Under the pieces are notes generated by a model. That model was given only the letters and a program-made list of their open reading frames with translations, was not told the origin of the DNA and ran no database searches. Positions 1 through 46,857 of a stretch of DNA of 46,857 nt are shown here, piece after piece. Position numbers and translations under genes: made by a program. The stretch's first letter is position 1, and each line of letters opens with the position of its first letter. The DNA is from Pseudomonadota bacterium (GTDB lineage Bacteria; Pseudomonadota; Gammaproteobacteria; Burkholderiales; Burkholderiaceae_C), in NCBI GenBank assembly GCA_031119395.1, contig JAVHYA010000017.1:20415-67271 (forward strand), read 5' to 3'.

Positions 1-41
1 GCATCGTCCTTTTCTTTCCTCGTCCTTCTTCCGGAGCCTCC

Positions 42-1247
42 ATGCCCGCTTTCCAGAGCCGCCCCGCTTCGCGCCGCAGCGCCCTGTCCGTCGCACTGTT
101 CACCGTGCTGTCCCTGGCGGCCGGCGTGCCGGCCCACGCGGCCGACCCGATCAAGGTGGGCCTCGCGCTCGACATCTCCGGCCCCTTCGCGGCCGGCGGC
201 GCCGAAACGCGCGACGCGATCAACCTCGCGGTGAAGCTGCTGGGCAACAAGCTGGGCGGCTACCCGGCCGAGTTCATCCAGGCCGACACCGCGGGCAGCC
301 CCGACCAGGCCAAGCAGATCGTCGACCGCTTCATCCAGCAGAACAAGATCGACTTCTTCACCGGCCCCACGCCGTCGAACGTGGCGCTGGCCGTGGGCCC
401 CGCGCTCTTCGCGGCCAAGGTGCCCTTCGTCACCAGCAACCCGGGCCCGAGCCAGTACGCCGGCGCGCAGTGCAACCCCTACTTCTTCGGCCAGAGCTAC
501 CAGAACGACACCTGGGACGAGGCCGCGGGCCAGTGGGCCACCGACCAGAAGCTGAAGACGGCCTTCATCATCGCGCCCAACTACCCCGCGGGCCGCGACC
601 ACCTCACCGGCTTCAAGCGCACCTACAAGGGCCAGGTGGTGGCCGAGGTGTACGGCAAGGTGGGCCAGCTGGACTATGCCGCCGAGCTGGCCCAGATCCG
701 CGCCGCCAAGCCCGAGGCGGTGTACTTCTTCCTGCCCGGCGGCATGGGCATCAACTTCATCAAGCAGTTCGTGGGTGCGGGCCTGTCGAAGGACGTGAAG
801 CTGGTCACCAGCCCGGCCTCGGCCGACGAGGACACCATCGCCGCCGTGGGCGATCCGATGCTCGGCCTGTTCTCGACCTCGCAGTGGTCGCACGACCTGC
901 CCAACGCGGCCAACCAGAAGTTCGTCGCCGAGTTCCGCAAGGCCTACAACCGCTACCCGACCTTCTACGCCGCGCAGGCCTACGACGCCATCCTGGCCAT
1001 GGACGCCGCGGCGAAGGACGTCAAGGGCGACGTGAAGAACAGGGAGGCCGTGCTCAAGGCGCTGAAGGCGGCCAACTTCCAGTCCATCCGCGGCCCCTTC
1101 AAGTACGACACCAACAACTTCCCGATCCAGGACTACTACCTGCGCGTGATCGGCAAGGACGGCGAAGGCCGCATCACCAACAAGACGCTGTCGACCCCGC
1201 TCAAGGGCTACCGCGACGCCTACCACCAGCTGTGCAAGATGAAATAG
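42..1247 (+). CDS. ABC transporter substrate-binding protein, LivK/branched-chain amino acid type
   Basis: Periplasmic receptor of a branched-chain-amino-acid-type ABC importer, 401 aa. Residues 1-33 form a signal peptide (RR near residue 11, hydrophobic core, AHA cleavage site), followed by KVGLALDISGPFAAGG, the usual start of the Peripla_BP_6 fold, which runs to the C-terminus. The ATG at 42 is preceded by GGAG at a good distance. The four membrane and ATPase genes follow on the same strand after a 159-base gap that holds a dispersed repeat, so this is probably the cognate receptor of livHMGF. The ligand cannot be read from sequence. LivK-family proteins in this group bind aliphatic or aromatic amino acids, amides or aromatic acids. 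Confidence 0.93.
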   Translation: MPAFQSRPASRRSALSVALFTVLSLAAGVPAHAADPIKVGLALDISGPFAAGGAETRDAINLAVKLLGNKLGGYPAEFIQADTAGSPDQAKQIVDRFIQQNKIDFFTGPTPSNVALAVGPALFAAKVPFVTSNPGPSQYAGAQCNPYFFGQSYQNDTWDEAAGQWATDQKLKTAFIIAPNYPAGRDHLTGFKRTYKGQVVAEVYGKVGQLDYAAELAQIRAAKPEAVYFFLPGGMGINFIKQFVGAGLSKDVKLVTSPASADEDTIAAVGDPMLGLFSTSQWSHDLPNAANQKFVAEFRKAYNRYPTFYAAQAYDAILAMDAAAKDVKGDVKNREAVLKALKAANFQSIRGPFKYDTNNFPIQDYYLRVIGKDGEGRITNKTLSTPLKGYRDAYHQLCKMK

Positions 1248-1257
1248 ACCCACCCCC

Positions 1258-1350
1258 GTTTCTTGCTCACTTCGTGTAGCCGAATCCCCCCTCAAGGGGG
1301 CGCACCCAGCGGCCCGGCAGAGCCGGCTCCGCGGGTGCACGCGCGTGGAA
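1258..1350. repeat. Dispersed intergenic repeat, family 1 copy a (CCCCCTCAAGGGGG type)
   Basis: The gap between the binding protein and livH contains CCCCCCTCAAGGGGGCGCA, then CCCAGCGGCCCGGCAGAGCC and GGCTCCGCGGGTGC. The reverse complement of 25690-25792 carries the same ordered blocks (GGGGGCGCATCCTGCGGCC, GGCGAAGCC, TTCCGCGGGTGC) with only scattered substitutions. The C/G run forms a short hairpin and could act as an attenuator that lowers permease expression relative to the receptor (inference). Confidence 0.75.
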
Positions 1351-1406
1351 CCACCCAGGCCGACCGCTGAACCGGCATCCATCCCTGCAGGCATCAACCT
1401 TCTAGC

Positions 1407-2327
1407 ATGACGCCCATCCTCTTCATCGAGCAGATGCTCAACGGCCTGGGCTACGGGCTGATGCTGTTCCTGCTGGCCGCGGGGCTGACGCTGGTGTTCG
1501 GGATCATGGACGTGATGAACCTCGCGCACGGCTCGCTCTTCATGGGCGGCGCCTACGTGGCGGCGAGCGTGCACACGCGCACGGACTCCTTCGTCGGCGC
1601 GGTGCTGGCGGCGCTGGTGGTGGTCGTGCTCGTCGCGCTGGTGCTGGAGGCGCTGCTGGTGCGCCGGCTCTACGGCCGCGACCACCTCGCGCAGGTGCTG
1701 GCGACCTTCGGCATCATCCTGGTGGCCGACGACCTGGTGAAGATGGCCTGGGGACCGGCGCCGATCATGGCGTCCGCCCCGGCCGCGCTGTCGGGCGCGG
1801 TCGAGATCCTGCCGGGCCTGCCCTACCCGGCCTACCGGCTCGTCATCCTCGTGGCCGGGCTGGTGGTGGCGGGCGGGCTGTACCTGCTGGTCAACCACAC
1901 GCGCGTGGGCATGCTGGTGCGCGCCGGCGCCTCCAACCGCGCGATGGCCGAGTTCATGGGCGTGCGCGTGGGGCGCATCTTCTCGCTGGTGTTCCTGGTC
2001 GGCGCCGCGCTCGCGGCCCTGGCCGGCGCGCTGATGGGGCCGCTCACCGCCGTGCAGGTGGGCATGGGCGAGGAGATCCTGATCCCTTCCCTGGTGGTGC
2101 TGGTGATCGGCGGCATCGGCTCGATCCGCGGCGCCTTCGTGGCGGCGATGCTGGTCGGCCTGGTCGACACCATCGGCCGCGCCTTCGTGCCGCTGGCGCT
2201 GCGCCCGCTGCTGCCGCCCACGCTGGTGTCGGACCTGAGCGCCCTCATCGCCGGCCTGGCCACCTATGCGCTGATGGCGGCGGTGCTGGCCTTCAAGCCC
2301 ACGGGGCTGTTCCCCGCCCGCGGCTGA
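1407..2327 (+). CDS. livH: Branched-chain amino acid ABC transporter permease LivH
   Basis: Inner-membrane permease, 306 aa, the usual LivH length. It is almost entirely hydrophobic with about eight transmembrane segments. It contains the early LivH signature GLTLVFGIMDVMNLAHGSLFM (residues ~27-47) and the cytoplasmic coupling loop MAEFMGVRVGRIFSLVF (residues ~180-200), followed by VVLVIGGIGSIRGAF. Pairs with LivM to form the translocation pore. The ATG at 1407 has only a weak Shine-Dalgarno. livM follows after 25 bases, consistent with one transcript. Confidence 0.95.
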   Translation: MTPILFIEQMLNGLGYGLMLFLLAAGLTLVFGIMDVMNLAHGSLFMGGAYVAASVHTRTDSFVGAVLAALVVVVLVALVLEALLVRRLYGRDHLAQVLATFGIILVADDLVKMAWGPAPIMASAPAALSGAVEILPGLPYPAYRLVILVAGLVVAGGLYLLVNHTRVGMLVRAGASNRAMAEFMGVRVGRIFSLVFLVGAALAALAGALMGPLTAVQVGMGEEILIPSLVVLVIGGIGSIRGAFVAAMLVGLVDTIGRAFVPLALRPLLPPTLVSDLSALIAGLATYALMAAVLAFKPTGLFPARG

Positions 2328-2352
2328 TAGCCGCTGCGATCCCTTTTTTCCG

Positions 2353-3336
2353 ATGAAGCTCGAACGCTGGCTCCCCTGGTGCGCACTGGCCGCACTCGCC
2401 GTCTTCCCCCTGCTGGCGCCCGCGATGGGGCTGGAGTTCTACGTCAACTTCGTGCGGCGGGCGCTGATCTTCGCGCTGGCCGCGGCCAGCCTGAACTTCA
2501 TCCTCGGCTTCGGGGGCATGGCGGCGCTGGGCCACATGGGCTTCGTCGGCGTGGGCGCGTACACGCTCGTCGCGCTGGCCGACGCCGGCCACGAATCGGC
2601 CTGGCTGCTGTGGCCCGCGGGCGCGGTGGCGGGCGGCCTGGTCGCCGCGGCGATCGGCGCGGTGGCGCTGCGCACGCGCGGCGTGTACTTCATCATGATC
2701 ACGCTGGCCTTCGCGCAGATGCTGTACTTCGCGGCCGTGTCGTTGCGCGCCTACGGCGGCGACGACGGCTACAACCTGATGGCCCGCCCCGCTTTCGGCC
2801 CGGGCCTGGACAGCATGCACGAGCCGACCTTCTACTGGGTGGTGCTGGCCCTCTTCGCCGTCGTGATGGCCCTGCTCAACCGTGCCACCGTGTCGCGCTT
2901 CGGCCATGCGCTGATGGGCATCCGCGACAACGAGGTGCGCATGCAGGCCATGGGCTACCCGGTGTTCCGCCTGCGGCTCGCGGCCTTCGCGCTGGCCGGC
3001 GCGGTGGCCGGGCTGGCGGGCGCGCTGCTGGTGTCGCACAACAGCTTCGTCAGCCCCTCGGTGATGCACTGGACGCAGTCGGCCACGCTGGTGGTGATGG
3101 TGGTCATCGGCGGCGTCGGCCGGCGCTGGGGCGGGCCGGTGGGCGCCGCGGTGTGGATCGGCCTGGAGGAAGTCGCGAAGCAGCACACCGAGTACTGGCA
3201 CCTGCCGCTGGGCGTGCTGCTGGTGGCCATCGTGTTCCTGGCGCCGCGCGGCATCGCGGGCGTGCTCGAGCGGCGCCGACGTGCCGCGCCGGCCGCGCCC
3301 GCCGCGGACGGACGGGCCGTGGAGGCCGCGCCATGA
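2353..3336 (+). CDS. livM: Branched-chain amino acid ABC transporter permease LivM
   Basis: Second membrane subunit, 327 aa. Hydrophobic segments run along its length. The typical LivM motifs are visible: LNFILGFGGMAALGHMGFVG (residues ~48-67), RTRGVYFIMITLAFAQM, the coupling helix IRDNEVRMQAMGYPVFRLRL, and a C-terminal GGVGRRWGGPVGAAVW. The last 20 residues are Ala/Arg-rich and probably a cytoplasmic tail. The stop overlaps the start of livG by four bases (ATGA at 3333), implying translational coupling. Confidence 0.95.
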   Translation: MKLERWLPWCALAALAVFPLLAPAMGLEFYVNFVRRALIFALAAASLNFILGFGGMAALGHMGFVGVGAYTLVALADAGHESAWLLWPAGAVAGGLVAAAIGAVALRTRGVYFIMITLAFAQMLYFAAVSLRAYGGDDGYNLMARPAFGPGLDSMHEPTFYWVVLALFAVVMALLNRATVSRFGHALMGIRDNEVRMQAMGYPVFRLRLAAFALAGAVAGLAGALLVSHNSFVSPSVMHWTQSATLVVMVVIGGVGRRWGGPVGAAVWIGLEEVAKQHTEYWHLPLGVLLVAIVFLAPRGIAGVLERRRRAAPAAPAADGRAVEAAP

Positions 3337-4093
3337 GCCTCTTCCAGGTCGACGGGCTGGTCAAGCGCTTCGGTGCGCTGGTGGCGACCGACCACGTGTC
3401 GCTGGCCGTGAACGCGGGCGAGGTGCATGCGCTGATCGGCCCCAACGGCGCGGGCAAGTCCACGCTGGTCAACCTGATCTCGGGGCTGGTCCCGGCCGAC
3501 GCGGGGCACATTTCGCTCGACGGCGTGAACCTCACGCCGCTGCCGATGCATGCGCGGGTGCGCGCCGGCCTGTCGCGCTGCTTCCAGATCACGAGCATCT
3601 TCCGCGAGGCGACGGTGATGGACAACCTGCTGCTGGCCGCGCAGGCGCATGCGGGCAGCAGCCTCCATGTGCTGCGCGACCGCCGGCACGAACAGCCGCT
3701 GGCCGACACCGCACGGGCGCTGGCCGAGCGCGTGGGCCTGGCGCACGAGCTCGACCGCACGGCCGGCACGCTGCCCCACGGTGCGCAGCGCAAGCTCGAC
3801 GTGGCGCTCGCGCTGGCCGCGCGGCCCAGGCTGCTGCTGCTCGACGAGCCCATGGCCGGCATGGGGCCGGAGGACTCCGAACGCATGACCGAACTGATCC
3901 ACCGCCTGAAGGCCGACATGGCGATCCTCCTGATCGAGCACGACATGAAGGCCGTCTTCGCGCTGGCCGACCGCATCTCGGTGCTGGTCTACGGCCGGGT
4001 GCTGGTGTCGGGCAGCGTGGACGAGATCCGCGGCAACCCGCAGGTGCAGGCGGTGTACCTCGGCACCGAGGACACGATGGCGGAGGCCGCCTG

Positions 4094-4094
<1 letters not shown>
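3333..4094 (+). CDS. livG: Branched-chain amino acid ABC transporter ATP-binding protein LivG
   Basis: ATPase subunit, 253 aa from the ATG at 3333 that overlaps the livM stop. The long upstream extension of the frame is out-of-frame livM sequence and is not used. Walker A is GPNGAGKST, the signature region is the LivG-type LPHGAQRKLDVALALA rather than LSGGQ, Walker B is LLLLDEPMAGM, and the switch histidine is in LLIEHDM. The C-terminal segment after the switch loop is typical of LivG. Ends in an ATGA overlap with livF. Confidence 0.95.
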
Positions 4095-4813
<719 letters not shown>

Positions 4814-4832
4814 CGGAATTTCGAGCCGAATC

Positions 4833-4890
4833 GGGCTGCAGCGCCCACGGGACGGGCGCGAGCAGCTATTGATTCGATAGCATCACGAGC
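4833..4890 (-). repeat. Dispersed repeat, family 2 copy a (ATAGCTGCTCGCGCCCG type), hairpin between convergent genes
   Basis: On the minus strand the element reads ATAGCTGCTCGCGCCCG, then GGGCGCTGCAG. It shares its head with copies at 36781-36840 and 40739-40800. GCGCCC and GGGCGC pair as a 6-bp stem with a 7-base loop. It sits between the convergent livF and the 4907 binding-protein gene, so it may act as a bidirectional terminator. Confidence 0.7.
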
Positions 4891-4906
4891 TGGATGCGCC
4901 GCGCCG

Positions 4907-6142
4907 TCAGGGGCGCTTCATGTCCGTGCAGGTGTTCGGCAACATCGCCTCCTGCGCCGTGATCTTCCTGGCCGTGTAGACGCCGACGCCGGTGTTCTCC
5001 AGGTCGTACTTCACGCCCTTGTCGCCCACCTTGGCGAAGGTCTGGACGAACAGGTCCTGCTGCAGCTGGTGGTCGTCGGGGCGCATCCACACCTCGCCGA
5101 TGTCGGTCTTGTAGCGCATGTTCTCCAGCTTGCGCCCCACGTCGATGGCCTTCGTGGAGTTGGCCTGCTTCATCGCCTCGGCCAGCATGTCCAGCGCGTT
5201 CTTGGCGCGCAGCAGCAGGAAGTCGTTCTTGAACTTCTTCTTGTACTCGTTGGCGAAGGCCTCGGCGCCGTTGTTCTCGACGTTGGCATGCCATTCGGAC
5301 AGGCTGAACACGGTGCCGATGCCGCTGTCCTGCAGCACCGTGGGCACGCCGATGGTGTTGGCGTACAGCGTGTAGATGTTGACCTTCAGGCCCGCCTCCT
5401 TGATGGCCTTGATGAGCAGCGTGAGGTCGTTGCCCCAGTTGCTGGTCAGCACCGTGTCGGCGCCCGAGGCCTTGATCTTGGCCGCGTAGGGCGCGAAGTC
5501 CTTGACCTTGCCCAGCGGCACCAGGTCGTCGCCCACCAGCTGCAGGTCGGCGCGCTTCTTCGGCAGCATCTCCTTGAAGGCCTTCTGCGCCTGGTAGCCG
5601 GCCACGTAGTCCTGGTGGACCTGGTGGACCTTCTTGATCTCCGGGCGCGCCGCGATCGCCGAGGTGATCGCGTTCATGCTCATGTCGATGTTCTGGATGA
5701 AGCGGAAGTGCCAGAAGGTGCACTTGGGCCCGGTCATGTCGGGGTCGAAGGCCGAGTAGTTCATGACCAGCATCGGCTCCTCGCCGCGCGCGACCATCTT
5801 CTGCACCGCATCGACCAGCGCGGCCGTCACGTTCGAGCCGTTGCCCTGGAAGACGTAGCGCGCGCCCTTGTCGTAGGCCGCGCGCAGCGCGCTGGCGCTC
5901 TCGTTGGCGCTGGACTTGCCGTCGAAGGGCAGCACCTCGATCTTCTGGCCCAGCACGCCGCCCTTGGCGTTGATCTGTTCTGCGGCGAGCAGGAAGTGCT
6001 GCAGCTGCTGCTCGCCCACGTTGGCGAAGGGGCCCGAGAGCGGGTCGATGTAGGCCACCTTGATCTGTGCCGCAGCCGGGATGGCCGCAGCCAGGGCGAG
6101 CGTGGCGGCCACGAGGGCGCCGCGTCCTGCGCGCTTGAACAT
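4907..6142 (-). CDS. ABC transporter substrate-binding protein, LivK-like, convergent with livHMGF
   Basis: Periplasmic binding protein, 411 aa. The start is placed at the ATG at 6142, preceded by AGGAGA and followed by a clean signal peptide (MFKRAGRGALVAATLALAAA, cleavage after about residue 25 at AAA|QIKVAYIDPLSG). The in-frame upstream extension lacks a ribosome site. The Peripla_BP_6 domain covers the rest. No permease or ATPase genes accompany it on this strand. It probably either feeds the adjacent LivHMGF complex with a second ligand or belongs to a transporter elsewhere. Ligand unknown. Confidence 0.9.
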   Translation of the reverse strand: MFKRAGRGALVAATLALAAAIPAAAQIKVAYIDPLSGPFANVGEQQLQHFLLAAEQINAKGGVLGQKIEVLPFDGKSSANESASALRAAYDKGARYVFQGNGSNVTAALVDAVQKMVARGEEPMLVMNYSAFDPDMTGPKCTFWHFRFIQNIDMSMNAITSAIAARPEIKKVHQVHQDYVAGYQAQKAFKEMLPKKRADLQLVGDDLVPLGKVKDFAPYAAKIKASGADTVLTSNWGNDLTLLIKAIKEAGLKVNIYTLYANTIGVPTVLQDSGIGTVFSLSEWHANVENNGAEAFANEYKKKFKNDFLLLRAKNALDMLAEAMKQANSTKAIDVGRKLENMRYKTDIGEVWMRPDDHQLQQDLFVQTFAKVGDKGVKYDLENTGVGVYTARKITAQEAMLPNTCTDMKRP

Positions 6143-6308
6143 GTGTCGTCTCCTGATGGTGTGTTGTCGGTCGGCGCGCGATCGCCCCGGCCGCCGGCAG
6201 TACATCACCCGCGCGCGGGCGCGCGCCGTCATCTGCGTGACTGGGAAGGCGCACGCCCCATTCATTCGGTGCATGGTCCCGCATTCGCCGTGCGGGGGCG
6301 GCCGGCGC

Positions 6309-7193
6309 TCAGCGCGGCTGCTCGATCACGCGCAGCATGCCTTCCTGCGCGGTGGAGGCGACCAGCCGGCCGTCGCGCGCGAACACGCTGCCGCGGCACA
6401 GGCCGCGCGCGCCGCCGGCACTGGGCGAGTCGATCACGTAGAGCAGCCAGTCGTCGAAGCGGAAGTCGCGATGGAACCACATGGCGTGGTCGAGGCTGGC
6501 GGCGCGCACGTCGCCGGCCAGGAAGCTCAGGCCGTGCGGCACCAGCGCGGCGCGCAGCAGGCCGTGGTCGGAGGCGTACGCCAGCAGCGCACGGTGGACC
6601 ATCGGGTCGTCGGGCAGCGGGGCCACGGCGCGCATCCACACGGCGCTGCCCCCCTCGCGCGGCACCGGCGCGACCGGATCGTCCTGCTCGACCCGGCGGT
6701 ACTCGATGCCGTGCGGCGCCGTGGCCTTGACGCGCCATTGCGCGGGCAGCCGGTCGCCGAGGGCCAGGCGCTGCTCCAGCTCGCTGGGCAGGCCCTCGGG
6801 CCCGTCCAGCGCCGGCATCGGCAGCTGGTGTTCCACGCCCCGGTCCACCGTCTGGAACGAGGCCGCCATCTCGAAGATGATGCGCCCCGCCTGGCGCGCC
6901 AGCACATGCCGGGTGGTGAAGCTGCGGCCGTCGCGCACGCGGTCGACGCTGTAGTCGATGGGCGCGTGCTCGCCGGGCAGCAGGAAGTAGGCGTGCATCG
7001 AATGCACGGGCCGCGCGGCGTCGACCGTGAGGCTGGCCGCCATCAGCGCCTGCCCGAGCACCTGGCCGCCGAAGACGGCGGGCGTGCCGATGTCCTCGCT
7101 CTGCGCGCGGAAGCGGTCCTCGCCGACGGGCTCCAGGCGCATGAGCGCCACGAGGTCGTCGACGAGGCAGGCGGTGGTGGGGGAATCGGTCAT
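6309..7193 (-). CDS. tesB: Acyl-CoA thioesterase II (TesB)
   Basis: Double-hotdog thioesterase that hydrolyses acyl-CoA to free acid and CoA in the cytoplasm. 294 aa from the ATG at 7193, close to the usual ~286 aa. The N-terminal hotdog carries TPAVFGGQVLGQALMAA and VHSMHAYFLLPG. The C-terminal hotdog carries SLDHAMWFHRDFRFDDWLLY, with the Asp of the catalytic triad, and STAQEGMLR, with the triad Gln. Upstream in-frame extensions are rejected because they lack a ribosome site and cross the promoter. A perfect inverted repeat at 7208-7229 lies directly upstream. Confidence 0.94.
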   Translation of the reverse strand: MTDSPTTACLVDDLVALMRLEPVGEDRFRAQSEDIGTPAVFGGQVLGQALMAASLTVDAARPVHSMHAYFLLPGEHAPIDYSVDRVRDGRSFTTRHVLARQAGRIIFEMAASFQTVDRGVEHQLPMPALDGPEGLPSELEQRLALGDRLPAQWRVKATAPHGIEYRRVEQDDPVAPVPREGGSAVWMRAVAPLPDDPMVHRALLAYASDHGLLRAALVPHGLSFLAGDVRAASLDHAMWFHRDFRFDDWLLYVIDSPSAGGARGLCRGSVFARDGRLVASTAQEGMLRVIEQPR

Positions 7194-7207
7194 CGGCAAG
7201 GCGCAGC

Positions 7208-7229
7208 GGTTCAGGGATAACCCTGAACC
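7208..7229. promoter_or_regulatory. Perfect inverted repeat upstream of tesB
   Basis: GGTTCAGGG (7208-7216) and CCCTGAACC (7221-7229) are exact reverse complements separated by ATAA. The element ends 15 bases upstream of the tesB start and lies between divergent tesB and the lipoprotein gene. It could be an operator or a hairpin in the tesB leader. The cognate regulator is not identifiable here. Confidence 0.6.
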
Positions 7230-7354
7230 ATAGCAAAGCCCAGGCCCGGCGGCTGTCGCCCGCGGTCGCGGGCCGGCGGGCTTGGGACACAATTCCGCGG
7301 CCAGGGCCGGCCGGCCGTGGCGCCGCCGTTCCAACCCCAACCGCTTCACGCGCC

Positions 7355-8275
7355 ATGACCACAGCATCTCCCCTGACCGCCCTCGCGCTGGCCGCCGCCG
7401 GCGCCCTTCTCCTGGCCGGCTGCGCCTCCAAGTCGGGCGGCGCCGCCGCCGACGCCGGCACGCCCAAGACCGCCGCGGCAGCGCCCAGCGCACCGCCGGC
7501 CCCGCCCCCACCGCCGCCTCCGCCGGGCTATGCCGACATCGCTGCCGCCTTCGATGGCGGCACTGTCGCCAGTGCGCGCCAGGCCCTGGTGGGCAAGAGC
7601 TTCCAGCTCGACCTGCAGCGCCCGGCGGCGCGCAACGCCCCGGCCGGCAGCTGGGTCGCGAGCGAAGGCGATGCGGTGGGCTTCCGCTGCCTGGTCACCG
7701 CGCCCAACTTCCGCGGCGGCCCGGTGACGGCCGAGGTGCGTGCCGTGCGCGTGGCGGGCAAGCAGAAAACGGTGGACCTGGCCCGCTGCGCCTCCGCGGC
7801 GCCGCCCCCAGCCGCCGCAACCGCCGCGCCCGCTGCCGCACCTGCAGCCGCTGCACCCGCCGCCGCAGCCGCCGGCGCGGGCACGGTCGGTGCCGGCAAG
7901 CCCGGGATGGACGCGCGGGGCAACGTGGTCGACTCGTCCAAGGTCGAGGCCGGCAGCGGCCGCAGCGTGAAGGGCCTGAACGGCTACGACGGCGAAATCA
8001 CCGGCAACCCCGGCCCGGGCAGCAAGTTCGGCCAGCTGCAGATCGGCATGTCGGCCTTCCAGGTCACGAGCCAGATCGGCCCGCCGAGCGACCAGGGCGC
8101 CTACATGACGGGCAAGGCGTGGATCCCCTTCTACTTCGGCGCCGACCGCCACCGCTTCGAGATGGTCTACAAGGGCCAGGGCCGCCTGATCTTCGCCGGC
8201 GGCAGCATGGGCGACTTCAGCAACGGCTACCTGATCTGGATCATCCACAACCCGAACGAGCCGGGCACGCGCTGA
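7355..8275 (+). CDS. Putative lipoprotein with proline/alanine-rich linkers and BamE/SmpA-like C-terminus
   Basis: 306 aa. The N-terminus is a lipoprotein signal with lipobox LLAGC (Cys ~23). It is followed by a low-complexity segment containing PPAPPPPPPPPG, a ~90-residue middle region with two cysteines (FRCLV, LARCAS), a second Ala/Pro linker, and a C-terminal ~90 residues (FGQLQIGMSAFQVTSQIGPP, then GRLIFAGGS). The GQLQIGMS...V...IGPPS pattern resembles the SmpA/OmlA/BamE fold, where that motif precedes a short beta sheet. Probably anchored in the outer membrane and facing the periplasm. Function unknown. Confidence 0.8.
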   Translation: MTTASPLTALALAAAGALLLAGCASKSGGAAADAGTPKTAAAAPSAPPAPPPPPPPPGYADIAAAFDGGTVASARQALVGKSFQLDLQRPAARNAPAGSWVASEGDAVGFRCLVTAPNFRGGPVTAEVRAVRVAGKQKTVDLARCASAAPPPAAATAAPAAAPAAAAPAAAAAGAGTVGAGKPGMDARGNVVDSSKVEAGSGRSVKGLNGYDGEITGNPGPGSKFGQLQIGMSAFQVTSQIGPPSDQGAYMTGKAWIPFYFGADRHRFEMVYKGQGRLIFAGGSMGDFSNGYLIWIIHNPNEPGTR

Positions 8276-8708
8276 GCATTCGGGCGGCCGCATCCTCGGC
8301 CGCGTGACAGCACACGCACAGCTTGTTGCCGTCGAGGTCGCGCACGTAGGCGCCGTAGTAGTTCGCGTGGTAGTGCGGACGCGGCCCCGGCGGCCCGTCG
8401 CAGCGGCCACCGAGCGACAGGGCCAGGGCATGCACCGCGTCGACGGTCGCGCGGTCGCGTGCGAGCAGCGCCACCATCTGGCCGTGGCCCGGCGTCGCGG
8501 GCTGGCCGTCGAAGGCGGTGCCCACGAGCAGCAGCGGCCGGTCCGCATCGGCAGCCTGCCAGCCGCACCAGTGCTGCACCAGCGGCGGGCTCTCGCCGGC
8601 GCGCTCGACGAAGCGCAGGCGATGGCCCAGCCGTGCCATCAGCGGCTCGTAGAAGGCGAAGGCGCGGTCGAAATCGGTGACGCCGATGAAGACATGGGAC
8701 AGCAGCAT
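8241..8708 (-). CDS. VOC family (glyoxalase/bleomycin-resistance fold) protein
   Basis: 155 aa from the ATG at 8708 (MLLSHVFIGVTDFDRAFAFY), a typical single VOC start. It continues with a second beta-alpha-beta module ending in YYGAYVRDLDGNKLCVCCH, where a metal-binding Glu is more usual than the Cys/Val seen here, so metal-dependent activity is uncertain. Family members include dioxygenases, glyoxalases and fosfomycin-resistance proteins. The 3' end overlaps the convergent lipoprotein gene by 35 bases. A near-perfect palindrome lies 100 bases upstream. Confidence 0.82.
   Translation of the reverse strand: MLLSHVFIGVTDFDRAFAFYEPLMARLGHRLRFVERAGESPPLVQHWCGWQAADADRPLLLVGTAFDGQPATPGHGQMVALLARDRATVDAVHALALSLGGRCDGPPGPRPHYHANYYGAYVRDLDGNKLCVCCHAAEDAAARMLSACPARSGCG
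8284..8303. terminator. GC hairpin at the convergent lipoprotein/VOC junction
   Basis: GCGGCCG (8284-8290) pairs exactly with CGGCCGC (8297-8303) over a 6-base loop, nine bases after the lipoprotein stop and inside the 3' end of the VOC gene. There is no T tract, so it is only terminator-like. Confidence 0.4.
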
Positions 8709-8807
8709 TGGCGCGAGCTTAGGGGCCCGCGTCGCGCCTGCAAAGCCCCTCGAAATCTGGAAGTGCAATCGGCCGCCAGCGCCCACCGGCCGGGCGCGTC
8801 AGCCGAA

Positions 8808-8827
8808 ATCGTCACGTTCGTGACGAT
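8808..8827. promoter_or_regulatory. Palindromic operator-like site upstream of the VOC gene
   Basis: ATCGTCACG (8808-8816) and CGTGACGAT (8819-8827) are exact reverse complements around a TT centre. The size and symmetry resemble TetR- or GntR-type operators. It lies 100 bases upstream of the VOC start and just past the 3' end of the FAD oxidoreductase gene, suggesting the VOC gene has its own regulated promoter. Confidence 0.55.
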
Positions 8828-8843
8828 CTCCCGAAGGAGCGAT

Positions 8844-10190
8844 TCAGCGGTCGAGATCGGCGCCGTCCGCCAGCAGCCTCGCCTGCAGCGCGGGCACATC
8901 GACCTCGGCGAACCGGCCACTGCCCAGCGACGCGGCCGCCGTGCCTGCGGCCTGCCCCATCACGAAGCAACCGCCGCTGGCGCGCGCCGCCGACTGCCCT
9001 TCGTGCGTCATCGACGCGCAGCGCCCGGCCACCAGCAGGTTGTCGACCGCCTGGGGCACCAGCATGCGCCAGGGCAGGTGGTTGTAGGCGTTGTCGGCAT
9101 CGCGCGGGAAAGCCCATTCGATGCGGCCGTCGGCATGCATCTCCATCGGCCAGGCATTGAGGCCGATGACGTCGTCGAAGCGCGCGCTCGAAAGGATGTC
9201 TTCGCCCGCCAGCGCGTAGGCGCCTTCGATGCGTCGCGTTTCGCGCAGGCCCACCTGCGGCGCGATCTCGACGATGGCCGACTGTGCGAAGCCCGGCACC
9301 TCGGCCTTGAGGAAGCGGAAGTACTCGGCGATCTGGCGCCGGCCCTCGAGCTCGCCCTCGCTCAGCTCGCGCGCGTCGACGCCGTTCATCGCCTTGCCCT
9401 GTGCATTGCGGATCTGCGTGACGTTGGCGCGCCATTCGCGCGGGTCGATGTTGGGCCGCAGGATCGCGCCCTCGCGCGGGAACTTGTAGGCACCCGGCTT
9501 GGCGGCCTCGACCTCGGCCATGCGATCGTTGATGGCCTTGAATTCGCCCACCGACGCGAGCGCCGGCTGGGCGTCGACCTGGCCGATGCGGAACATGGTG
9601 GTCGGGAACAGGCCGCTGCCGTGCCCGTCGCCGACCGTGAAGGGCACGCCGGCGAAGGCGGCCACGTCGGCGTCGCCGCTGGCGTCGATCACCGCGTTGG
9701 CGCGGATCGCCTGGCGGCCGGACTTGGTCTCGACGACGAGGGCCTGCACGCGCGAGCCGTCCATCAGCACGGCCGCCGCCCAGGCGTGGAAGAGCAGCTC
9801 GACGCCGGCGGCCGCCATGAGCTGGTCGGCGGCGATCTTGTAGACCGAGGTGTCGTACGAGCGCACGCGGATGCGCCCGCCCATGCCGTCCTGCGGCTTG
9901 TTCAGGCCGCCCAGCGCATCGATGCGCGCGAGCAGGTCGTCGGCCACGCCGTGCACGAGCTGCTGCATCTCGCCGCGGCGCTTGCCATACAGGCCCGCGA
10001 AGTTGGTGACGCCGCCGGCCGTGCCCATGCCGCCGAGGAAGCCGTAGCGCTCGACCAGCAGCGTGCGCGCGCCGTGTTTCGCCGCGCTGACCGCGGCCGC
10101 GATGCCGGCCGGGCCGCCGCCGACCACGACGACGTCGTAGTCGCCGAACACCGGCAGTTCGCGTGCCGGCTCTTGAAGGAAAGAACTCAT
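8844..10190 (-). CDS. FAD-dependent oxidoreductase (FAD_oxidored, PF12831-like)
   Basis: 448 aa from the ATG at 10190, preceded by GAGG. The dinucleotide-binding motif VVVVGGGPAGIAAAVSAAKHGARTLLVER is at residues ~20-48. Further flavoprotein landmarks are NAVIDASGDADVAAFAGVPF (residues ~160-180) and the C-terminal LLVAGRCASMTHEGQSAARASGGCFVMGQAAGTAAA, which closes the FAD site. Family substrates are poorly known. As the last gene of the unit starting with the 3-hydroxybenzoate-hydroxylase-like gene and two Bug genes, it probably oxidises or reduces a metabolite of the imported acid (inference). The very long upstream in-frame extension is not coding. Confidence 0.88.
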   Translation of the reverse strand: MSSFLQEPARELPVFGDYDVVVVGGGPAGIAAAVSAAKHGARTLLVERYGFLGGMGTAGGVTNFAGLYGKRRGEMQQLVHGVADDLLARIDALGGLNKPQDGMGGRIRVRSYDTSVYKIAADQLMAAAGVELLFHAWAAAVLMDGSRVQALVVETKSGRQAIRANAVIDASGDADVAAFAGVPFTVGDGHGSGLFPTTMFRIGQVDAQPALASVGEFKAINDRMAEVEAAKPGAYKFPREGAILRPNIDPREWRANVTQIRNAQGKAMNGVDARELSEGELEGRRQIAEYFRFLKAEVPGFAQSAIVEIAPQVGLRETRRIEGAYALAGEDILSSARFDDVIGLNAWPMEMHADGRIEWAFPRDADNAYNHLPWRMLVPQAVDNLLVAGRCASMTHEGQSAARASGGCFVMGQAAGTAAASLGSGRFAEVDVPALQARLLADGADLDR

Positions 10191-10239
10191 GGAAACCTCA
10201 GCGATGGGACAACGGCGTCTCGACCGGCAAGCGAAGCGA

Positions 10240-10345
10240 AGCCGGTTCGTGGACACCCACGCAACCGGCTTGGCCGGGGCGCCGGGTATGCCCCCCGGTG
10301 GGGGCATCGGCTGCCACACGACGTGCGGCAGCCGAGCGGGCGCGT
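10240..10345. repeat. Structured spacer with two hairpins
   Basis: The gap between the Bug gene and the FAD oxidoreductase holds TGCCCCC-CGGT-GGGGGCA and a second stem, CGGCTGCC pairing with GGCAGCCG. Neither has a T tract. The spacer may set relative expression within the operon or be a degenerate member of the dispersed repeats. Confidence 0.45.
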
Positions 10346-10348
10346 CGA

Positions 10349-11401
10349 TTACTGGATCTTGATGCCGCGCGACTGGATGATCTTGGTCATGATGGCCGCC
10401 TCGTCCTGCACGCGCAGGCGCATGCCTTCGGGCGAGGTGCCCACGGGCTGCCAGCCGCGGTCGAACAGGGTCTGGCGCACGTCGGGCATCTTCATGACCT
10501 GTGCCACCGCCTCGGTGATGCGGGTGCGCGCGGCCGGCGACAGCTTGGCGGGGCCGAGCAGCGCGGTCCACACCTCGAGGTTGGCGTCCTTCACGCCCAG
10601 GTCGGCCAGCGGCGCGTAGTCGGGCGCGAGCGTGCTGCGGCCGCTGGTCAGGCCGATGGCCTTGACCTTGCCGGCCTTGACCTGCGGGATCGCGATGCCC
10701 GGCGGCACCAGCGCCATCTGGATCTGGCCGCCGACCATGGCGGTCACCACCTGCGGGTTGCCGGCGTAGGGCACGTGCTGGGCCTGCAGGCCGGGCAACC
10801 GGCTCTTGATGAGCTCCATGCCCAGGTGGCCGACCGAGCCCACGCCGACGGAGCCGTAGTTCCACTTGTCGCCCGAGGCCTTGGCCGCATCGAGAAACGC
10901 CTTGCCCGAGGGCAGGTCGTTGGTTGCGACCAGCACCAGCGGCGCGGTGGCGATCAGCGACAGGTAGCTGAAGTCCTTCGCCGGGTCGTAGGGCAGCGTG
11001 GGGTACAGCATCTTCGACGACGTGAGATTGCCGTTGATGACCATGCCCAGCGTGTGATCGTCGGTGGCCTTGGCCACGGTGTCGGCCGCGATGTTGCCGG
11101 AGGCGCCCGGCTTGTTGTCGACCACCACCGGCTGGCCCAGCAGCTTGGCCAGCGGCTCGGCGATGGTGCGTGCGGCGATGTCGGGCGTCGAGCCGCCGGG
11201 GAAGCCGACCACCAGGCGGATCGGCTTGGTGGGCCAGGCGGACTGCGCCGACGCGGACCAGGGCAGGGCGACGGCGAGGCCGCAGGCGGCGGCGAGGAGC
11301 GCTCGCAAGAAACCGCCGGGCCGCCCCAAGGTTTCTTGTCCCCCTTGGGGGGCGGGCCGGCCAAGGGCCGGCACTGGGGGCCTGTTGCTTGAATGCTGCA
11401 T
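10349..11401 (-). CDS. Bug/TctC family tripartite tricarboxylate transporter receptor
   Basis: Periplasmic solute receptor, 350 aa, about 25 longer than its relatives here. The mature part starts near AQSAWPTKPIRLVVGFPGGSTPDIAAR and has the family marks VVVDNKPGASGNIAADTVAKA, HVPYAGNPQVVTAMVGGQIQ and a C-terminal GWQPVGTSPEG. The usual DGYTL loop is DDHTLGM here, an unusual change beside the ligand site. Residues ~9-30, before the hydrophobic signal core FLRALLAAACGLAVALPWSASA, are encoded by a dispersed GC repeat. A TTG at 11308 could be the true start. Second of two Bug genes in a monooxygenase operon. Confidence 0.9.
   Translation of the reverse strand: MQHSSNRPPVPALGRPAPQGGQETLGRPGGFLRALLAAACGLAVALPWSASAQSAWPTKPIRLVVGFPGGSTPDIAARTIAEPLAKLLGQPVVVDNKPGASGNIAADTVAKATDDHTLGMVINGNLTSSKMLYPTLPYDPAKDFSYLSLIATAPLVLVATNDLPSGKAFLDAAKASGDKWNYGSVGVGSVGHLGMELIKSRLPGLQAQHVPYAGNPQVVTAMVGGQIQMALVPPGIAIPQVKAGKVKAIGLTSGRSTLAPDYAPLADLGVKDANLEVWTALLGPAKLSPAARTRITEAVAQVMKMPDVRQTLFDRGWQPVGTSPEGMRLRVQDEAAIMTKIIQSRGIKIQ
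11318..11388. repeat. GC repeat (CCCCCTTGGGGGG type) inside a signal-peptide coding region
   Basis: GCCGCCCCAAGG, CCCCCTTGGGGGGC, GGGCCGGCCAAGGGCCGGC and a terminal GGGGGCC are arranged as nested hairpins. This pattern resembles common intergenic repeats of Comamonadaceae (recalled, not searched). It falls within the N-terminal codons of the Bug gene starting at 11401. Confidence 0.6.
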
Positions 11402-11485
11402 GGATGTCAGTGAACGGATGGGAAAGGAAAAATGAAAAGCGAGCCGAAGGCTCGCGGGAGGCAAGAAAGGCGCCTGGCCGGCGCG

Positions 11486-12481
11486 CTATTCGAGGCTGAT
11501 GTTGCCACGCCTGACCAGTTCGCCGTAGGTCTTCGACTTGATCTCGGCCTGGCGTTCGATCTCCTCGGGCGACCAAGCCAGCGGTTCGAATGCGAAAGTA
11601 TCGAATCGGGCGCGGATCTCGGGGTCGGCGATGGCCTTGGCCACGTCGGCGTTGATCTTCGCCTTCACGGCCGCGGGCACGCCCTTGGGGGCGACCAGGG
11701 AGACGAAGGAGTTCACCTCCAGCCCGGCCGGGCCGCCGGATTCGGCGATGGTCGGCACGTCGGGCATCTGCGGCACGCGCTTGAGGGTGGCGACGGCGAT
11801 GTACTTGAGCTTGCCGGCCTTGTAGATGCCCTGGCTCGAGGGGATGCTGGCAAAGGCCCACGGCACCTCGCCGGTGCCCACGTTCGAGTACAGCTGCGAC
11901 ACCTCGCGGTAGGGCGCGTGGTTCTCCTGGAGGCCGGCCAGCGCGTCGAGCTGCTGCCCGCCCAGGTGGCCGGGGCTGCCCACGCCCCAGGAGCCGTAGG
12001 TGATCTGGCCAGGATGCGCCTTCGCCTCGGCGATCAGGTCCTTCATGCTGTTCCACTTCGACTGGCTGCTCACGGCCACGAAGAAGGGCGTGCGAAAGAG
12101 CGAGGCGACGGGATCGAAGTGCTGCAGCGGCACGAAGTTGCGCGACTTGTACAGGTGCGGCAGCGCGCCCAGGTGTTCGCTGTCCAGCTGCAGCAGCGTG
12201 TAGCCGTCGGCGGCTGCGCGGCGGGCCGCGTCGATGGCGATGAAGCCGCCGCCGCCGGGCTTGTTCTCGATCGTGACGCGCTGGTTCCACAGCTTGCCCA
12301 GCTTGTCGCTCACCAGCCGCAGGACGGCGTCGGGCCCGCTGCCGGCGGCGAAGGGCGTGACGATGACGACCGGCTTGCTCGGGAAGTCCGTGGCCTGGGC
12401 GAAGGCGTGCGGCATGCCGGCGGCGGCCAGCAAGGCGATGGCGCCCACGAAGGCGCGGCGGCGGGCAGGCGAGAAGGACAT
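11486..12481 (-). CDS. Bug/TctC family tripartite tricarboxylate transporter receptor
   Basis: Periplasmic receptor, 331 aa from the ATG at 12481, preceded by GGAGA. Signal peptide MSFSPARRRAFVGAIALLAA, cleavage near residue 28 (AFA|QATDFPSKP). The mature domain shows IVTPFAAGSGPDAVLRLVSD, TIENKPGGGGFIAIDAARR, the conserved DGYTLL loop and VPTIAESGGPAGLEV. Somewhat divergent from the other Bug proteins here (RNFVPLQHFDPVASL in place of LPYDP-DF). It lies between the monooxygenase gene and a second Bug gene and probably captures the substrate of that operon. Confidence 0.92.
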   Translation of the reverse strand: MSFSPARRRAFVGAIALLAAAGMPHAFAQATDFPSKPVVIVTPFAAGSGPDAVLRLVSDKLGKLWNQRVTIENKPGGGGFIAIDAARRAAADGYTLLQLDSEHLGALPHLYKSRNFVPLQHFDPVASLFRTPFFVAVSSQSKWNSMKDLIAEAKAHPGQITYGSWGVGSPGHLGGQQLDALAGLQENHAPYREVSQLYSNVGTGEVPWAFASIPSSQGIYKAGKLKYIAVATLKRVPQMPDVPTIAESGGPAGLEVNSFVSLVAPKGVPAAVKAKINADVAKAIADPEIRARFDTFAFEPLAWSPEEIERQAEIKSKTYGELVRRGNISLE

Positions 12482-12548
12482 GGGAAGAAGTCTCCGTGGT
12501 GGTTCGGGAACGGCAACGAGGGACCGGAGCGCCATGCCGGCGCCGGCC

Positions 12549-13811
12549 TCATGCGGCGCTGGCGACGGGCACCGGCGCGGCCGGGCGGAGCGCGGCGGGC
12601 GCGTCGTCCAGGCAATGCTCCGGACGCCACGCATACAGCCACTCGACCGCATCGTAAAAGCGATCCGGCGTTCGGCCCACCCAGAGGCTGTTGCGCACGA
12701 GACGCTCCACGCCCTTGGCGTGGTACAGGCGCCCCATCTCGCGCACCGACAGCACCACCCGCGCGGTGCGGGCCACGCGGGCCGATTCGTACAGGCGGAA
12801 GGCCGCAGGGAGGTCGAAGTCGCAGGCCTTCACCGCCTCGCCCAGCGTGACCGCATCCTCGATCGCCATGCAGGCGCCCTGCGCGAGGTACTGCATCATG
12901 GGATGCGCCGCATCGCCCAGCAGCGTGGCGGGCCCCTCGCCCCAGCGCTCGATCGGGTCGCGGTCGGCGGTGCTCCAGCGGCGCCAGGAGGTGGGCCGGT
13001 CCAGCAGCTGGCGCGGCCGCGCATGCACGCCCTCGAAGTAGGACATCACTTCGGCCTTGCTGCCTTCGGTGACGCCCCACACCTCCCGATCCCGGCTGTG
13101 GAAGGTGACGACCAGGTTGTACTGCTGGCCGTCGCGCAGCGGGTAATGCACCAGGTGGCAATTCGGCCCGGCCCACACCACCGGCGCGTTCCATCGCAGG
13201 TCGGCCGGCATGTCGGCCACCGGCACCACGGCGCGGTAGACCACATGGCCCGACACCCGCGGCGCGTCGCCCACCAGGTGGCCGCGCACCACCGACTTGA
13301 CGCCGTCGCAGCCGACGATCGCATCGGCCTTGAAGCGCCGGCCGTCGCGGGTGACGGCCAGCACACCGGGCGAGCCGATCTCCAGCGCCTCGACGTGCGC
13401 CGAGGTGTGCAGGCGGATGAGGGGATGCGCGAGCACCGCCTGGTGGATGGCGCCGTGCAGGTCGGCACGGTGGCTCACGGCGTAGGGATTGCCGAAGCGG
13501 CGTCGGAAGGCCTCGCCCACCGGCACCGAGGCGACCTCGCTGCAGTCGACGGCGTCCATCATGACCAGGCGCTCGGTGAACACCGAGCCGCGGCGCACCG
13601 CCTCGCCCACGCCCAGCGCATCGAGCGCAGCAAAGGCATTGGGGCCCAACTGCAGGCCGGCACCGATCTCGCCGATGGCGCTGCTCTGCTCGAGCAGGTC
13701 GACCGACACACCCAGGCGCGCCAGCGCCAGCGCCGCGGCCATGCCGCCGATGCCGCCGCCGACGAGCAGCACGGCGGGGCGTGCCGCCGTGGATGAAGGG
13801 AGGGGATTCAT
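12549..13811 (-). CDS. FAD-dependent aromatic monooxygenase, 3-hydroxybenzoate 6-hydroxylase / salicylate hydroxylase type
   Basis: Single-component class A flavin hydroxylase, 420 aa from the ATG at 13811, preceded by AGGAGA. FAD fingerprint VLLVGGGIGGMAAALALARLG (residues ~14-34), IGAGLQLGPNAFAALDALG, the DG motif AIVGCDGVKSVVR, and the GD motif LLGDAAHPMMQYLAQGACMAIEDA. The C-terminal Trp-rich end DAVEWLYAWRPEH matches this family. These enzymes hydroxylate hydroxybenzoates with NAD(P)H and O2, giving gentisate from 3-hydroxybenzoate or catechol from salicylate. The exact substrate cannot be fixed, and no gentisate dioxygenase is in the window. Divergent from a LysR gene. Confidence 0.9.
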   Translation of the reverse strand: MNPLPSSTAARPAVLLVGGGIGGMAAALALARLGVSVDLLEQSSAIGEIGAGLQLGPNAFAALDALGVGEAVRRGSVFTERLVMMDAVDCSEVASVPVGEAFRRRFGNPYAVSHRADLHGAIHQAVLAHPLIRLHTSAHVEALEIGSPGVLAVTRDGRRFKADAIVGCDGVKSVVRGHLVGDAPRVSGHVVYRAVVPVADMPADLRWNAPVVWAGPNCHLVHYPLRDGQQYNLVVTFHSRDREVWGVTEGSKAEVMSYFEGVHARPRQLLDRPTSWRRWSTADRDPIERWGEGPATLLGDAAHPMMQYLAQGACMAIEDAVTLGEAVKACDFDLPAAFRLYESARVARTARVVLSVREMGRLYHAKGVERLVRNSLWVGRTPDRFYDAVEWLYAWRPEHCLDDAPAALRPAAPVPVASAA

Positions 13812-13934
13812 GCGTTGTCTCCTGAAGGCTGTCGGCCGCTGGTGCCGCTGCATGCCACGCATTGTTCGCCCCGCCCACTATCGCTTCAAGCGCACAGCCA
13901 GATACTGCCCATTGCGTTTTTCGATAATGCGGGC
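13812..13934. promoter_or_regulatory. Divergent promoter region, monooxygenase operon / LysR gene
   Basis: A 123-base gap between divergent starts. TATCG (13879-13883) and CGATA (13922-13926) form a widely spaced inverted repeat. GATAAT at 13923-13928 is a good -10 for the LysR gene. No convincing T-N11-A site could be singled out by eye. Confidence 0.45.
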
Positions 13935-14831
13935 ATGGCCAAGCTCGACCTGGAATGGATCGCCGTCTTCGACGAGGTCTACAAGACCGCGAGCGTGACG
14001 CGCGCCGCCGACCGCCTGGGCATCGCGCAGGCGGCGGCCAGCACCATGCTCAACAAGCTGCGCGCGCACTTCGGCGACCGGCTCTTCATCCGCACCGCGC
14101 AGGGCATGCTGCCCACGCCGCATGCACAGCGCGTCTACCCCTACCTGCGCGAGGTGCTGGCGCAGCTGGACCTGGCCCAGGGCAGCCGCGCCGTCTTCGT
14201 GCCTGCCCAGGCCGAGCGGAGTTTTCGCATCTGCATGACCGACATCAGCGAGGTGGTGCTGCTGCCGGCGCTGCTGGACCACCTGCGCCATCACGCGCCG
14301 GGCGTGCAGATCGAGACCGAGATCATCTCCAGCGACAGCCCGCGGCGGCTCGAGGACGGCGCGGTGGACCTGGCCGTGGGCTTCATGCCGCAGCTGGACG
14401 CCGGCTTCTACCAGCAGACGCTGTTCATGCAGAAGTTCGTGTGCCTGGCGTCGCAGAGCCACCCGCGCATCGACGGGCGGCTGACGCGCCGGCGCTTCGA
14501 GGCCGAGGCGCATGCCGTGGTGGCGACCTCGGGCACGGGCCACGCCATCGTGGACAAGACCCTCGCGCGGCTGGGCGTGCAGCGGCAGGTGGTGGTGCGG
14601 CTCTCGGGCTTCCTGAGCGTGGCACGCATCGTGGCGCACACCGAGCTGCTGGTCATCGTGCCCTCCATCCTGGGCGAGATCCTCGCCACGCAGGAGCCGG
14701 TGCAGCGGCTGGAGCTGCCCTTCGCCCTGCCGGCCTACGCGGTCAAGCAGCACTGGCACGCCCGTTTCCACGCGGATGCCGGCAACGCCTGGCTGCGGCG
14801 CACCCTGGCGCAGCTCTTCGGTGGCGGTTGA
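13935..14831 (+). CDS. LysR family transcriptional regulator
   Basis: 298 aa from the ATG at 13935 (MAKLDLEWIAVFDEVYKTAS). The N-terminal winged helix-turn-helix (residues ~5-63, SVTRAADRLGIAQAAASTMLNKLRAHFGDRLF) is followed by the periplasmic-binding-protein-like effector domain (FRICMTDISEVVLLPALLDHL onward). It is transcribed away from the hydroxybenzoate-hydroxylase-like gene across a 123-base intergenic region, the classic arrangement for a LysR activator of the adjacent aromatic operon. A GATAAT box 6 bases before the ATG suggests a very short or absent leader. Confidence 0.93.
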   Translation: MAKLDLEWIAVFDEVYKTASVTRAADRLGIAQAAASTMLNKLRAHFGDRLFIRTAQGMLPTPHAQRVYPYLREVLAQLDLAQGSRAVFVPAQAERSFRICMTDISEVVLLPALLDHLRHHAPGVQIETEIISSDSPRRLEDGAVDLAVGFMPQLDAGFYQQTLFMQKFVCLASQSHPRIDGRLTRRRFEAEAHAVVATSGTGHAIVDKTLARLGVQRQVVVRLSGFLSVARIVAHTELLVIVPSILGEILATQEPVQRLELPFALPAYAVKQHWHARFHADAGNAWLRRTLAQLFGGG

Positions 14832-14929
14832 GCCGCGGCGTTGCCCGTCCGCACTGCGCCGACGGACGGCACCCGCAGCGTGTGCGGCGCTCGCATAATC
14901 GCGCCCACCTCCACCCCCGAAGGCGCCCC

Positions 14930-15385
14930 ATGTCGTCGATCACGCTCCGCTTCCTCGCCGAACCCAGCACCGTCAATTTCGGCGGCAAGGTGCACGGCGG
15001 CACCGTCATGAAGTGGATCGACGAGGCCGGCTATGCCTGCGCCACGAGCTGGTCGCACAACTACTGCGTCACCGTCTTCATCGGCAGCATCCGCTTCCAT
15101 CGCCCCATCATGATCGGCGACCTGGTCGAGGTGGAGGCCCGGTTGGCCTACACCGGCAACACCAGCATGAACATCTCGGTCGAGGTGCGCAGCGGCGACA
15201 TGAAGGGCGGACAGATGACCAAGACCACCGAATGCCTGATCGTCTTCGTGGCGGTCGATTCGCACGGGCGGCCCCTGCCGGTCGACGCGTTCGTGCCCGG
15301 CACGCCGGGCGAGATGGCCTTGGCGGAGCGCGCGCGCGCTCACCTGGAAGCCGCCAAGTCGGTGGCCGCCTCCAGCGCTGTCTGA
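14930..15385 (+). CDS. Hotdog-fold acyl-CoA thioesterase (YciA/BACH type)
   Basis: 151 aa from the ATG at 14930. The single hotdog domain has the diagnostic VNFGGKVHGGTVMKWIDEAGYACA (residues ~13-36), with the catalytic Asp in WIDEAGY, followed by FIGSIRFHRPIMIGDLVEVEA. Hydrolyses acyl-CoA thioesters in the cytoplasm, probably as a hexamer as in the YciA family. A CATAAT box at 14894-14899 is a plausible -10, so the gene seems independently transcribed from the upstream LysR gene. A strong hairpin follows the stop. Confidence 0.9.
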   Translation: MSSITLRFLAEPSTVNFGGKVHGGTVMKWIDEAGYACATSWSHNYCVTVFIGSIRFHRPIMIGDLVEVEARLAYTGNTSMNISVEVRSGDMKGGQMTKTTECLIVFVAVDSHGRPLPVDAFVPGTPGEMALAERARAHLEAAKSVAASSAV

Positions 15386-15388
15386 GAA

Positions 15389-15415
15389 GGCGCGCACGAC
15401 CCCGCCGTGCGCGCG
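15389..15415 (+). terminator. Terminator-like hairpin after the acyl-CoA thioesterase
   Basis: GGCGCGCAC (15389-15397) pairs perfectly with GTGCGCGCC (15407-15415) over a 9-base loop, three bases after the stop codon. There is no clear T tract. The remaining ~210 bases to the next gene show no further gene that I can support. Confidence 0.6.
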
Positions 15416-15629
15416 CCCTGCGCCGTCCAGCCGCTCGGGGGCGCGCAGGCGCTGTGGGGCCACGGTGCGGGGCCAGCGTTCCTGGCGCGCACGCATCGGC
15501 CCGCTGCCCTGAGTACCTCGCCTCCCGGACACGGCGCGAGGGCAGTCGTCGACGCGACGCGCCTGTCGATGCTGCACCACAGGCGTCGATGAGAATGCGC
15601 CGCTTCACATGCTTCGTCAGAGAACACCA

Positions 15630-16646
15630 ATGACATCGACATCGTCGACGCGGACCCGCGTGGCCATGGCCAGCCTGGTCCTGCTGGGCCTCGCCGCCTG
15701 CGGCAAGACGGACGACAAGGCGGCCGCGCCGCCCGCCGCACCACCGGCCGCCAGTGCGGCTGCCGCGGCCGGTGCCGCAGGCCAGCCGGGCGGCGCCCCG
15801 TCGGCCGCTGCCAACGCGGACAGCGCCTCCCAGCAGTGGGACAAGAAGGCCCAGGCGTACATCCAGATCAACAACCGGCTGCTCAAGTTCAACGGCAGCG
15901 TCAACGAGACCTTCGCCCAGTGGGCGGCGCAGGCCCGCGCCAAGGTGGCCAAGGGCGACTTCAAGGCCATCCGGACCGACACGCACTACTTCGACGACTC
16001 CTTCGTCAAGAACATGAAGTCGGCGCTGGACAACCCCGCGAGCATGCCGGCCGCCGACGCCGCGGCGCGCAACCTGCTGGACACGACGCAGAAGTACGTC
16101 CCCAACTGGAAGAGCCTCGAGGAATACAACAAGGCCAAGAAGTACGAGGACGACAACGGCGCCGAAGGCAAGCGCATGCTTCCGATGTACATCGAAGGCG
16201 TGGAGAGGATCAACGACGCGCTCAAGCAGTTCTCGGCTGCCGTGGACGATGTGGCCCGGGAGTCCAACGCCAAGGCCCTGGCGGCCTACAAGGCCAGCGG
16301 CAAGCTGCTGGAGCTCTACAAGGCCGAGGCGCTGAACGCCGCGCGCGCCGTGGCGGACACCTTCAGCAGCGCCAGGGACTTCAAGGATGCGGCCAAGATC
16401 GAGAAGGCCAACGCACAACTGGCCGTGATGGAGGCCAAGCTCGTCGACATGCGCGCCGAACACGAGAAGCGCAAGGCCGAATCGCCCAAGAGCCTGCCGA
16501 TGATCGACCGCTACGACTCGGTCTACTCCAGCCTCACGGCCTTCGCCGGCAGCTACCGCGAGGCACGCAAGAACCCGCAGAAGTTCAACGACGCCATCGG
16601 CAGGTTCAACGACGCGATCGACGCCAGCAACATGATGAGCCGCTGA
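15630..16646 (+). CDS. DUF3829 (YiiG-like) lipoprotein
   Basis: 338 aa from the ATG at 15630; an alternative start at 15609 adds seven residues. The signal MASLVLLGLAACGK contains a lipobox (LAAC, Cys ~24), followed by an Ala/Pro-rich linker to residue ~65. A long helical domain follows, beginning QQWDKKAQAYIQINNRLLKF, with repeated charged helices (KYVPNWKSLEEYNKAKKYED, SYREARKNPQKFNDAIGRFN) matching DUF3829. Family members are outer-membrane-anchored lipoproteins of unknown function. Flanked by hairpins on both sides, so probably monocistronic. Confidence 0.88.
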   Translation: MTSTSSTRTRVAMASLVLLGLAACGKTDDKAAAPPAAPPAASAAAAAGAAGQPGGAPSAAANADSASQQWDKKAQAYIQINNRLLKFNGSVNETFAQWAAQARAKVAKGDFKAIRTDTHYFDDSFVKNMKSALDNPASMPAADAAARNLLDTTQKYVPNWKSLEEYNKAKKYEDDNGAEGKRMLPMYIEGVERINDALKQFSAAVDDVARESNAKALAAYKASGKLLELYKAEALNAARAVADTFSSARDFKDAAKIEKANAQLAVMEAKLVDMRAEHEKRKAESPKSLPMIDRYDSVYSSLTAFAGSYREARKNPQKFNDAIGRFNDAIDASNMMSR

Positions 16647-16656
16647 CGCGGCCCCC

Positions 16657-16714
16657 GGCCGCGGTGCACGCGGCCCCGACATGCGCCCCGCTCGAGTCCG
16701 CTCGGCGGGGCGCA
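16657..16714 (+). terminator. Tandem hairpins after the DUF3829 lipoprotein gene
   Basis: First stem GGCCGCG / CGCGGCC (16657-16663 with 16669-16675, 5-base loop). Second stem TGCGCCCCGC / GCGGGGCGCA (16682-16691 with 16705-16714, 13-base loop) followed by CTGCTTTCC. Both are perfect and lie within 70 bases of the stop, a convincing transcription end before the catabolic cluster. Confidence 0.7.
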
Positions 16715-16798
16715 CTGCTTTCCGCGGCACCCACGGCGCGGGACGCCGGCGTCACCGCACGGGGTCCAGATCCCTCGACCGTTTCACGCACCACAACG

Positions 16799-16849
16799 TG
16801 TTTCTCTGTGCGAAACATGATTGTGACTGACGCAACGCCTGCCTAAAGT
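16799..16849 (+). promoter_or_regulatory. IclR-type operator plus promoter for the amidohydrolase-Bug-aldolase cluster
   Basis: TGTTTC (16799-16804) and GAAACA (16812-16817) form a perfect inverted repeat with a 7-base centre; the 17-bp core is GTTTCTCTGTGCGAAAC (16800-16816). Four bases later TTGTGA (16821-16826), a 17-base spacer and TAAAGT (16844-16849) make a credible sigma-70 promoter, 45 bases before the first gene. The core aligns without gaps to the site at 26558-26574 beside an IclR gene. Confidence 0.7.
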
Positions 16850-16894
16850 TCGTCTCGATCCCGGCGCCAAGACGCCGCGACAGGAGACGAACCG

Positions 16895-17851
16895 ATGCAC
16901 CCCCCTGCCACCCCGCCTGCGACGCTGCCCCCATCGGCACGCCCGGCCGTGGACGCGGCGGCCGTGCCGTTTTCCGCCGGCACGCAGCCACCCGTCACGG
17001 CCCTGCCGGCCGGCGCTTGCGATGCCCACATCCACGTCTACGACGCCCGCTTTCCCGCCGTGGCCGGCGCCCGCCTGAGGCCGCCGGACGCCAGCGTGGC
17101 GGACTACCGCCGCCTCCAGCAGCGCACCGGGCTGCGCCGGGCCGTCGTCGTGACCCCGTCCACCTACGGCAGCGACAACCGCCCGATGCTGCAGGCGCTG
17201 CAGGCCCTCGGCGACGATGCACGCGGCGTGGCGGTGATCGACGGCACCGAAACCGATGCCGAGCTGGCCGCCCTGCACGCCCGGGGCGTGCGCGGCGTGC
17301 GGCTGAACCTCTCGCTGGGCGTGGGCACCCATGCGGACATGCTGGCGCCCATCGCGCAGCGCATCGCCCCGCTCGGCTGGCACCTGCAGCTGCTGATGCC
17401 GGTCGACGTGCTGCTGGCGCAGGCCGCCGTGCTGTCGGCGTTGCCGGTGCCCCTGGTCTTCGACCATTTCGCGCGCCTGTCGCCCGCCGACGCCGGCCGC
17501 CACCCCGCGCATGCCGTCGTGCTGCGGCTGCTGCGCGCCGGCCGGGCCTGGATCAAGCTGTCCGGCGGCTACCTGGTGAGCCCCGAGCACAGCACCGAGG
17601 ACCCGGCGCTCGACGACCTCGCCCGCAGCTTCCTCGACGCCGCGCCCGGGCGCGTCGTCTGGGGCAGCGACTGGCCCCATGCCACCGCCTCCGCCGGCCT
17701 GCAGCCCCTGCCGGACGACGCCCGCCAGCTCGACCGGCTGGCGCAATGGACCGGCGGTGGCGAGCTGCTCGCGCAGGTGCTGGTGCGCAACCCGGCCGCC
17801 CTGTACGGCTTCGACGCCCTTCCCGAACTGCAACCACCCACCGAGACATGA
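16895..17851 (+). CDS. Amidohydrolase family protein, PDC-lactonase (LigI)-like, paralog 1
   Basis: 318 aa TIM-barrel hydrolase of the amidohydrolase_2 group. After a 40-residue Pro/Ala-rich leader the core begins ACDAHIHVYDARFP (metal- or substrate-side H45-x-H47), continues with AVVVTPSTYGSDN and VRGVRLNL, and ends with VVWGSDWPHA, the conserved C-terminal Asp. Characterised relatives are 2-pyrone-4,6-dicarboxylate lactonase, sulfomuconolactone hydrolase and sugar-acid lactonases, so a lactone of an organic acid is the likely substrate. Its stop overlaps the next Bug start by four bases. It is clearly homologous to the protein at 23775. Confidence 0.88.
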   Translation: MHPPATPPATLPPSARPAVDAAAVPFSAGTQPPVTALPAGACDAHIHVYDARFPAVAGARLRPPDASVADYRRLQQRTGLRRAVVVTPSTYGSDNRPMLQALQALGDDARGVAVIDGTETDAELAALHARGVRGVRLNLSLGVGTHADMLAPIAQRIAPLGWHLQLLMPVDVLLAQAAVLSALPVPLVFDHFARLSPADAGRHPAHAVVLRLLRAGRAWIKLSGGYLVSPEHSTEDPALDDLARSFLDAAPGRVVWGSDWPHATASAGLQPLPDDARQLDRLAQWTGGGELLAQVLVRNPAALYGFDALPELQPPTET

Positions 17852-18846
17852 ACCCCGCCTTCCCGCTCTTTTCCCTCACCCGCCGCAGCCTGATCGCCGG
17901 CAGCTGCGCCCTGCTGGCCACGGGCGGCGCCCTCGCCCAGGGCCAGTGGCCCACCGGTCGCGTCATCACCTGGGTGGTGCCCTATCCGCCCGGCGGCGGC
18001 ACCGACGTGCTGGGCCGCGCCGTGGCGCAGAAGCTCGGCGGCACGCTGGGCACCAACGTCATCGTGGACAACCGCGCCGGCGCCACCGGCACCATCGGCG
18101 CGGCCTACGTCGCCAAGTCGGCGCCCGACGGCTACACGCTGCTGGGCACCACCATCGGGCCCCAGGCCATCGCGCCGCATCTGATGGGCAAGCTGCCCTA
18201 CGACCCGATCGGCGGTTTCGCGCCGGTGGCGATCATCGGCACCATTCCGCACATCCTGGTGGTGGGTGCCAACCAGCCCTACCGCAACGTGGCCGACCTG
18301 CTGGCCGCGGCCAAGGCACAGCCCGGCAAGCTGGCCTTCGCCTCGGGCGGCACCGGCACCATCCTGCAGATGCAGGGCGAACTGCTGGCGCAGCAGACGG
18401 GCAGCCGCTTCATCCACGTGCCCTACAAGGGCGACTCGCCCGCCGTGCAGGACACGCTGGGCGAGCAGGTGAACTTCATGTTCGCCCCGGCCGCCGCGGC
18501 GCTGCCCCACGTGCAGTCCGGCCGCCTGCGGGCGCTGGCCGTCACCTCGGCCGCGCGCCTGAAGCCGCTGCCCGACGTGCCCACCATGGCGGAGGCCGGC
18601 ATCAAGGACTTCGTCGTCGAGCAGTGGCAGGCCGTCTTCGCGCCGGCCGGCACGCCGGCGCCCATCGTCGAGCGCCTGAACCGGGACGTCAACGCCGCCC
18701 TCAAGACCCCCGACCTGGTCGCCCTGGCCGACAAGCTGGGCGTGAACCTGGTGGGCGGCACGCCCGCGCAGCTGGGCGCACTGCAGAAGTCCGACTCCGC
18801 CAAGTGGGCCGAGGTCATCCGCAAGGGTGGCATCAAGGCCGACTGA
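17848..18846 (+). CDS. Bug/TctC family receptor, coupled to the amidohydrolase
   Basis: 332 aa. Starts at the ATG at 17848 within the amidohydrolase stop (ATGA). The signal peptide contains LTRRSLIAGSC, a twin-arginine-like pattern, with cleavage near residue 30 (ALA|QGQWPTG). Family marks are VVPYPPGGGTDVLGRAVAQ, IVDNRAGATGTIGAAYVAK, DGYTLLG, HVPYKGDSPAVQD and LPDVPTMAEAGIKDF. Translational coupling implies that it binds the precursor acid of the same pathway. No TctA or TctB gene is near. Confidence 0.94.
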   Translation: MNPAFPLFSLTRRSLIAGSCALLATGGALAQGQWPTGRVITWVVPYPPGGGTDVLGRAVAQKLGGTLGTNVIVDNRAGATGTIGAAYVAKSAPDGYTLLGTTIGPQAIAPHLMGKLPYDPIGGFAPVAIIGTIPHILVVGANQPYRNVADLLAAAKAQPGKLAFASGGTGTILQMQGELLAQQTGSRFIHVPYKGDSPAVQDTLGEQVNFMFAPAAAALPHVQSGRLRALAVTSAARLKPLPDVPTMAEAGIKDFVVEQWQAVFAPAGTPAPIVERLNRDVNAALKTPDLVALADKLGVNLVGGTPAQLGALQKSDSAKWAEVIRKGGIKAD

Positions 18847-18896
18847 TCCTTTCCGTTTCCTCCACCTCCCTCCTCTTCTTCCGAATCGAGCCCACC

Positions 18897-19583
18897 ATGA
18901 GCCAACTCCCCGACATCGTCCGCGACATCGAGCGCGTCTCCCCCGAAGTGGTCGCCAAGGCCGCCACCTTCCAGGCCGCCATCCTGGCCGACGTGGCCGG
19001 CCGCCGCGGCACCATGAACGCCCGCGTCGCGCCGGTCCACGAGCGCATGGTGGTGGCAGGTCCGGCCTTCACCGTCGAGGTGCGCCCCGGCGACAACCTG
19101 ATGATCCATGCCGCCATCGCGCTGGCCAAGCCGGGCGACGTGCTGGTCATCGACGGCAAGGGCGACCAGACCGCCGCGCTCATGGGCACGCTGATGCTCA
19201 GCGCCTGCAAGAAGCGCGGCCTGGCCGGCGTGATCGTCGACGGCGCCATCCGCGACAAGCTGGAGCTGCTGGAGCTGGACTTCCCGGTCTTCAGCGCCGG
19301 CTTCAACCCGGCCGGCCCCACCAAGTTCGTGCCCGGCCGCATCAACCATCCGATCTCGGCCGGCGGCGCCAGCGTCAACCCCGGTGACCTGGTGGTGGGC
19401 GACGCCGACGGCGTGGTCGTCATCGAGCGCGAGAAGGCGCCCGCCATGATGGACCTGGCCGACAGGAAGGTGGCCGACGAGGCCGCCCGCCTCGAATCCA
19501 TCGCGCGCGGCGACACCGCCGCCAAGTGGCTGCCCGCGGCCCTGCGCGCGGCCGGCGTCTTGAAGGAAGGCGAATCGCTGTGA
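18897..19583 (+). CDS. RraA-family aldolase, 4-carboxy-4-hydroxy-2-oxoadipate / HMG aldolase-like
   Basis: 228 aa, matching class II HMG/CHA aldolases (~227-238 aa). Key features are VRPGDNLMIHAAIALAKPGDV, KGDQTAALMGTLMLSACKKR and IVDGAIRDKLELLEL, whose R119-D120 correspond to the catalytic Arg and metal-ligand Asp of the G-x20-R-D-x2-E/D motif. Enzymes of this type cleave 4-hydroxy-2-oxoacids to pyruvate plus an oxoacid and often decarboxylate oxaloacetate. Lies between a Bug gene and a hydroxyacid dehydrogenase gene whose GTG start overlaps its stop. Distinguished from the RNase-inhibitor RraA by the catalytic motif and the operon. Confidence 0.9.
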   Translation: MSQLPDIVRDIERVSPEVVAKAATFQAAILADVAGRRGTMNARVAPVHERMVVAGPAFTVEVRPGDNLMIHAAIALAKPGDVLVIDGKGDQTAALMGTLMLSACKKRGLAGVIVDGAIRDKLELLELDFPVFSAGFNPAGPTKFVPGRINHPISAGGASVNPGDLVVGDADGVVVIEREKAPAMMDLADRKVADEAARLESIARGDTAAKWLPAALRAAGVLKEGESL

Positions 19584-20494
19584 GCACCGTACTCGTCACC
19601 GCCGCCGACCTGGCGCCGCAGGCCCTGGACCTGCTGAAGAACCTCGAGGTGGTCTACGCCGGCAAGACGCCGACCGAGGAGGACCTGGTGGCCCTGGCCA
19701 AGCGCCACGACCCGGTGGCCATCATCGTGCGCTACGGCAAGGTGGGCGCCGACGTGATGGACGCAGCACCGTCGCTCAAGGTCATCTCCAAGCACGGCAG
19801 CGGCACCGACACCATCGACAAGGTGGCCGCCAAGGCGCGCGGCATCGAGGTGGTGGCCGCCGTGGGCGCGAACGCCGCCGCCGTGGCCGAACAGGCCCTG
19901 GCCCTGATGCTGGCCTGCGCCAAGTCGGTGGTGTCGCTGGATGCGCGCATGCACGCCGGCCACTGGGACAAGGCCACGCACAAGAGCCTGGAACTGGGCG
20001 GCCGCACCGTCGGCCTGGTGGGCCTGGGCGCCATCGGCCAGCGCTTCGCGCGCATGGCGCATGGCATCGGCATGCGGGTGATCGGCTTCGACCCCTTCGC
20101 GAAGGACCTGCCCGACTACATCCAGACCGCGGACCTCGCCACGATCTGGCGCGAGGCCGACGTGATCTCGCTGCACTGCCCGCTGACCGACGAGAACCGC
20201 GGCATGCTCAACGCCGAGACGCTGGCCCAGTGCAAGCGCGGCGTGATCGTGGTCAACACCGCGCGTGGCGGCCTGATCGACGAGGCGGCGCTGCTGGCCG
20301 CCGTGCAGTCGGGCCAGGTGGCCAGTGCTGGCCTGGACAGCTTCGCGGTCGAGCCGATGACGGCGGGCCACCCCTTCCAAGGCCAGGAGCGCATCGTGCT
20401 CAGCCCGCACATCGGCGGTGTGACCAGCGACGCCTACGTCAACATGGGCGTGGGGGCCGCGAAGAACCTGCTGGCGGTGCTGGAACGCGGCTGA
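19580..20494 (+). CDS. D-isomer-specific 2-hydroxyacid dehydrogenase, NAD-binding
   Basis: 304 aa starting at GTG 19580, which overlaps the aldolase stop (GTGA) and is preceded by GAAGGAAGG. Rossmann motif VGLVGLGAIGQRFARMAHG (GxGxxG at ~148-153). The catalytic Arg is in VVNTARGGLIDEAALL, the Glu in FAVEPM, and the His in LSPHIGG. Interconverts a 2-oxoacid and a 2-hydroxyacid in the cytoplasm. Coupled to the aldolase, it may oxidise the hydroxyacid feeding it or reduce its oxoacid product (inference). Confidence 0.92.
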   Translation: MSTVLVTAADLAPQALDLLKNLEVVYAGKTPTEEDLVALAKRHDPVAIIVRYGKVGADVMDAAPSLKVISKHGSGTDTIDKVAAKARGIEVVAAVGANAAAVAEQALALMLACAKSVVSLDARMHAGHWDKATHKSLELGGRTVGLVGLGAIGQRFARMAHGIGMRVIGFDPFAKDLPDYIQTADLATIWREADVISLHCPLTDENRGMLNAETLAQCKRGVIVVNTARGGLIDEAALLAAVQSGQVASAGLDSFAVEPMTAGHPFQGQERIVLSPHIGGVTSDAYVNMGVGAAKNLLAVLERG

Positions 20495-20501
20495 GGTCCG
20501 C

Positions 20502-20521
20502 GGCCGGCGAACGCGCCGGCC
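20502..20521 (+). terminator. GC hairpin between the dehydrogenase and MBL-hydrolase genes
   Basis: GGCCGGC (20502-20508) pairs with GCCGGCC (20515-20521) over 6 bases, just after the dehydrogenase stop. Without a T tract it is more likely a transcript-stabilising or attenuating structure than a full terminator. Confidence 0.45.
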
Positions 20522-20569
20522 CCTGGCGAAGCGCCCACCACGACAGCCCATCCCGAAGGAGACAAGACC

Positions 20570-21586
20570 ATGACCCCCCGACGTTCCGGCGGCCTGCTCG
20601 CCGCCGCACTCGCCACCGTGCTGTGGGGCTGCGCCAGCCCCCCGCCGGCAACCCTGGGCCCATCCGAGGCCAGCATCGCGGCCCATGTCGCCGCGGCCAC
20701 GCGCGCCGCGGGCAGCGATCTGGGCGAGGTGCTGACGCTGTGCAAGCCGGTGCCCACCGCCCGGCCGGTGCAGGACGAGGCCGCCGACCGCGGCCTGCGC
20801 GCGCTGATCGCCCGTCCTGCCCCGCCGCCGGGCCGTGCCTTCGACAACCTGTACTTCGTGGGCGGCGACTGGGCCAGTGCCTGGGCCATCGACACGCCCG
20901 AGGGCATCATCCTGATCGACGCCCTCAACAACCAGGTCGAGGCGACGGCCCTGATCGAGGGCGGCATGCGCAAGCTGGGTCTGGACCCGGCGCGCATCCG
21001 CTACATCGTGGTCAGCCATGGCCATGGCGACCACTACGGCGGTGCGCCCTACCTGGCGCAGAAGTACGGCGCCCGCGTGGTCATGAGCGACATCGACTGG
21101 ACCATGATGGAGACGCGGCTGGAATTCGCCACGCCCATCTGGGGCGCGCCGCCCAAGCGCGACATCAGCGTCAAGGACGGCGACAAGCTGACGCTCGGGG
21201 GCACCAGCCTCACGCTGTACGTGACGCCCGGCCACACCTGGGGCACGCTGTCGCCGGTGTTCGACGTCACCTGGCAGGGCAAGAAGCACCGCGTGCTGCT
21301 GTGGGGCGGCACCGGCTTCAACTTCGGCGCCGACATTCCGCGCATGGAAAGCTACGGCCGCTCGACGCAGCGCATGGCGCAGGTCGTGCGCGCCGAAGGC
21401 ATCGACGTGATGCTGTCCAACCATTCGCGCGTGGACGGCTCGCAGGGCAAGCTGGCCCGGCTGCGCGAGGCCGGCGGCACCGGCCCCAACCCGTTCGTGG
21501 TGGGCGAGCCGACCGTCGAGCGCACGCTGACCGTCATGAACGAATGCTCGCTGGCCCAGCGAGACCGTTTCGCCCTGCTGCGCTGA
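20570..21586 (+). CDS. Exported metallo-beta-lactamase-fold hydrolase (subclass B3-like)
   Basis: 338 aa from the ATG at 20570, preceded by AAGGAGA. The N-terminus is a signal with a lipobox-like VLWGC (Cys 21), so it is probably an exported lipoprotein. The MBL domain has the full zinc set of a B3-like enzyme: SHGHGDHYGG (H150, H152, D154, H155), VTPGHTWG and SNHSRVDGS. Substrate unknown. The context of two amidohydrolases and an SMP-30 protein makes a periplasmic lactonase or esterase as likely as a beta-lactamase. Seventy-five bases separate it from the dehydrogenase gene. Confidence 0.88.
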   Translation: MTPRRSGGLLAAALATVLWGCASPPPATLGPSEASIAAHVAAATRAAGSDLGEVLTLCKPVPTARPVQDEAADRGLRALIARPAPPPGRAFDNLYFVGGDWASAWAIDTPEGIILIDALNNQVEATALIEGGMRKLGLDPARIRYIVVSHGHGDHYGGAPYLAQKYGARVVMSDIDWTMMETRLEFATPIWGAPPKRDISVKDGDKLTLGGTSLTLYVTPGHTWGTLSPVFDVTWQGKKHRVLLWGGTGFNFGADIPRMESYGRSTQRMAQVVRAEGIDVMLSNHSRVDGSQGKLARLREAGGTGPNPFVVGEPTVERTLTVMNECSLAQRDRFALLR

Positions 21587-21590
21587 GCGC

Positions 21591-21646
21591 GCAGGCGCCC
21601 GTCCGCCGCCGCCCTCGCAGGGGCCGGACGGCAGCCGGGCGCCTGC
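21591..21646 (+). terminator. Long nested inverted repeat after the MBL-hydrolase gene
   Basis: GCAGGCGCCCG (21591-21601) pairs exactly with CGGGCGCCTGC (21636-21646). Inside, GTCCG (21601-21605) can pair with CGGAC (21625-21629). A further stem GCGGCCC / GGGCCGC flanks ATGCATG at 21694-21714. The gap thus holds strong structure between two parts of the cluster. Confidence 0.55.
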
Positions 21647-21737
21647 CGGACCGGCCGTCGCGCCAGCGGGTTCGACCGGGCACCTGAACCGAAGCGGCCC
21701 ATGCATGGGGCCGCCCCGACTCTCACAAGGAAACATC

Positions 21738-22715
21738 ATGAAGACATCCGCCGTCAAGGCCGCCCTGCTGGCCGCGATCACCGCCCTCGGCTTCAACGCA
21801 TCCGCGCCGGCACAACCGGCCTGGCCCGAGCGGCCGATCAAGCTGGTCGTGCCCTACCCCGCGGGCGGCAACGCCGACAGCACGGCCCGGCTGCTGGCCA
21901 CGCAGTTGTCGGACCGGCTGGGCCAGCAGGTCCTGGTGGACAACCGCCCGGGTGGCGGCGGCACCATCGGCGCCACCGCGGTGGCGAAGGCGCCCGCCGA
22001 CGGCTACACGCTGCTGCTCGACGCGACGGCCTTCACCGTCAACCCGAGCCTGTTCAGCAAGCTGGCCTACGACCCGACCAAGGACTTCGCGCCGATCTCG
22101 CAGATCACCCGCGTGCCCATGCTGCTCGTGGTGCCCGCCGCCTCGCCGCTGAAGTCGGTCGCCGACCTGGTTCGCGCCGCGAAGGCTTCGCCCGGCAAGC
22201 TGAGCTATGCCTCCGCCGGCAACGGGGGCGCGCAGCATCTGGCCGCCGAGCTCTACAAGCAGGGCACCAAGCTCTCGATGGTGCACATCCCCTACCGCGG
22301 CGGTGCGCCCGCACTGACGGACCTGGCGGGCGGCCAGGTGGACCTGATGTTCAGCGCCACCTCGGCATCGGGCACCTTCGTGAAGAGCGGCAAGCTGCGT
22401 GCACTGGCCATCACCTCCGCCGAGCGCTCCGCGGACTGGCCGGACCTGCCGACGGTGGCCGAAGGCGGACTGCCGGGCTTCGCGGTCTACGAGTGGAACG
22501 GGCTCTTCGCGCCGGCGGGCACGCCGCCGGCCGTGCTGCAGCGGCTGGAGACCGAGACGCGCGCGGCGCTGTCCTCGCCAGAGCTGAAGTCACGCCTGTC
22601 GGACCTGGGCGTGCAGCCGGTGGGCTCCAGCAGCGCGGACTTCCGCCGCTTCGTCCAGGCGGAGACCACGCGATGGGCCGACGTCATCAAGCGCGCGGGC
22701 ATCCGCATGGATTGA
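21738..22715 (+). CDS. Bug/TctC family receptor
   Basis: 325 aa from the ATG at 21738 (AAGGA upstream). Signal peptide of 25 residues, then QPAWPERPIKLVVPYPAGGNADSTARLLATQL, VDNRPGGGGTIGATAVAK, DGYTLLL, HIPYRGGAPALTDLAGGQVD and LPTVAEGGLPGFAVYEWNGLF. The stretch GFAVYEWNGLFAPAGTP is nearly identical to one in the receptor at 28702-29673, so those two are close relatives and may bind similar ligands. First of two consecutive Bug genes ahead of the second amidohydrolase. Confidence 0.94.
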   Translation: MKTSAVKAALLAAITALGFNASAPAQPAWPERPIKLVVPYPAGGNADSTARLLATQLSDRLGQQVLVDNRPGGGGTIGATAVAKAPADGYTLLLDATAFTVNPSLFSKLAYDPTKDFAPISQITRVPMLLVVPAASPLKSVADLVRAAKASPGKLSYASAGNGGAQHLAAELYKQGTKLSMVHIPYRGGAPALTDLAGGQVDLMFSATSASGTFVKSGKLRALAITSAERSADWPDLPTVAEGGLPGFAVYEWNGLFAPAGTPPAVLQRLETETRAALSSPELKSRLSDLGVQPVGSSSADFRRFVQAETTRWADVIKRAGIRMD

Positions 22716-22782
22716 GCGCAATCGCTGCCTGCCCGTCTTGTCCGCTGCGTGCAGCCGACCCAACATCCAGCCTTCACACACC

Positions 22783-23778
22783 ATGACCTCCTCCAATACC
22801 CGGGCGCTGCGGCGCCGCGCCACCGCCGCGCTGCTGGCCCTGCCTCTTCTTGCAGCATCCACCCTCGCCTCGGCGCAGACCGACTGGCCCAACCGCACGG
22901 TGAAGATCGTCGTTCCCTATGCCCCCGGCGGCGCGGTGGACGTCGTGACGCGCAAGATGGCGCAGAAGCTCGGCGAGCAGACCGGCCAGAGCTTCATCGT
23001 CGAGAACAAGCCCGGCGCCAGCAGCACCATCGGCGCCATGCAGGTGGCCCGGTCCGAGCCGGATGGCTACACCCTGGTGGCCAACGACACGACCTATGCG
23101 CTCCTGCCGCACATCTTCAGGAAGCTGCCCTTCGACCAGGCCAACGACCTGCTGCCCGTCAGCGCCTTCGTGTTCGCGCCGCTGACGCTGGCGGTGAATG
23201 GCAACTCGCCCTACAAGAGCCTGCCCGAGCTGCTGGCCTTCGCGAAGGCCCACCCGGGCCGCGTGACCTACGGCAGCGGCGGCGCCGGCACGCTGCCGCA
23301 CTTCAGCGCGGAAGCCCTGGGCCTGGCGACCGGCACCAAGCTGCTGCACGTTCCCTTCAAGGGCGCGGCCGAGGCCACGCAGGCCGTGCTGGGCGGCACG
23401 ATCGACATGCAGTTCGCCTCGCCGTCGGGCGTGATCGGCAATGTCAAGGGCGGCAAGCTGCGCCTGCTGGCCATCAGCGGCGACCGCCGCGTGCCCCTGC
23501 TGCCCGACGTGCCCACCTTCGCCGAGGCCGGCGTGAAGGACTTCGGCGTGATCAACTGGACGGGCCTGTGGGCGCCGAAGGGCACGCCGCCGGCCGTCAT
23601 GCAGCGTCTGCAGGCCGAGATCGCCAAGGCCATGAAGACGGAGGACATGAAGGCCTTCTCCGAAAGCGTGGCCGCGGAGCCGCGCCAGCTCGACGCCGAG
23701 GCCTTCGGCAGGCTGCTCAAGGACAGCACGGCGCGCTGGGGACGGGTGGTGGCCCAATCCGGCTTCGAGAAGCAATGA
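22783..23778 (+). CDS. Bug/TctC family receptor, coupled to the second amidohydrolase
   Basis: 331 aa from the ATG at 22783. Signal peptide with RRR at ~10-12, cleavage near residue 31 (ASA|QTDWPNRTV). Family marks are IVVPYAPGGAVDVVTRKMAQ, VENKPGASSTIGAMQVAR, DGYTLVA, HVPFKGAAEATQAVLGG and LPDVPTFAEAGVKDFGV. A 67-base gap separates it from the preceding Bug gene; its own stop overlaps the following amidohydrolase start (ATGA at 23775). This mirrors the amidohydrolase-Bug pair at 16895-18846 in reverse order. Confidence 0.94.
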   Translation: MTSSNTRALRRRATAALLALPLLAASTLASAQTDWPNRTVKIVVPYAPGGAVDVVTRKMAQKLGEQTGQSFIVENKPGASSTIGAMQVARSEPDGYTLVANDTTYALLPHIFRKLPFDQANDLLPVSAFVFAPLTLAVNGNSPYKSLPELLAFAKAHPGRVTYGSGGAGTLPHFSAEALGLATGTKLLHVPFKGAAEATQAVLGGTIDMQFASPSGVIGNVKGGKLRLLAISGDRRVPLLPDVPTFAEAGVKDFGVINWTGLWAPKGTPPAVMQRLQAEIAKAMKTEDMKAFSESVAAEPRQLDAEAFGRLLKDSTARWGRVVAQSGFEKQ

Positions 23779-24701
23779 GCGGGGCGTCCGCCTCCGGCGT
23801 CAACGGGCCCGCCGGCGTGCAGGGGTCCGTCCCGCATTCGGCCGGCGACCGGCCACCGGCCGTGCGCCTGCCGCCGCTGGCCTGCGACAGCCACATGCAT
23901 ATCTTCGACCCGCGCTTCGCGCCGTCCAGGCACTGGAAGCGCCAGCCGCCCGATGCGCCCGTGGCCGCCTACCGGCAGCTGCAGGCGCGCCTGGGCACGC
24001 AGCGGGCGGTGGTGGTCACGCCCTCCACCTACGGCACCGACAACGCCTGCACGCTCGACGCGCTGGCGCAGATGGGCGATGCCGCGCGCGGCGTGGCCGT
24101 GGTCGAGGCCGGCGTCGATGCCGCCGAGCTGCAGCGCCTGCACGGCCTGGGCGTGCGCGGCCTGCGCGTCAACTTCGTGACGCCGCAGTCCTGGGGCACG
24201 ACCACTCCCGACATGCTCGCCACGCTGGCGGCCAAGGTGGCGCCGCTGGGCTGGCACATCCAGGTCTTCGTCCATCCGGAGCAGCTGCTGGCCATGGCCG
24301 CGCTGCTGCATGGACTGCCGGTGCCGCTGGTGGTGGACCACATGGCGCGGCTCGACCCGGTGCAGGGCGCGAGCGGCGAGGCCTTCGACCTGCTGTGCCG
24401 CCTGCTCGATGCGGGCAACACCTGGGTCAAGCTCTCCGGCGCCTACATGCGCTCGTCGGTGGGCGGGCCGACCTATGCCGACACCCTGGCCGCCGGCCAG
24501 GCGCTGGTGCGCCGCGCGCCCGAGCGCCTGGTGTGGGGCAGCGACTGGCCCCACACCACCGAGACGCCGGGCAGCGTGGACGATGCGGCCCTGGTCGACC
24601 TGCTCGGCCGCTGGTGCGAGGGCGATGCCGGGCGCATCGCGCGCATCGTGGTCGACAACCCGGCGAAGCTCTACGACTTCGGCCCCGTGACGTCCGCCTG
24701 A
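23775..24701 (+). CDS. Amidohydrolase family protein, PDC-lactonase (LigI)-like, paralog 2
   Basis: 308 aa, starting at the ATG at 23775 in the Bug stop. The core CDSHMHIFDPRFAPS (H40-x-H42), VVVTPSTYGTDN, LGVRGLRVNFV, LPVPLVVDHMARLDP and LVWGSDWPHTTETPG follow the same order as paralog 1, with which it shares many runs (VVVTPSTYG, WGSDWPH, GWH-Q). Substrate loops differ: LNLSLGVGTHADM there versus VNFVTPQSWGTTTPDM here, so the pair may act on different or successive lactones. The Pro/Ala-rich leader of ~35 residues is of uncertain relevance. Confidence 0.88.
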   Translation: MSGASASGVNGPAGVQGSVPHSAGDRPPAVRLPPLACDSHMHIFDPRFAPSRHWKRQPPDAPVAAYRQLQARLGTQRAVVVTPSTYGTDNACTLDALAQMGDAARGVAVVEAGVDAAELQRLHGLGVRGLRVNFVTPQSWGTTTPDMLATLAAKVAPLGWHIQVFVHPEQLLAMAALLHGLPVPLVVDHMARLDPVQGASGEAFDLLCRLLDAGNTWVKLSGAYMRSSVGGPTYADTLAAGQALVRRAPERLVWGSDWPHTTETPGSVDDAALVDLLGRWCEGDAGRIARIVVDNPAKLYDFGPVTSA

Positions 24702-24715
24702 CAAAGCGAAGACCC

Positions 24716-25630
24716 ATGTTCCTTCTGCAACAGCCCCAGGTGCGCGAACTGACCCTGTTCAGCGCCATGCCCGACGAGTTCCGGCGTCCGCGCCGCAGCG
24801 ACTGGGCCGACGCCAACCGCGGCGGCACGCCCACCGACTCCTTCCTCGAAGGCCCGGTGTTCGACGATGCCGGCAACCTCTACGTGACCGACATTCCCTG
24901 GGGTCGCATCTTCCGCATCGACCGCGAAGGCCACTGGTCGCTGGTGGCCGAATACGACGGCGAGCCCAACGGCATGAAGTTCCTCGACGCCGGCACGCTG
25001 CTCATCACCGACTACAAGAACGGACTGATGCAGCTGGACGTGGCCAGCGGCCGCGTCTCGCCCTTCCTGCCGCGGCGCAACAGCGAGCGCTTCAAGGGTG
25101 TGAACGACCTGGTCTTCGACCGCGCCGGCAACCTGTACTTCACCGACCAGGGCCAGACCGGCCTGCACGACCCCACCGGCCGGCTCTACCGCCTGTCGCC
25201 GGACGGCCGGCTGGACCAACTGCTGGGCAACATCCCCAGCCCCAACGGCGTGGCGCTGTCGCCCGACGAGAAGGTGCTCTACCTGGCCGTGACCCGCGGC
25301 AATTGCGTGTGGCGCGTGCCGCTGCTGCCGGACGGCAGCGTCTCGAAGGTGAGCCAGTTCTTCACCTCCTACGGCCCCAGCGGCCCCGACGGCCTGGCCG
25401 TGGACGCGCAGGGCCGCGTGCTGGTGGCCAACCCCGGACTGGGCTACCTGTGGGTGCTCGACACGCGGGCCGAACCGGTGCAGGTGCTGCGCGGCCCGGC
25501 CGGTGCATCGATCACCAACCTGGCCTTCGGCGGACCCGAGCGGCGCACGGTTTTCGTCACCGACTCCACGCATGGCCGCGTGCTGACGGCGGACCTGGAC
25601 GTGCCCGGCCTGCCGCTCGCGCGGCGTTGA
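24716..25630 (+). CDS. SMP-30/gluconolactonase/LRE family protein
   Basis: 304 aa beta-propeller, starting at ATG 24716, 14 bases after the amidohydrolase stop. Calcium/zinc-lactonase landmarks are LEGPVFDDAGNLYVTDIPWGRI (metal Glu), GVNDLVFDRAGNLYFTDQG, SPNGVALSPDEKVLYLA (metal Asn) and GPDGLAVDAQGRVLVANPG (metal Asp). The family hydrolyses sugar-acid or other lactones. As the last gene of the plus-strand cluster it supplies another ring-opening hydrolase. No signal peptide, so cytoplasmic. Confidence 0.91.
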   Translation: MFLLQQPQVRELTLFSAMPDEFRRPRRSDWADANRGGTPTDSFLEGPVFDDAGNLYVTDIPWGRIFRIDREGHWSLVAEYDGEPNGMKFLDAGTLLITDYKNGLMQLDVASGRVSPFLPRRNSERFKGVNDLVFDRAGNLYFTDQGQTGLHDPTGRLYRLSPDGRLDQLLGNIPSPNGVALSPDEKVLYLAVTRGNCVWRVPLLPDGSVSKVSQFFTSYGPSGPDGLAVDAQGRVLVANPGLGYLWVLDTRAEPVQVLRGPAGASITNLAFGGPERRTVFVTDSTHGRVLTADLDVPGLPLARR

Positions 25631-25685
25631 GCGAGCCAAGTCACCGAGTCAGCAGTCCGGAAAGACCGCGGAGCAGACCACGCCG

Positions 25686-25792
25686 GCGCACCCGCGGAAC
25701 TGGCTTCGCCAGGCCGCAGGATGCGCCCCCTCCAAGCCGAAGGCGCCACAGAGGGGGGAGCCGCGAAGCGGCTTGGGGGGTGCCTTCAAGGA
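25686..25792 (-). repeat. Dispersed intergenic repeat, family 1 copy b
   Basis: The reverse complement carries GGGGGCGCATCCTGCGGCC, TGGCGAAGCC and TTCCGCGGGTGC, matching the blocks at 1285-1345. An internal GAAGCGGCTTGGGGGG arm can pair with an upstream C run. It fills the gap between the convergent SMP-30 gene and the IclR gene and reaches the IclR stop. Possibly a bidirectional terminator. Confidence 0.75.
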
Positions 25793-26547
25793 TGCCAGCG
25801 CGACACGACCGGCGGCGTGGCGGGCGAGCGCCCGCCGGCCAGCGCATACGACAGCTGGTTGGCCGCCGCCACCACGCTTTTCGCGTGGGTCTCGAGCTTC
25901 GCACGCGTGAGCCGTGAGCTGGGCCCCGAGATGCACATCGACCCCAGCAGGTGCCAGCCGGTGCGGAACACCGGCGCGGCCACGCTCGACACGTCGGGCT
26001 CGCGCTCGCCCAGCGACAAGTGGTAGCCGCAGGTGCGGATCGTCTCGTAGGGCTCGCCCTGCGCACCGCTGAAGGCCAGGATCACCCGCCCCGGCGCGCC
26101 CAGATCCAGAGGCAGCCGTGCGCCGATGCGCACATGGTGCCGCACCGACTGCGGCCCCTCCACACGGGCGACGCAGGCGCGGATGTCGCCTTCGCGCACG
26201 TAGAAGGACGCGCTCTCGCCGCTCAGCCGCACCAGCTCGTGCAGCGCCGGCTCGACCACGTTGTTGACGTCGAAGCCGGCCTGGTAGCGCGCGCCCAGCC
26301 AGCCCGCTGCCGGCCCCAGCCGCCATTGGCCGGCCTCGGTCTGCACCATGTAGTTCGATTGCGCCAGGGTGCGCGCCAGGCGCAGCACCGTGGTCTTGTG
26401 CATGCCGCTGCGGCGGCTCAGTTCGGCCAGGGTGAGGGCCGACTCGCCGACCTCGAAGGCCTCCATCAGCGAGAGCGCACGGGTGACGGCGATCACGCCG
26501 CCGTCGCCGCGCCCTTCGGCCGCCTCTTTCGGGGAATCGTTGCGCAT
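25786..26547 (-). CDS. IclR family transcriptional regulator, paralog 1
   Basis: 253 aa from the ATG at 26547. Winged helix-turn-helix at ~18-80 (VTRALSLMEAFEVGES, LAELSRRSGMHKTTVLRLARTL). The IclR effector domain follows (GRVILAFSGAQGEPYETIR, HLLGSMCISGPSSRLT). It is divergent from the Bug gene at 26660 and convergent with the 16895-25630 cluster. The operator-like site in its own promoter matches one at the head of that cluster, so it probably controls both itself and the cluster. Closely related to the regulator at 31024 (shared LGPAAGWLG-RYQA-FDV). Upstream in-frame extension rejected because it crosses the operator. Confidence 0.92.
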   Translation of the reverse strand: MRNDSPKEAAEGRGDGGVIAVTRALSLMEAFEVGESALTLAELSRRSGMHKTTVLRLARTLAQSNYMVQTEAGQWRLGPAAGWLGARYQAGFDVNNVVEPALHELVRLSGESASFYVREGDIRACVARVEGPQSVRHHVRIGARLPLDLGAPGRVILAFSGAQGEPYETIRTCGYHLSLGEREPDVSSVAAPVFRTGWHLLGSMCISGPSSRLTRAKLETHAKSVVAAANQLSYALAGGRSPATPPVVSRWHP

Positions 26548-26557
26548 GTCGGACCTC

Positions 26558-26607
26558 GGTTCGCTGAACGAAACGACATTGTATGGATTGAAACCCCCAC
26601 CTAGAGT
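26558..26607 (+). promoter_or_regulatory. IclR-type operator plus promoter, IclR/Bug divergon
   Basis: The 17-bp core GGTTCGCTGAACGAAAC (26558-26574) contains TTCG-N5-CGAA. Four bases later TTGTAT (26579-26584), a 17-base spacer and TAGAGT (26602-26607) give a promoter for the Bug gene at 26660. The region aligns gap-free with 16800-16826: G-TTC-CTG--CGAAAC then ATTGT. It lies 11 bases from the IclR start, so binding would also control the regulator. Confidence 0.7.
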
Positions 26608-26659
26608 GCGCTCCGGGACGCGATTCCTGCGTTCAGAACACACCGTCGGAGACAAACCC

Positions 26660-27631
26660 GTGAAGACATCCCGCCGCGCCGCGCTGGCGCTCGCCGCCGC
26701 ATCCCTGCTCGCCGCCACCGTGGCCCAGGCCGACACCTGGCCCGCACGTCCGATCCGCCTGGTGGTGCCCTTCCCGGCCGGCGGCGGCACCGACATCATT
26801 GCCCGCGAGCTGGCCAACAAGCTCACCAGCTACGGCTACAACTTCGTGGTGGACAACAAGCCCGGCTCCGGCGGCAACCTGGGCGTCGACGCCGCCGCCA
26901 AGGCCGCACCCGACGGCTACACGCTGGTGCTGGGCCAGACCAGCAACCTGGCGATCAACCCGACGCTCTACACCAAGCTGCCGTACGACCCGCTGAAGGA
27001 CCTGACGCCGATCAGCCTCGTGGCGACCTCGCCGCTGGTGATCGTGGCCGGCACCGCCACGCCCTACAAGACGCTGGGCGACGTGGTGAAGGCGGCGAAG
27101 GCCAAGCCCGACAGCATCAACTACGCCTCCTCGGGCAACGGCACCGTGGCCCACCTGGCCATGGAGTCCTTCCAGAAGGCGGCGGGCGTCAAGCTCACGC
27201 ACATTCCGTACAAGGGCGCGGCCCAGGGCGTCACCGACGTGATCAGCGGCCAGGTGCAGCTGTACGTGTCGTCGGTGCCCACGCTGCTGCCCCACATCAA
27301 GTCCGGCAAGATGCATGCGCTGGCGCTCACCTCGCTGCAGCGCGCGTCGGACCTGCCGCAGGTCCCCACGGTGGCCGAGTCGGGCTACAAGGGCTTCGAG
27401 GCCATCACCTGGTTCGGCATCGCGGGGCCGGCCGGCCTGCCCAAGGAGATCGTGGCCAAGCTCAATGCCGACATCAACAAGGCGCTGCAGGATCCGGCGC
27501 TCAAGCAGAAGCTCTCGGGCCAAGGGGCCGACGTGCAGGGCAGCAGCGCGGCCGACTTCGCCAAGCTGATCCGCGACGACATCCCGCGCTGGGGCAAGCT
27601 GGTGAAGGACTCGGGCGCCAAGGTGGACTGA
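26660..27631 (+). CDS. Bug/TctC family receptor
   Basis: 323 aa from GTG 26660, chosen because GGAGA precedes it and a clean signal peptide follows ([20 protein letters not shown], cleavage after ~24, AQA|DTWP). Family marks are LVVPFPAGGGTDIIARELANK, VDNKPGSGGNLGVDAAAK, DGYTLVLG, HIPYKGAAQGVTDVISG and LPQVPTVAESGYKGFEA. Single gene between the IclR regulator and convergent Bug genes, with its own operator-linked promoter. It is probably the dedicated receptor of the IclR paralog 1 regulon. Confidence 0.94.
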   Translation: MKTSRRAALALAAASLLAATVAQADTWPARPIRLVVPFPAGGGTDIIARELANKLTSYGYNFVVDNKPGSGGNLGVDAAAKAAPDGYTLVLGQTSNLAINPTLYTKLPYDPLKDLTPISLVATSPLVIVAGTATPYKTLGDVVKAAKAKPDSINYASSGNGTVAHLAMESFQKAAGVKLTHIPYKGAAQGVTDVISGQVQLYVSSVPTLLPHIKSGKMHALALTSLQRASDLPQVPTVAESGYKGFEAITWFGIAGPAGLPKEIVAKLNADINKALQDPALKQKLSGQGADVQGSSAADFAKLIRDDIPRWGKLVKDSGAKVD

Positions 27632-27646
27632 AGCCCGGCGCCGCGC

Positions 27647-28633
27647 TCACTCGGTCGTGAGCAGGCCCGACGCGATCAGGCCCCGGTAGGTCTCGACCTG
27701 GCGCGCGAGGAACTGCTCGAACTCGGCGGCCGGCATGCGCGTGGGCACGCCGCCGATGTCCTCCACATGCCGCCGCACCGCGGCATCGGCCAGCACCGCG
27801 TCGTTGGCCTCCACCAGGCGCTTGACCACGGCCGGCGGCACGTCCTTCGGCGCCATCAGCGCGGTGAAGGGGGCGATATCCACCTCGGGCTGCTTGAGCT
27901 GTGCCATGGTCGGCACGTCGGGCAGCGACGGCACGCGCTGGCCGAACACGGTGCCGATGGCGCGCAGCCGGCCGGCCTTGACCAGTTGCAGGGCCGAGGG
28001 CAGGTCGGTGGCCACGGCATCGAGCTGCCCGCCCAGCAGGTCCTGCACGGCCGGGCCCGCGCCCTTGTAGCCGACGATGACGAACTGACCGCCCAGCGCC
28101 TTCTGCAACTGCAGGATGTTGACGTGGCCGGCCGTGCCGTTGCCGGGATGGCCGAACTTCACCTCGCGCGGATGCGCCTTCACGTGGGCCGCGAAGTCGG
28201 CATAGCTGCGGATGGGTGAATTCGCACTCACCACCAGCACGCCGGGCACCTGCGTCAGCAGCGCCACCGGCTTGAAGTCCTTCAGGCCGTACTGCGCGGC
28301 CTTGCCCGCGAGCTGCCAGCTCGAGACGATGGGACCGGTGGTGCCGATCATCAGCGTGTAGCCGTCGGCCTCCGCCTTCGCCACCTGCGTGGCGCCGATC
28401 ATGCCGCCGGCCCCGCCCTTGTTGTCCACCACGAAGGGCTGCTTCAGGCGGCGTGCGTAGGCCTCCGCGAAGATGCGCGCCGTGCTGTCGGCATTGCCGC
28501 CGGGCACGAAGGGCACGACGATCTTGACGGCGCGGCTGGGGTAGCCGGCCTCCTGCGCGAGGGCCGGGCCGAGGCCCAGTGCCATGGCAGCGGCAATCAC
28601 GGCGGTGCGCCGCGTGAGGAGGGTGGAATGCAT
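27647..28633 (-). CDS. Bug/TctC family receptor
   Basis: 328 aa from the ATG at 28633. Signal peptide ending ALA|QEAGYPSRAVK (~26). Family marks are IVVPFVPGGNADSTARIFAEA, VDNKGGAGGMIGATQVAK, DGYTLMIG, IVGYKGAGPAVQDLLGGQLD and LPDVPTMAQLKQPEVDI. The usual PYKG is GYKG here. Last gene of the minus-strand unit headed by the alpha-hydroxyacid oxidase, 68 bases after the preceding Bug gene and convergent with the Bug gene at 26660. Confidence 0.93.
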   Translation of the reverse strand: MHSTLLTRRTAVIAAAMALGLGPALAQEAGYPSRAVKIVVPFVPGGNADSTARIFAEAYARRLKQPFVVDNKGGAGGMIGATQVAKAEADGYTLMIGTTGPIVSSWQLAGKAAQYGLKDFKPVALLTQVPGVLVVSANSPIRSYADFAAHVKAHPREVKFGHPGNGTAGHVNILQLQKALGGQFVIVGYKGAGPAVQDLLGGQLDAVATDLPSALQLVKAGRLRAIGTVFGQRVPSLPDVPTMAQLKQPEVDIAPFTALMAPKDVPPAVVKRLVEANDAVLADAAVRRHVEDIGGVPTRMPAAEFEQFLARQVETYRGLIASGLLTTE

Positions 28634-28701
28634 GTCTGTCTCCGGTTCGAAGGAAAAAAAGGGGGCGGCGGCGGGGCCCCGTCGTCGGGCCGCGACCACG
28701 C

Positions 28702-29673
28702 TCAGTCCTGCTTGATGTCGCCCTTGCGGATCACCTCGGACCAGGTCGCGTCTTCCTTCTTCAGGTAGTCGACGAATTCGGCCGGCGTGGAGCCGACGAC
28801 CTGTGCGCCCACGTCGCCGAAGCGCTGGCGCACCTCGGGCTCGCGCAGCGTTTCCGACAGCGCCTTGTGCAGCGTGTCGGTCACCTCGCGCGGCGTGCCC
28901 TTGGGCACGAAGAGGCCGTTCCACTCGTACACGGCGAAGCCGGGGATCACGGTCTCGGCCACGGTGGGCACCTCGGGCAGCCGCGGCGAACGCTGCGGCG
29001 ACGAGATGGCCAGCGCCCGCAGCTTGCCGCTGTCCACCAGGGGCGAGGAGGCGGCGACGGTGCTGAACATGAAGTCCACCTGCCCGCCCATCACGTCGGT
29101 GATGGCCGGTCCGCCGCTCTTGTAGGGCACGTGCACCATGTCCAGGCCCAGCTTCTGGCGAAACAGTTCCGAGGCCAGGCGCTGCACGGTGCCGCTGCCG
29201 CCGGAGGCGAAGTTGATCTTGCCGGGCCGGGCCTTGGCCTGGCTCACCAGGTCGCCCACCGTCTTGTAGCCCGAGCCGGCCTTGACGATCAGGATGTTGG
29301 GCGCCAAGGACACCAGAGACAGCGGCTCCAGCGCCGAGGTCTGGAAGGGCATCTGCGGAAACAGGTGCGGATTGATCGAGTAGGGCGTGGCGTCGTAGAG
29401 CAGCGTGTAGCCGTCGTTGCGCGCCTTGGCCACGAAGGCGGCGCCGATGGTGCCGCTGGCGCCGGCCCGGTTGTCGATGATCACGCTGGTGCCCAGGCGC
29501 GCGCCCATGCGGTTGGCCACGATGCGGGCCAGCGCATCGGCCGCACCGCCCGGCGCATAGGGCACCACGATCGTGATGGGGCGGTCGGGATAGGCGGCCA
29601 GCGCGCCCGCGCAGGCGCCCAGCGCCAGCAGGGCCGCGGCCAGGGGGCGCAGCGTCATCTTGAAGAGGGTCAT
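28702..29673 (-). CDS. Bug/TctC family receptor, coupled to the alpha-hydroxyacid oxidase
   Basis: 323 aa from the ATG at 29673, which overlaps the oxidase stop (ATGA) and has AAGGAGA upstream. Signal peptide MTLFKMTLRPLAAALLALGA, cleavage near 26. Family marks are IVVPYAPGGAADALARIVANR, IDNRAGASGTIGAAFVAK, DGYTLLY, HVPYKSGGPAITDVMGGQVD and LPEVPTVAETVIPGFAVYEWNGLF. It resembles the receptor at 21738 in the ligand-proximal segments, suggesting related ligands across the two cassettes. Confidence 0.94.
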   Translation of the reverse strand: MTLFKMTLRPLAAALLALGACAGALAAYPDRPITIVVPYAPGGAADALARIVANRMGARLGTSVIIDNRAGASGTIGAAFVAKARNDGYTLLYDATPYSINPHLFPQMPFQTSALEPLSLVSLAPNILIVKAGSGYKTVGDLVSQAKARPGKINFASGGSGTVQRLASELFRQKLGLDMVHVPYKSGGPAITDVMGGQVDFMFSTVAASSPLVDSGKLRALAISSPQRSPRLPEVPTVAETVIPGFAVYEWNGLFVPKGTPREVTDTLHKALSETLREPEVRQRFGDVGAQVVGSTPAEFVDYLKKEDATWSEVIRKGDIKQD

Positions 29674-30935
29674 GGTTCGTCTCCTTGGAATGAATGGGAA
29701 GGCAGGTGCACGCGGGCCAGGCGTTCGGGGCCGAGTTGCTCGAGCCGCTCCACGCCCAGCAGTGCCATGTCGCGGTGGATCTCGTCCTTGAGCAGGCGGA
29801 CGGCGTGCGCCACCCCGGCCTGGCCGCCGATGGCGGCGGCATAGGCCATGGGCCGGCCGACGAAGACGTGGTCGGCGCCCAGCGACAGGGCCTTGAGCAC
29901 GTCGGTGCCGCGGCGCACGCCGCTGTCGAGCATCAGGGCCATGGCGCCCTTGGCGCGTGCCGCCTCGGGCAGCGCCAGCAGCGGCGGCAGCGTGCCGTCG
30001 AGCTGACGCCCGCCGTGGTTGGACAGGATCACGCCGTCGGCGCCGGCCTGCTCGGCGCGGCGCACGTCGTCGGCCGAGACCAGGCCCTTGATCACCAGCT
30101 TGCCGCGCCAGAGCCGCCGCACCAGCGCCAGGTGTTCCCAGCTGAGGTGGTCGCGCAGGCCGAACTGGCGCACCACGCTGCGCGAGATGATGGGCACGCC
30201 GCGGCCCGCACCCGCGTTCTCGAAGTGCGGCATGCCGTGCGTGAGCAGCGTGCGTGCGAGCGTGCCGGCCAGCCATCGCGGGCGCACCAGTCCGTCCATC
30301 GCCAGGCGCAGCGACGGGCGCAGGGGCGTCGAGAAGCCCACGCGCACGTTGTTCTCGCGGTTGGCCAGCGTGGCGGTGTCCACCGTCACGACCAGGGTGC
30401 GGAAGCCGGCCTTCTCCACGCGGTCGACCAGGCCCTCGATGTGGGCCGGCTCGCCGGGGATGTAGGCCTGGAACCAGCCGCAGGTGGGCGCGGCCTCGGC
30501 CACGCGCTCCATCCGGGTCAGCGAGGCGCCGCTGAGCACGTGCGGAATGCCGGCCGCCTCGGCCGCGCGGGCCATGGCCACGTCGCCGTCGTAGGCGAAC
30601 AGGGCGCACAGGCCCATGGGCGCGATGCCGAAGGGCGCCTGGTAGGTCTGGCCCATCAGCTGCACCGCCTGCTGGCGGGCCGACACGTTGACCAGCACCT
30701 GCGTGCGGAACATCCACTGCCGGAAGGCCGCGGTGTTGGCCTGCAGGGTGACGTTGTCCTCCACGCCGCCCTGCAGGTAGCCGAAGATGGGGCGCGGCAG
30801 CACGCGCCGTGCGGCCGGCTCCAGGTCGCGCAGCGAGAGGATGGCGCGAAGCCGTGGGGGCAGCTGGCGGCGCGCATCGGGCGCCGGGCCGAGTTGCGGC
30901 CTGGCCAGCGGGGGAGTGGGGAATGGCGTGCTCAT
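29670..30935 (-). CDS. FMN-dependent alpha-hydroxyacid oxidase/dehydrogenase
   Basis: 421 aa from the ATG at 30935 (MSTPFPTP). FMN-dependent TIM barrel of the glycolate oxidase / lactate dehydrogenase / lactate 2-monooxygenase family. FMN and catalytic motifs are APFGIAPMGLCALFAYDGD, TLVVTVDTATLANRENNVR, VIKGLVSADDVRRAEQAGAD, and DGVILSNHGGRQLDGT with the catalytic His and Arg, then GADHVFVGRPMAYAAA. Oxidises a 2-hydroxyacid to the 2-oxoacid. It is cotranscribed with two Bug receptors and has an operator-like site in its promoter, so its substrate is probably an imported hydroxyacid or a hydrolysed lactone. Confidence 0.92.
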   Translation of the reverse strand: MSTPFPTPPLARPQLGPAPDARRQLPPRLRAILSLRDLEPAARRVLPRPIFGYLQGGVEDNVTLQANTAAFRQWMFRTQVLVNVSARQQAVQLMGQTYQAPFGIAPMGLCALFAYDGDVAMARAAEAAGIPHVLSGASLTRMERVAEAAPTCGWFQAYIPGEPAHIEGLVDRVEKAGFRTLVVTVDTATLANRENNVRVGFSTPLRPSLRLAMDGLVRPRWLAGTLARTLLTHGMPHFENAGAGRGVPIISRSVVRQFGLRDHLSWEHLALVRRLWRGKLVIKGLVSADDVRRAEQAGADGVILSNHGGRQLDGTLPPLLALPEAARAKGAMALMLDSGVRRGTDVLKALSLGADHVFVGRPMAYAAAIGGQAGVAHAVRLLKDEIHRDMALLGVERLEQLGPERLARVHLPSHSFQGDEP

Positions 30936-30972
30936 GGCGGAGTTGGATCGGCCGCCTGTGCAGCCCGAATCC

Positions 30973-31022
30973 ATTGGACGTGCCTGCCCCCGCCCAGGGC
31001 AACGCGTTACGCAGCGTGGAAC
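30973..31022 (-). promoter_or_regulatory. IclR-type operator plus promoter for the alpha-hydroxyacid oxidase operon
   Basis: The 17-bp core GTTACGCAGCGTGGAAC spans 31006-31022 and sits just past the IclR paralog 2 stop. On the minus strand, three bases downstream, TTGCCC (31002-30997), an 18-base spacer and TCCAAT (30978-30973) form a promoter about 40 bases ahead of the oxidase start. It shares GTTACGC, a central G and GAAC with the site at 31867-31883. Confidence 0.6.
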
Positions 31023-31023
31023 G

Positions 31024-31788
31024 TCAGGGATGCCAGGTGGCGCGCAGCGCCGTGGCCGGCATGCCGCCCAGCGCGATGCCCAGTTGCCGCGCCGCCGCCA
31101 CCGTGGGGGGCGCCAGCCGGCGCAGGCGCGCGACGGTCAGGCGCGCCGCCGGACCTGCGGTGCTGATGGCGCCCAGCACCATGCCCTGCGCGCCACGCAC
31201 TGCGGCCGCCACGGCGGCGGCCTCGCTGTCGCGCTCGCGGCGCGCGTAGTGAAAGCCCTGGCGGCGGATGCGCTCGTACAGGTCGCCCGGCTCGCCCAGC
31301 GCGGCGAGGATGACGCGTCCCGGCGCACCCCGGTCCAGCGGCAGCACCTCGCCCGAGCGCACGTGGTCGGGCAGGGCCGCGGGGCCATCGCAGCGCATCA
31401 GGCAACTGCGCAGGTTGCCCTCGTGCACGTAGAAGGCGGCGCTCTCGCCGGTCTCGGCACACAGCTGCTTGAGGATCGGCTCGATGGCGGAGTCGACGTC
31501 GAACTGCGCCTGGTAGCGCGAGCCCAGCCATCCCGCGGCGGGGCCCAGGCGCCAGGCGCCGTCCTCGCGCGGCACCAGGAAGCGCGACACCGCCAGCGTG
31601 CGCGCCAGCCGCAGCACGGTGGGCTTGTGCATGCCGGTGCGCCTGGCCAGTTCGGCCAGCGGCAGGAACACCTCGCGGCCATCGAAGGCCGACAGGATGG
31701 CGATCGCCCGCCCCACGGCCTGCACCTGGCCGGAGCGCGCGCCGCGGGCGGCGTCGCTCGCGCGTGCGGTCTGCAACAGCGCGCGCAT
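31024..31788 (-). CDS. IclR family transcriptional regulator, paralog 2
   Basis: 254 aa from the ATG at 31788 (MRALLQTARASD), a start that matches the length of paralog 1 and keeps the operator at 31867 outside the gene. Other in-frame ATGs lie at 31887 and 31923. Helix-turn-helix around ~25-80 (AVGRAIAILSAFDGRE, LAELARRTGMHKPTVLRLARTL). Effector domain with GAPGRVILAALGEPGDLYERIR and MVLGAISTAGPAARLT. Clearly paralogous to 25786-26547. It lies between the oxidase operon and the divergent lactonase, both with similar operators, so it probably controls both. Confidence 0.88.
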   Translation of the reverse strand: MRALLQTARASDAARGARSGQVQAVGRAIAILSAFDGREVFLPLAELARRTGMHKPTVLRLARTLAVSRFLVPREDGAWRLGPAAGWLGSRYQAQFDVDSAIEPILKQLCAETGESAAFYVHEGNLRSCLMRCDGPAALPDHVRSGEVLPLDRGAPGRVILAALGEPGDLYERIRRQGFHYARRERDSEAAAVAAAVRGAQGMVLGAISTAGPAARLTVARLRRLAPPTVAAARQLGIALGGMPATALRATWHP

Positions 31789-31866
31789 GTCCGCATCCGG
31801 GCGAAGGTCGGCCGCCCGCACGGCGCGCGTGGACCGTGCGCTTTCCGCCGGAAGGGAACCATGCGC

Positions 31867-31915
31867 GTTACGCGCTGCAGAACGCATTGCAGTGATGGCC
31901 GGAGAGCTCGATGAT
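31867..31915 (+). promoter_or_regulatory. IclR-type operator plus promoter, IclR paralog 2 / lactonase divergon
   Basis: The 17-bp core GTTACGCGCTGCAGAAC (31867-31883) is followed after three bases by TTGCAG (31887-31892), a 17-base spacer and GATGAT (31910-31915), reading toward the lactonase. Flanking ATGCG and CGCAT extend the symmetry. It shares ten consecutive bases, CGCGTTACGC, with the site before the oxidase operon. Confidence 0.6.
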
Positions 31916-31999
31916 CGTTGCATTGTGCGGCGCGCCGCAAAGGCCCGGCGGCACGACCTGCGCCGACGGCGACCTCCCCTCCCGATTCCTTCCATCCTC

Positions 32000-33163
32000 G
32001 TGTCGCCGACAGCCATCCCATCGATCGTCGCGGCGGTCGGCTCCGCCCTCCTGCGTCACCGCCTGCATCCCGACGGCCACATGGACGCGGCCGATGCGCT
32101 CGCGTTGGGGCTGGACGTGCAATACGCCTGCTTCCATCCTGGCCGGCCGCTGCTGTACGTGCTGTGCAGCAACGGCGGGGTCGGGCGCGCCGGCGACCGC
32201 CATGCCCTGGTCGTGCTGCGCCTGGACGGCCCTCGCCTCGCCGTGATGGGCGCACCCCGGGCGCTGCCGTTCCGCCCGATCCATGCCGCGCTCGACCTGC
32301 GCGCGGGTCGGCTGCTGGTGGCCTACAACCGTCCGGCTGCGCTCACGGTGCACGCGCTCGACGAGGAAGGCATGCCGCTGTCGACGGGCGGCCCCTTCAC
32401 CGACCCGGCGGTGGTGGGGCACTTCCCGCACCAGGTGCTGCCGATGCCGGAGGGAAACGGCGTGCTGCTGGTGTGCCGCGGCGACGACCCGACGGCCGAG
32501 CAGCCCGAGAACCCCGGCTCGCTGCGCGTGCTGGCCGTCGACGCGCACCGCGCAGCCTGCACGCAGGTCGTGGCGCCCGGCGACGGTTTCGGCTTCGGGC
32601 CACGCAATGCGGTGTTCGGGCCCGACGGGACCTGGCTGCAGGTCGTGCTGGAGCGGCAGAACCGCCTGGTCACCTTCGGCCTGCACGACGGTGCGATCGA
32701 TTCGACACCGCGCTTCGAGCTCGCGCTGCTGAGCGAGCCCCAAGCCAGGCAGCGGCCGCAGCTCGCCGGTGCCATCGAGCTCGATCGGGCAGGCACGGTG
32801 GCCTATGCGGTGAACCGGTCGCATGCGTCCACCCGGGTGGACGGGCGCAAGGTGGACGCCGGCGGCGAGAACAGCGTGGTGGCCATCGCGCTGGACGCCG
32901 GGACCGGGCGGCCGCACCGCCTCCAGGTGATGCCGCTGGCGGGCCTGCATGCGCGCAGCATCGCCCTGTCGCCGGACGGACGGTGGCTGGTCGCAGCCAT
33001 CCGCGAGTCCAGCGTGCGGGCCGAGGGCCAGGGCTGGATCGACCAGCCCGCCGGCCTGCAGTGCTTCCGCGTCCAGCCGGACGGCCGGCTGGCGCTGCAC
33101 CATCACCAGGTGCTGGACGACCGCGCCGCAGCGGTGTTCTGGGCCGGCTTCGCGCCGGCGTAG
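32000..33163 (+). CDS. Beta-propeller lactonase family protein (YbhE/6-phosphogluconolactonase-like)
   Basis: 387 aa from GTG 32000; an ATG at 31895 is the alternative but would lie at the promoter. Seven-bladed propeller signatures recur: VQYACFHPGRPLLYVLCSNGG, NAVFGPDGTWLQVVLERQNRL, IELDRAGTVAYAVNRSH and HARSIALSPDGRWLVAAIRES near the C-terminus (blade repeats of x-SPDGRxL-). Pfam Lactonase members open sugar-acid or muconate-type lactones. Divergent from IclR paralog 2. Together with the SMP-30 protein and two amidohydrolases it is the fourth putative lactone hydrolase in the region. The substrate is unknown and the start is uncertain. Confidence 0.8.
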   Translation: MSPTAIPSIVAAVGSALLRHRLHPDGHMDAADALALGLDVQYACFHPGRPLLYVLCSNGGVGRAGDRHALVVLRLDGPRLAVMGAPRALPFRPIHAALDLRAGRLLVAYNRPAALTVHALDEEGMPLSTGGPFTDPAVVGHFPHQVLPMPEGNGVLLVCRGDDPTAEQPENPGSLRVLAVDAHRAACTQVVAPGDGFGFGPRNAVFGPDGTWLQVVLERQNRLVTFGLHDGAIDSTPRFELALLSEPQARQRPQLAGAIELDRAGTVAYAVNRSHASTRVDGRKVDAGGENSVVAIALDAGTGRPHRLQVMPLAGLHARSIALSPDGRWLVAAIRESSVRAEGQGWIDQPAGLQCFRVQPDGRLALHHHQVLDDRAAAVFWAGFAPA

Positions 33164-33188
33164 CCCGCCGCCGAGGAAGGCCGCGGAC

Positions 33189-34457
33189 TCAGGCGACGAC
33201 GGTGCCGCTCGCCTCGCCCAGCCCGATGCGCACCGCGCCCTCGCGCTCGCACCAGCCGCGCAGGACCAGCGTGTCACCGTCCTGCAGGAAGGTGCGCTGC
33301 TCGCCGTTGGGCAATGTGAAGGGTTGCTTGCCGCCCACGCTGAGTTCGGTGAACGAGCCGGCGGCGTCGATCGTGGGGCCCGAGAGCGTGCCCGAACCGA
33401 GCAGGTCGCCCGCCTGCAGGTTGCAGCCGTTGACGGTGTGGTGCGCCACGAGCTGCGCCGGCGTCCAGTAGGCCGCGTCCTTGAGCTTGCCGAGCGTGAG
33501 GCGCGCCGGGGGCTGGCCCTCGGCGCGCATCTTCGCGGTCTGGATCAGCACCTCCAGCGTCATGTCGATGTGCCCCTGCGCGCGGTTGTCCGCACCGTCG
33601 AGATAGGGCAGCGGCTGCGGGTCGCCTTCGGGCCGCGTGAAGGGCGCGCGGAAGGGCGCCAGGGCCTCCATGGTCACGATCCAGGGCGACACGGTGGAGC
33701 CGAAGTTCTTCGACAGGAAGGGCCCCAGCGGCTGGTATTCCCAGGCCTGGATGTCGCGCGCCGACCAGTCGTTGAAGAGGGCCACGCCGAACAGGTGCTG
33801 CTCCGCGGCGTCGATGCCCACCGGCGCCCCCAGCGCGTTGCCCTGGCCGACGAACCAGGCGAGCTCGAGCTCGTAGTCCAGCCGCTTGCAGGGGCCGAAG
33901 CTCGGCTCGGCGGCGTCGGGCGCCTTGGTCTGCCCCTGCGGGCGCTTGACCGGCGTGCCGCTCACGATGATGGAGCTGGCGCGGCCGTGGTAGCCGATGG
34001 GCACCCACTTGTAGTTGGGCAGCAGCGGGTTGTCGGGGCGGAACTGGCGACCGATGTTGGTGGCGTGGTGCACGCTGGTGTAGAAGTCGGTGTAGTCGCC
34101 GACCTTGCACGGCACGGCGAATTCGCACGCCGATTGCGCGACCAGCGCCTGGGCCCACGCAGACTCTTGCGCACTCCCGGCGGCCAGTCCGTCCGACAGC
34201 GTGCGGCGCAGTGCCTGGCGCTCGGCCACCGGCGCGGCCATGAGCGCGTTCATGTCGTCGTGGTCGATCAGGCCGGCGGCGCGCAGGTCCAGCACCTGGT
34301 CGCCGATGGCGACGCCGATGCGCAAGGCCTCCTGGCTGCCCGCCGCGCGGAAGCGTCCGAAGGGCAGGTTCTGGATCGGGAAGTCGCAGCCCGCCACGTT
34401 GGCGGAGGCGACCCAGCTCGTGCGCTTCGGGTCGTGGGTGATGTCGAGGGCGGTCAT
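33189..34457 (-). CDS. fahA: Fumarylacetoacetase
   Basis: Final enzyme of the homogentisate pathway, splitting 4-fumarylacetoacetate to fumarate and acetoacetate. 422 aa from the ATG at 34457, for which AAGGAA provides a ribosome site. N-terminal SH3-like domain (SWVASANVAGCDFPIQNLPFGRF), then the catalytic part: DFYTSVHHATNIGRQFRP with the catalytic His, YELELAWFVGQGN with metal-ligand Glu residues, NDWSARDIQAWEYQPLGPF with the metal Asp, and GSGTLSGPT. Follows a Bug gene by 20 bases in the homogentisate operon. Confidence 0.97.
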   Translation of the reverse strand: MTALDITHDPKRTSWVASANVAGCDFPIQNLPFGRFRAAGSQEALRIGVAIGDQVLDLRAAGLIDHDDMNALMAAPVAERQALRRTLSDGLAAGSAQESAWAQALVAQSACEFAVPCKVGDYTDFYTSVHHATNIGRQFRPDNPLLPNYKWVPIGYHGRASSIIVSGTPVKRPQGQTKAPDAAEPSFGPCKRLDYELELAWFVGQGNALGAPVGIDAAEQHLFGVALFNDWSARDIQAWEYQPLGPFLSKNFGSTVSPWIVTMEALAPFRAPFTRPEGDPQPLPYLDGADNRAQGHIDMTLEVLIQTAKMRAEGQPPARLTLGKLKDAAYWTPAQLVAHHTVNGCNLQAGDLLGSGTLSGPTIDAAGSFTELSVGGKQPFTLPNGEQRTFLQDGDTLVLRGWCEREGAVRIGLGEASGTVVA

Positions 34458-34477
34458 GTGTGTCGGTTTCCTTGCAT

Positions 34478-35449
34478 TCACTCGGCGGTCATGCCGGCCT
34501 GTCGCGCGACGTCGCCGAGGCGCTGGTATTCGGATCGGGTGAGCTGCGCGAGTTCTTCCGCGCTGCTGCCGCGGGGCGTGAAGCCGGCCTGCAGCAGCTT
34601 GTCCTTGATGCCGGGCTCGGCCAGGGCCTCATTGAAGGCCTGGTTGATCGTCTTCACGATGGCGGGCGGCAGATTCGCGGGGCCGTACACGCCGAACCAC
34701 GGCTCCAGCGCATAGCCCTTGAGGCCCGCCTCGGCGATGGTCGGCACCTCGGGCAGCGCAGGCGAGCGCGACGGCCCGGCCACGGCCAGCGCGCGCAGCC
34801 GGCCGGCCTGGATGTGCGGCAGCGAGGCCGGCAGGTTGTCGAACATGATGCCCACCGTGCCGCCCAGCATGTCGGTGATGGCCGGGCCGCTGCCCTTGTA
34901 GGCCACGTGCGTGAGCTGCGTGCCGGTCATCTGCGCGAACATCACGCCGGCCAGGTTCATCGAGGTGCCGGCGCCCGCGGTGGCGTAGGGCAGGCCCGGC
35001 GTCTTCTTCGCGGCGGCGACGAGCTCGGCCACGCTCTTGATGGGCGAGCTGGCCGGCACTTCGAGCACGATGGTGGAGGTGCCGAGCAGGCCGATGGCGG
35101 TGAAGTCCTTGCGCGGGTCGAAGGCCATCGACTTGTAGATGTGCGGGTTCAGCGCATTGGTCGAGATGGCACCGAAGCCGATGGTGTAGCCGTCGGCCGC
35201 TGCCTTGGCCACCGCGTCCATGCCGATGTTGCCGCCGGCGCCGCCGCGGTTCTCGATCACGACCGGCTGGCCCAGCTTCTCGCCCACGCGCTGGCCGACG
35301 GTGCGCGCCACCAGGTCGGTGGTGCCGCCCGCGGTGTAGGGCACGATGAAGCGGATGGGCTTGGTCGGGAAGTCGGCCGCGGAGGCCAGCAGCGGCGCCA
35401 CGAGCGCCAGGGCGAGCGCCGCGCGGCGCGTGGGTGTGAAGGTCGTCAT
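34478..35449 (-). CDS. Bug/TctC family receptor within the homogentisate operon
   Basis: 323 aa from the ATG at 35449, overlapping the hmgA stop by four bases. Signal peptide [20 protein letters not shown], cleavage near residue 24. Family marks are [67 protein letters not shown] and [17 protein letters not shown]. Because it is translationally coupled to hmgA and followed by fahA, its ligand is probably an aromatic acid entering this pathway, such as a hydroxyphenylacetate (inference). Confidence 0.95.
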
Positions 35450-36753
35450 GCCTGGAATTGGTCCTTGAGGCCGGCCCAGCAGTCGGCGTAGTCGGTGTCC
35501 AGCGCCGGGCTCTGCAGCGCGAAGGCGGTGGGGATGAAGCGGTAGCGGCTCTCGAACATGAAGGCCAGGGTGTTGTCGAGCTTCTGGGGCTTCAGGTCCA
35601 TGTTCGACGCCTTCTCGAAGGCCTCTTCGTCGGGGCCGTGCGGCACCATGGCGTTGTGCAGGCTGGCGCCGCCGGGCTTGAAGCCGCCGGGCTTGGCGTC
35701 GTATTCGCCGTAGACGAGGCCCATGAACTCGCTCATGAGGTTGCGGTGGTACCAGGGCGGGCGGAAGGTGTCTTCCATCACCAGCCAGCGCGGCGGGAAG
35801 ATGACGAAGTCGCAGTTGGCCGTGCCCGGCGTGTCGCTGGGCGAGGTGAGCACCGTGAAGATGGACGGGTCGGGGTGGTCGAAGCTGATCGAGCCGATGG
35901 TCATGAAGTTCTTCGTGTCGTACTTCACCGGCGCGAGGTTGCCGTGCCAGGCGACGACGTTGAAGGGCGTGTGCTTCATCGGCGCGGTCCAGAAGCGGCC
36001 GCCGAACTTCTTGACCACCTCGTAGGGCGCGCTCGCGTCCTCGAAGGCGGCCACGGGGGCGAGGAAGTCGCGCGCGTTGGCCAGGCCGTTGGAGCCGATC
36101 GGGCCCAGCTCGGGCAGGCGGAACTGCGCGCCGTAGTTCTCGCAGACGTAGCCGCGCGACGGGCCGTCGGGCACGGCCACCTTGAACAGCACGCCGCGCG
36201 GCAGCACCGCGATCTCGCCCGGTGCGACCTCGAGCACGCCCAGCTCGGTGGTGATGACCAGGCGCCCCTGCTGCGGCACGACCAGCAGTTCGCCGTCGGC
36301 GTTGACGAAGGCGCGCTTGTCCATCGACTTCGTCGCCAGGTACATCAGCGAGCCGACGCCCGTCTGCGCATCGGCATCGCCGTTGGCGGCCAGCGTGTGC
36401 ATGCCGTCGACGAAGTCGGCTTCCACGCCCGGCGCGAAGGGGATCGCGCCCCAGCGCATCGGCTCGGGCGGCAGCGCGGTGGCGCGGTCGCCGCCGGTGG
36501 TCCAGTGCGCCTGCGCATAGGGCTGGTAGCGGCCCGACACCACCGAGGGCTGGCGGCGGTACAGCCAGCTGCGGCGGTTCTCGTGGCGCGGCGCGGTGAA
36601 GGCGGTGCCCGAGACGAGCTCGGGGTAGAGGTGCAAGGGCGCGCGCTGGGGGCTGTTGCGGCCCTGCGGCAGCGCGCCGGGCACGGCCTCGGTGGCGTGC
36701 TCGTTGCCGAAGCCGCTCTGGTAGCGCAGGCCGGTCGGGGTGGAGGCGGTCAT
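35446..36753 (-). CDS. hmgA: Homogentisate 1,2-dioxygenase
   Basis: Fe(II) ring-cleaving dioxygenase converting homogentisate to maleylacetoacetate, 435 aa as usual. N-terminus [19 protein letters not shown] is a family signature. The iron-binding triad is visible in [16 protein letters not shown] (H336, E342) and [13 protein letters not shown] (H372), matching positions 335/341/371 of the human enzyme. Starts at ATG 36753. Preceded by the flavin hydroxylase and DUF2783 genes, which would supply homogentisate, and followed by a coupled Bug gene and fahA. Confidence 0.98.
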
Positions 36754-36780
36754 GGGGTCCTCGTGAGACGGTGGGTTGCT

Positions 36781-36840
36781 ATGAATTCAGTAGCTGCTTG
36801 CGCCCGCCAGGCGGGCGTTTCAGGCACTTTTCTCTTGAAC
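36781..36840 (+). repeat. Dispersed repeat, family 2 copy b, overlapping the DUF2783 gene end
   Basis: GTAGCTGCTTGCGCCCGCC, GGCGGGCG and CAGGCACTTTT occur in the same order as in the reverse complement of 40739-40800. CGCCCGCC and GGCGGGCG form a perfect stem. The repeat lies between the DUF2783 gene and hmgA and encodes the last codons and stop (KSA-stop) of the DUF2783 protein. Confidence 0.8.
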
Positions 36841-37035
36841 ATCGCCGCTGGCGCGCGCGGCTGCGAGCGCTTCGCGCAGCACCGGCAACGCGCCGATGTG
36901 GTTGGCCAGCAGCAGCACCAGGCGCGCGTTGAGCGCATGGCTCTGGTCGTCGGTCAGGCCCTGGTGCGCGTCGATCAGGGCCTGGTAGAAGTCGTCGGGC
37001 GACTGCAGGTTGGGCGTGGTGACGAGGGCGCTCAT
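36820..37035 (-). CDS. DUF2783 small protein, probable hydroxylase coupling component (MhaB-like)
   Basis: 71 aa, ATG at 37035 overlapping the upstream hydroxylase stop (ATGA). Core NLQSPDDFYQALIDAHQGLT followed by DDQSHALNARLVLLLANHIG. No signal peptide or membrane segment. DUF2783 genes usually follow class A flavin hydroxylases. In Pseudomonas putida U a small coupling protein, MhaB, works with the flavoprotein MhaA to make homogentisate from 3-hydroxyphenylacetate, and the gene order here fits that. The C-terminal KSA and stop come from a dispersed repeat. Role is inferred from context. Confidence 0.85.
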   Translation of the reverse strand: MSALVTTPNLQSPDDFYQALIDAHQGLTDDQSHALNARLVLLLANHIGALPVLREALAAARASGDVQEKSA

Positions 37036-38711
37036 GCCAACACCTCCCGCACGGCGAATTCGCCCATGGCGCGGCGGCGCGCGGCGCGCAGGGCGCCCGC
37101 GCTGGGGGCGCGCCAGCGCGCGCACACATGCTGGTCGGGCCGCAGCAGGTAGGTCGTTCCGTCGCGCGCGCCATAGCGCGCGGCAGCCAGCGCGCCGCCT
37201 TCGCCGCCCGGCACGTGCACGACGTCGACCGGCGCGTCGGCCTCGGCCAGCGCCTGGAGGCTGCGCTGCGCCGCAGGTCCGTCGCCGAAGACCAGCGCCG
37301 TGAAGCGCGCCCCGTTGCAGCGGCGCAGCAGCCAGCCCGGCTGGCCCGACGCGTCGACCACCGGTGCATCGGCCGCCGCGCTGCCCGGTGCCATGGCGGG
37401 GCCGAAGTCCGCATCGGCGTCGGGCGTGTTCAGCGCCGAATCGCGCAGCACCGCCGGCACCGACAGCCGCCCGCTGTTGACCAGGGTGCGCGCGAAGGCG
37501 TGCTCGCGCGACAGGGCGAGCACGGCGTCGCGGAACACGCGGCTGACCGCACTCTTGGGCGTGATGAAGTCGGTGGCGCGGGTGGAGTGGAGGATGTTCT
37601 CGTCGGCCGCGTACTCGCGCTCGCGGCCGTAGCTGTCGATCAGCGCCTGGGCCGCCTCGCCGACGACCTCGCCGCGCACGACGGCGGCCAGCTTCCAGGC
37701 GAGGTTGTCGGCGTCCTGCACGCCCGAGTTGGCGCCGCGCGCCCCGAAGGGCGACACGCCGTGCGCCGAATCGCCGGCGAAGAGCACGCGGCCATGGCGA
37801 AAGCTCGCCATGCGCTGGCAGGCGAAGGTGTAGACGCTGGCCCACTCGATGCGAAAGCCCTGCCCCGCCTGGCCGATGCTGTCGAGCACGGCGCGCACGC
37901 GCGGCGCGATGCGCTCGCTCTGGCGTTCGGCCTGCGGGTCGGCGTCCCATCCGAGCTGGAAGTCCAGCCGCCACACGCCGCCGGCCTGGCGGTGCATGAG
38001 CACGCTCTGGCCGGGGTGGAAGGGCGGGTCGAACCAGAACCTTCTTTCGGTCGGCAGCGCATCGTCGCCGCCATCCAACCGGATGTCGGCGATGAGGAAG
38101 CGGTCGCGGAACACGCGGCCGGTCGCTTCCTGCCCAAGCATCTGCCGCATCGGCGAGCGCGAGCCGTCGCAGGCGGCGACCCAGTCGGCGGCGAGCTGGT
38201 AGTGGCCTTCCGGCGTCTCGATGGTGAGCGTTGCACCGTCCCCATCTTGCTCGATGCCGACCACCTTGTTGCACCAGCGCACGTCGATGCTCGGCAGTTC
38301 GGCGACGCGCTCGTTGAGGTAGCCCTCGACGTAGTACTGCTGCAGGTTGATGAAGGCGGGGCGTTCATGCCCCGCCTCGGGCAGCAGGTCGAAGCGATAC
38401 ACCTGCTCGCTGCCGAAGTACACCTTGCCGATGTTCCACGACACGCCGGTGTCGACCATGCGCTGGCCGCAGCCCAGGCGGTCGAAGATCTCCAGCGTGC
38501 GCTTGGCGAAGCAGATGGCGCGCGAGCCCGTGGAGAGCTGGCAGTCGTTGTCCAGCAGCAGCACGGGCACCTCGCGCTGCGCGAGGTCGATGGCGAGCGC
38601 CAGGCCCACGGGGCCGGCGCCCACGACGACGACGGGGTGGCGCGCCGGCGTGGCCGCGTCCTGGTCGGGATGGCGGCGGTAGTCGAAGCGCAGGCTCTGG
38701 TAGTCGATCAC
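37032..38711 (-). CDS. FAD-dependent aromatic hydroxylase, probable 3-hydroxyphenylacetate 6-hydroxylase flavoprotein (MhaA-like)
   Basis: 559 aa from GTG 38711, supported by GGAGA six bases upstream and by the family start VIDYQSLRFDYRRHPDQD. FAD motif VVVVGAGPVGLALAIDLAQR (GxGxxG ~31-36), DG motif WVAACDGSRSPMRQMLG, GD motif VLFAGDSAHGVSPFGARGANSGVQDADNLAWKL, and a thioredoxin-like C-terminal domain after ~400 ending in YLLRPDQHVCARW. Resembles MhpA/PheA-type phenol hydroxylases. Position directly before a DUF2783 gene and hmgA indicates that it makes homogentisate, most likely from 3-hydroxyphenylacetate. An mhpA-like role is possible but there are no mhp genes here. Confidence 0.88.
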   Translation of the reverse strand: MIDYQSLRFDYRRHPDQDAATPARHPVVVVGAGPVGLALAIDLAQREVPVLLLDNDCQLSTGSRAICFAKRTLEIFDRLGCGQRMVDTGVSWNIGKVYFGSEQVYRFDLLPEAGHERPAFINLQQYYVEGYLNERVAELPSIDVRWCNKVVGIEQDGDGATLTIETPEGHYQLAADWVAACDGSRSPMRQMLGQEATGRVFRDRFLIADIRLDGGDDALPTERRFWFDPPFHPGQSVLMHRQAGGVWRLDFQLGWDADPQAERQSERIAPRVRAVLDSIGQAGQGFRIEWASVYTFACQRMASFRHGRVLFAGDSAHGVSPFGARGANSGVQDADNLAWKLAAVVRGEVVGEAAQALIDSYGREREYAADENILHSTRATDFITPKSAVSRVFRDAVLALSREHAFARTLVNSGRLSVPAVLRDSALNTPDADADFGPAMAPGSAAADAPVVDASGQPGWLLRRCNGARFTALVFGDGPAAQRSLQALAEADAPVDVVHVPGGEGGALAAARYGARDGTTYLLRPDQHVCARWRAPSAGALRAARRRAMGEFAVREVLA

Positions 38712-38776
38712 GTGTTGTCTCCGTGCCGGTTCTTCTGTCGTGCCCCGTCCCTCTGCGGGGAGGGGAGCGCGCGGCC

Positions 38777-39739
38777 TTACTGGTTCTCCAGCGCCTTCCA
38801 CATCTCGATGTCGCGCTCGGCGGTCCACACGCGCGGGTCGGCGTACTTCGTGGCCTCGTCGTAGCAGCGCGTCACGTCGAAGGGCATGCAGTGGTCGAAG
38901 ATGACCCATTGGCCGTACTTGGGCTTGAGCTTCTCGTAGGTCTCGCGGTAGACGGTGTTGAGGTCCTTGCCGGCGCGCGCGCCGGTGCTCACGCTCGTCC
39001 ACACGTCGGCGATGAAGGCGCGCGTCTCGGCCAGGCCCTGGGCCACGTCGGCCGGCGTGGTGAGCGCGGCGCCGCGGCCGGGCACCAGCGCCTTGGGCTG
39101 CAGCGCGGCGATGTTGTCCAGCGTCTTGGGCCAGTCCTGGAAGTAGGCGTCGCCGGCATAGGGCGTGGCGCCGAACTCGACCAGGTCGCCCGAAAGCAGC
39201 GCCTTCTCGCCCGGCAGCCAGACGACCGTGTCGCCCTTGGTGTGGCCGCGGCCCAGCTGCAGCAGCTGCACCTCCAGCTTGCCCAGCCACACGGTCATCT
39301 TGCCGGTGAAGGTCATGGTGGGCCAGGTCATGCCGGGCGGCACGGTTTCCACGCCGGCGAACAGGCGCGGGAAGCGGCCGATCTCGCTGGCCTTGTCGGC
39401 CTCGCCGCGCTCGACGATGAGGTCGTAGGTGTCCTGGCTGGCCAGGATCTGCTGGGCGCCGTAGGCGCTGGCGCCCAGCACGCGCACGGCGTGGTAGTGC
39501 GTGAGCACCACGTACTTGATGGGCTTGTCGGTCACCTCGCGGATGCGGCGGATCACGTCGGCCGCCATCGCGGGCGTGGCCTGCGTGTCGGCCACCAGCA
39601 CGGCGTCGTCGCCGATCACGATGCCGGTGTTGGGATCGCCCTCGGCCGTGTAGGCCCAGGCGTGCTCGGAAATCTGGCTGAAGGTGACCTTCTTCTCTTC
39701 GAGGTCGGCCTGGCTGGCGAACGCTTTGGTCTGGCTCAT
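38777..39739 (-). CDS. Metallo-beta-lactamase-fold protein with degenerate metal site
   Basis: 320 aa from the ATG at 39739. The MBL fold is clear (DDAVLVADTQATPAMAADVIRRIREVT, KYVVLTHYHAVRVLGASAYG, LGRGHTKGDTVVWLPGEKALLSGDLVE), but the zinc motif HxHxDH is HYHAVR (81-86). The Asp is Val and the following His is Arg. The late His position reads VPGRGAA instead of PGHG. H81, H83, the GHT His and the SGD Asp remain, so at most one metal site is intact. First gene of the homogentisate operon, 65 bases before the hydroxylase. Hydrolase, mononuclear enzyme or non-catalytic protein; function unknown. Confidence 0.87.
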   Translation of the reverse strand: MSQTKAFASQADLEEKKVTFSQISEHAWAYTAEGDPNTGIVIGDDAVLVADTQATPAMAADVIRRIREVTDKPIKYVVLTHYHAVRVLGASAYGAQQILASQDTYDLIVERGEADKASEIGRFPRLFAGVETVPPGMTWPTMTFTGKMTVWLGKLEVQLLQLGRGHTKGDTVVWLPGEKALLSGDLVEFGATPYAGDAYFQDWPKTLDNIAALQPKALVPGRGAALTTPADVAQGLAETRAFIADVWTSVSTGARAGKDLNTVYRETYEKLKPKYGQWVIFDHCMPFDVTRCYDEATKYADPRVWTAERDIEMWKALENQ

Positions 39740-39786
39740 CGTGCTGTCTCCTGAAAGTCGTGGGTGTGGCTGCCGTCGGTTTCTTC

Positions 39787-39838
39787 GATTTGTTTTAGAC
39801 AAATCAATTTGCATTCGACGAATTTTCGGCAGTGTAAT
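39787..39838 (+). promoter_or_regulatory. Palindromic operators in the IclR/homogentisate-operon divergent promoter
   Basis: GATTTGT (39787-39793) and ACAAATC (39799-39805) are perfect inverted repeats around TTTAG. ATTCG-A-CGAAT (39813-39823) is a second perfect palindrome. TTGCAT (39809-39814) and TGTAAT (39833-39838), 18 bases apart, fit a promoter for the IclR gene, with the second palindrome in its spacer. On the minus strand TTCGTC and TCTAAA, 17 bases apart, overlap the first palindrome and could drive the catabolic operon. Confidence 0.7.
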
Positions 39839-39871
39839 GCGGGCAAGCCGCCGTTGTCTAATCCATTCACC

Positions 39872-40729
39872 ATGAACGAATCCCAAGCCGCATTGCCCGC
39901 CCGACCCGACGAGGCCGAGGGCGACCGCACGCAGCGCGGCATCCAGAGCATCGAGGTCGGCGGGCAGCTGCTCAAGGCGCTGGTCCACCACGGCCGGCCG
40001 ATGGCGCTCAAGGACCTGGCGCGCGATGCCGACATGACGCCGGCCAAGGCGCACCCCTACATGGTGAGCTTCGGCCGCCTGGGGCTGGTCGAGCAGGACC
40101 GCAGCAGCGGCCACTATCGGCTCGGGCCGCTGGCGCTGCAACTGGGGCTGATCGGGCTGCAGCAGGCCGACCCGGTGCACGTGGCCACGCCGCTGCTGGC
40201 CGGCCTGGCGCGCGAGGTGGGCCACACGGTGGCGATCGCCGTCTGGGGCGACCGGGGCGCGACCATCGTGCGCCTGGCCGAGGCACCCTCGCCGGTGCAC
40301 GTGAACATGCGGCACGGCACGGTGTTCTCGCTCACCAACACGGCCTCGGGCCGGCTCTTCGGCGCCTTCCTGCCGGCCGACACCGTGCGCGCGCTGCTGG
40401 AGGCCGAGCGCCGCCGCGCGCCGAAGGAAGCCGCCGAGCGCGCCCTGCCGGGCATGCCGCCGCCGCAGCCGCTCCCCACCTGGGCCGCCTTCGAGGCGCA
40501 GCTGGCGGAAGTGCGCCGGCACGGCGTGAGCCGCTCCGAGGGCGAGATCGTGCCGGGCGTGAGCGCCATGTCGGCGCCGGTGTTCGACCACACCGGGGCG
40601 ATCGTGCTGGCGGTGACCGCCATCGGGCCCGCCGGCATCTTCGACAGCCGCTGGGACGGCGCGACGGCGCGGGCGCTCAAGGCCTGCGCGGGCGAGATCT
40701 CGCAGCGCCTGGGCGCCCGCAACGGCTGA
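39872..40729 (+). CDS. IclR family transcriptional regulator of the homogentisate operon (HmgR-like role)
   Basis: 285 aa from the ATG at 39872. The winged helix-turn-helix spans ~25-85 (GIQSIEVGGQLLKALVHHG, MALKDLARDADMTPAKAHPYM). The effector domain follows (LAREVGHTVAIAVWGDRGATIV, FSLTNTASGRLFGAFLPADT, VPGVSAMSAPVFDHTGAIVLAVTAIG). Divergent from the MBL-hydroxylase-hmgA operon across a 132-base region with perfect palindromes, so it probably represses that operon and itself. It is not a close relative of the other two IclR proteins here. Confidence 0.9.
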   Translation: MNESQAALPARPDEAEGDRTQRGIQSIEVGGQLLKALVHHGRPMALKDLARDADMTPAKAHPYMVSFGRLGLVEQDRSSGHYRLGPLALQLGLIGLQQADPVHVATPLLAGLAREVGHTVAIAVWGDRGATIVRLAEAPSPVHVNMRHGTVFSLTNTASGRLFGAFLPADTVRALLEAERRRAPKEAAERALPGMPPPQPLPTWAAFEAQLAEVRRHGVSRSEGEIVPGVSAMSAPVFDHTGAIVLAVTAIGPAGIFDSRWDGATARALKACAGEISQRLGARNG

Positions 40730-40738
40730 CCGGGACCT

Positions 40739-40800
40739 TCAAGCAAAAAGTGCCTGCGACGCCCGCCGGCCGGGCGCGACCAGCTATCAAAACGGGAGCA
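40739..40800 (-). repeat. Dispersed repeat, family 2 copy c, between convergent genes
   Basis: The reverse complement reads GTTTTGATAGCTGGTCGCGC, then CCGGCGGGCG and CAGGCACTTTTTGCTTG, parallel to 36781-36840. The GC stem followed by CTTTTT makes a plausible rho-independent terminator on the minus strand after the convergent LysE gene. Confidence 0.8.
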
Positions 40801-40818
40801 AGCCGGGCGACATGCGCC

Positions 40819-41481
40819 TCAGCGTGCGCCCTGCCGCCCGCCCGACAGCGCGGTGTACACGCCCAGCCCGATGAAGGCCAGCGCCGTCGCCCAGCGCCCA
40901 TAACCCATCGCGCCGCGCAAGTGCGCCAGCAGCGGCTTCAGGCGGCTCGCGGCCAGCACGTAGGCACTGTCGGTGCAGGCGGCGATGACGACGAAGGCGG
41001 CGCCGAAGCCCATGCTCTGCGCGATGGCCGAATGGCCCGGATGCATGAACTGCGGCAGAAAGGCGGCAAAGAAGAGCGCCGTCTTCGGGTTGAGCAGCGC
41101 CACCACCAGCCCGTCCCGGAACAGGCGCCGCGGCGGTGCGGCCAGGGACGGGACGGCCGGCGTGGCCTCGCCGGCCCGCGTCGGCAGCAGCGCCTTCACG
41201 CCCAGCCACACCAGGTAGGCCGCGCCCGCGAGCTTGACCGCCGTGAAGGCCAGCGCCGACACCGCGAACAGGGCCGCCAGCCCCAGCGAGGCACCCACGG
41301 CATTGCCGAAGTTGCCCAGCGCCACCCCGGCGACCGACGCGAGCCCCGCCGCACGGCCCTGCGCCAGCGTCTGCGTGACCACGTAGAGCACGCCCGGCCC
41401 CGGCGTCACGGCCAGCACGAAGCTGGCCGCCAGGAAGGCGAGCAGCAGCGGCAGCGGAAAGTCGGCCAGCGGTGCAGGCAT
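40819..41481 (-). CDS. LysE/RhtB family amino acid or homoserine-lactone exporter
   Basis: 220 aa, about six transmembrane helices, starting at ATG 41481. The family signature LAVTPGPGVLYVVTQTLAQGRAAGLASVAGVALGN lies at ~23-57. A loop with RLFRDGLVVALLNPKTALFFAAFLPQF follows (LNPK is characteristic), then the C-terminal helices. Exports amino acids or related small molecules across the inner membrane. The substrate cannot be predicted. Thirty-one bases downstream of the DUF1501 gene on the same strand, but functionally unrelated by appearance. Confidence 0.93.
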   Translation of the reverse strand: MPAPLADFPLPLLLAFLAASFVLAVTPGPGVLYVVTQTLAQGRAAGLASVAGVALGNFGNAVGASLGLAALFAVSALAFTAVKLAGAAYLVWLGVKALLPTRAGEATPAVPSLAAPPRRLFRDGLVVALLNPKTALFFAAFLPQFMHPGHSAIAQSMGFGAAFVVIAACTDSAYVLAASRLKPLLAHLRGAMGYGRWATALAFIGLGVYTALSGGRQGAR

Positions 41482-41512
41482 GCCCGCAAGATACCCGCCC
41501 CGCGGCAGGCTG

Positions 41513-42982
41513 TCAGGCCTTCATGAAGCCCACGTCGCGCGGGTAGGCGATGCCGTTGGCGTTGCCGCCGAAGTTCTTCAGGTTGGGCAGGATGCGCAGC
41601 TGGTCGGCATCCGACACGCCGAACCACTTGGCCAGCGTGGCGGCGTACTGGTCGACCGAGGTGCTGGGGATCAGCCGCCCCTGGCCGACATGCCACTGGT
41701 CGATGTCGCCGCTGGTGTTGCCGGTGCTCACCGGCGGCGCGACGCCGTAGATCGCCTTGCCCTTCACCGCGCCGCCCACCACCACGTGGTGGCTGCCCCA
41801 GCCGTGGTCGGTGCCGTCGCCGTTGCTGGCCAGCGTGCGGCCGAAGTCCGACGCGGTGAAGCAGGTGACGTTCTGGTCCAGGCCCTGCACCACCATCTCG
41901 GCCTGGAAGGCCTTGAGCGCGTCGGAGAGGTTGCGCATCAGCCCGACCTGGTTGGCGATCAGGTTGTCGTGCAGGTCGAAGCCGCCCATGGAGACGAAGA
42001 AGACCTGGCGCCTGGCGCCCAGCGTGCTGCGCCCGCGGATCAGCCGCGCCACCATGGCGAGCTGGCTGGCCAGCCCGTTGTTGGCCGGGAAGGTGCCGGT
42101 GGGGTAGCCGCTGCCGATGGCGCCGTTGACGGTGTCGGCCGCGCCGATGGCCCGCGCCGTGACGCGGTTGTATTCGTTCTCGAGCGTGTGGGTGCGGGCC
42201 TGCTGCACCAGCGCGCTCATCGCGGCATTGACCTTGCGCGAGCCGAAGGTCGAGCCGCCAGTGCGCGCCGCGTTGATCGACACCGCGCCGCCCGTGCCCA
42301 CCTGGTAGCACAGCGTGCTGTCGCCCGAGAGGAAGACCGCGTTGCCCGCCACCGAGATGCAGGTGAAGAGCGCATTGCCGTTCTGGCTCAGCACCTCGTC
42401 GCCGATGTTGCCGCCCCAGCCGATGGTCGAGCCCTCGGGCGAGGAGGACTGCCAGGTCGACTGCTGGTCGTTGTGCGAGAAGAGCTTGGGCGGGATCGGG
42501 TACAGCGCGCGGTTGCTGCTGGTGTACTGCGAGCGCGTGAGCGGCACCACCAGCGGGCCGACGTTGAGCTGCACCGCCGCCTGGCCCGCGTCGAAGAGGC
42601 TGGCCAGCCCGGTCATGGCCGGGTGGAAGGCGTACTGGCGGCCACCCGGCAGCGCGACGGTCGGGTTCAGCAGCGTGGCCGTGAGGTCGGCCTTGGCGAT
42701 GGCGATGCCGCCGGCCGTCTGGTTGGCGCCGCCGCCGCGGATCGTCGCGTAGGCGTTGTAGCTGGGGTCGTCGTAGGTGACGACGGTGTTGGCGTAGTCG
42801 TTGCCGCCGTAGAGGAAGACGCAGACCAGCGCCTTGTAGTCGGTGGCGGTCTGCGCCGCGGCCTCCCCCATGCCGGCCAGGCTCAGCGCCCACGGCGCTG
42901 CGCTGCCGGCGATGCCGAGGTGGCCCATGCGGCGCAGGAAGGCGCGGCGGCTGTGGCGGGCGTCGGATTCGATCAGGTGCAT
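41513..42982 (-). CDS. DUF1501 domain protein, Tat-exported
   Basis: 489 aa from the ATG at 42982. The N-terminus MHLIESDARHSRRAFLRRMG contains a twin-arginine motif (SRRAFL) before a hydrophobic stretch, with cleavage near AAA|QTATDYKAL. DUF1501 (alkaline-phosphatase-superfamily-like) features are LVCVFLYGGNDYANTVV, VFFVSMGGFDLHDN, and FTASDFGRTLASNGDGTDHGWGSHHVVVGG with candidate metal ligands Asp and His. Function not established. Always or nearly always paired with a DUF1800 gene, as here (16 bases downstream of it). Confidence 0.92.
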   Translation of the reverse strand: MHLIESDARHSRRAFLRRMGHLGIAGSAAPWALSLAGMGEAAAQTATDYKALVCVFLYGGNDYANTVVTYDDPSYNAYATIRGGGANQTAGGIAIAKADLTATLLNPTVALPGGRQYAFHPAMTGLASLFDAGQAAVQLNVGPLVVPLTRSQYTSSNRALYPIPPKLFSHNDQQSTWQSSSPEGSTIGWGGNIGDEVLSQNGNALFTCISVAGNAVFLSGDSTLCYQVGTGGAVSINAARTGGSTFGSRKVNAAMSALVQQARTHTLENEYNRVTARAIGAADTVNGAIGSGYPTGTFPANNGLASQLAMVARLIRGRSTLGARRQVFFVSMGGFDLHDNLIANQVGLMRNLSDALKAFQAEMVVQGLDQNVTCFTASDFGRTLASNGDGTDHGWGSHHVVVGGAVKGKAIYGVAPPVSTGNTSGDIDQWHVGQGRLIPSTSVDQYAATLAKWFGVSDADQLRILPNLKNFGGNANGIAYPRDVGFMKA

Positions 42983-42998
42983 GGTCGTCTCCGGGGTG

Positions 42999-44915
42999 TC
43001 ACTTCTGGACGAGGTATTCGGGGCACGCCATCACCAGCAGCACGGCCGCGGTGATGCGGTTGAGCTTGACGGCATCGGTGCTGCTGCCCGTCACCACGGG
43101 GTCGCCCAGCGCGTCGACGATCTGGGCCTTGGTGGCCGCCGACAGCTGGTTGGCCGTGAACAGCAGCGCGAGGCGGTCCACCAGCGCGACCGGGTCGAGC
43201 ACCAGCGCCTTCTCGCTCGCGTAGGTCGCCAGCACGTCCTTGCCGTTGAAGCCGTTCTGCAGCATGCCGCCGAGGAAGTTGATGTAGCCGCCGACCGAGG
43301 TCTCGGTGACGATCTGGAACTCCGGCGCCACCAGCCCCTTGGCGGCGATCGCGGTGGAGGGCGGCACGTAGCCGGGCCGGTAGAAGTTGAAGACCGAGGG
43401 CGAGCGCAGCGGGCTCTGGCCCAGCCTGCTCGAGGGATCCGACAGGTTGCCGATGCGCCAGGTGCCGGCCGCCGACGCGAGCCCGCAGGTGCGGGCCCAC
43501 TGCACGAAGCGCACCATCGGCTCGCGCACGTGGCCGAAGTCGGCGCTGGCCAGGCCCGCGGGGCTGCGCGCCTCGTTGTCCAGCAGGATCGCGGCGATCA
43601 CGCTCTTCATGTCGCCACGCACGCCGGCGCCGTTGTTCGCGAACACGTCGGCCACGCGCTTCACGTAGGCAGGCGAGGGGTTGCTCGTCACCAGGCGCTG
43701 GATCAGCTGGCGGCTGATGAAGGGGGCGGTGTTGGGGTGCGCGACGAGCGCGTCCAGCGCGGTCTTCAAGGCCTGCTCGCCCGGCGTGCCGGCGGGGATG
43801 GTGGTGCCCAGGAAGGTGGCGGCCAGCGTCGAGTGGCGCGAGGCGGTGAGCGCCATCGGCCGCTGCGTCCACGCGTTGCTCTCGATGGTGTAGCTCGCGC
43901 CCGGCGGCGTGACGGTGTTGCGCTCGGCGGTCTTGATGTCGAGGTCGTAGCCGGTGAAGACGCGCGCCAGGTTGGTGACGTCGTCCTGCGTGTAGCTGTC
44001 CAGCGGCTTGCCGTTGCCGTCGGTCTTCACGCTGCCGTCGGCATTGAGTTGCACCAGGCCGATGGTCATGAGCTGCATGACTTCGCGCGCGTAGTTCTCG
44101 TCGGGCTGGCGGCCGGTGGCGGTGTTCTCCTTCTGGTTGCCCTTGGTGTTGAGGTAGAACCCCATCGCCGGGTTGAGCGTGATGTCCTCGATCAGCTTGC
44201 GGAAGCTGGTCGTGGCGCCGGCGACCAGCACGTCCCAGTACTGGGCCATCATGTGCACCGGCCAGTTGGAACCGATGTCGTTGCCCGAGACGACGAAGAT
44301 CTCGGAGAAGGCGAGCGCCACGCGTTGGCGCAGCGCGTCCGGCGCGGTGATGAGCTGCTTCCACACCATCGCGTCGAGGTCGAGCGTGTTGGAGGTGGTG
44401 GCGTAGGGCAGGGTCTCCAGCCAGGCCCAGGCGCGCTGCCCGGCCGGCGCGTCGAACCGCTCGCCCAGCCAGGGCAGGAAGCCCTTGGCCCGCACGGCCG
44501 CGATCTCTTCCGGCGACGCGGAGAACTGGGCCTGCAGCAGGAAGCGCGCGGCTTCGGCGTCGCTCTTGGCCTCGGGGTAGAGATAAGTCGCGGCGGTCGG
44601 TGTCTCGGCCAGCGGCGTCAGCGAGCCGGCCGAGGGCGCCGCGGCGCCATTGCCCGAACCGCTGCCGGTGCCGGTGCCCGTTCCGCTGCCGGAGCCACCC
44701 GGCCCGAACAGGCCGATGCCGCCTCCGCCGCCTCCACCGCCGCCTCCGCAGGCGGCGAGCACCGCCGCCGCGGTCAGCGTCATGCCGAACGGCAGCAGGC
44801 GGCGCCCCGAAACGTCGGCACCGCTCAGCGCCGGCGCACCGGCGCGCGTTGGCTCGGGCGGCTGCGCACCCTCCCCGGCCACGGCGTGGCCGGCCTCGAT
44901 GTCCTCGTCGATCAT
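42999..44915 (-). CDS. DUF1800 domain protein, exported
   Basis: 638 aa from the ATG at 44915. A hydrophobic segment (LLPFGMTLTAAAVLAACGG, ~40-58) ends in a lipobox-like LAAC and is followed by a poly-Gly and Gly-Ser/Gly-Thr tract (to ~95). The DUF1800 domain follows: SDAEAARFLLQAQFSASPEE, ALRQRVALAFSEIFVVSG, EDITLNPAMGFYLNTKGNQK, DENYAREVMQLMTIGL, VTNLARVFTGYD and FISRQLIQRLVTSNPSP. Probably periplasmic or surface-attached. Acts with the DUF1501 partner in an unknown process. The ~40 residues before the hydrophobic segment are unusual and may indicate a later start. Confidence 0.9.
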   Translation of the reverse strand: MIDEDIEAGHAVAGEGAQPPEPTRAGAPALSGADVSGRRLLPFGMTLTAAAVLAACGGGGGGGGGGIGLFGPGGSGSGTGTGTGSGSGNGAAAPSAGSLTPLAETPTAATYLYPEAKSDAEAARFLLQAQFSASPEEIAAVRAKGFLPWLGERFDAPAGQRAWAWLETLPYATTSNTLDLDAMVWKQLITAPDALRQRVALAFSEIFVVSGNDIGSNWPVHMMAQYWDVLVAGATTSFRKLIEDITLNPAMGFYLNTKGNQKENTATGRQPDENYAREVMQLMTIGLVQLNADGSVKTDGNGKPLDSYTQDDVTNLARVFTGYDLDIKTAERNTVTPPGASYTIESNAWTQRPMALTASRHSTLAATFLGTTIPAGTPGEQALKTALDALVAHPNTAPFISRQLIQRLVTSNPSPAYVKRVADVFANNGAGVRGDMKSVIAAILLDNEARSPAGLASADFGHVREPMVRFVQWARTCGLASAAGTWRIGNLSDPSSRLGQSPLRSPSVFNFYRPGYVPPSTAIAAKGLVAPEFQIVTETSVGGYINFLGGMLQNGFNGKDVLATYASEKALVLDPVALVDRLALLFTANQLSAATKAQIVDALGDPVVTGSSTDAVKLNRITAAVLLVMACPEYLVQK

Positions 44916-45129
44916 TGAATCCCTCGCTCCGGCGGCGTCGGCCGCCCCGTTCGTGCTGCTCTTGTGTTCTTCCCCGCAGGACCACAGGCAATCGGCATGC
45001 CCAGGGCTTGCGAGCGCGAACGGACTGTAGGAGGGCTCTGACGGCGCTTTGAGCGCGAAACTGTGACTTTTCTGTCAGATTCGCGTCACGCGGTGACGGA
45101 AACGCGGATGGCCTGGCACGCAGGCCGGG
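44916..45129. promoter_or_regulatory. Intergenic region, DUF1800 promoter and pyrF 3' hairpin
   Basis: Next to the pyrF stop, GGCCTG (45110-45115) pairs with CAGGCC (45121-45126), a possible terminator. CGTCAC-GCG-GTGACG (45084-45098) is a perfect short palindrome. A somewhat AT-richer stretch (45055-45085) probably holds the promoter for DUF1800/DUF1501, but no clean boxes were singled out. Confidence 0.4.
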
Positions 45130-45954
45130 TCAGGTCTTGGCGGCCTCGAGCAGATCGCGGGTGCGCATCGCTTCGCGGCGCGCAGCGGCGGCGAAGTCGT
45201 CGCCCGACGAGGCGTAGCAGATCGCGCGCGAAGAGTTCACCACGATCGGCGCGTCGGGCCGCCAGCCGGCGCGGACCGTCGCCACCGCGTCGCCGCCCTG
45301 CGCGCCGACGCCGGGGATCAGCAGCGGCGCCGTGGGCGCCAGCACGCGCACGCGCTCGATTTCTTCCGGATAGGTGGCACCCACCACGAGGCCGAGCTGG
45401 CCGTTGAGGTTCCACGGCCCCTGCGCGAGCCGCGCCACGTGCTCGTACAGCAGGGGTTCGCCCGCGACGCTGCCCAGGCGCTGCGACTGCAGGTCGTCCC
45501 CGCCCGGGTTGCTGGTGCGGCACAGGAGGAAGGCGCCCTTGTCCTTGTACTGGAGGTAGGGCGAGACGGAATCGAAGCCCATGAAGGGCGACAGCGTCAC
45601 CGCGTCGGCGCCGTAGCGCTCGAAGGCCTCGATCGCGTACTGCTCGGCGGTCGACCCGATGTCACCCCGCTTGGCATCGAGGATGACCGGCACCGTCGGC
45701 GCCACGGCGCGGATGTGGGCGATGAGCTTTTCGAGCTGCAGCTCGGCCCGGTGGGCGGCGAAGTAGGCGATCTGCGGCTTGAAGGCGATCGTGCAGTCGG
45801 CGGTCGCTTCCACGATCTGCGCGCAAAAGTCGTAGATCTTCGATGCATCGCCCTTCAACTTCGCCGGAAAGCGCGACGGCTCCGGATCCAGGCCCACGCA
45901 CAGCAGGGAACGGTTCTGGCGCTCTGCCGCGCGCAACTGGTCGATGAAAGCCAT
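45130..45954 (-). CDS. pyrF: Orotidine 5'-phosphate decarboxylase
   Basis: Last step of UMP synthesis, converting OMP to UMP in the cytoplasm. 274 aa from the ATG at 45954, the length of the longer (type 2) bacterial enzymes. SLLCVGLDPEPSRFP at the N-terminus, FKPQIAYFAAHRAE with the substrate-binding Lys, and the catalytic VILDAKRGDIGSTAEQYA (Asp-x-Lys-x-x-Asp). Also LSPFMGFDSVSPYL, GLVVGATYPEEI and LIPGVGAQGGD. A conserved housekeeping gene beside the accessory regions. Confidence 0.97.
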   Translation of the reverse strand: MAFIDQLRAAERQNRSLLCVGLDPEPSRFPAKLKGDASKIYDFCAQIVEATADCTIAFKPQIAYFAAHRAELQLEKLIAHIRAVAPTVPVILDAKRGDIGSTAEQYAIEAFERYGADAVTLSPFMGFDSVSPYLQYKDKGAFLLCRTSNPGGDDLQSQRLGSVAGEPLLYEHVARLAQGPWNLNGQLGLVVGATYPEEIERVRVLAPTAPLLIPGVGAQGGDAVATVRAGWRPDAPIVVNSSRAICYASSGDDFAAAARREAMRTRDLLEAAKT

Positions 45955-46033
45955 GCCCGAATTCTAGGTGCCGCTTCCCGGCGCACCTGGGCGGGCATCG
46001 GAGCCCGCCTCGGGACCGGCCCACCTGTGGAAA

Positions 46034-46062
46034 TTGTCAGGCGGATAACTATTTCGTATCAA
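46034..46062 (+). promoter_or_regulatory. Promoter candidate for the autotransporter gene
   Basis: TTGTCA (46034-46039), a 17-base spacer and TATCAA (46057-46062). They lie in the most AT-rich stretch of the window (about 46031-46120), with a second AT cluster TTAAATTATGTATC nearby. The ATG at 46129 would have a leader of ~60 bases. Confidence 0.5.
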
Positions 46063-46128
46063 TTTTCACCCCTCCCCGACACAATTCGTTAAATTATGTA
46101 TCTTTAGTTCACAAATGAGACCAATCCC

Positions 46129-46857
46129 ATGAATCGCATCCACCGTGTCGTCTTCAACCGCGCCTTGGGGCTGGCCCAGGCGGTGCCCGAGACAGCGGGT
46201 GGCCGTTGCGCGGGCCGAGGCAGCTCGGTCGACGCCGGCGTGTCGCCGAAGAAGACGTTCAGCCCGGGGGTGCTGGTTCAGGCACTGGCCCTCGCGATCG
46301 CCGCCATGTCCTTTGCCCCCGCATGGGCCGATGGCGGCCGGGGCGGCAATGCAGGGCGTGGCACCGGTGTCGGCGGCGCGGGAGGCACCACCGCCTCGGC
46401 CGCGGGCGCCAGCGGCAGCGCACAGAACCTCGGCGTCTACCGATTGGGCGGCGGCGGCGGCGGCGGCGCCATGAACGCCAATGGCACGGGCGCCGGCGGC
46501 GGCGCGGGTGGAAACGGCGGCGCGGGCGGCACGGGCGGCACCACGGTGGGGGCGACCGTCAACACCAACGCCACGTTCACGACCAACCGCACCGGCAGCA
46601 ACGGCGGCGCGGGGGGTGTGCCGACCGCCGTGGTGAGTGGCTACATCGACGGCGGTGGCGGCGGCGGTGGCGGCGGTGCGGCCGGCGTGCTGTCGACGGC
46701 CGGCTCCCTGACCGTCAACACCAACGTCGCGTTGACCGGCGGCAACGGCGGCCAGGGCGGCCGCGCCGGCGCCGCCCTGTCCGAAGAGGGCGGCGGCGGC
46801 GGCGGCGGCCAGGGCGCAGCGGCAGTGCTCGTCGCTCCCAGCGCATCGAGCAATCGC
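46129..46857 (+). CDS. Autotransporter/adhesin N-terminus with ESPR signal and glycine-rich passenger (truncated by window end)
   Basis: An open frame from ATG 46129 runs past the window end (243 codons visible). MNRIHRVVFNRALGLAQAVPE matches the extended signal peptide region (ESPR) of large type V secreted proteins, followed by a hydrophobic segment VLVQALALAIAAMSFAPAWA with cleavage after AWA at ~63. The mature start is extremely Gly-rich (GGRGGNAGRGTGVGGAGG and poly-Gly runs) interspersed with beta-like stretches such as AGSLTVNTNVALTGGNGG and TVNTNATFTTNRTGSNGG, suggesting a repeated beta-helix passenger. The translocator domain lies outside the window. Confidence 0.85.
   Translation, partial: MNRIHRVVFNRALGLAQAVPETAGGRCAGRGSSVDAGVSPKKTFSPGVLVQALALAIAAMSFAPAWADGGRGGNAGRGTGVGGAGGTTASAAGASGSAQNLGVYRLGGGGGGGAMNANGTGAGGGAGGNGGAGGTGGTTVGATVNTNATFTTNRTGSNGGAGGVPTAVVSGYIDGGGGGGGGGAAGVLSTAGSLTVNTNVALTGGNGGQGGRAGAALSEEGGGGGGGQGAAAVLVAPSASSNR

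Follow-up and report, generated by a model that had tools for sequence, protein, structure and literature searches.

Two IclR-family paralogs, here called IclR1 and IclR2, stand among catabolic genes in a stretch of 46,857 nucleotides (the window) from a Xenophilus genome, and they raise the question: Do both regulators read one operator, or does each have its own? The sequence-only reading had proposed the former, on the strength of four 17-mers in the frame GNT-N11-AAC. The four are indeed present: site 1 at 16800 (GTTTCTCTGTGCGAAAC), site 2 at 26558 (GGTTCGCTGAACGAAAC), site 3 at 31006 on the minus strand (GTTCCACGCTGCGTAAC), and site 4 at 31867 (GTTACGCGCTGCAGAAC). As that reading also described, downstream of each, at a distance of 3-4 bases, comes a TTG-type -35 and then, after 17-18 bases, a -10 (TTGTGA-17-TAAAGT, TTGTAT-17-TAGAGT, TTGCCC-18-TCCAAT and TTGCAG-17-GATGAT at sites 1 to 4, respectively). 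The sites resemble IclR-type operators and lie at the promoters of both iclR genes and of neighbouring catabolic and Bug genes. When Xenophilus was compared with other genera, the orthologous promoters were found to conserve the sites, the check that the sequence-only reading had proposed, and largely retain the promoter elements of all four.

Both regulators are clear members of the IclR family, each combining HTH_IclR and IclR_C in one protein of about 250 residues (IclR1, 253 aa: PF09339 43.7 bits, PF01614 79.7 bits; IclR2, 254 aa: PF09339 39.8 bits, PF01614 59.3 bits; all above cut-off). Their recognition helices, HKTTVLRL in IclR1 and HKPTVLRL in IclR2, differ by a single residue. The PcaR/PcaU/PobR family, TIGR02431, is the second-best NCBIfam match for both, at 97.9 and 76.3 bits against a cut-off of 284.75, and neither protein is a member. 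Orthologs of iclR1 within the genus are 87-96% identical. The IclR2-side proteins form one separate clade (support 100/98) in a tree that holds the IclR2 of Xenophilus strain E41, which goes under two handles and counts as a single comparison, in place of the window's own protein.

Sites 1 and 2 each occupy the middle place in a tandem row of three 17-bp palindromes, an arrangement that the sequence-only reading did not mention, with centres 19 and 20 bp apart and the last palindrome overlapping the -35. In array 1 the outer palindrome GTTTCACGCACCACAAC (16781..16797, plus strand; rank 4 with the IclR1 matrix described below) precedes site 1 (16800..16816, plus), an IclR1-type operator, and GTTTC-N7-ACAAC stands at the outer position in all six other amh1 promoters displayed. 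The inner palindrome ATTGTGACTGACGCAAC (16820..16836, plus) is weak, at 2.9 bits and rank 14, and is kept in amh1 promoters. It overlaps the -35 of amh1 (TTGTGA, 16821-16826; -10 TAAAGT, 16844-16849), which encodes an amidohydrolase (PF04909; 16895..17851, plus) and is the first gene of a catabolic run. Array 2 lies between iclR1 (25786..26547, minus) and the divergent bug5 (26660..27631, plus), a gene for a TctC/Bug-type binding protein (PF03401). Its outer palindrome GGTCCGACATGCGCAAC (26539..26555, minus; 6.1 bits, rank 8) sits over the iclR1 start codon and recurs at this position in 20 loci from 12 other genera, a conservation that may partly be coding. Its middle palindrome, site 2 (26558..26574, plus), is again an IclR1-type operator and covers the predicted iclR1 transcription start. 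The inner palindrome ATTGTATGGATTGAAAC (26578..26594, plus) is the most conserved part of the array, with consensus ATTGTATgGgtTGAAAC, and contains both the bug5 -35 (TTGTAT, 26579-26584; -10 TAGAGT, 26602-26607) and, on the opposite strand, the iclR1 -10 (TACAAT, 26583-26578).

Across the same 20 loci conservation is strong in the middle and inner palindromes, in the -35 and in most of the -10. These loci are 20 of the 25 IclR1-side loci outside the genus, five of them from one genus (g109); L015, L104, L107, L109 and L110 lack either a clear middle site or an array that aligns and do not enter the consensus, and L020 and L026 (helix AKPT) were placed in neither operator class. In two other genera bug5 is followed directly by the amh1 block, which in Xenophilus lies beyond iclR1. 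When the window's own genome was searched for the array with up to three mismatches, only the two arrays already described were recovered (control, 0). In a search of 36 genomes, which left out G014 (the same strain as G009), all nine Xenophilus genomes with iclR1 have two arrays and 12 of 13 non-Xenophilus genomes with iclR1 have one; the remaining genome, G026, has none within two mismatches. Only one of the 14 genomes scored as lacking an iclR1 ortholog has an array match, a weak one with two mismatches (two of these 14, G010 and G021, have relatives of 42-43%), and the reversed control pattern matches in two of the 36 genomes. The own-genome and multi-genome patterns differ slightly and both took part of their shape from site 1, so their perfect match to it carries no independent weight; what does is the absence of other array matches together with the co-occurrence across genomes.

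The second regulator is flanked by sites of another kind. IclR2 is encoded at 31024..31788 (minus), and site 3 (31006..31022, minus) lies just past its stop and ahead of hao, a gene of the FMN-dependent alpha-hydroxy-acid oxidase type (PF01070; 29670..30936, minus; -35 TTGCCC, 31002-30997; -10 TCCAAT, 30978-30973), whose start at 30936 is favoured by a 1-bp indel upstream between strains. Site 4 (31867..31883, plus) lies between iclR2 (whose -10 is TGCAAT, 31891-31886, minus) and a divergent gene for a lactonase-family 7-bladed beta-propeller protein (PF10282; 32012..33163, plus, start provisional), with a -35, TTGCAG, at 31887-31892 and a -10, GATGAT, at 31910-31915 on the lactonase side. In Achromobacter, Polaromonas, Cupriavidus and other IclR2 loci the places of sites 3 and 4 hold GTTACG-N5-CGTAAC, exactly or nearly so. 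This palindrome stands before iclR2 in all 11 close non-Xenophilus loci (ten exact, one with one change) and between iclR2 and hao in all eight of these that bear hao (seven exact); in the three with no hao downstream, no operator follows iclR2. Among 22 whole genomes, nine exact copies occur in six, all beside an IclR2-clade gene, and the reversed control gives four places in two genomes. Sites 3 and 4 differ from the motif at two positions each, and they are among 24 such places genome-wide, against 161 for the reversed control, so the case for them rests on synteny and footprint and not on motif strength. Both are read as eroded forms of the IclR2 operator and would count as IclR2-type operators.

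The best explanation, and very probably the right one, is that the window carries two adjacent autoregulated IclR-family modules, each with its own operator. IclR1 would bind at two places, ahead of the amh1 run and in the divergent promoter that iclR1 shares with bug5, each holding a row of three 17-bp palindromes spaced by about two turns of DNA; the tetramer-type binding of TtgV, a repressor which, unlike IclR1 and IclR2, controls efflux transporters, is the model borrowed for these tandem sites. IclR2 would bind single palindromes of the GTTACG-N5-CGTAAC type, of which the one ahead of iclR2 would also serve the divergent lactonase gene and the second would lie between iclR2 and hao. Measured from the predicted start of its target gene, each operator has its centre about 48 bp upstream, and the operators next to the iclR genes extend over the predicted iclR start, which makes autorepression likely. 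As to the presumed sign of control at the targets, the balance tips slightly towards IclR1 repressing both until a ligand, perhaps a lactone or hydroxy acid, changes its occupancy, because the inner palindrome covers the target -35. The main alternative is ligand-dependent activation from the -48 site, as in PobR and PcaU, and this is likelier at the IclR2 targets, where the single site does not reach the -35.

Could one operator nevertheless be read by both paralogs, making the four promoters one cross-wired regulon? The frame GTT-N11-AAC is common to both operators, the recognition helices are nearly identical, and both kinds of module are also neighbours in genome G173. Matrix cross-scores, too, are above background. 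The IclR1 matrix, built from 22 IclR1 operators outside the genus (its row for L015 being the outer, not the middle, palindrome of that locus), places site 2 first (20.6 bits) and site 1 second (19.4) among all window positions, with site 3 at 10.4 (rank 5) and site 4 at 5.1 (rank 9). The IclR2 matrix, for which 11 IclR2 operators of other genera were used, gives 11.1 to site 1 (rank 1), 10.2 to each of sites 3 and 4 (joint rank 2) and 7.0 to site 2, and by itself fails to separate site 1 from the eroded sites (11.1 against 10.2). Since site 1 reaches 11.1 bits on the IclR2 matrix and site 3 reaches 10.4 on the IclR1 matrix, some cross-binding may occur. However, no single operator model describes all four sites with the scores that orthologs reach: on the IclR2 matrix all four score 7.0-11.1 bits against 20.6-28.8 for orthologs (left-one-out). 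At position 4, IclR1 operators mostly have T or G, and 10 of 11 IclR2 operators have A. The proposal of one operator thus gives way to two classes that track the two regulator clades. Nor does a shared regulon fit the genomes, as arrays and IclR2 operators persist apart: the iclR2 block between bug5 and fah is found only in this strain and E41 and is absent from the eight other Xenophilus compared, relatives with IclR1 and without an IclR2 ortholog retain the site-1 and site-2 arrays, and the 11 close IclR2-operator loci have no IclR1-clade gene in 9-13 kb (L113 has a 35% relative). G173, which has both regulators, keeps both operator types distinct, each at its own module. A single regulon is therefore improbable. 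At the level of sequence three things are established: that there are two operator classes, that each keeps its places across relatives, and that the classes occur together with the two regulators.

It is about equally doubtful that the Xenophilus IclR2 operators are decaying relics and that the hao and lactonase genes are no longer under IclR2. Sites 3 and 4 have lost the same palindrome half, reading GTTC-- and then CGTAAC in the iclR2 direction, and orthologs in other genera are mostly exact. Against decay, the E41 17-mers are the same letter for letter although the surrounding DNA differs at many places, and the E41 IclR2 is intact and 97% identical. A still less probable suggestion is that sites 3 and 4 shifted together to suit a changed IclR2 or a mixed IclR1/IclR2 complex, fusing the modules into one circuit. 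Mixed IclR1/IclR2 operators were considered as a cause of the erosion, and this idea is weakened by G173 and G428, which have both regulators and keep exact IclR2 operators, although in Acidovorax sp. MR-S7 (L114) the left half of the site after iclR2 is changed as well. A related bold suggestion is that the Thr-to-Pro difference at helix position 29 may contribute to having A instead of T/G as operator letter 4; the equivalent residue in TtgV, Ser48, is given as contacting DNA in PMC8222616.

The claim that GNT-N11-AAC is shared above chance is not borne out: it has 30 matches in the window and 33.5 (sd 5.75) in shuffles. Genome-wide, GTTNC-N7-GNAAC shows no enrichment (28 places, 27 for the reversed control). 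Because the frame and looser palindromes are unenriched and the IclR2 motif is rarer than its control, regulon discovery from 17-mers genome-wide was rejected, and orthologous promoters and a 37-bp pattern covering two array palindromes were used instead. That the four 17-mers fit a loose frame close to promoters merely by chance, as this lack of enrichment might suggest, is hardly credible given the position-specific conservation of the IclR1 array in 20 loci of 12 genera, the IclR2 operator before iclR2 in every close non-Xenophilus locus, and the co-occurrence of operators with their regulators across genomes.

How do the two modules compare with known systems? PcaU, PobR and PcaR are IclR-family activators of aromatic catabolism. 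They share the family with IclR1 and IclR2 and differ in operator letters; their operators are reported to have an extra box (PMC8222616). The motif class of both operators is already known: Suvorova and Gelfand (2021, PMC8222616) give, for the GTT-11-AAC subgroup of IclR-family group 1, the motif GTTYCRYW3RYGRAAC, and both operators share its length, outer letters and symmetry as well as the control of the regulator's own gene and one or two adjacent operons. In most relatives of both clades, a 17-bp palindrome with GTT and AAC ends stands at the promoter of the regulator gene itself; in the window such ends are seen at sites 1, 3 and 4, and site 2 starts GGT, not GTT. Y at position 4, as a mark of membership, was not found: unlike that consensus, the IclR2 operator has A (10 of 11 outside Xenophilus), with C in the eroded Xenophilus halves, and IclR1 half-sites have T in some cases, which fits, and G in many others, which does not. 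Tandem sites with centres 18-22 bp apart are reported for 94 of 181 groups and are not obligatory (PMC8222616); the IclR1 spacings of 19 and 20 bp fit this range, although three sites in a row are unlike that subgroup, and no tandem sites for IclR2 were seen, by eye, in the aligned loci. The same paper tabulates the equivalent recognition-helix positions and names TtgV of Pseudomonas putida as an IclR-family regulator solved on DNA (PDB 2XRO; PMC8222616). Among the literature matches listed, judged by title and the start of the abstract, none describes the IclR1 or IclR2 operators.

The gene control seen at this locus is well conserved, then, but of an ordinary bacterial kind. It yields a testable list of operators and targets for two regulators that many Comamonadaceae, and some Burkholderiales outside that family, possess. 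It also offers a natural pair of adjacent paralogs whose recognition helices are almost alike and whose operators are distinct; should the one-residue difference in the helix prove important, the pair would be a test of how cross-talk between IclR paralogs is avoided.

The sequence-only reading held that a single 17-bp operator served two IclR paralogs at four promoters. The four 17-mers (sites 1 to 4, at 16800, 26558, 31006 on the minus strand and 31867) and their -35/-10 spacings lie where it placed them. The frame they share is, however, not unusual as a signal, with 30 matches in the window against 33.5 expected, and the tighter palindrome GTTNC-N7-GNAAC shows no excess (28 places in the genome, 27 for the reversed control). 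Since neither rises above chance, evidence of function has to come from relatives, and there orthologous promoters are conserved: the IclR1 row of palindromes at 20 loci spread over 12 further genera, the IclR2 operator in 11 of 11 close orthologs.

Upstream alignments place site 2 in the middle of three 17-mers with centre spacings of 19 and 20 bp. The outer one covers the start codon of iclR1 (25786-26547, minus), the middle one the predicted iclR1 transcription start, and the third the -35 of bug5, a TctC/Bug-type binding-protein gene. At 26578-26607 one set of bases serves as this -35 on one strand and as the iclR1 -10 on the other (ATTGTA/TACAAT), so that the two promoters should be mutually exclusive; iclR2 shows a like geometry (ATTGCA/TGCAAT). 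Toward bug5 the row consensus, built from 20 of the 25 available loci outside the genus (those of the 12 genera), reads GTTGCtCatgGTGC.AT.c GTTTCgtTGTaTGcAAC g.c ATTGTATgGgtTGAAAC, then TAaAGT.

A 37-bp pattern of the middle and inner palindromes, searched across genomes at up to 2 mismatches, occurs in two places in each of nine Xenophilus genomes with iclR1 (9/9 searched) and in one place in 12 of 13 iclR1-bearing genomes outside the genus, G026 having no match. Among 14 genomes without an IclR1 ortholog only G002 has one, with 2 mismatches, and the 2.2 kb surrounding it hold no relative of the window genes; the reversed control matches once in G016 and once in G018. In the window's own genome, a 5.1-Mb draft (window C113:20415-67271), the two known places stand alone at up to 3 mismatches and the control finds none. 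Xenophilus G012 has its second place before amh1, an amidohydrolase gene; the amh1 promoter row (site 1 being its middle palindrome) has the same spacings and order as the bug5 row in the window and in all six other loci shown. The amh1 block lies directly behind bug5 in G024 and G017; therefore the Xenophilus block stands away from bug5 and carries a row of its own, which may have been duplicated during a rearrangement.

IclR2 (31024-31788, minus) has relatives at 17 loci. Setting aside two records (G009 and G014, counted as one strain) of E41, the nearest kin with iclR2 and deposited under Xenophilus, and four distant loci (62-63%) leaves 11 close orthologs (69-82%) from Acidovorax, Achromobacter, Polaromonas, Variovorax, Ramlibacter, Cupriavidus, Ottowia and one Burkholderiaceae MAG. 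All 11 carry the predicted operator 5' of iclR2, ten as exact GTTACG-N5-CGTAAC and L115 with one change. A relative of hao, of the FMN-dependent alpha-hydroxy-acid oxidase type, comes next 3' of iclR2 in eight, each with a second operator between the two genes (seven exact, L114 with 2 changes); the three close loci without hao there (L117, L119, L121) have no second operator after iclR2. The four distant loci have a single exact palindrome 3' of the regulator gene. Sites 4 and 3 occupy these conserved pre-iclR2 and iclR2-hao places with one half intact (CGTAAC) and the other changed, identically in E41. A search of 22 whole genomes places the exact operator at 9 positions in six genomes, every one of them, by coordinates, no more than about 140 bp from a gene of the IclR2 clade, and the other 16 have no copy; to judge by their identical sites the six are apparently among the genomes that yielded the 17 loci, and the count is thus a test of specificity rather than of independent recurrence. 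Although both have IclR2, the window's genome and G009 lack an exact copy. The reversed control gives 2 places in G428 and 2 in G032.

Is there, then, one operator or two? With matrices trained on loci outside the genus, the IclR1 matrix favours site 2 (20.6 bits) and site 1 (19.4) over sites 3 (10.4) and 4 (5.1), but the IclR2 matrix ranks site 1 (11.1) above sites 3 and 4 (10.2 each) and site 2 (7.0), which counts against a clean letter-based split in the window strain; I put this down to erosion of sites 3 and 4. Distribution weighs more than these scores: each operator class tracks its own regulator, and G173, with both regulators, keeps both classes in place. A single operator for both paralogs is not supported. 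On contig G173:C117 (L148, L149) a stretch of about 17 kb contains iclR1, iclR2 and another gene of the IclR2 clade, all three with a predicted operator of their own; that G173 has a neighbourhood like the window's is a hint that the two modules are functionally tied.

In a tree of 55 proteins all 17 IclR2-side sequences form one clade (100/98), and the 35 IclR1-side sequences group together with lower support (87/47). Their recognition helices differ at position 29 (HKPT in IclR2-side, HKTT in IclR1-side), whose TtgV equivalent, Ser48, touches DNA (PMC8222616). As a cause of the operator difference this is only a lead, because the residue changed on a single branch, where other changes confound it.

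The upstream run comprises amh1, a bug gene, an RraA-like aldolase, a hydroxyacid dehydrogenase, an MBL hydrolase, two bug genes, amh2 and a lactonase, followed by iclR1, divergent from bug5. Beyond bug5 lie bug6, bug7, hao and iclR2, all minus, then a lactonase-family gene divergent from iclR2, and fah. In 8 of 8 other Xenophilus compared (G013, G011, G006, G005, G007, G001, G008, G012) fah directly follows bug5, whereas the bug6-bug7-hao-iclR2-lactonase block (27600-33160) separates them in the window and E41 alone; either the block was gained in these or it was lost in the others. Seven TctC/Bug-like genes fall within some 18 kb (17869-35449), two confirmed by Pfam and the remainder assigned by likeness. 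The MBL-fold protein of the catabolic run (20570-21586) resembles subclass B3 metallo-beta-lactamases below cut-offs (NF033105, 127.7 of 240 bits) and is perhaps a hydrolase of the pathway.

Both regulators probably repress their own genes, as both predicted iclR starts lie under a predicted operator. At all four target promoters the predicted operator is centred near -48. At IclR1 targets the -35 lies beneath the inner palindrome, which would favour repression until a ligand binds; the free -35 at IclR2 targets would make activation as likely as repression, or likelier. The enzymes suggest lactones or hydroxy or keto acids as ligands. The motif class, tandem spacing and control of self and neighbours are already described for the IclR family (PMC8222616).
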